The notes under the pieces: model-generated
Databases searched by the model: none
Told to the model about the DNA's origin: nothing
What the model saw: the letters and a program-made list of their open reading frames with translations, nothing else
Translations under genes and position numbers: made by a program
Shown here: positions 1-26,337 of the stretch, piece after piece
How the letters are laid out: each line of letters starts with the position of its first letter
How positions within the stretch are numbered: position 1 is the first letter of the stretch
Origin: Anaerolineales bacterium UBA6663
GTDB taxonomy: Bacteria; Chloroflexota; Anaerolineae; Anaerolineales; UBA6663
Assembly (NCBI GenBank): GCA_002455335.1
Contig: DKKP01000417.1
Span: forward strand, 1 to 26,337
Reading direction: 5' to 3'
DNA: 26,337 nt

Positions 1-1
1 C

Positions 2-970
<969 letters not shown>

Positions 971-976
971 ACGGAA

Positions 977-982
977 ATTGTA
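977..982 (-). promoter_or_regulatory. -10 box for leaderless lipA
   Basis: On the minus strand TACAAT (five of six matches to TATAAT) ends 6 nt before the lipA ATG, so transcription should begin at or next to the start codon. There is no Shine-Dalgarno sequence. The same TACAATTTC string precedes lipB at nearly the same distance, which supports a real promoter. Confidence 0.55.
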
Positions 983-1182
983 CGCCAAAAGCCGAGTGCA
1001 AAACGGAGCCGCGCGGTCTGTTTTGCGGCCCCGTGTCACACCAACCGCCGCTGCGGGTCTTTGCGGTTCGTTTCGGCGGATCGGTTGTCGGTTGCGTCGT
1101 CGTGCGCTATCCTCTACAGATCACCCGCCCGTGTTCAACGTTCCGCGCCAAGACAGTCGACGCGTTTTTTTGGGGAGGAGAC

Positions 1183-2139
1183 ATGGAATACCGTCGTTTG
1201 GGATCTGCCGGCCTGAAGGTCAGCGTATTGTCTTTCGGCTCGTGGGTCTCGTTCAAAAATCAACTGGCCGACGAGACAGCCGCGGCCTGCATGCAGGCCG
1301 CGTACGAGGCCGGCTGCAATTTCTTCGACAACGCCGAGATCTACGCCAACGGTGAGTCGGAGAGCATCATGGGCCGCGTGATCAAGAAGCTCGGCTGGGC
1401 GCGCGAGACCTATGTGATCTCAACCAAGGTGTTCTGGGGGCTGTCCGATAAACCGAACCTCAAGAACACGCTCAACCGCAAGTACCTGATGCAGGCCGTC
1501 GACGGCTCGCTCAAGCGCCTCGACCTCGACTTCGTTGACCTGCTGTTCTGCCATCGCCCCGACCCCGAGACCCCGATTGAGGAAGTCGCGCACGCGATGC
1601 ACGACCTCGTCACGCAGGGCAAGGCCCTGTATTGGGGCACGAGCGAGTGGAGCGCGGATCAGATCCGCCAGGCCTGGCACATCGCCGACCGCTATGGCTG
1701 GCACAAACCGCAGATGGAGCAGCCGCAATACAACCTGCTGTGGCGCGACCGCGTCGAGAAGGAATACGCCCGGCTGTATGGCGAGATCGGCCTGGGCACC
1801 ACGATCTGGAGCCCGTTGGCTTCGGGTCTGTTGACCGGCAAGTACAACAACGGCGTCCCGGCCGACAGCCGCGCCAACCTGCCCGGCTACGAATGGCTCA
1901 AGGACCAGATCTCGCCGGCCCGACTCGAAAAGGTGCGCAAACTGGGCGTCATCGCACAGGATCTTGGGCTCTCGCTGGCGCACCTGTCTCTGGCCTGGTG
2001 CGCCAAGAACCCGAACGTCAGCACCGTGATCACCGGCGCCAGCCGGGTCGAGCAGGTGCACGACAATTTCAAGGCGCTGGCCGCGCTCGATAAACTCACG
2101 CCCGACGTGATGAAGGCGATCGACTCTGCTGTGGCCTGA
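1183..2139 (+). CDS. Aldo/keto reductase (Kv-beta-like family)
   Basis: NADPH-dependent oxidoreductase of the aldo/keto reductase superfamily; the substrate cannot be read from sequence. The 318-residue product starts [14 protein letters not shown] and carries the catalytic tetrad: D49 and Y54 in FFDNAEIY, K82 in STKVFW, and H124 in FCHRPD. Features such as the QPQYNLLWR segment and the [12 protein letters not shown] loop resemble the voltage-gated K+ channel beta-subunit/YghZ branch. The ATG is chosen because a purine-rich GGGGAGGAG run (1172-1180) sits just upstream; longer frames lack similarity. It appears monocistronic, with a strong hairpin directly after the stop. Family assignment is secure, physiological role unknown. 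Confidence 0.93.
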
Positions 2140-2150
2140 ACGACGTAAGG

Positions 2151-2186
2151 GCCGGGTGGATGGAGCCAGAGGCCCATCCACCCGGC
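2151..2186 (+). terminator. Hairpin terminator after the aldo/keto reductase
   Basis: A perfect 13-bp inverted repeat (2151-2163 with 2174-2186; GCCGGGTGGATGG and its complement) with a 10-nt loop begins 12 nt after the stop codon. Only a weak T-rich tail follows (TTGCCTGTC), so it may be an intrinsic terminator of low U content or an mRNA-stabilising hairpin. Confidence 0.6.
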
Positions 2187-2231
2187 TTGCCTGTCGGGAA
2201 CCATCGAGCGCGCCGGGACGTCATCGTCCCC

Positions 2232-3035
2232 ATGCGCACTTTACTCCTCTCCCTCACCGTACTCTCGTTGGCCCTTGCGGCCTGCACACCAATCGACCCG
2301 CCTGACCCAGGCGCCCCTGGCCAGGGCGGCCCGGCAGAAACGCCTGATCTCACTGACTCACGCTGGGATCTCGTCCAGTACGGCGACCCGGCCGCGCCTC
2401 AGACGCCCGTGGCCGATAGCCGCCCCATCCTTTCCTTCGAGCAACCGGGCCAACTCGGCCATACCACGGGTTGCAACGGCCTTGGCGGCGAGTACACCCT
2501 CGACGGCACGACCCTGACCGTCGGGAACCTGATGGCGACGATGATGGCCTGCGAAGAGCCGCTGATGACACAGGAGTTCGCCATCTCGCAGGCGCTGCAG
2601 TCGGCCACCACGCTCACCCAGAACGGCGACACGCTTGTCATCAGCTATCCCGAAGGTGAGCTGCGCTACACGCGCTTCGTCGAGCCCGAACCAGCCAGTC
2701 TTGTGGGCCCGGAGTGGCAGCTCGACACGCTGATCACGGGCGACGCGGCACAGTCGTTGATCGCGGGAAGCGCGATCACGCTCACGTTGACCGACACTGA
2801 GTTGAGCGGCAACGCCGGCTGCAACAGCTACCACGCGTCGTGGTCCGGCTCGCCTGAGGCGCTGGCGATCGCGCCGATCGGGTCGACCAAGATGGCTTGT
2901 GCAGATCCAGCCGTGACCGAGCAGGAGGCGAACTATGTCGCGTTGCTCCAGACGGCGACGTCTTACGCCATCGAGGGCAACCGCCTCACCCTGACCGGCC
3001 CGGAGGGCGCCCTGATGTTCGTGACCGGGCCCTGA
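2232..3035 (+). CDS. Lipoprotein with two META (HslJ-like) domains
   Basis: Predicted surface or envelope lipoprotein of 267 residues. The N-terminus MRTLLLSLTVLSLALAAC is a lipoprotein signal with the lipobox cysteine at residue 18, followed by a Pro/Gly-rich linker. Two tandem META/DUF306 domains follow, each with the family signature: GCNGLGGEY then MMACEEPLMTQE in the first, and GCNSYHASW then KMACADPAVTEQE in the second. The family is linked to heat-shock protein HslJ and secreted proteins of unclear function. The ATG at 2232 is chosen because the signal peptide begins there; a small inverted repeat (2215-2220 with 2225-2230) lies immediately upstream and no clear ribosome site is visible. 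It is convergent with the PadR gene. Function beyond the fold is unknown. Confidence 0.9.
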   Translation: MRTLLLSLTVLSLALAACTPIDPPDPGAPGQGGPAETPDLTDSRWDLVQYGDPAAPQTPVADSRPILSFEQPGQLGHTTGCNGLGGEYTLDGTTLTVGNLMATMMACEEPLMTQEFAISQALQSATTLTQNGDTLVISYPEGELRYTRFVEPEPASLVGPEWQLDTLITGDAAQSLIAGSAITLTLTDTELSGNAGCNSYHASWSGSPEALAIAPIGSTKMACADPAVTEQEANYVALLQTATSYAIEGNRLTLTGPEGALMFVTGP

Positions 3036-3060
3036 ACGCGTCGCTGCGCATCCGTGCACA

Positions 3061-3621
3061 TTAGGGGCGCTGGGGTCGACCACCCTGGCGCCCTTGTTTT
3101 TTGTCAAGCGACTCGAGGCGCGCGATCACCTGGTCGAGCCACCGGATCCCGGCTGCCTCGGCGGCACGCGCATGGGCGCGGGTGAGCGCACGCAAGCCAG
3201 CCGGGTCAGTCGGCCCTGGCTGGTTTTCGATGGACTTGAGCCGGTTTAGCCGTGCCCTTCGCGCTGAGCGTAGGCGGCGCAACTCCGGCAACAGATCCCG
3301 CGCGGGCTGAGCCCCCGCGAAGTAGATTCGCGCAAAAGCGAGATCCTTGGCAGGCTCGGGCGTGATCGATCGTCCACGCCAGTCGTCGAGCGCATCGCGC
3401 CCAGCCGCCGTGAGCGTATAGACCCTGCGTTCCTGCAACCCGCGCGCTGTCTGCGTTCGCGAGCGCGCCAGGCCCCGCCGCTCCAGCCGCCGTAGAGTCG
3501 TGTAGATCTGGCTGTGGTGTGCATGCCAGAAATGCGCACCGTCATTCTCGAGTTGAAGTTTCAGGTCATAGCCGCTGCGCGGCCCATCACCGAGGAAACC
3601 GAGGAGGACGAAATCGAGCAT
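3061..3621 (-). CDS. PadR-family transcriptional regulator
   Basis: DNA-binding repressor of 186 residues. The N-terminal winged helix has the typical PadR pattern: MLDFVLLGFLGDGPRSGYDL, then SQIYTTLRRLERRGLARS (recognition helix) and RRVYTLTAAGRDALDDW (wing). The C-terminal half is helical and Arg/Leu-rich, as in the dimerisation region of the larger (Vir-type C-terminus) PadR proteins. It is divergent from a methyltransferase gene, and the 68-bp intergenic region contains an ATGT-N8-ACAT palindrome of the PadR operator type. It therefore probably represses itself and the methyltransferase. The inducer is not predictable. Confidence 0.93.
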   Translation of the reverse strand: MLDFVLLGFLGDGPRSGYDLKLQLENDGAHFWHAHHSQIYTTLRRLERRGLARSRTQTARGLQERRVYTLTAAGRDALDDWRGRSITPEPAKDLAFARIYFAGAQPARDLLPELRRLRSARRARLNRLKSIENQPGPTDPAGLRALTRAHARAAEAAGIRWLDQVIARLESLDKKQGRQGGRPQRP

Positions 3622-3627
3622 GAACCG

Positions 3628-3677
3628 ATGCTAACCGTCGAACGCGTATATGTCAATCATTACATATCTGCTATGAT
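3628..3677. promoter_or_regulatory. PadR operator and divergent promoters
   Basis: A perfect ATATGT-N8-ACATAT palindrome lies at 3648-3667, containing the ATGT-N8-ACAT spacing known for PadR regulators. It overlaps a minus-strand promoter for padR (TTGACA at 3656-3651, 17-nt spacer, TAGCAT at 3633-3628). It also lies just upstream of a plus-strand TATGAT -10 (3672-3677) that would start the methyltransferase mRNA a few nt before its ATG. A repressor bound here would block both genes. Seen: the palindrome and boxes. Inferred: the regulation. Confidence 0.7.
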
Positions 3678-3689
3678 GATGCCCAGGAT

Positions 3690-4301
3690 ATGACAGCCTC
3701 CGAACCGCTCTACGACCGCATCCGCCAGCGCTACCTCGAGCACAACGTGCCGTGGGATCACGCGCTGCCGCCGCCTGAGGTGCTGGCCTTCGCCGAGGCT
3801 CATCAGCCCGGGCGGATGCTCGACCTTGGCTGTGGCTATGGGCGCGCCGATTTGTATCTGGCTAATCATGGCTGGCGCTGTGATGGCGTCGACTTCGTGC
3901 CCGAGGCCGTCCAGGGCGCGCAGGCGCGCGCCGTCGCAGCCGGGTTGAGCGGTCGTGTCCGTTTCTTCCACGCCGACATCGTTGCGCTGGATTTCCTGAA
4001 GGGCACCTACGATCTGGTGCTGGATGTCGGTTGTCTTCATTCGCAGCCGCAAGCGGTCTGTGAACGTTATGCCGAACAGGTTCGGCGTCTGACGCGGCCG
4101 GGCGGGGTCTTCTTGCTGTTCGCGCACCTCGGTGATGACCAGGCCCCCGATCAACGGCGCTGGATCACGCAACCTGTGCTCGAAGGTCTGTTCGCGGATG
4201 GGTTCACGCTCGAGCGCCATGAGCTTGGCACCACGACGGTCGGCGAGGATACCTGGCCCTCGGGCTGGTTCTGGCTAAGACGCTCAGCTGACGGGCTGTG
4301 A
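3690..4301 (+). CDS. Class I SAM-dependent methyltransferase
   Basis: Methyltransferase of 203 residues with the Rossmann motif I MLDLGCGYGRA (residues 43-53), the acidic motif II residue D68 in CDGVDFV, motif III FFHADI, and the post-motif DLVLDVGCLHS. It resembles methyltransferase domain 25/11 small-molecule enzymes (tellurite-resistance TehB/thiopurine-type neighbours). The substrate is unknown. The start sits about 12 nt after a TATGAT box, so the transcript would have almost no leader. It is divergent from padR and probably controlled by it, suggesting an inducible, possibly detoxifying, role (inference). Its 3' end overlaps the convergent histidine kinase gene by 18 bp. Confidence 0.9.
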   Translation: MTASEPLYDRIRQRYLEHNVPWDHALPPPEVLAFAEAHQPGRMLDLGCGYGRADLYLANHGWRCDGVDFVPEAVQGAQARAVAAGLSGRVRFFHADIVALDFLKGTYDLVLDVGCLHSQPQAVCERYAEQVRRLTRPGGVFLLFAHLGDDQAPDQRRWITQPVLEGLFADGFTLERHELGTTTVGEDTWPSGWFWLRRSADGL

Positions 4302-6074
4302 TTCGGGTGTCTCGGCCGGGATCAGGGGGAGGCGCACGATGAAGGTGCTGCCTGCCCCGAGCGCGCTATCGACCGTGATCTGCCCCTCCATCAAATCGAC
4401 CAACTGGCGCACGATCGTCAAACCCAGACCGTAGCCGCCATGGATCCGCGTCAGGCTGCTGTCAGCCTGCCAGAATGGGTCGAAGATCCGGTTCTGGGCC
4501 TCGGGCGACAACCCTTTGCCTGTATCTTGAACGATCAATTGCCAGGTTCGATCGTCGACGACGTTGGTGCGCACCTGCACGCCGCCGCGGTCGGTGAATT
4601 TGAGCGCGTTATGCGCCAGGTTGAGAAGCACCTGTTGCAGCCGATCCGGGTCGATCTCGATCCAGGCCGGGAGCCGGGGGTCGATCTCGAACGTCAGCGT
4701 CAGTGCTCGGGATCGTGCCAGCGGTAGCAGGGCCTCCTGGACGTTCTCGATGATCGTCTCGATGGCTGTCGCGCGAGGCGCGAGCCGCAGGCGCCCGCTC
4801 TCGAGCTGCGCCTGATCGAGCAACTCCCCCACCAATCGCCCAAGCGACTTGCTGTTTTGGATCATGCGCTCGGCAGCGGCCATCTGTTGTTCGGTGATTG
4901 GGCCATACGCGCCAGATTGCAAGAGCTCCGCATAGCCGAGCAAGGCGCCGATCGGCGTTCGCAACTCGTGACTGACCTTGGCCAGGATCTGGCTCTTCAG
5001 TTCGCTGGCCTCGACCGCACGATCGCGGGCGAGCGCCATCGCCGCTTCGGCCCGTTTGCGGGGCGTGATATCGCGCAGCACCACAACCCGGCCGACACGT
5101 TGTGCGTGATCGGCAGTCAGGTCTTGGAGTCGGGCCTCGATCCAGGTCGATTCCTCGGCTTGCCCGGAGAGCCGCACATCACGGCCTTGAGGACCCGGAT
5201 GGGCGTAAAGCTCGCGCAGATCGGGCCAGTCGGCCAGGACGGCGCCAGCCGGTGTGCCGGGGGCTGCCGCCGGAAAGCGTCGACGCGCGGCCGGGTTGAG
5301 GTCGACCAGGTGATCGCTCTCGTTGAAGACCAGCACTTCGTCGCCGAGACCTTCGACCACGAAACGATGCGCGATCGGCATCAGGTCGAGCAAGCGATAG
5401 CGAAAGACGGCCCAGGCGATGAGCAGAGCCGAGGCGCTGAAACCCTGCGGGGTGAAGTCGAGGCGCGGCGGTGGCGTGAGCCCGAGGATGTAAACCAGGT
5501 TGGCGCCCAGCGGCACAAGCGGGGCCAGGGCCAACAGGCCCGCCTGCCAGCGATAAAGTCCGCGCTCGCTCAGCATCCGCGGGATCAGAAAGGCCGTGCC
5601 AGACAGGATCAACACATACGAGTACACCGTGTGGATCCAGAACCACGGCCCGATGTCGCTATCCAGCAGCAACAGCGGCGGCGATGCCATGACGCGCAGG
5701 TTCGGGAAGAGCCACGGGTGTGCTTCAACGGTCCAGGTCAGCGCGATCGTGATCGCCGGCACGACAAGGAGCGCGGCGAAGCGCGGCCACGTGAACCAGA
5801 ACGCCCGTTGGCGCAACTCCACGCCGAGCACAGCCCAGACCACAGGGATCAGAGGTACTGCAGTGAAATAGACCTTGAACGCCAGGGTCTTGGCGCTGAG
5901 ATCGGAGTTCAGCAGCTGGATGGAATACGCGAGCGACCAGACCCCGCTGAACACCAGCACGGCCGCCATCGGTCGGGTGCCTGGTGCCCGGCGCTGGCGC
6001 CAGGCATACACGCCGAGGCCGAGGGTGGCCAGGCCGGTTAGCAGCAACAGCACGAGCATCCAGGTCGAAAACAT
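4284..6074 (-). CDS. Sensor histidine kinase, 7TM N-terminus, PAS, HisKA, HATPase
   Basis: Membrane sensor kinase of about 596 residues. Seven hydrophobic helices fill roughly residues 1-235 (his_kin_N-type 7TM region), followed by a PAS-like segment (about 240-345, ending RVVVLRDITPRKRAE). The phosphoacceptor H-box VSHELRTP has H369. The ATPase motifs follow: N box NLAHNALKF, G1 DTGKGL, F box FDPFWQ, and G2 GGYGLGL. No receiver or adjacent response regulator is present, so it is an orphan; the HD-GYP regulator 4 kb away is a possible but unproven partner. I prefer the ATG at 6074; an in-frame TTG at 6098 would add eight polar residues. It is convergent with and overlaps the methyltransferase. 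Signal unknown. Confidence 0.94.
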   Translation of the reverse strand: MFSTWMLVLLLLTGLATLGLGVYAWRQRRAPGTRPMAAVLVFSGVWSLAYSIQLLNSDLSAKTLAFKVYFTAVPLIPVVWAVLGVELRQRAFWFTWPRFAALLVVPAITIALTWTVEAHPWLFPNLRVMASPPLLLLDSDIGPWFWIHTVYSYVLILSGTAFLIPRMLSERGLYRWQAGLLALAPLVPLGANLVYILGLTPPPRLDFTPQGFSASALLIAWAVFRYRLLDLMPIAHRFVVEGLGDEVLVFNESDHLVDLNPAARRRFPAAAPGTPAGAVLADWPDLRELYAHPGPQGRDVRLSGQAEESTWIEARLQDLTADHAQRVGRVVVLRDITPRKRAEAAMALARDRAVEASELKSQILAKVSHELRTPIGALLGYAELLQSGAYGPITEQQMAAAERMIQNSKSLGRLVGELLDQAQLESGRLRLAPRATAIETIIENVQEALLPLARSRALTLTFEIDPRLPAWIEIDPDRLQQVLLNLAHNALKFTDRGGVQVRTNVVDDRTWQLIVQDTGKGLSPEAQNRIFDPFWQADSSLTRIHGGYGLGLTIVRQLVDLMEGQITVDSALGAGSTFIVRLPLIPAETPESQPVS

Positions 6075-6130
6075 ACCTGATCTATTGTCAAATAACAAAA
6101 CCCGGCCGTGCGTAAAGAGTGCGTGAAGAT

Positions 6131-6856
6131 CTACGCGATGACCTCGCGTTCCAGGATCTGAGCAAACTCTCGCACCGCGGCTGCGCGTACGGCGGCCGGG
6201 TCGGGCGGCGCCCCGAGCAAATCGGCCATCGAAATCGGCGCGTGCTCACGCAGCCCACAGCCGATGATGCCCTCGAAGTACGCCATCTCCGGCGCGACGT
6301 TGAGCGCGAAACCGTGCTGTGAGACGCCCCGCGCGTCGACCTTGACCCCGATCTGTGCGATTTTGGAAGGAGCAAGCCTCGCCGCTGGTGGGCAATGCGC
6401 GCAGCGCGAGGCCACATCCGGCTGCACGAACACGCCCGTGATCCCGTTCAGTTGGCCGGCGACGAGCCCAAAGCGCAGCAGCACGCGGATGAGCATCTCC
6501 TCGAGCCGGCGCATATAGCCGACGTAGTCGGTCTGCGGGAGCCGGCCGTTTGCGGCGTCGGGTGTGCCAAGCTTGAGGATCGGGTAGCCCACCAGCTGGC
6601 CGGGGCCGTGATAGGTGATATCGCCGCCGCGGTCGACCCAGTGCAGCTCGATCCCGCGCGCCGCGCACTCGGCCTCGCTCCACAGCAGGTTGGCGCGCTG
6701 GCCGCTTCGGCCGAAGGTGTAGGTATGCGGATGTTCGAGCAGCAGCAAGGTGTCGGGGACGCGGTCGGCAGCGCGGTCAGCCGCGAGCCGCTTTTGCAAC
6801 TCCCAGGCTTCCAGATACGGCACAACACCCAGTTCACGCACGTGCAGTGGGGGCAT
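6131..6856 (-). CDS. lipB: Octanoyltransferase LipB
   Basis: Transfers octanoyl from octanoyl-ACP to lipoyl domains, the step before LipA. The 241-residue product has the family signature RGGDITYHGPGQLVGYP (from residue 76), the catalytic lysine K165 in SKIAQIGVKV, and the acyl-accepting cysteine C200 in GIIGCGL. Between GVFV and KIAQIG there is an extra segment of roughly 15-20 residues with a CxxC pair (C152, C155 in SRCAHCPP) that is absent from the E. coli enzyme; I believe similar inserts occur in related lineages but cannot verify. The ATG at 6856 is chosen because a TACAAT box ends 7 nt upstream, giving a leaderless mRNA as for lipA. Confidence 0.96.
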   Translation of the reverse strand: MPPLHVRELGVVPYLEAWELQKRLAADRAADRVPDTLLLLEHPHTYTFGRSGQRANLLWSEAECAARGIELHWVDRGGDITYHGPGQLVGYPILKLGTPDAANGRLPQTDYVGYMRRLEEMLIRVLLRFGLVAGQLNGITGVFVQPDVASRCAHCPPAARLAPSKIAQIGVKVDARGVSQHGFALNVAPEMAYFEGIIGCGLREHAPISMADLLGAPPDPAAVRAAAVREFAQILEREVIA

Positions 6857-6863
6857 GGCTGAA

Positions 6864-6869
6864 ATTGTA
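6864..6869 (-). promoter_or_regulatory. -10 box for leaderless lipB
   Basis: TACAAT on the minus strand ends 7 nt before the lipB ATG and no ribosome site is visible. The box, its TTTC extension and spacing mirror those at lipA, suggesting matched leaderless expression of the two lipoate genes. Confidence 0.5.
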
Positions 6870-6896
6870 TTACGGACCTGCACGTCTGTGTCCGTC

Positions 6897-8051
6897 TCAA
6901 CCCACCCAATACCAGTTGGCGAAGAGCGCCATGCACAGGCCGAGGCCGAGTGCGAAAAGCGTGGCGATCGCGCGGTCGACACCTGGGCGCGCCCCCCAAC
7001 GGGCCAGGAGCACGAAGGCCGGAAACAGGATCCACATGTAGCGACGCTGGCTCATCAGCAGCCCGGAACTCAACGGCAGCAGCGCGCCGAGGGTGACATA
7101 GAGCCCTGGGCCCCACTGCCGTTGCCCGAGCAAGATCAATCCCAGCCCGAGGAAGAAAGCAACCGAGAGCGCGTCGATCCAGTTGTCGAGCGGCAGGCGG
7201 CCGGCCGCGATCGCGGTCGGCCAGCCTTCGGGCGGCGTCTGAACCAGGAGCCCAAGCGTCTGGAGCGGCGAGGCCGCGACGCGGCCCCAGGCCGCCGAGG
7301 CGTGCGCGAAGGCCAAAGGGTCGCCAAAGGCCGCGCCAAGGTAACTCATGTAGCTCAACAAACCGAGCGGCGCGGCAACGATCGCAAGCGCCACGAGGAT
7401 GCGGGTCTTGAAGCCCAGGCCACGCCAATCGCGCCAGGCCTGCGCGATCAACAGGACAGCAACGAGCACGCCCAACAGGCGGGTCAGGCCGGCGCCGTAC
7501 GCCAGTACTGCCGCGATCCCCCATCGCCCCCGGCCGGCGGCATACACCGCGCCGATGCCAAGCAGGAGGTAGAGCGACTCGCTATAGATCGCTGAGCCAA
7601 AAAGCGACGCCGGGAACAACAGCAGATACCAGACCGATCGCCCGGCAGTCTCCGCTCCCCAGGTGTCGTCGACCCAACTGTAGAACAGCACAGAAGCGCC
7701 AAGTAGCGCGGCGTTCGAGACGATCAGGCCGCTGAAGAGCATGTCGCCCGTCACGATCGTCAACGCGCCAATCAAGATGGGTAACAAAGGAAAGAACGCC
7801 GTCGAGGGCAGCGGCACGGCTTCGTGACGGTAGCCTTCCGTGGCGATGCTCAGATAGAACCCCGTATCCCACCGACTGCCGAAGATGTCGAGCAGGATCT
7901 GATCGGGCCGGATGTGATACGGCGGCGGCGCCAGGTTGTCGACCATGAGCGGCTCGGCCACGTAACCGACGAGCGCAATACCCAGTCGCGTCACGAGGAA
8001 GGCCGTGAAGGGAACCCAGATCCGTGGCGTCAACGCCCAGTGCTTGGTCAT
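6897..8051 (-). CDS. PIG-V-like membrane mannosyltransferase homologue
   Basis: Polytopic membrane protein of about 384 residues with some ten hydrophobic helices. An acidic loop motif RWDTGFYLSIATEGY (W61, D62) is followed by AFFPLLPILI, the arrangement seen in PIG-V/GT-C-type glycosyltransferases that use lipid-linked sugars on the outer face of the membrane. C-terminal QRRYMWILFPAFVLLARW also fits the family. The ATG at 8051 is preferred over one six codons earlier because AGGTGA sits five nt upstream. It is the third gene of a likely minus-strand operon with the secreted protein and the DUF2723 protein, suggesting a joint role in cell-surface glycosylation (inference). Sugar and acceptor are unknown. 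Confidence 0.8.
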   Translation of the reverse strand: MTKHWALTPRIWVPFTAFLVTRLGIALVGYVAEPLMVDNLAPPPYHIRPDQILLDIFGSRWDTGFYLSIATEGYRHEAVPLPSTAFFPLLPILIGALTIVTGDMLFSGLIVSNAALLGASVLFYSWVDDTWGAETAGRSVWYLLLFPASLFGSAIYSESLYLLLGIGAVYAAGRGRWGIAAVLAYGAGLTRLLGVLVAVLLIAQAWRDWRGLGFKTRILVALAIVAAPLGLLSYMSYLGAAFGDPLAFAHASAAWGRVAASPLQTLGLLVQTPPEGWPTAIAAGRLPLDNWIDALSVAFFLGLGLILLGQRQWGPGLYVTLGALLPLSSGLLMSQRRYMWILFPAFVLLARWGARPGVDRAIATLFALGLGLCMALFANWYWVG

Positions 8052-8124
8052 GGCGGTCACCTGAATCAAACCGAATTCGGCCGACTGCTCAGGCAGTCGG
8101 CCGAATGCCGAGGCGTCACTGGCG

Positions 8125-8592
8125 CTAGCGACCGATGACGGTCAGGTGTAGCACCGCGTTCGGCGCCACGGCGGACGTGACGTCGAAAACAGGCGCGCTG
8201 CCGCTCCTGGCGTGTTGCGGCGCGGCGCCCGACACGCGATAGAGCGTCGTCACGGTCGGGTTGACGCTGACCACCACCATGTAGTACCCGTCTGCGGATG
8301 ACACGGCGCGAAGCGTGAAGTCGACGTTGCCCAGGGCGTCGGTCGTGATCGTGCCGACGTTTTGACCGTTGACGGCGACTGAGCCGTTCGCGTTGGCGGG
8401 CAGGCCGCTGCCGCGCAGGTTGAAGTAGCTGCCCGGCGCGCCGGTGTCGAAGTTGATCGTCAGCGCCGGTTGATAGGCGTTGGCGAAGATCTGCCAGGCG
8501 AAGGCCTGAGTCGGTAGGCCGATGACTGGCGCGGCGATCAGTCCCGAGAGCAATGCGGCTAACGCGGTCCATGTTTTGAGGGATCGTGGCAT
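8125..8592 (-). CDS. Small secreted beta-rich protein, function unknown
   Basis: 155-residue exported protein. Residues 1-32 form a Sec signal peptide (basic MPRSLK, hydrophobic core, ending near PTQAFA). The mature part has the look of an Ig-like or IPT-type beta domain: FNLRGSGLPANANGSVAVNG, GTITTDALGNVDFTLRAV, then DGYYMVVVSVN, which resembles extracellular Ig-like fibre domains describing an effect followed by a strand-rich carrier. I do not recognise a specific family. A clear AGGAG ribosome site lies 7 nt before the ATG. Gene spacing of 34 bp to the DUF2723 gene and 73 bp to the PIG-V-like gene suggests one operon. Confidence 0.75.
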   Translation of the reverse strand: MPRSLKTWTALAALLSGLIAAPVIGLPTQAFAWQIFANAYQPALTINFDTGAPGSYFNLRGSGLPANANGSVAVNGQNVGTITTDALGNVDFTLRAVSSADGYYMVVVSVNPTVTTLYRVSGAAPQHARSGSAPVFDVTSAVAPNAVLHLTVIGR

Positions 8593-8626
8593 AGGGTTCT
8601 CCTTGTATCGATCCAGATCCGGACGT

Positions 8627-10177
8627 TTAGGGTCGAGCGCGAGGCTTGAGACGAATGAGCGGGCCGGACGCCTCGGCGTAGAGGGTGTCTAGCAACTCGG
8701 GCGGCGCCGTGTCGATGTAAACGGGGCGCACCTGCGCCTCGCGCTCGATCCAGATCAGCAAAGCGTCGTAGGGGACAAGGAAGCGATTGACCACCCGGAC
8801 ATCCGGGCGCTGCCCTTCGACGAGCTGCAGGTAGCTCACAACCGGCGCCGTGTCCCACCAGCCGAAGATGAGCGCATCGGGCTCCGCGTGTCTGAGGATG
8901 GACTCGCCGCGCTCGCGCGTGGACCAGTCGTGGGATTGGTCGGCGAGGCGCCAGTTCCAGGCGCCCGACGTCAGGACGATCAGCGCCAGTGCCGCTTGCA
9001 AGATCCTTACGCCTCGCGCCGTAGGCCAGGCGGCGCTGACGATCCACTCGAGCCTGATGCCAAGCCAATACGCCCAGATCACATAGGTCGGCAGGAACAT
9101 CGTGACCTTGTCGATGACCCGGTAGCCGATGAAGAACCAGGCGTTCAGCCCAAACATGAGGGCCAATGCGGAAGCCAGGGCGCGATCGCGCCGCCACAGG
9201 ATCCAGAAGCCAATCAAGGCCGGCCCCAATCCGATCCCAAGAAACGAGCGCCACAGTTGCACGAAATAGGCGCCCGTTTCGCGCCAGAGCCCTGCGATGT
9301 CGTACCCCTGCATCTGGCCCGCGAACGATCGCCCTGTGACGAGCCACACGAGTCCTTCGAGCGTGGTCAGATCGACGGCGTGAAAGACCCCGGCCGAGTC
9401 ATATAGGCCGGCGTAATTGAAGACGGGCGTCTGTGTGTACCGCCAGACCAGGTCGAGATAGGGCGCCAGCCCGACCGCCAGGCCAGACGCCGCGGCAAGC
9501 CAGAGGCGAGGTTTGAGGGCCGGTCGGCCCGGTTGGAGTAACGCGAGCAGGGCCACGCCCGGGAGCAGCAAGACCGTCGATGCGTGGTGGCTGAACCCAA
9601 GGCCGATGAGGAGCCCCACGACGAACGTCCGTGGCGGCGTGGGATGCTCGCGCCAGTTGAGCAAGGCCAATACAAGGCCCGCCAGCAGCGCGGTCTGAAG
9701 CGTGTACACCTCGGCCACGAGCGACAGCGCCCAGAAAAACTGGCCGGTGCCCAGCAACCCGAGCGCGCCAAACGCGGCCCAGCCCCCGACCCGCAAGCGC
9801 TGCAGACAACGATCGGCCAATGCCACGGTCAGCGCCCCGGCGACTGCCGAAAGCAGGTTGAAGCGATAACCGACGTCGCCGACCGGGAGCAGCGCCCAGA
9901 GACGCCCGATCAACAGGTAGAGCGGGTAACCTGTGGCGCGCATCAAGCCGCCGGTCGCGGCCGCCGTCGTCAGTTCGGCGCTATCGAGGTTGTAGATCGT
10001 CGGGGCTGCAGTCAGCACGTAGAGGCCCAACGTCAACCCAAAGGCGAGGGCCGTACGCACAAGGGTGGCGCGTTCGCGGGCCACGGCGTGAACCGTCTCG
10101 CCGAGTTGCCGCAGCTGATGCCCGATGCGTCGGGGCGTTTTCGCGGACAAAGGTGCGGGTGACAGACCGAACGACAT
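8627..10177 (-). CDS. DUF2723 membrane protein, GT-C glycosyltransferase-like
   Basis: 516-residue polytopic membrane protein. After a short cytoplasmic N-terminus, the first external loop has the DUF2723 signature: TAAPTIYNLDSAELTTAA (D65, E68), then ATGYPLYLLIGRLWALLPVGD and YRFNLLSAV. About ten further helices follow, with a soluble C-terminal tail (roughly the last 100 residues, starting near ESILRHAEPDALIFGWWDT) as is usual in the family. The conserved acidic pair at an external loop is the hallmark of GT-C enzymes such as dolichol-phosphate-mannose-type O-glycosyltransferases. It heads a probable operon with the secreted protein and the PIG-V-like protein. Activity is inferred, not shown. 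Confidence 0.85.
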   Translation of the reverse strand: MSFGLSPAPLSAKTPRRIGHQLRQLGETVHAVARERATLVRTALAFGLTLGLYVLTAAPTIYNLDSAELTTAAATGGLMRATGYPLYLLIGRLWALLPVGDVGYRFNLLSAVAGALTVALADRCLQRLRVGGWAAFGALGLLGTGQFFWALSLVAEVYTLQTALLAGLVLALLNWREHPTPPRTFVVGLLIGLGFSHHASTVLLLPGVALLALLQPGRPALKPRLWLAAASGLAVGLAPYLDLVWRYTQTPVFNYAGLYDSAGVFHAVDLTTLEGLVWLVTGRSFAGQMQGYDIAGLWRETGAYFVQLWRSFLGIGLGPALIGFWILWRRDRALASALALMFGLNAWFFIGYRVIDKVTMFLPTYVIWAYWLGIRLEWIVSAAWPTARGVRILQAALALIVLTSGAWNWRLADQSHDWSTRERGESILRHAEPDALIFGWWDTAPVVSYLQLVEGQRPDVRVVNRFLVPYDALLIWIEREAQVRPVYIDTAPPELLDTLYAEASGPLIRLKPRARP

Positions 10178-10296
10178 GATGCCTAACAGTCGTTCGAGCG
10201 CCAGAAAAGTTATGCGTGGGCGGCGGTCAGATGGGGCTTCTTAACAAACGCTCATTCAACCGAAGCGGCTGACGAGGAATGGGACGAGAGGGCGAT

Positions 10297-10322
10297 GCCT
10301 GGCCGATCAGCACAGGCCAGGC
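10297..10322 (-). terminator. Weak terminator-like hairpin after the HD-GYP gene
   Basis: A 7-bp stem (GCCTGGC at 10297-10303 with GCCAGGC at 10316-10322) lies about 33 nt downstream of the HD-GYP stop on the minus strand. No U-run follows, so this could be a Rho-dependent or simply structural element. Confidence 0.3.
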
Positions 10323-10354
10323 GCAACAGGCTTTCAGGCTTCGGGGCAGGCGGT

Positions 10355-11317
10355 TTACGACACACCGAGCGCCGCGAAATCGAGGTTGAGGAAGGCCTCG
10401 ACCATCTCGGGGTCGAACTGGGCGTTGGCGCTTTTACGGATCTCGCTCAAAGCGCGCTCGAGCCCGAGCGAGCGCCGGTAGGGGCGGTCGCTGGTCATGG
10501 CATCGAACGAGTCGACGATCCCGAGCAGGCGACCTTCGCGCGGCACGGTGCGCCCGATCAGGCGCGCAGGGTAGCCGTTGCCGTCCCAGCGCTCGTGGTG
10601 GCAGAGGACATAGGGGATCGCGTCGTGCAGGTGATCGATGCCCTGGAGCATCCGTGCCCCGATCTCGGGGTGGCGGCGGAGCAGAACCCACTCGCTATGC
10701 GTCAGTGGACGACGTTTGTTGAGGATGCGCCGCGGCACCTGGATCTTGCCGATGTCGTGCAATATGGCGCCAAAGGCGCAGATCGCCAGCGCTTCGGCGC
10801 TCCAGCCCAGCGCGCGAGCGAGCGCCAGCGCATAGGTCTGCACGCGTTCGACGTGCCCGCGCGTGTAGGCCTCGCGGGCCTCGATCGTGTTCGCCAGCAT
10901 CGTCACGGTCTGCAGGTGGGCCGAGCGGGTGTCAAAGAGCTGCAGGGTTCGACGACGGTCGAGCTTGGCGCGTACCGCGACCAGCAGGTCTTCGGGCGCA
11001 AAGGGCTTGAACAGGAACTCGTCGGCGCCCAGGGCGCGCGCCCGGGTGGTGATCGCCGTCTCGGTTCGGGCGCTGAGAAACAAGAAGGGGACCCCGGCGC
11101 CGCTGGCCTGGGCGCGAACCGCGGCCAGCAGGCCGAAGCCGTCGAGGCGCGGCATCATCAGGTCCGAGATGATCAGATCTGGCACCTCGTGCGTGAAGGC
11201 CTCGATGCCCTCGATCCCGTTGCAGGCCAACGAGACCCGATAGCCGTCGCCTTCGAGTAAATCGCGCATGACCTCAAGGATATCGGGGTTATCTTCGACG
11301 ACGAGGATGTGATGCAT
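10355..11317 (-). CDS. HD-GYP response regulator (c-di-GMP phosphodiesterase type)
   Basis: 320-residue two-domain signalling protein. Residues 1-118 are a receiver domain: acidic pocket E8/D9, phosphoacceptor D52 in ISDLMMPRLDG, and conserved K104 in FLFKPF. Residues about 130-315 form an HD-GYP domain: HDIGK (H187, D188), HPEIGARML and HHERWDGNGYP (240-250), the signature of cyclic-di-GMP phosphodiesterases. The GYP signature is intact, so activity is likely. I chose the ATG at 11317 because a TACAAT -10 box overlaps the upstream in-frame ATG at 11335, making that codon part of the promoter. It would turn a sensor-kinase signal into lowered c-di-GMP; the partner kinase is not adjacent. Confidence 0.93.
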   Translation of the reverse strand: MHHILVVEDNPDILEVMRDLLEGDGYRVSLACNGIEGIEAFTHEVPDLIISDLMMPRLDGFGLLAAVRAQASGAGVPFLFLSARTETAITTRARALGADEFLFKPFAPEDLLVAVRAKLDRRRTLQLFDTRSAHLQTVTMLANTIEAREAYTRGHVERVQTYALALARALGWSAEALAICAFGAILHDIGKIQVPRRILNKRRPLTHSEWVLLRRHPEIGARMLQGIDHLHDAIPYVLCHHERWDGNGYPARLIGRTVPREGRLLGIVDSFDAMTSDRPYRRSLGLERALSEIRKSANAQFDPEMVEAFLNLDFAALGVS

Positions 11318-11333
11318 GATCGCGTAAGCGAGC

Positions 11334-11339
11334 ATTGTA
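11334..11339 (-). promoter_or_regulatory. -10 box of the HD-GYP gene
   Basis: TACAAT on the minus strand ends 16 nt before the chosen ATG (11317). It overlaps the alternative upstream ATG, which decides the start in favour of 11317. Confidence 0.45.
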
Positions 11340-11452
11340 GCATGGGGCACCCGGTTGCCCCGGGCACACCAACAACGCCTTGGGCTCAGTAGCGTGGTGG
11401 AGGTGGTATGATCTTTTTTTCGTCGCCGCGCTCCCGGCGACATAGAGTTTGC

Positions 11453-13708
11453 ATGACTCCACCCATTTCGATCTGGCGACGACTGACGTTGGTCGCCGCT
11501 TTGCTGACGGCCTGTGGGAACCCGGCGGCAACCACGCCGACCGCGGATACGCTGCCGCCGCCGGTGATCTCGACGCCGACAGTCCCTCCTGCGACGCCGA
11601 CCCCGGCAGAGCTCTCTACGCCTGAGTTGGCCCTGGCCGCGTACCTGGAGGCCTTCACCACCCGCGACCTCACGCGCTTGACTGGCCTCGTGACACCCGA
11701 CAGCCAGGGGGGCTCAGCCGAGGCCTTTCAGCAATCCGTGACGCAGCTGCTCGGCAATACGCTCACAGCGACCGAAATCGAAGCGCGGCCCGGCGCAGTC
11801 ACGGTCGATGGCGCCAACGCGACAGCCACGGTCGATCTGCGCTATCAGACCGCGCTGGTTGGCGAACTGAACACCACGGTCAGCATCCCGTTGCGGCAGG
11901 ACGCAGGTTCGTGGCGCGTGGTCTTCAGCCCGGCCGTGATCTGGCCAGATCTGGTCAACGGGCAGCAGTTGCTCATGGTCGTGCTGACCCCGGATCGGGG
12001 ATCGATCCTCGATCGCAATGGCGTGCCGCTGGTCGAGAACACGTCGGCCTATGCGGTCGGATTTGTGCCCGGTGAACTGGAGGAAGAGAGCGCGGGTGTG
12101 GGTGGCGTGGCGCGTTTGTTTGGGATCTCGACCGAGGTGCTCAACGTGCGGCTCGCCAACGCCGTGCCCGAGCAATACCTGATGATCGGCGAGGCGCCTG
12201 CGGCGCTGGTCGAGGGGCGCTACGGTTACTTGTTCAACACGCCGGGCGTCTATCTCTACGGTTACGAGGGCCGCTTTTACTACGGCGACGGCGCTGCCGC
12301 GCACGTCACTGGTTACACAAGCTACATCCAGCCCGAAGAAGTCCAGACGTATCGCGAGCAGGGCTATTTCGGCACCGAGCGCATCGGCTCGGCCGGGCTC
12401 GAGGCCTGGGGCGAGGTCGCGTTGGCGGGGAAGTCGGGCGGCCAACTGCAATTGCGCGATGCGAATAGCCAGTTCCTGCGCATGATCGCGCAAACCCAAC
12501 CCCAGGACTCGCAGACGATCACGTCCACGGTCGATCTCGACTTGCAGGAGGCCGTGCAGTTCGCGCTCGGCGACTTCTCGGCCGCGGCCGTGGTCCTCGA
12601 TCTGAACACGGGCGCCGTCCTGGCGATGGCATCGGCGCCGACCTTCAGCCCGAACCTGTTCGATCCGGGCAATCGCAATAACGACTCGGCCGGCGCGATC
12701 CTGAGCGATCCACGACGTCCAGGCATCAATCACGCAACGCAATCGGCGTACCCGGCGGGCTCGATCTTCAAAATCGTGACGATGGCGGCCGGCCTGACCT
12801 CGGGGCTCTTCACGCCAGAAAGCCGCTACGACTGCAACGGCATTTGGGAGGAAATGGATAACTTCCCACGCCCCGACTGGCTCGAGGGCGGGCACGGCGA
12901 CATCACCCTGGTCGAGGGTCTGTCGGGCTCGTGCAACCCGTGGTTCTGGCACATCGGCCTCAACGTCCACAACCAGGACCCGGAGTGGCTGGGGGAGACG
13001 GCTCGCGCCTTTGGCCTGGGCGCAGTAACCGGGATCGCCCAGGTGGACGAAACCCCGGGCCAGATCCCGGATCCCGAGTGGAAGCAGCGGACGCGTGGTG
13101 AGGCCTGGACGGCGTTTGACGACGTCAACATGTCGATCGGCCAGGGCGATGTACTTGTCACGCCGTTGCAGTTCGCTCGGCTGACGGCGGCGATCGCCAA
13201 CGGCGGCACGCTCTATCAGCCGCAACTGGCCCTGAGCGTCGCGGCCCCTGACGGTCAACCGACCTTCACCTTTGCGCCGATCGCGCAGGGCACCCTGCCG
13301 CTGACCGAAGAACAACTGGCCGCGATCCAGACTGGCATGCGCAACGTGACCAAGGAGCCGATAGGCACGGCCCGCAACCGCTTTCGCAACTTCTCGATCC
13401 CTGTGGCAGGTAAGACCGGGACGGCCGAGGATCCGGGTGTGAGCGGCATCCAGGAGCCGGACGCGTGGTTCACGGGCTTCACGTACGCCGGCCGCAGCGA
13501 CCGGCCCGACATCGCCTTTGCTGTTGTGGTGCAGAACCAGGGTCAGGGCTCCGATTTTGCGGCCCCGATCGCGCGGCGCATCATCGAAGCCTACTTCGGC
13601 CTGAACTACGCCCGCTACCCCTGGGAGGCCTCGGTCGGCGTGCCGGCGGATCTCATTGCGACCCCGACGCCGGACCCGAGTGTGCCGGTGGATACGCCAA
13701 CCCCATGA
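11453..13708 (+). CDS. Class B penicillin-binding lipoprotein, MecA-like
   Basis: Peptidoglycan DD-transpeptidase of 751 residues that cross-links cell wall outside the membrane. A lipoprotein signal ends at C21 (LVAALLTAC), followed by a Thr/Pro-rich linker. Then comes a MecA-type NTF2-like domain (about residues 45-155, LALAAYLEAFTTRDL through WRVVFSPAVIWP), a dimerisation region starting TPDRGSILDRNG, and the transpeptidase with S437-xx-K (AGSIFKIV), S493-C-N, and K654-TG (AGKTGTAED). All three active-site motifs are intact. A longer frame from 11408 would put polar residues before the signal, so 11453 is preferred. The last ~97 codons are duplicated at 23878-24165 as part of the repeat flanking the mobile element, but this copy is complete. 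Confidence 0.94.
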   Translation: MTPPISIWRRLTLVAALLTACGNPAATTPTADTLPPPVISTPTVPPATPTPAELSTPELALAAYLEAFTTRDLTRLTGLVTPDSQGGSAEAFQQSVTQLLGNTLTATEIEARPGAVTVDGANATATVDLRYQTALVGELNTTVSIPLRQDAGSWRVVFSPAVIWPDLVNGQQLLMVVLTPDRGSILDRNGVPLVENTSAYAVGFVPGELEEESAGVGGVARLFGISTEVLNVRLANAVPEQYLMIGEAPAALVEGRYGYLFNTPGVYLYGYEGRFYYGDGAAAHVTGYTSYIQPEEVQTYREQGYFGTERIGSAGLEAWGEVALAGKSGGQLQLRDANSQFLRMIAQTQPQDSQTITSTVDLDLQEAVQFALGDFSAAAVVLDLNTGAVLAMASAPTFSPNLFDPGNRNNDSAGAILSDPRRPGINHATQSAYPAGSIFKIVTMAAGLTSGLFTPESRYDCNGIWEEMDNFPRPDWLEGGHGDITLVEGLSGSCNPWFWHIGLNVHNQDPEWLGETARAFGLGAVTGIAQVDETPGQIPDPEWKQRTRGEAWTAFDDVNMSIGQGDVLVTPLQFARLTAAIANGGTLYQPQLALSVAAPDGQPTFTFAPIAQGTLPLTEEQLAAIQTGMRNVTKEPIGTARNRFRNFSIPVAGKTGTAEDPGVSGIQEPDAWFTGFTYAGRSDRPDIAFAVVVQNQGQGSDFAAPIARRIIEAYFGLNYARYPWEASVGVPADLIATPTPDPSVPVDTPTP

Positions 13709-13713
13709 AAGCA

Positions 13714-13793
13714 ATTTGCGATATGTGATTGGTGATTTACGATTTCCTCTTTGCTTCGAGGAAATCGCAAATCACCAATCACATATCGCAAAT
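13714..13793. repeat. Long hairpin between PBP gene and tRNA (left copy)
   Basis: Two 36-nt arms (13714-13749 and 13758-13793) are reverse complements with one mismatch, separated by an 8-nt loop (TTTGCTTC). It starts 5 nt after the stop codon, in AT-rich sequence unlike the neighbours. It would act as a bidirectional barrier between the convergent PBP and tRNA genes; the form also resembles a small dispersed palindromic (REP/MITE-like) repeat. Confidence 0.85.
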
Positions 13794-13799
13794 GCGTTG

Positions 13800-13842
13800 A
13801 GCGGGTGATGGGATTCGAACCCACGAATATCAGCTTGGAAGG
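13800..13842 (-). other. attL: 3' half of tRNA-Gly(TCC)
   Basis: Holds the discriminator, acceptor 3' strand, T arm and the 3' side of the anticodon stem-loop of tRNA-Gly, then diverges after CAGCTTGGAAGG. The missing 5' half (D arm, acceptor 5' strand) is found only at the right end. This places the crossover in the anticodon loop, a classic tyrosine-integrase position. It is non-functional as a tRNA. Confidence 0.9.
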
Positions 13843-13877
13843 GCGTCCCAACGCCCGCCAGGCCGATAGAGTCGGGA

Positions 13878-13903
13878 AATCTGCCTGTATTCAGTTGTTC
13901 GCG
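13878..13903 (+). repeat. Left terminal inverted repeat (integrase arm site?)
   Basis: Reverse complement of 23838-23863 with 25 of 26 matches (core GTATTCAGTTGTTCGCG). It lies 35 bp inside the attL crossover and directly upstream of the integrase gene, so it probably binds integrase and may also control the int promoter. Confidence 0.8.
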
Positions 13904-13916
13904 AAGGCGGACAACT

Positions 13917-14831
13917 GTGACCGAACCCAAGAACGAACAGCATCTTTCACAAGGAACCGTCGTCAACCTGGGCCAGTGGGCGAGGGCGTTTCTGATCGCC
14001 AAGCGGGCCGAAGGTGTCACCACATCGACGATCAAACGCGCCTACGCACCCATCCTGGCCAACGTCGAGAGGTTCTGTCGGGCGCACGAAGTGACCACTG
14101 TCGAGGCCATCGACCCGACTCTGATCCGCGAATACCTCCTGGCTCGAGCCGAAATGGGGAGGAAGCCCTCAGACGTTCATAGACACTATAGGGTCATCAA
14201 GACCTTCCTGCGCTGGTACGAGATCGAGACGGCGGCCGAGGGTTGGCGCAACCCGATCAACCGGGTAGCACCTCCGAAGGTGCCCGAGCTGGTGCTCGAC
14301 CCGGCGCCGCTGGAAGACATTGCGGCTATGGTCAGAGAGTCGGGGCCTCGAGACCGAGCCATACTTCTGACACTGGTGGACACCGGCCTGCGGGCGTCCG
14401 AGCTACTCGGACTCAACGTCGAGGACTTCGACTTCGCTGAGGCCGTGCTTACGGTGCGGCACGGGAAGGGCGGCAAGGTTCGTCTTGTGCCACTTGGGGC
14501 AAACTCGAGGCGGGCCCTTCGGCGGTGGCTCAGGATCCGGCCGGCCAGGGGGGTGGCGCTGTTTCTGAGCAAGGACGGCACACGCTTGACCTACCAAGGC
14601 CTGCGAACGCAGATACTGCGCTTGGCCAAGCGGGCAGGGGTGAAGGCGCCGCAGCTGCACGGCATCCGCCGGGCATTTGCTATTGGAATGCTTCGGGCAG
14701 GGGTCGATTTGCTGACTCTATCCAGGCTGCTGGGTCACAGCCGACTCGACCTGCTGGCCAAGTATGCCAAACAATCGATCGAGGATCTTCGGGCAGCGGT
14801 GGAACGGGCGAGCGTGGCGGATAAGCTTTAG
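13917..14831 (+). CDS. Tyrosine recombinase / integrase (XerC/D-like), attL-proximal
   Basis: 304-residue site-specific recombinase, probably the enzyme that inserted the element into tRNA-Gly. An N-terminal SAM-like core-binding domain (about 18-110) precedes a catalytic domain with the full set R159 (DTGLRASELL), K187 (GKGGKVRL), H248-xx-R251 (HGIRR), H274 (LLGHS) and nucleophile Y283 (AKYAKQ). The GTG start is preferred because AAGGCGG (13904-13910) lies 6 nt upstream. A 7-bp inverted repeat (13892-13898 with 13911-13917) brackets that ribosome site and could limit translation. A 20-bp repeat shared with the right end lies inside the first codons, suggesting self-regulation by integrase binding. 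No excisionase gene is recognisable nearby. Confidence 0.93.
   Translation: MTEPKNEQHLSQGTVVNLGQWARAFLIAKRAEGVTTSTIKRAYAPILANVERFCRAHEVTTVEAIDPTLIREYLLARAEMGRKPSDVHRHYRVIKTFLRWYEIETAAEGWRNPINRVAPPKVPELVLDPAPLEDIAAMVRESGPRDRAILLTLVDTGLRASELLGLNVEDFDFAEAVLTVRHGKGGKVRLVPLGANSRRALRRWLRIRPARGVALFLSKDGTRLTYQGLRTQILRLAKRAGVKAPQLHGIRRAFAIGMLRAGVDLLTLSRLLGHSRLDLLAKYAKQSIEDLRAAVERASVADKL
13933..13952 (+). repeat. Left copy of 20-bp end repeat
   Basis: ACGAACAG-N3-CTTTCACAA matches 23816-23835 in the same orientation at 18 of 20 positions. It lies within the integrase 5' coding region. It is a candidate second class of integrase arm-type site. Confidence 0.6.
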
Positions 14832-14874
14832 GACGACGCAAAAAGGCGCTACTTTCTTACTGACGAGCGAAACA

Positions 14875-14914
14875 TTCGCGCACCGATTGTCCGCGAACCA
14901 TGCTAACGTATAAT
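14875..14914 (+). promoter_or_regulatory. Promoter and palindromic operator of the PIN nuclease unit
   Basis: A consensus TATAAT at 14909-14914 is preceded, 16 nt upstream, by TTGTCC (14887-14892). A TTCGCG-N11-CGCGAA palindrome (14875-14880 with 14892-14897) covers the -35 region. The arrangement, a promoter covered by an inverted repeat ahead of two overlapping genes, is typical of autoregulated toxin-antitoxin operons. The regulation is inferred. Confidence 0.6.
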
Positions 14915-14985
14915 CGAGGCGATATCACAGAAGTGTGCCAAAACAGGGCACATCCATGGATCGCCTTCTTGAAAGAGGACATCCT

Positions 14986-15795
14986 ATGGCAAATGATCGG
15001 CGCATCACTATTAGGATGCGCGGCCGGATCGAAGACGGTGGTGATGTCCGGTTTGAGGACTTCATCCGCCAGCTCGATTCGGTAAGGACCGCGCTTAGCG
15101 AAACAGAGAGAATAACCACAGCAACAAAGTCTGTGGCGTTCCGTGTTATCGGGCTTAGCCACAACAGTCCAGCCACAATTGTTCTCGAGGCCGTCGACGG
15201 TTCTGGGAATGCTGGAGTTGCCGCAGATGTGGTTGGAATGTTCATGCAATCAATCGACGCTGTGCGCAAGGGCACCGCGCCTGATCGATTTGACTATCCC
15301 GCCTTTCGCGCCTTCAAAGAGATATCGAAACTGGTCGACACGCACAAGATCGAGCACGTTGGCATATCGCACAACGGGGATACGGAAATTCCGGTCTCGG
15401 CCCTGGCCAAGAGTTTTGACCTGGCGTTCGGCTCAGATGAACGCGAAACCGGATCAGTCAGCGGCATGCTTGAGCAAATCAATCTACACGCCAACCAAAA
15501 CGTGTTCACGATTTACCGGGCATCCAACATGCCGAAGCTACGCTGCGTGTTTGCGAAAGATCTTCGACAGGAAGCTATCGGCGCGGTTGGTAAGCACGTA
15601 ACTGTGTTTGGTCAATTGAAGTACAAGGCGCGGCTTGACGGCGGCCGTCCCTTTGAAATGAAGGTCACTAGCATCGAAGTTCACCCACCTGATGACGAGT
15701 TGCCCACACTTATGTCCCTGTTTGGCATTGCGCCCGACCTGACGGGAAACCAAAGCAGCGAGGACTACGTCAGGAGATTGCGTGATGAGTGGTAA
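14986..15795 (+). CDS. Unknown protein paired with PIN nuclease (candidate antitoxin)
   Basis: 269-residue protein I cannot assign to a named family. The start is the ATG preceded by GAAAGAGG 7 nt upstream; a longer frame from 14935 lacks a ribosome site. It begins RRITIRMRGRIEDGG, predicted beta-strand, followed by helices. Its C-terminal part (VTVFGQLKYKARLDGG, then a DELPTLMSLFGIAPDLTG turn and a final VRRLRDEW) resembles the extended tails with which VapB-type antitoxins grip PIN toxins. It overlaps the PIN gene by 11 bp, so they are translationally coupled. At 269 residues it is three times the length of usual VapB proteins. No DNA-binding fold is obvious. The antitoxin role is inference from gene order. 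Confidence 0.7.
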   Translation: MANDRRITIRMRGRIEDGGDVRFEDFIRQLDSVRTALSETERITTATKSVAFRVIGLSHNSPATIVLEAVDGSGNAGVAADVVGMFMQSIDAVRKGTAPDRFDYPAFRAFKEISKLVDTHKIEHVGISHNGDTEIPVSALAKSFDLAFGSDERETGSVSGMLEQINLHANQNVFTIYRASNMPKLRCVFAKDLRQEAIGAVGKHVTVFGQLKYKARLDGGRPFEMKVTSIEVHPPDDELPTLMSLFGIAPDLTGNQSSEDYVRRLRDEW

Positions 15796-16333
15796 GCCGG
15801 CATACTATTGGGACACCTGTGTTTTCATATCTTTGATCTCTGGAGAAAAGCGATCCGACCCGCGCGAATCGAGCGGAATACTTGAGCATGTCTCCCGGTT
15901 TGACACCGGCGAAATCAGGCTTGTCACCTCGGTCTTGACTCTGACCGAGGTGCTAACCAGCCACTTCACGCCGCAGATGGAAGAGAGATTCCAAGGAATC
16001 ACTCACAGAAGCAACTTCGAGCTCATCAATGTAACCTCGATCATCGCCACAATGGCTCAAGAGCTGCGTGGCTTCTATCAACTCAAGGCGTCATCAGATG
16101 GGCTGCCTACGCTTGGAACGCCCGACGCGATCCATGTCGCTACCGCGATAGTAAGCCATTGTGACGTGCTATTCACGTTTGATGGCAGCGACAAGCCTGG
16201 CAAGCAGCGCGCCCTACTACCGCTTTCGCCAAAGATCGCCGGAAGATACGACCTGAAGATCGAACGACCGCTTTCAACACAATTATCCCTCGGGCTTCCA
16301 GTTCAAGCCCGCAAGAGAAGCAGGTTGCGATAG
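15785..16333 (+). CDS. PIN-domain nuclease (VapC-like)
   Basis: 182-residue predicted Mg2+-dependent ribonuclease of the PIN superfamily. The acidic quartet is present: D10 (YYWDTCVFISLI), E55 (LTLTEVL), D114 (GTPDAIHVATA) and D133 (LFTFDGSD). VapC toxins of this type cleave tRNA or rRNA; the target here is unknown. AGGAG sits 8 nt before the ATG, and a GTG three nt upstream is an alternative start. It is longer than a typical 130-residue VapC, with a polar C-terminal extension after about residue 140. With its overlapping partner and autoregulatory-looking promoter it probably stabilises the element by post-segregational killing or acts in defence. Confidence 0.85.
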   Translation: MSGKPAYYWDTCVFISLISGEKRSDPRESSGILEHVSRFDTGEIRLVTSVLTLTEVLTSHFTPQMEERFQGITHRSNFELINVTSIIATMAQELRGFYQLKASSDGLPTLGTPDAIHVATAIVSHCDVLFTFDGSDKPGKQRALLPLSPKIAGRYDLKIERPLSTQLSLGLPVQARKRSRLR

Positions 16334-16647
16334 GCAGCACAAATCGTGGGATGATCGTGGTCCAAGCCGGTCTGAATGGCGACGGCAATGCCTAACACTG
16401 CCCTCGTGGCTTGCTGGTTGGTCTGCCGGGCACTCCATCTGTTTCCGCAACAATACCTCACAAACCACAATCCCTATTAGCGCTAGTTGACCGCTGAACA
16501 ACCCGATATTCGCCCGTCGCGTCAGGACGGGCTATGAGGCCCCTCACGGGGCCTTTTGCATTCCAGGACCATCCCGGCCAGTGGCGTCCTCTGACGACTC
16601 GCCACACGTCACGTCGGGCGCTTCTACACCCCAAAGAGGATAACATC
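16334..16647 (+). other. Intergenic stretch before the second recombinase
   Basis: 314 bp without a convincing gene. It contains the tandem hairpins annotated at 16512-16557. A TTGACC (16487-16492) has no properly spaced -10. The segment from about 16560 to the ribosome site AAAGAGGA (16633-16640) looks like an untranslated leader. Confidence 0.5.
16512..16557 (+). terminator. Tandem hairpins with intrinsic terminator
   Basis: The first stem is GCCCGTC/GACGGGC (16512-16518 with 16526-16532). The second is AGGCCCC/GGGGCCT (16537-16543 with 16548-16554) with a 4-nt loop and a following T run. It would end transcription of the PIN unit, or act as an attenuator in the leader of the second recombinase, whose ATG is 91 nt further on. 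Confidence 0.7.
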
Positions 16648-17616
16648 ATGACCCATCTGATCCCCACTGCGGCCGGCACCGACGTTGAGTCATTGGGAGC
16701 CGTCGCTCGAGAATATGCAAGCCATAGCAAGGCCCCATCGACTCTGCGCAACTACCGCGCCGGCTGGGCCGAGTTCGCCAGCTGGTGCCAGGCCCAGGGG
16801 CGGGAGAGTCTTCCAGCCAGCCCGGCGACTGTGGCTGACTACATTGGTGCCTTGGCCGCCAACGGCGCCAAGGCGTCAACGATCAACCTAAAGCGCTGCG
16901 CCATTGGGTTCGCCCACCGGGCGGCCAACCTGGCGGATCCCACAGCGGCGGAGGTCGTGCGGGCGGTGCTTTCGGGCATCACCCGCAAGATCGGTTCAGC
17001 GCCCGATCGCAAAGCGCCGCTGACTCTTGAGGCGTTGCGGCCAGCGCTCGCGGCTCTACCTGACTCGATTGCCGGGGTCCGCGACCGCGCCATTCTTCTC
17101 CTAGGGTTTGCCTGTGCGTTGCGTCGCTCTGAGTTGGTGGCGCTAGATGCCAGTGATCTACTCCTGGCCAAGGCCGAATTGAGAGTCACTATTCGGCGCT
17201 CGAAGACAGATCAAACCGGCATAGGCACCGAAATTATTGTCCCGGCCGTTGGCGGTGAGCTCTGCCCCGTGCAGGCTGTCGGCGCCTGGCTCGAGGCAGC
17301 TGAGATCACCGGCGGACCGGTGTTCCGCCGAGTAGACCGGCACGGGCGCGTGGGCCAGCGTCGTTTGTCGGCTCAGAGTGTGGCGTTGATCGTCAAGGCT
17401 GCAGCTCGCCGGGCCGGCCTCGACTGGCGCCGACTCTCTGGGCACTCGATGCGGGCCGGTTTCGCAACCCAAGCAGCCCTGAATGGCGTCAACCCTATCG
17501 ACGCGATGGCGGTTACGCGACACAAGAGCCAGACGGTATTCTCTGCCTACATTCGCGCCGCCGGAGTACAGCAACGCCAAGCGATTGCAGCAGCGTTGAG
17601 GCGGTCGGACCGATAG
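16648..17616 (+). CDS. Second tyrosine recombinase
   Basis: 322-residue site-specific recombinase of a different branch from the attL-proximal integrase. Catalytic residues are R159 (CALRRSELVALD), K186 (RRSKTDQTG), H266-xx-R269 (LSGHSMRAGF), H292 (VTRHKS) and Y301 (SAYIRAA). The N-terminal domain (about 10-115) has the AREYASHSKAPSTLRNYRAGW pattern common in plasmid and transposon recombinases. A ribosome site AAAGAGGA lies 7 nt before the ATG. It is located between the PIN unit and the replication genes, not at an end, so it may resolve multimers of a circular form or be the relic integrase of an older insertion. I see no attachment site adjacent to it. Confidence 0.92.
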   Translation: MTHLIPTAAGTDVESLGAVAREYASHSKAPSTLRNYRAGWAEFASWCQAQGRESLPASPATVADYIGALAANGAKASTINLKRCAIGFAHRAANLADPTAAEVVRAVLSGITRKIGSAPDRKAPLTLEALRPALAALPDSIAGVRDRAILLLGFACALRRSELVALDASDLLLAKAELRVTIRRSKTDQTGIGTEIIVPAVGGELCPVQAVGAWLEAAEITGGPVFRRVDRHGRVGQRRLSAQSVALIVKAAARRAGLDWRRLSGHSMRAGFATQAALNGVNPIDAMAVTRHKSQTVFSAYIRAAGVQQRQAIAAALRRSDR

Positions 17617-17709
17617 TTCTTCCACTTCGACGGACCCGCCAGACGTGCAGAAATCGCTGGAAAACAAGCGGATTCCGCACACGCCCATCTCGTCGACATC
17701 GTCGCGACG

Positions 17710-17776
17710 TTGCCCCACCAGAACAGATGCGCTACTATGTATGCCACATGGATGATGCCTGTCATTGGCATCATCC
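17710..17776 (+). promoter_or_regulatory. Promoter with 10-bp palindrome ahead of the replication operon
   Basis: TTGCCC (17710-17715), a 17-nt spacer and TACTAT (17733-17738) form a plausible sigma-70-type promoter. A perfect inverted repeat, GGATGATGCC with GGCATCATCC (17750-17759, 17767-17776), lies just after the expected start point. It is a candidate operator for the ribbon-helix-helix-like protein encoded next. Confidence 0.5.
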
Positions 17777-17855
17777 GTAGTCAGAAACACTGCGACTTAA
17801 TCGCGCATTCGGCTTCCTGGGAGGGCCAGCCACATGGACAACTTGAGGATTCGAC

Positions 17856-18149
17856 ATGTCACACCCCACTTCGTTCCGCTTTCGACCGCAAACGCTCGAT
17901 CTTCTTGATCGACTCGCAGCTAAGCTGCAGCGGTCCCGGACCGCAACCCTCACGTTCCTAATCGAGCGCGGCGCGGATGCCCTGCTCGAAGATCCCTCCG
18001 ACACCCCGCGGGCATTCACGGCAACCGAATATCGGCCAGGAGGCGCGGATCCCCGAATCCCGGATGAGTTGGTTCGCCGGTTGGTCGAAATCGTCCTCGA
18101 GGCGGGCGACGTTTCCGAGAAAGCCAAGCGCTCTCGGGGTGCGCGGTGA
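17856..18149 (+). CDS. Ribbon-helix-helix (CopG-like) DNA-binding protein
   Basis: 97-residue protein. The first ~45 residues fit the RHH pattern: a short strand TSFRFRPQTLDLL, helix DRLAAKLQRS, turn, then helix RTATLTFLIERGADALLED. The C-terminal half is charged and of no known type. It sits directly upstream of the primase-helicase gene, overlapping it by four bases (GTGA), just as CopG-type proteins precede replication genes on small plasmids, where they limit copy number. Binding to the palindrome at 17750-17776 is likely but inferred. GAGG sits about 9 nt before the ATG. Confidence 0.75.
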   Translation: MSHPTSFRFRPQTLDLLDRLAAKLQRSRTATLTFLIERGADALLEDPSDTPRAFTATEYRPGGADPRIPDELVRRLVEIVLEAGDVSEKAKRSRGAR

Positions 18150-19720
18150 CCGCGCCTACGCTGGCGGCGGTTGAGCGCCGCCCCGTTCGCACCGGTGGCC
18201 GCCCTCTCGCCTCTTTCGGGGCCGTGGCCGAAGACTACGCGCGACGCGGGTGGCATGTCTTTCCTCTTCGCGGAAAAGGCCAGCAATTGATCCGGTCGTG
18301 GGCTAGGGAAGCCACCACCGACGTTGAACAGATCCGCGAGTGGGACCGGCGCTGGCCGGACGCTAACATCGGCATCGCTTGCGGACCATCGCGGCTGGTG
18401 GTGGTTGACCTCGACGGCGACGCGGGTAGCGAAACGTGGGAACGTTTGACGGTCACCCACGACATCGAGTCTTCGCCACTTGTGTCGATCACGGGCTCTG
18501 GTGGCAGGCACATCGTTTACCAGTTACCCGACGGTGTTCACCTGGGCAACACCCAGAAGCGCCTTGGACCGGGCATCGATACGCGCGGCGAAGGCGGCTA
18601 TTTCATCGTCCCCCCGTCGATACACCCAAATGGCAAAGACTACCGTTGGCTCGACCGGGCCGCCGAACCCCTGCCCTGCCCGTCGGCGTTGATCGAGCTG
18701 CTGGCTTGCGAGCCCGAACAGCCCGACCCGTGGGCCCCACAGGCGTTGTCGCTGGCGGCTATCCGCCAGCCGCGTCCACCGGTTGCGTGGGTGCTCGACG
18801 GCGTGCTTGCTCGTCGCTCGGTGAATCTGCTTTACGGGCCGCCGGGGGGGTTCAAGACGATGGTCGGCGCCGCGTTGGCGGCCTGTGTTGCCGGCGGACA
18901 GCGCTTTTTGGCTTCTTCTGATGGATCGGGCGGACTGGCCGTCGTACAGGGACCAGTCACCTGGCTCGACTTCGATTCTGGCGAGGATGTCACGGTCGAA
19001 CGCCTAGCCGCGTTTGCTGCTGCGCATGGCTTGCCAGAGGATGCGCCTATCACCGCGTATTGCTCACCCAACCCAGCCTTCGACGCTTCCGACCCACTCT
19101 CTGTGGCTGCGCTGATCGAGCGTTGTCAGGGGACTGCTCTGATCGTGATCGACACGCTGACCCATATCAAGGGCGGGATCGACTCAAATTCCGACGACAT
19201 GACCGCCGTCATGACCGGGCTCCGCGAGTTGGCAGAACGAACCGGCGCGGCCGTGCTCGTTCTGCACCACCAGCGTAAAGCTCAAGTCGGAGGTCACGCT
19301 CGAGAGGGAGATTCAATCCGGGGGTCATCGGCTATCGAAGCCGGGCTCGACACCGCGCTGATGGTGCAGCGCGACGGCCGGCGCGTCACGATCAGATCGA
19401 CCAAAAGTCGGCGCGGTGAGATCCCGACCCTTCATGCAGAGTTTACCTTCGAGCATGCAGCTGACGGCAAGGCGCTGGCCAGTGCTCGCTTTTGGCCTGT
19501 CGCTGGACCCTCTGAGCAGGCATTCGGCGCAATCGCCGATCGGGTAGTCGACGCCCTGCGCCAGAGGGGGGAGCTCTCCACTAACCAGCTTGAGGACTCG
19601 GTCGGCGGCAACAAAGGGCAGCTCAGCCAGGTGTTGGAGCAACTTGTGGCCCGTGGGTCGGTCGCTGTCAGGAAGGGGTCACGCAATGCCAAAGTCTATT
19701 CGATACCCACTGGTGACTGA
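18146..19720 (+). CDS. Primase-polymerase/RepA-like helicase fusion
   Basis: 524-residue replication initiator. Residues about 25-190 form a bifunctional primase/polymerase (archaeo-eukaryotic primase) domain: RGWHVFPL, catalytic DLDGD (88-92), GSGGRHIVY (H122) and GEGGYFIVPPSIHPNG (148-163). Residues about 205-450 are a RecA/RepA-type (AAA_25) helicase with Walker A GPPGGFKT (231-238), Walker B ALIVIDTL (331-338), LVLHHQRK (371-378) and RGSSAIEAG (392-400). Residues 455-524 look like a winged helix. It would open the origin, unwind and prime DNA. It starts with GTG overlapping the RHH gene, so the two are coupled. The usual primase C-terminal domain is missing here but is encoded 120 bp downstream. 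Both catalytic sites are intact. Confidence 0.92.
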   Translation: MTAPTLAAVERRPVRTGGRPLASFGAVAEDYARRGWHVFPLRGKGQQLIRSWAREATTDVEQIREWDRRWPDANIGIACGPSRLVVVDLDGDAGSETWERLTVTHDIESSPLVSITGSGGRHIVYQLPDGVHLGNTQKRLGPGIDTRGEGGYFIVPPSIHPNGKDYRWLDRAAEPLPCPSALIELLACEPEQPDPWAPQALSLAAIRQPRPPVAWVLDGVLARRSVNLLYGPPGGFKTMVGAALAACVAGGQRFLASSDGSGGLAVVQGPVTWLDFDSGEDVTVERLAAFAAAHGLPEDAPITAYCSPNPAFDASDPLSVAALIERCQGTALIVIDTLTHIKGGIDSNSDDMTAVMTGLRELAERTGAAVLVLHHQRKAQVGGHAREGDSIRGSSAIEAGLDTALMVQRDGRRVTIRSTKSRRGEIPTLHAEFTFEHAADGKALASARFWPVAGPSEQAFGAIADRVVDALRQRGELSTNQLEDSVGGNKGQLSQVLEQLVARGSVAVRKGSRNAKVYSIPTGD

Positions 19721-19828
19721 CTTCCCCCAACCTCCCCCGTCTTCCCCCAGGGGGAGGTTACGACTTCCCCCACCCCCTATAGGGGGGGAAGTCGTTGGGG
19801 GAAGTGGGTGGATTCGGAACAGGGGAAG
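19721..19828. repeat. Nested palindromes of CTTCCCCC tracts, candidate replication origin
   Basis: Directly after the helicase stop the octamer CTTCCCCC occurs at 19721, 19741 and 19764, and inverted as GGGGGAAG at 19784, 19797 and (shorter) 19822. Three perfect inverted repeats nest: 11 bp outer (19721-19731 with 19794-19804), 10 bp (19729-19738 with 19750-19759) and 12 bp (19760-19771 with 19784-19795). Either strand could fold into a cloverleaf-like structure with two arms. The G runs could also form quadruplexes. Its position beside a PrimPol-helicase suggests an iteron or single-strand initiation origin; an RNA regulatory role is the alternative. Confidence 0.7.
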
Positions 19829-19843
19829 TGAAAAGCAAAGGCC

Positions 19844-20449
19844 ATGACCAACCTACCCCACTGTCTGGCTTACTTGGCCAAACTCCCGCCGGCCGTCTCT
19901 GGCTCAGGTGGACACAATGCCACCCTCCGCGCCGCCTGTGAGTGCGTTCGATTCGGCCTCACCGACTCCGAGGCCATGCAAGCCCTGGCCGAATACAACC
20001 GGCGGTGCTCTCCGCAGTGGTCCGAACGTGAACTGGCTCACAAGCTGGCCGATGCCCGCAAGCTGGCTGGCGGCCAGACCAGCCAGCGTGCCCGAAGTGT
20101 CGCCCGCAAGCGGAGAGAGTCGGCGCGCACCTTCGATCGTGCCGCCCTCGATCGAGCCTTGGCCCAGAGACGCGCCAGGAGGGCCGTGGAGACTCGTTAC
20201 GACTCCTCCCCGACTCTGGACACCCCTGGGGATGCGACAGCGTTTGTGGCACGCTCCACGCCTCCTGTGGCACGTGCCACGGATCCTGCCAGCGCCATGC
20301 GAGCTGCTTTCGCTCTCATTGAAGCATTCCCCGGCTATCTTCCTGGCGTGCCGATTGCGCGTCAGTCGATTGAAGTTGAGGAACGGTACTGGGCCGAGGT
20401 GTGGCAAAGGATGGGAGTACCCGACCCCGCCATCTTGAGGTTGAACTAG
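19844..20449 (+). CDS. Primase C-terminal (PriCT)-type domain protein
   Basis: 201-residue protein. Residues 8-75 match the pattern of the primase C-terminal domain that normally follows PrimPol domains: LAKLPPAVSGSGGHNATLRAA, FGLTDSEAMQALAEYNRRC, and PQWSERELAHKLADARK. The middle (about 80-130) is Arg-rich and probably DNA-binding or disordered; the last 50 residues are helical, with no known match. It is separated from the PrimPol-helicase gene by the nested-palindrome region, so the replication protein appears split into two genes around a candidate origin. Probably an accessory subunit of primer synthesis (inference). Confidence 0.75.
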   Translation: MTNLPHCLAYLAKLPPAVSGSGGHNATLRAACECVRFGLTDSEAMQALAEYNRRCSPQWSERELAHKLADARKLAGGQTSQRARSVARKRRESARTFDRAALDRALAQRRARRAVETRYDSSPTLDTPGDATAFVARSTPPVARATDPASAMRAAFALIEAFPGYLPGVPIARQSIEVEERYWAEVWQRMGVPDPAILRLN

Positions 20450-20451
20450 CC

Positions 20452-20754
20452 GTGCCAAACCTAACGATCAGATTGCGCTCATTGGCCGACCGTATGCCGG
20501 ACAGGGAGGTGAGCGCCAAACAGCGCGGGATCGTGGCAGGGCTGCTCGAGATGCAATACCCGGACTATCCCGAATTGCGGCGCAAGTACTTTCTGCTGAA
20601 AGCGTTCGGAGTCGACAGCGTGCACAAGTTGCATCCCCGGCAAGTTCGGGCGTTGCTGGACTGGCTGGGACCGGTGCGCGACTCTGATGGTCGACTGTGG
20701 CCGTGCGCTGCCGCGGCCAGCGACGTTCGAGCGTTCGAAGAAGCCTATCAATAG
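20452..20754 (+). CDS. Hypothetical protein
   Basis: 100-residue protein of unknown function starting at a GTG two nt after the previous stop; a longer frame from 20401 would overlap the previous gene by 49 bp. It is rich in Arg and Leu, with helical segments KQRGIVAGLLEMQYPDYPELRRKYF and HKLHPRQVRALLDWLGPV that resemble small replication or DNA-binding accessory proteins of mobile elements. I recognise no motif. It appears co-transcribed with the preceding primase-associated gene. Confidence 0.6.
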   Translation: MPNLTIRLRSLADRMPDREVSAKQRGIVAGLLEMQYPDYPELRRKYFLLKAFGVDSVHKLHPRQVRALLDWLGPVRDSDGRLWPCAAAASDVRAFEEAYQ

Positions 20755-20793
20755 GGCGCCGTATCAGGCGCTCACTCACAAGGAGCAAACATC

Positions 20794-21243
20794 ATGAGCA
20801 CAGACAAGTACACGTACATCAACGGCGAGCGGATCCGGCAACTGACAGACAAAGAACTCCTCGAGGAGAACACCAGGCTGAGTCGGCCCGTGTCGGATGG
20901 GCTGCGCGAAAAGGTCGAGGCCCAAGAAAAGCTCGAGCGCGACCTTGCCAAGCTCCGCGCCGATGCCGAAAAGTATGCGGCCGACCGTCAGGCCACCCAG
21001 GACAAGCGCCGCGCAGAGCAGGAAGCCGCTGAGCATGAGACCCGTCGTGAGGCCATGCGCCTGCGTCTCGAGCCCTATCGCCTGGCCGAGCGGCAGGCCT
21101 GGGTCGATGCGGGTGGCAGCGGACTCGACTTCGACGCGAAGGTTTGGCCTGACCGTGCCACCTCTCACGCGCTGCGCATCGCGGCCGAGGATGAGGCCGT
21201 GACCCAAGCGGCCATCTCTCGGGCCTATCGGGCCAAGTTCTAG
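20794..21243 (+). CDS. Coiled-coil hypothetical protein
   Basis: 149-residue protein with a good ribosome site (AAGGAG, 20780-20785). Residues about 20-95 are a charged heptad-rich helix (EKVEAQEKLERDLAKLRADA through EQEAAEHETRREAM), so it probably forms a coiled coil. The C-terminus has a compact segment VDAGGSGLDFDAKVWPDRAT. No family recognised; similar small coiled-coil proteins occur in phage and plasmid accessory regions. Confidence 0.65.
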   Translation: MSTDKYTYINGERIRQLTDKELLEENTRLSRPVSDGLREKVEAQEKLERDLAKLRADAEKYAADRQATQDKRRAEQEAAEHETRREAMRLRLEPYRLAERQAWVDAGGSGLDFDAKVWPDRATSHALRIAAEDEAVTQAAISRAYRAKF

Positions 21244-21254
21244 GATGACCGCGA

Positions 21255-21638
21255 ATGACCGCAAATGACCGCTCCGGGAAATTGACCAGGCGCCAACGTA
21301 ACGCCATCGGGGCCTTGCTCACCTCGCGCACTGTCCAAGAGGCGGCAAAGGCCGCGGGGGCGGGCGAAAAGACCATCCGGCGCTGGTTGGATGACCGAAA
21401 CTTCGTGGCGGCGATCGAGGCGGCTCGAGCTGAGGCGTTGAAGGTTGTGCTTCAGCGCCTCAGCTCTCTTGCCGTGACGGCCGTTGAAACGCTCGAAGCC
21501 GTCATGCTGTCCAGTGCTGCCCCCCATTCAGCCAAGGTCAGGGCGGCGAATGCCACACTGACCAATTTGCTGAAGGTCCGCGAGATCACCGCCATTGAGG
21601 AACGCATCACGCGCCTCGAAGAGAGATTGAACCGATGA
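21255..21638 (+). CDS. HTH protein resembling phage terminase small subunits
   Basis: 127-residue protein. A helix-turn-helix occupies about residues 10-48 (LTRRQRNAIGALLTSRTVQEAAKAAGAGEKTIRRWL), followed by helical oligomerisation segments ending in EERITRLEERLNR. This architecture is shared by phBC6A51-type HTH proteins and phage small terminase subunits that recognise packaging sites. No large terminase is present. Three ATGACCGC repeats spaced 10 bp (ATGs at 21245, 21255, 21265) fall in three frames; only 21255 opens a long frame, so the other two encode 7- and 6-codon peptides. It overlaps the next gene by four bases. The packaging role is inference. Confidence 0.7.
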   Translation: MTANDRSGKLTRRQRNAIGALLTSRTVQEAAKAAGAGEKTIRRWLDDRNFVAAIEAARAEALKVVLQRLSSLAVTAVETLEAVMLSSAAPHSAKVRAANATLTNLLKVREITAIEERITRLEERLNR

Positions 21639-22024
21639 CCACCAAACTGCGCCTAACGAAACTCGAGGGGTTGGCCGGCTTGGAGCGGGTGAAGCCGCGC
21701 GGCAGGGTGGCACGGGCAGCACTGAAACAGAAGTTAGAACGAGGCACTCACCAAAACCCCCTCGCGCGTCTCAGCGACTCGGAGGTGCTCGAGCGCGCGG
21801 CACAGGCACGTCAGCGCGCCGTGAAATCTGGGCGTGCCGACCTGATAGCCCGCTATGACCGGCTGCTGGCCGGCTGGGGCGTGCACAGCCCCGATGGTGT
21901 CATCCGAGTGCGCGACGAAATGAGAGCGCTCGAGGGAGAGTCGGCAGACCGGACCTCGCAGCGCATCGCACGACTCCGCCGGAGATCGGCGGAGCGCGGA
22001 AAGACCCACCCCAACGCGCCCTAG
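21635..22024 (+). CDS. Hypothetical basic protein
   Basis: 129-residue Arg-rich protein that starts four bases before the previous stop (ATGA overlap), so the pair is translationally coupled. It contains helices LARLSDSEVLERAAQARQ and RADLIARYDRLLAGWG and a basic C-terminal tail (RRRSAERGKTHPNAP). No family recognised. Its coupling to the HTH protein suggests they work together. Confidence 0.6.
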   Translation: MTTKLRLTKLEGLAGLERVKPRGRVARAALKQKLERGTHQNPLARLSDSEVLERAAQARQRAVKSGRADLIARYDRLLAGWGVHSPDGVIRVRDEMRALEGESADRTSQRIARLRRRSAERGKTHPNAP

Positions 22025-22126
22025 AATGCGGCGCCGTGAGTCGAGGCGGGCTGCTGAGAGGCCTTCCGAGCCCGCGCCGACCTTCGGGTGGGTGAGACGC
22101 ACACCGGCCCTTGTAGGGCCCTCCAG

Positions 22127-22178
22127 GGCCATCCGATATGTGCAGAATGACATAGTTAGCTGCCTATATCGGATGGCC
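22127..22178. repeat. 13-bp inverted repeat with 26-nt spacer
   Basis: GGCCATCCGATAT (22127-22139) is the perfect complement of 22166-22178. Both arms extend into GC-rich sequence, while the spacer is AT-rich. It lies in the non-coding stretch after the basic-protein gene, upstream of the predicted small RNA. Recombinase- or regulator-binding site is possible; function unknown. Confidence 0.55.
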
Positions 22179-22204
22179 TCAACGCATCGTCTGAGAAACC
22201 ATTG

Positions 22205-22233
22205 TTGACAAACGGAGGGTTACGACTCATACT
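22205..22233 (+). promoter_or_regulatory. Promoter of the predicted small RNA
   Basis: TTGACA (22205-22210), exactly 17 nt, then CATACT (22228-22233). It is one of the best promoter matches in the window, directed at a region with hairpins but no open reading frame. Transcription would begin near 22240. Confidence 0.65.
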
Positions 22234-22239
22234 AGCGAC

Positions 22240-22376
22240 AATCGAACAAAAAACGGGTCAACAAGGTGCTAGTAACACCTCGTTGACCCTGACCGAAACC
22301 ACCGCGTGAACGGTGGCACGGCTGACCTCGATTCTATCAGGGCGGCTCTGCTACACATAGGCGGGCCGCCCTTTTT
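22240..22376 (+). ncRNA. Candidate structured small RNA
   Basis: Predicted ~137-nt transcript bounded by the promoter at 22205-22233 and the terminator at 22339-22376. Its fold would have three parts: a 14-bp hairpin (22255-22268 with 22276-22289, one mismatch), a small perfect CCACCG/CGGTGG hairpin (about 22300-22317), and the terminator stem. There is no credible reading frame with a ribosome site inside it. I do not recognise an Rfam family. Possible roles are copy-number antisense RNA, a regulator of a helper phage or a leader of the downstream genes. Confidence 0.6.
22339..22376 (+). terminator. Intrinsic terminator of the small RNA
   Basis: AGGGCGGC (22339-22346) pairs with GCCGCCCT (22365-22372) and is followed by a T run through 22376. 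The 18-nt loop is long, but the stem and U tract are clear. Confidence 0.7.
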
Positions 22377-22554
22377 GTTTGGGCTCCCAGCACCAGCGGT
22401 GGTGCACATTCCCAACCTCAAAACGCCCACCGCCTACGGTGCAACTCCGGCCCGGCCACGAGAGGGCAGGCTGTGTGGCAACCTCATAACCGGCGCGCTA
22501 TTCGGCGCTGCCGGCATCCACAAATCGACCCAACAACTGAAAGGACTATCGAAC

Positions 22555-22722
22555 ATGACCAGCAATCAGCGGGCCGTGTTGCTCCAGCTGGCGGAGGAGT
22601 ACTTCGCTGACTGGCGGGCTGGCCTTGGCACCAATCCCGACGACTCTTTCCGTCGTTTCCTCGTCTGGCTGGATGACCAACTGGACAATCTGATCGTTCC
22701 TTGTCGAAAGGATCCAACGTGA
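22555..22722 (+). CDS. Small hypothetical protein
   Basis: 55-residue acidic protein beginning MTSNQRAVLLQLAEEYFADW and ending DDQLDNLIVPCRKDPT; no family recognised. The ATG has an AAAGGA about 11 nt upstream. An in-frame upstream start at 22306 would place the N-terminus inside the small-RNA terminator and is rejected. It overlaps the next gene by four bases (GTGA), indicating translational coupling with the membrane protein. Confidence 0.65.
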   Translation: MTSNQRAVLLQLAEEYFADWRAGLGTNPDDSFRRFLVWLDDQLDNLIVPCRKDPT

Positions 22723-23444
22723 ACACATCAACCAACATCAAGGGCGCCATGCAGGAACACGGCAGAAACGCATTGCGCGGCTTTGCAGTGACGCTTTCGC
22801 TGATCGTCTATGGCGCCGCACTGTTGTATGCCGGCGTGCGAAGCTATGACCTGTTTGCTCGCACCTTGCCACCTGACATGATCGGCCTCGCGCTGTTGGG
22901 CATAGTGGCGCTCGAGGTGACCGCGCTCGGCCTACCGCTGGCGATCCACTTCTGGACCTCTCCCGGCCAACAGCGCATGATCGCCTTCGGCTTCTACGGG
23001 CTTGACCTGGCGCTGATCATCGCCAACAGCATCCTCGACGCTGCTCAAAACGCTGGCTCGGTCCTGCCGGGCTTCATGCAGTGGTACGGTGTGTTTGCCG
23101 TGCCTGGCCTTCCGGTGTTCTGCATGATCGGTTGGGCCATGATCTGGATGACCGACCCGACCACCCGCGAGCACGACATGCGAGCGGCAGTGCGAGCAGC
23201 AACCCGAGAGGCGCTGTTTGGTCGGATTATCGAAGAAACGGCAGCGGCCGACATCACGGAAGAGGTACACGAGGCGGCCCGGAGCCAGGTACGTGAGATC
23301 GTGGGCGAAACGATCGCGAGAGCACCCCGTCAGCTGCAGAGCTCAACGGCATCCAGTCAGGCTCCAGCCCCCCATGGTTCGGTCCATGCCAATGGCACTC
23401 AGGCGCGTGTAAGAGTCGAGGCAGTAGAGGCCCCAAAAGGCTGA
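22719..23444 (+). CDS. Four-helix membrane protein with helical cytoplasmic tail
   Basis: 241-residue protein starting at a GTG that overlaps the previous stop, with AAAGGA 6 nt upstream. Four hydrophobic helices lie near residues 21-41, 52-74, 85-103 and 113-137, ending IGWAMIWMTDPTT. A charged helical region (about 145-200, EHDMRAAVRAATREALF) and a low-complexity Ser/Ala tail follow. No known family; the shape resembles membrane anchors or entry-exclusion-like proteins of mobile elements, but that is only a guess. Confidence 0.7.
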   Translation: MNTSTNIKGAMQEHGRNALRGFAVTLSLIVYGAALLYAGVRSYDLFARTLPPDMIGLALLGIVALEVTALGLPLAIHFWTSPGQQRMIAFGFYGLDLALIIANSILDAAQNAGSVLPGFMQWYGVFAVPGLPVFCMIGWAMIWMTDPTTREHDMRAAVRAATREALFGRIIEETAAADITEEVHEAARSQVREIVGETIARAPRQLQSSTASSQAPAPHGSVHANGTQARVRVEAVEAPKG

Positions 23445-23629
23445 ACGGCGGCTGGCGCGTCGAAGTCCTCGACAACGGGCGCCGGTGGGTGTGGCGCAAA
23501 GGCTCACACAACAGGCGCCGATCGCTGCCGGGCGGCGACTTCGCCAACCTCAGTCCAGAAAGGCAAACTGCCTATGAGCAGAACAGAGAAACGCTCAGAG
23601 AGCGGCGGAGCGAAGCTATCGCCCGCTGA
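23441..23629 (+). CDS. Small basic protein, apparent non-ATG start
   Basis: 62-codon frame that reads like real protein: LNGGWRVEVLDNGRRWVWRKG followed by GGDFANLSPERQTAYEQN and a charged helix. It has no ATG, GTG or TTG at its apparent beginning. The first plausible codon is a CTG (23441) that overlaps the stop of the membrane-protein gene, with AGAGG 10 nt upstream; a later GTG at 23489 would give a shorter protein. It overlaps the following gene by 56 bp. Start, and even expression, are uncertain; stop-start coupling from the membrane gene or a frameshift are alternatives. Confidence 0.4.
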   Translation: MNGGWRVEVLDNGRRWVWRKGSHNRRRSLPGGDFANLSPERQTAYEQNRETLRERRSEAIAR

Positions 23630-23798
23630 CGCGCTGGATGTCCTTGCCAGCGCACTCAACTACTGCAAGGATGCCGGCCTGCACTACTGGCTGGCGAACG
23701 GAACACAAGGCGAGGGGCTACTGATCCGGTTGCCCGGTGCACTCGTCAGCGAAGATGGCAGCCGACTCATGGAGGTGGAAGCCCCTGGGCAGGGGTAG
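23574..23798 (+). CDS. Small hypothetical protein, last gene of the element
   Basis: 74-residue protein beginning MSRTEKRSESGGAKLSPADA with a helix LDVLASALNYCKDAGLHYWLA and a C-terminal acidic segment. No family recognised. It lies partly within the preceding frame and ends about 20 bp before the right-end repeats, so it is the last intact gene before attR. Confidence 0.55.
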   Translation: MSRTEKRSESGGAKLSPADALDVLASALNYCKDAGLHYWLANGTQGEGLLIRLPGALVSEDGSRLMEVEAPGQG

Positions 23799-23815
23799 CA
23801 AATCCGGGTAGAGTC

Positions 23816-23863
23816 ACGAACAGAAGCTTTCACAAAACGCGAACAACTGAATACTGGCAGATT
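23816..23863 (+). repeat. Right-end arm repeats of the element
   Basis: Two repeats lie almost end to end. 23816-23835 repeats 13933-13952 in direct orientation (18 of 20). 23838-23863 is the inverted partner of 13878-13903 (25 of 26). They stop 14 bp before the captured chromosomal segment. Such pairing at both ends is the layout of integrase arm-type sites. Confidence 0.75.
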
Positions 23864-23877
23864 GAATTGCTGAGGGC

Positions 23878-24165
23878 ACGGCCGAGGATCCGGGTCTGAG
23901 CGGCGTGCAGGAGCCGGACGCGTGGTTCACGGGCTTCACGTACGCCGGCCGCAGCGACCGGCCCGACATCGCCTTTGCTGTTGTGGTGCAGAACCAGGGT
24001 CAGGGCTCCGATTTTGCGGCCCCGATCGCGCGGCGCATCATCGAAGCCTACTTCGGCCTGAACTACGCCCGCTACCCCTGGGAGGCCTCGGTCGGCGTGC
24101 CGGCGGATCTCATTGCGACCCCGACGCCGGACCCGAGTGTGCCGGTGGATACGCCAACCCCATGA
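23878..24165 (+). pseudogene. 3' fragment of the penicillin-binding protein gene
   Basis: Repeats the last ~97 codons of the PBP gene at 11453-13708, in frame to the same stop, but with no start, signal or active-site motifs. It begins abruptly with GCACGG, downstream of the element's right repeats. It starts after the KTG motif, so it cannot encode an active enzyme. It is a passenger picked up with the tRNA flank. Confidence 0.95.
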
Positions 24166-24170
24166 AAGCA

Positions 24171-24250
24171 ATTTGCGATATGTGATTGGTGATTTACGAT
24201 TTCCTCTTTGCTTCGAGGAAATCGCAAATCACCAATCACATATCGCAAAT
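24171..24250. repeat. Long hairpin (right copy)
   Basis: Identical to the hairpin at 13714-13793 (36-nt arms, 8-nt loop), now located between the PBP fragment and the intact tRNA-Gly. It presumably still terminates the tRNA transcript. Confidence 0.85.
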
Positions 24251-24256
24251 GCGTTG

Positions 24257-24328
24257 AGCGGGTGATGGGATTCGAACCCACGAATATCAGCTTGGAAGGC
24301 TGACGCCTTACCACTTGGCGACACCCGC
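24257..24328 (-). tRNA. tRNA-Gly(TCC)
   Basis: Folds into a full cloverleaf: acceptor GCGGGTG/CACCCGC, D arm GCCAAGTGGTAAGGC, anticodon stem TCAGC/GCTGA with loop CTTCCAA (anticodon TCC), T arm GTGGG-TTCGAAT-CCCAT, and discriminator T; CCA is not encoded. The 5' part (24300-24328) is original host DNA and the 3' part (24257-24299) came with the element, restoring function. A TAGAAT box on the minus strand (24340-24345) lies about 12 nt upstream and is its likely -10. Confidence 0.97.
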
Positions 24329-24824
24329 ATCGACTCATCATTCTACCAAACAACCTATCGCCACACAGCCATGGGGCTCACCGAGTGTGCACGGGCGAGT
24401 TGTCACTCCGGATTCGGGCCGCGAATAACGCGATTGGGTCTCTCGAAGCCGGCGCCATTGGTCAGCCACAATCACGAAATTCGCGACAACAACGCACTGA
24501 CAACCCGGTGCTGTACACGCTCCCGTGGTCGGCACAGATGGAAACGGTGATCGGCGAGTGGCGCGTTGAGTCGAAATCGATTACAACGTATGCGTTCGGC
24601 AGCGATACTTTTGTGGCGATCACCAGGCACATGTGAGGAATACGACGGGAGTATTCCCCCTGGTCGCTTGTGGGGTATTCCCCCTTGTCGCGTAGATACT
24701 CGAACTGGTGCCCGAAAAAACTTGGAGATCATGCGGGACCTATGGGTGGTTGTCCGCAGCCCGCGATGCCGCAATACTGAGAATGACGCCGTTGAATCGC
24801 CAGTGGTCGTTCAGGAGGAGAACG
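24329..24824. other. Sparse region with short repeats
   Basis: About 500 bp without a convincing gene. It contains the tRNA promoter, a perfect GGAATAC/GTATTCC palindrome (24637-24643 with 24651-24657), and a 17-bp direct repeat (24651-24667 and 24675-24691, one mismatch, GTATTCCCCC-TGTCGC) repeated 24 bp apart. These may be operators for the small membrane peptide that follows. An 83-codon plus-strand frame ending at 24636 has a protein-like tail (TYAFGSDTFVAITRHM) but an atypical N-terminus and no ribosome site; I do not call it. Confidence 0.4.
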
Positions 24825-24944
24825 ATGCTTTGGCTGCTCGCCGGCTTGAGTATCGTCCTGGTGTTGGGCCTCTTTGTGGCCCTGAGCGTGGTGGCCTTTG
24901 TCGGGCCCATGCCCACCGAGGGTGATACTCAGCCTCCCATGTAG
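24825..24944 (+). CDS. 39-residue single-pass membrane peptide
   Basis: Begins MLWLLAGLSIVLVLGLFVAL and ends EGDTQPPM, with one hydrophobic helix and a short polar tail. AGGAGGAG (24813-24820) sits 4 nt before the ATG, one of the strongest ribosome sites in the window, which argues for translation. Function unknown; chromosomal, just outside the element. Confidence 0.6.
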   Translation: MLWLLAGLSIVLVLGLFVALSVVAFVGPMPTEGDTQPPM

Positions 24945-25087
24945 ACCGACCCGATAAAAGACTGGGCTCGGTAATCGTTTCAGACGTCAGGACGTCCCGG
25001 CCGTGTGGGTATAATGGCTGACGGCCTGGCCGCCTCGAGTGGCTGTCGCGTGCCTGCCGGCCGCCGGGCGAGCCTGGACCATTCACC

Positions 25088-26047
25088 TTGACCACCGGTT
25101 CTCGACTCATTGACCTGAACAGCGCCTCGATCGACGAACTCGACCTTTTGCCTGGAGTCGATCGCGAGGTGGCTGCGCGCCTGGTCGCCGCGCGGCCCTA
25201 TCGTGGCCTGCTTGACCTCAACCACGTTCCCGGTCTGACGCCCGAACTGATTGCCGGGATTCTGCCTCATGTCACCGTGTCGCGTCCAGCCACACGTGGG
25301 TTGACCCCTACATCGCAGCAGCCCGAGCTGCGCCAGGAGTCGATCCAGCCGCTGGTGCGCCCCAACCACTCCGAATCTGACAAAGAGTCGCCTGGCCAAT
25401 CCGCCTGGACCGATCCCTATGGCGATCGCAGCCGCGTGATCCGGCGAATGCGCGGTTTGCCCCGAAAGACACGCTGGCGCATGACCTTGATCGCGTTCTA
25501 TTCGGTCGTGGCCCTGCTGATCCTCGTGCCGTTGGGGTTCGGCGTCTACTGGTGGCTCACACCCCGTGAAACGCCCGCACCGCCCGCGCCGACCGCGACC
25601 CGTGCGCTGGCCGGCATCGACGAGCCGACGCTGGCCAGCGGCGAGACTTTTGCGCCACCGACCGTGACCGACAGCGCGTCGACGTCGGTTATGACCGAGG
25701 CCGGTCTGGCGCTGACTGAAACCGGCGTGCCACCGACCGAGACCGCCGACGCCAGCGCCTTCGGCACGGCCACAGAATCGGCAGCCCTCACCGCCTTTGC
25801 ACCGCGTTTCTCGCCCACGCCGGCGCTGACCGCGACCCCGACGGCCTCGCCCACGCCCGCGATCTCGCCGACGCCGTCTCGTACGGCAACGCGCACCACG
25901 ACACCTACGCCCACGGCCACGTCGACGCCGCGCGCAACGGCAACACCCACGATCACGCGCACACCCACGCGCACGGCTACGGCGACCGTCACCCCGACCG
26001 CCTCGCCGACATTGACCGGCGAACCGCGTCCGAGATCGCGGCCGTAG
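25088..26047 (+). CDS. Helix-hairpin-helix / TM / Thr-Pro-rich protein, chimeric 3' end
   Basis: 319-codon frame starting with TTG. Residues 7-62 form a ComEA-type helix-hairpin-helix region ([20 protein letters not shown], then [19 protein letters not shown]), followed by a polar linker, one TM helix (133-157) and a ~150-residue Thr/Pro/Ala-rich external segment typical of surface proteins in Chloroflexota. Topology: HhH inside, repeats outside. A TATAAT box lies at 25010-25015, without a good -35. The final residues (from about SPTLTG) are antisense to rpoC, so the true C-terminus is probably missing. Function unknown; DNA or surface binding cannot be separated from sequence. Confidence 0.7.
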
Positions 26048-26337
26048 CACATGGCGCACAGACCATAGCGAGTGTCACAGGTCAGCGGCGTGCGCACCTT
26101 GACTTCGTCGATTCCGATACGGTCGATCAGATCGCAGTGGTCCTCGCTGATCAGCGTGCCCTGCTCGATGTGGGTCTCTTCCGAATCGGGATCGATAACG
26201 TCGGCAGCGGTCACCCGGCCAAGAATGCGCTCGCGGATCGCCTCGATGACTTCACCACCTTCGATCAGGGCTTTTCTGGTGACGCCATTGCTGGTTCCGC
26301 AATCATCCTCGATGACCACCAGGTCCTGCGTCACGTC
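25990..26337 (-). pseudogene. rpoC: RNA polymerase beta-prime subunit fragment
   Basis: About 116 codons of RpoC, open at the window's right edge. [33 protein letters not shown], and [18 protein letters not shown] align with the second zinc-binding region of beta-prime; its four cysteines (C13, C87, C94, C97 of the fragment) are present with the correct spacing. Family similarity runs to NVGEAVGV, where the conserved IAAQSIGEPGTQLT should follow. Instead the frame enters the complement of the Thr/Pro-rich gene and becomes Val/Ala/Arg-rich. A cell cannot lose this part of its only rpoC, so this is a chimeric join or a duplicate fragment. The intact 5' part lies beyond the window. Confidence 0.85.

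What the first reader, a model, noticed from the sequence alone, without database searches (positions are those of the whole stretch)
13421..24299. Element carries 422 bp of its host's chromosome as its attachment repeat
The two flanks of the element share 422 bp (419 identical), from the PBP gene's last 97 codons through a hairpin into the tRNA anticodon loop. Integrase att repeats are usually limited to the tRNA end. A circle formed by inaccurate left-right excision in a related strain would carry exactly such a block, and reintegration would give this layout. Three substitutions at one edge mark the foreign copy; the identical remainder suggests recent transfer or gene conversion. This amounts to specialised-transduction-like capture by a non-phage-like element, and offers long homology for RecA-mediated excision or jumping between strains.
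Basis: partly seen in the sequence, partly recalled or inferred. Interest (0 to 1): 0.75.

Follow-up and report, generated by a model that had tools for sequence, protein, structure and literature searches.

The report
Mobile element carrying captured neighbouring host DNA
A small mobile DNA element in an uncultured bacterium sits in a glycine tRNA gene and appears to carry not only the usual part of the tRNA but also about 380 bases of the host DNA next to it, including the end of a cell-wall gene, which may show how such elements pick up new landing sites.

Summary
13421-13842 and 23878-24299 share 419 of 422 bp (421 of 425 from 13418). A congener (G001) has the empty site, with one copy and an intact tRNA-Gly, so this is a real insertion. 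The repeat ends at the anticodon loop beside a tyrosine integrase. By the usual crossover rule the right-hand copy came in with the element. It covers tRNA positions 30-73 plus 378 bp downstream: hairpin spacer and 96 codons of PBP2. In 15 related elements the att repeats are 43-122 bp, with at most 1 bp beyond the tRNA 3' end, so 422 bp is exceptional in this sample. The block lies 12-15 bp from one of two inverted-repeat arms; a sibling record (66% identical integrase) has arm-tRNA-Met-arm. So the element most likely captured flanking host DNA. "Recent transfer" is weaker: all four differences lie in the first 33 bp (P=3e-5 if uniform) and three match the congener in the right copy. This fits a diverged source later homogenised by gene conversion, or assembler collapse. 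Capture by faulty excision and in-situ duplication cannot be separated without reads or sister strains. New variant of a known kind.

The parts
11408..13708 (+). intact chromosomal PBP2-type gene (766 aa) whose last 96-97 codons are duplicated at the far end of the element
   Evidence: ORF; NCBIfam pbp2_mrdA 434.4 bits, below its cut-off of 455; same place in G001
13421..13842 (+). left copy of the repeat (from 13418 in the 425-bp version); by inference the native chromosomal copy
13714..13793 (.). hairpin with 36-nt arms between the PBP gene and the tRNA; one of many dispersed palindromes of this genome
13799..13842 (-). displaced 3' part of tRNA-Gly (44 bp, 100% identical to the intact gene)
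13843..24299 (+). element as it would excise by crossover in the anticodon loop (10,457 bp)
13878..13903 (+). left inverted-repeat arm, 25/26 complementary to the right arm; candidate integrase arm site
   Evidence: score 23.5; maximum of 240 mismatched pairs 13.5
13917..14831 (+). tyrosine integrase (304 aa), start 75 bp from the att edge
   Evidence: PF00589 5e-32; 18 relatives aligned, 54-67% identical
14935..15795 (+). element gene of unknown function (286 aa)
   Evidence: no Pfam, NCBIfam or PADLOC match
15782..16333 (+). PIN-domain protein
   Evidence: PF01850 1.4e-10
16534..17616 (+). second tyrosine recombinase (360 aa)
   Evidence: PF00589 2e-14 and PF02899 7.9e-06
17856..18149 (+). 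small protein with a sub-threshold ribbon-helix-helix match
   Evidence: PF01402 0.0017, 18.7 bits against a cut-off of 20.5
18146..19720 (+). Prim-Pol plus AAA_25 replication protein (524 aa)
   Evidence: PF09250 1.7e-46, PF13481 6e-34
21255..21638 (+). HTH protein resembling phage small terminase subunits (weak)
   Evidence: phrog_3218 6.7e-07
22701..23444 (+). right-end gene found in sibling elements (247 aa)
   Evidence: 78% in L113, about 50% in G008 and G021
23574..23798 (+). last gene before the right end, found in siblings (74 aa)
   Evidence: about 67% in L113; 40% in G008 and 37% in G021
23838..23863 (+). right inverted-repeat arm, ending 15 bp before 23878 (12 bp before 23875)
23878..24299 (+). 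right copy of the repeat (from 23875 for 425 bp); by inference the element-borne copy
24256..24328 (-). intact tRNA-Gly(TCC), target gene; anticodon loop 24292-24298; the only TCC copy found by similarity search in this incomplete assembly

Best explanation
A 10.46-kb integrase-encoding element is inserted in the anticodon loop of tRNA-Gly(TCC). Shown: empty site in a congener, intact tRNA, displaced 3' part, integrase beside the att edge, inverted-repeat arms near both ends. Inferred from the standard crossover rule: the right copy came in with the element, so the element supplies the tRNA's 3' part. Inferred: its attP acquired 378 bp beyond the tRNA (hairpin spacer and the end of PBP2) in an earlier cycle, when a junction formed between the element's right end and PBP codon 671 in the left flank of an integrated copy, as in specialised transduction. 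That circle carried a new core and could integrate at tRNA-Gly of another cell. Inferred: afterwards the two copies were homogenised by gene conversion, except the outermost ~33 bp; assembler collapse could mimic this.
For: Single-copy empty site in G001 at 82% identity. Block ends at the anticodon loop. 15 related elements have repeats of 43-122 bp with at most 1 bp downstream of the tRNA, against 378 bp here. The right arm ends 15 bp from the block, and 10 and 16 bp from the repeat in G006 and G020. Sibling record L113 has arm-tRNA-Met-arm between relatives of the same right-end genes and the integrase, and its ends overlap by 91 bp. The right edge of the block carries its own substitutions, so the junction is not a plain copy of the left flank. 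The tRNA is the only TCC copy found, so restoring it should be selected. All differences lie in the first 33 of 425 bp, P=3.05e-5 for that end if uniform, while G001 differs throughout.
Against: No donor strain, sister element with the same block, attP read or excision was seen. The element's right-end genes and arm are kept, so no compensating loss that faulty excision often leaves is visible. The crossover position is inferred; RecA exchange inside the block would also fit. Only four differing sites are available, and counting 13420 is a choice that also sets the edge. Of 16 elements tested for inverted-repeat arms only G000, G006 and G020 pass the 99% level of mismatched pairs; G026, G197 and G232 are at about 4-5%, the other ten show nothing notable. 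The assembly is fragmented (451 contigs, 86% complete).
Confidence: 0.55

Rival explanations
1. In-situ duplication: the element first integrated off-target at tRNA-Gly, breaking it, and a template-switching repair event copied the PBP-end/tRNA-3'-part stretch from the left junction into the right junction, restoring the tRNA. No transfer between strains is needed.
For: Fits the layout, the homogeneous interior and the need to restore the only TCC tRNA found. In 12 of 15 relatives the repeat covers the opposite (5') part of the tRNA, so this insertion looks atypical for its relatives.
Against: The right copy shares the congener's base at 13420, 13448 and 13450 where the left copy differs, which a fresh copy of the left flank would not, unless the left copy changed afterwards.
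Confidence: 0.2
2. Assembly artefact: the second copy, or at least its perfect interior, was produced by a metagenome assembler merging strains or collapsing near-identical repeats.
For: Fragmented assembly. Differences survive only within 33 bp of the unique edge, as a de Bruijn assembler that pops bubbles would leave them (the assembler argument is general knowledge, and the assembler used is unknown).
Against: The novel junction at 23878 has private bases next to it, the geometry (tRNA restored, integrase beside the att, arm spacing as in G006 and G020) matches sibling elements, and an intact tRNA requires at least its 3' part there. Collapse could explain the identity but hardly the duplication.
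Confidence: 0.1
3. Long att sites are a working feature: the integrase or its regulation needs the extra 378 bp, or RecA uses the homology for integration and excision.
For: Identity blocks up to about 250 bp are stated to occur when attP restores a target gene (passage in PMC10111431).
Against: None of 15 relatives has more than 122 bp, and 14 of 15 have nothing downstream of the tRNA. The PBP fragment restores no gene.
Confidence: 0.08

Closest known systems
Genomic islands integrated in tRNA genes by tyrosine integrases (the kind mapped by Islander/TIGER; seen as listings and passages)
   Same: Integrase at one end, intact tRNA at one end and displaced fragment at the other, empty site in a relative.
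   Different: The att identity block is 422-425 bp, beyond the roughly 250 bp stated in PMC10111431, and 378 bp of it lies outside the target gene.
Related elements in the same order with 35-49% identical integrases (15 elements, such as G006, G020, G052, G232)
   Same: Integrase start (extrapolated) 28-100 bp from the repeat edge, repeat overlapping a tRNA; inverted-repeat arms near the core in G006 and G020.
   Different: Repeats 43-122 bp; 12 of 15 cover the tRNA's 5' part and 1-83 bp upstream, here the 3' part and 378 bp downstream.
IMG/VR record 3300031973_001705 (L113, 13.9 kb)
   Same: Integrase 66%, right-end proteins 78% and about 67% identical, inverted-repeat arms flanking the tRNA sequence.
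   Different: A whole tRNA-Met between the arms and no extra host DNA seen there; no match to the window's Prim-Pol, but a D5-type primase and a tape-measure gene.
Dehalococcoides genomic islands (PMC2764846, passages)
   Same: Chloroflexota islands in tRNA or tmRNA genes with direct repeats.
   Different: Repeats of 58 bp (tRNA-Arg) and 20 bp (ssrA) from the RNA gene.
Phage HP1 of Haemophilus (recalled; one search did not retrieve its primary paper)
   Same: A long att identity block (182 bp as recalled) at tRNA genes.
   Different: Shorter and, as recalled, made of tRNA genes, not of a neighbouring protein gene.

Membership tests
tRNA-integrated genomic island (tyrosine integrase) | tyrosine integrase next to one att site | tested here: met
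   PF00589 5e-32, start 75 bp from the repeat edge
tRNA-integrated genomic island (tyrosine integrase) | direct repeats at both ends, one within an intact tRNA gene, the other a displaced fragment | tested here: met
tRNA-integrated genomic island (tyrosine integrase) | uninterrupted site in a relative | tested here: met
   G001:C40
tRNA-integrated genomic island (tyrosine integrase) | repeat limited to what restores the target gene (usual, not strictly defining) | tested here: not met
   378 of 422 bp lie downstream of the tRNA
specialised-transduction-like capture | element carries chromosomal DNA adjoining its att site | tested here: met
   assuming crossover in the anticodon loop
specialised-transduction-like capture | loss of element DNA from the opposite end | tested here: inconclusive
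   relatives of the right-end genes, and an arm, are present; no sibling close enough to see a small loss
phage satellite (PICI-like) | integrase, primase-type replication gene and small terminase without structural genes | tested here: inconclusive
   Prim-Pol present, terminase match weak (6.7e-07), no capsid or tail family; Pfam on 14 element proteins, PHROGs on 10 of these 14
phage satellite (PICI-like) | induction and packaging by a helper phage | not testable with these tools
   needs experiment
integrative conjugative or mobilisable element | relaxase or conjugation genes | tested here: not met
   no such Pfam match in 14 element proteins; other ORFs not scanned

The most novel reading that the evidence does not exclude
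This is a target-site switch caught midway. An element whose relatives mostly carry the 5' part of their tRNA entered tRNA-Gly the other way round through the near-symmetric anticodon stem-loop, and became a stable tRNA-Gly element by capturing the whole flank from PBP codon 671 to the anticodon. Att repeats would then start long and erode to the tRNA part that selection keeps, and the still-long homology would let gene conversion flow between the element and the host's PBP gene.
Probability: 0.25. Interest if true: 0.7.

Novelty: new variant of a known kind. Interest (0 to 1): 0.48.

Why it matters
How integrative elements acquire and change the tRNA fragments in their attachment sites is hard to see, because in the relatives examined here only the tRNA part and its upstream side remain. 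A block that still contains hundreds of bases of the neighbouring gene, lying next to a recognisable arm where siblings carry only a tRNA part, would be an intermediate of that process. It also suggests a route by which an element can carry part of a housekeeping gene and exchange it with the host copy.

Tried and rejected
Pre-existing tandem duplication: rejected, G001 has one copy. Remnant of a second element in tandem: would give no PBP fragment. Element as a carrier that spreads PBP 3' ends between species: protein P0241 is 100% identical over residues 672-745 but 80-88% over 80-671; that stretch is however 93-99% identical in the other nine close relatives too, so no mosaic signal is claimed. 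The LSGVQ allele: absent in the 15 PBP relatives aligned. Inverted-repeat arms as a general feature of the relatives: of 16 elements tested only G000, G006 and G020 pass the 99% level of mismatched pairs. Sibling elements in viral contigs: three single-protein scans found none; the integrase alignment found 62 loci, of which L113 is close (65%) and the next by E-value is 39%. One genome-contig scan gave a single 45% relative. The integrase's own 90% cluster has two contigs, the longest 28,096 bp, longer than this window (P0121); its DNA could not be reached. Literature: passages only of PMC2764846, PMC8371274, PMC9897764, PMC10111431 and PMC12884075; other papers as search listings. Williams 2002 is not held and is cited through others. 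No claim of absence from print is made.

Sample limits: one search listed 69 integrase matches in 52 of 400 genomes (drawn from a larger group, E <= 1e-45). Stretches holding 53 of these 69 (window included) were fetched, 16 were not; one of the 53 (G287:C26:163499) was passed over by the script's overlap filter. Two more (G026, G059) came, and all 63 loci were given too. One search scored 105 integrase matches, second integrases in a stretch included; 17 showed a repeat (90% identity or more, one copy within 1.5 kb upstream of the integrase) overlapping a tRNA, counting the window and one 17-bp case (G059) that was dropped. The other 88 showed none: viral contigs, contig ends, sites outside tRNA genes or with the far copy outside the stretch would all be missed. 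No tree of the integrases was built.
Full report
Observation. The two copies are real in the sequence: 419 of 422 bp identical, 13421-13842 and 23878-24299, or 421 of 425 from 13418 and 23875. Both edges are sharp. The tRNA-Gly(TCC) lies at 24256-24328 on the minus strand. The repeat covers tRNA positions 30-73 and 378 bp downstream of the gene. One edge coincides with the anticodon loop (positions 31-37) plus one base. The other edge is PBP codon 671 or 672.

Insertion. The window is one whole contig of a 4.79-Mb, 451-contig, 86%-complete assembly. The congener G001, 82% identical over 943 bp, has PBP, spacer, intact tRNA-Gly and the window's right-hand flank (79% over the part that matches) with no element and one copy. 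In G003 the same tRNA-Gly is split differently: a 40-bp copy of its 5' part lies about 21.7 kb away, with an integrase next to the intact gene, which suggests another element and a hotspot split at the same loop.

Which copy is foreign. With crossover in the anticodon loop, the left copy stays with the chromosome and the right copy is the element's. This is the standard rule for such integrases (anticodon loop and stem as core: passage in PMC8371274), not a measurement. The intact PBP gene on the left agrees with it.

How unusual the length is. I took related integrases of the same order and looked for direct repeats overlapping a tRNA (limits in Tried and rejected). Fifteen elements besides the window gave repeats of 43, 43, 46, 60, 60, 68, 75, 79, 83, 86, 90, 100, 117, 119 and 122 bp (one 17-bp case dropped). 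Twelve cover the 5' part of the tRNA (to position 38-44 in eleven, to 55 in G006) with 1-83 bp upstream, two the whole or nearly whole gene, and one the 3' part with 1 bp downstream. The window's 378 bp downstream has no parallel among them. PMC10111431 states that identity blocks reach about 250 bp when attP replaces part of the target gene (passage). Here most of the block lies outside the target gene.

Anatomy of the attP. Two 26-bp arms, 13878-13903 and 23838-23863, are inverted repeats matching at 25 of 26 positions (score 23.5 against a maximum of 13.5 in 240 mismatched pairs). In G006 and G020 (scores 13.5 and 12.5, near the top of the mismatched pairs) the right arm ends 10 and 16 bp from the repeat; here it ends 15 bp from the block (12 bp by the 425-bp count). 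The other 13 elements show no convincing arms in that test. A viral-collection record, L113, has relatives of the two right-end genes (78% and about 67%), then a whole tRNA-Met between inverted repeats (score 14.0), then the integrase (66%). Its last 91 bp repeat its first 91 bp, consistent with a circle or concatemer. The simplest reading is that the block occupies the place where relatives carry a tRNA part.

Age and homogenisation. The four differences lie within the first 33 of 425 bp; if spread evenly the chance is 3.05e-5 for that end. G001 differs from the left copy throughout (91 of 426 alignment columns, my sum of the bins). At 13420, 13448 and 13450 the right copy has G001's base and the left does not; at 13439 the left copy has G001's base, while G003 and G004 have the right copy's. 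At 13432 and 13438 both copies share bases that differ from G001. So the right edge is a related but distinct sequence, while the other 392 bp are identical, including a hairpin spacer that differs strongly in G001. Gene conversion between the copies, which should fade near the edge of homology, explains this. An assembler that merges near-identical repeats would produce the same pattern. Very recent transfer alone does not explain the clustering.

Mechanism. Either a faulty excision joined the element's right end to PBP codon 671 in the flank and the resulting circle re-integrated at tRNA-Gly of another cell, or a repair event copied the flank to the right junction in place. Both restore the only TCC tRNA-Gly found in this assembly (the other glycine tRNA found by similarity has anticodon CCC). 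I favour capture because of the right copy's congener-like bases, with moderate confidence.

The element. It encodes two tyrosine recombinases, a PIN protein, Prim-Pol/AAA_25, a weak small-terminase match and several unknown proteins. No relaxase or structural family was found by Pfam in the 14 proteins scanned; PHROGs was run on 10 of them. It may be a satellite-like or plasmid-like element; this is undecided.

Noticed in passing
G006, G017, G020, G026, G052, G117, G197, G232, G275, G283, G299, G374: In 12 of 15 related elements the att repeat covers the tRNA's 5' part, and in 8 of them also 30-83 bp upstream, so the element probably supplies the tRNA promoter. A review says recombinant bacterial tRNA genes are, with very few exceptions, expressed from their original promoter (PMC8371274, passage).
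   Followed up: partly
13714-13793 and 24171-24250: The spacer hairpin is one of a large family of dispersed ~80-bp palindromes in this genome (dozens of matches); G001 has an unlike spacer at the same place.
   Followed up: partly
L072/L073 (G003:C555, 4340-4379 and 26078-26117): A 40-bp copy of the 5' part of the same tRNA-Gly lies about 21.7 kb from the intact gene, with an integrase beside the intact gene: probably another element in the same tRNA from the other side.
   Followed up: partly
L113 (IMG/VR 3300031973_001705): Sibling record of 13.9 kb with overlapping ends, a whole tRNA-Met between inverted repeats, a D5-type primase and a tape-measure gene on the opposite strand.
   Followed up: partly
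15782-16333: PIN-domain gene overlapping an unknown upstream gene (14935-15795); could be a toxin-antitoxin-like pair, not tested.
   Followed up: no
16534-17616: A second, divergent tyrosine recombinase inside the element, role unknown.
   Followed up: no
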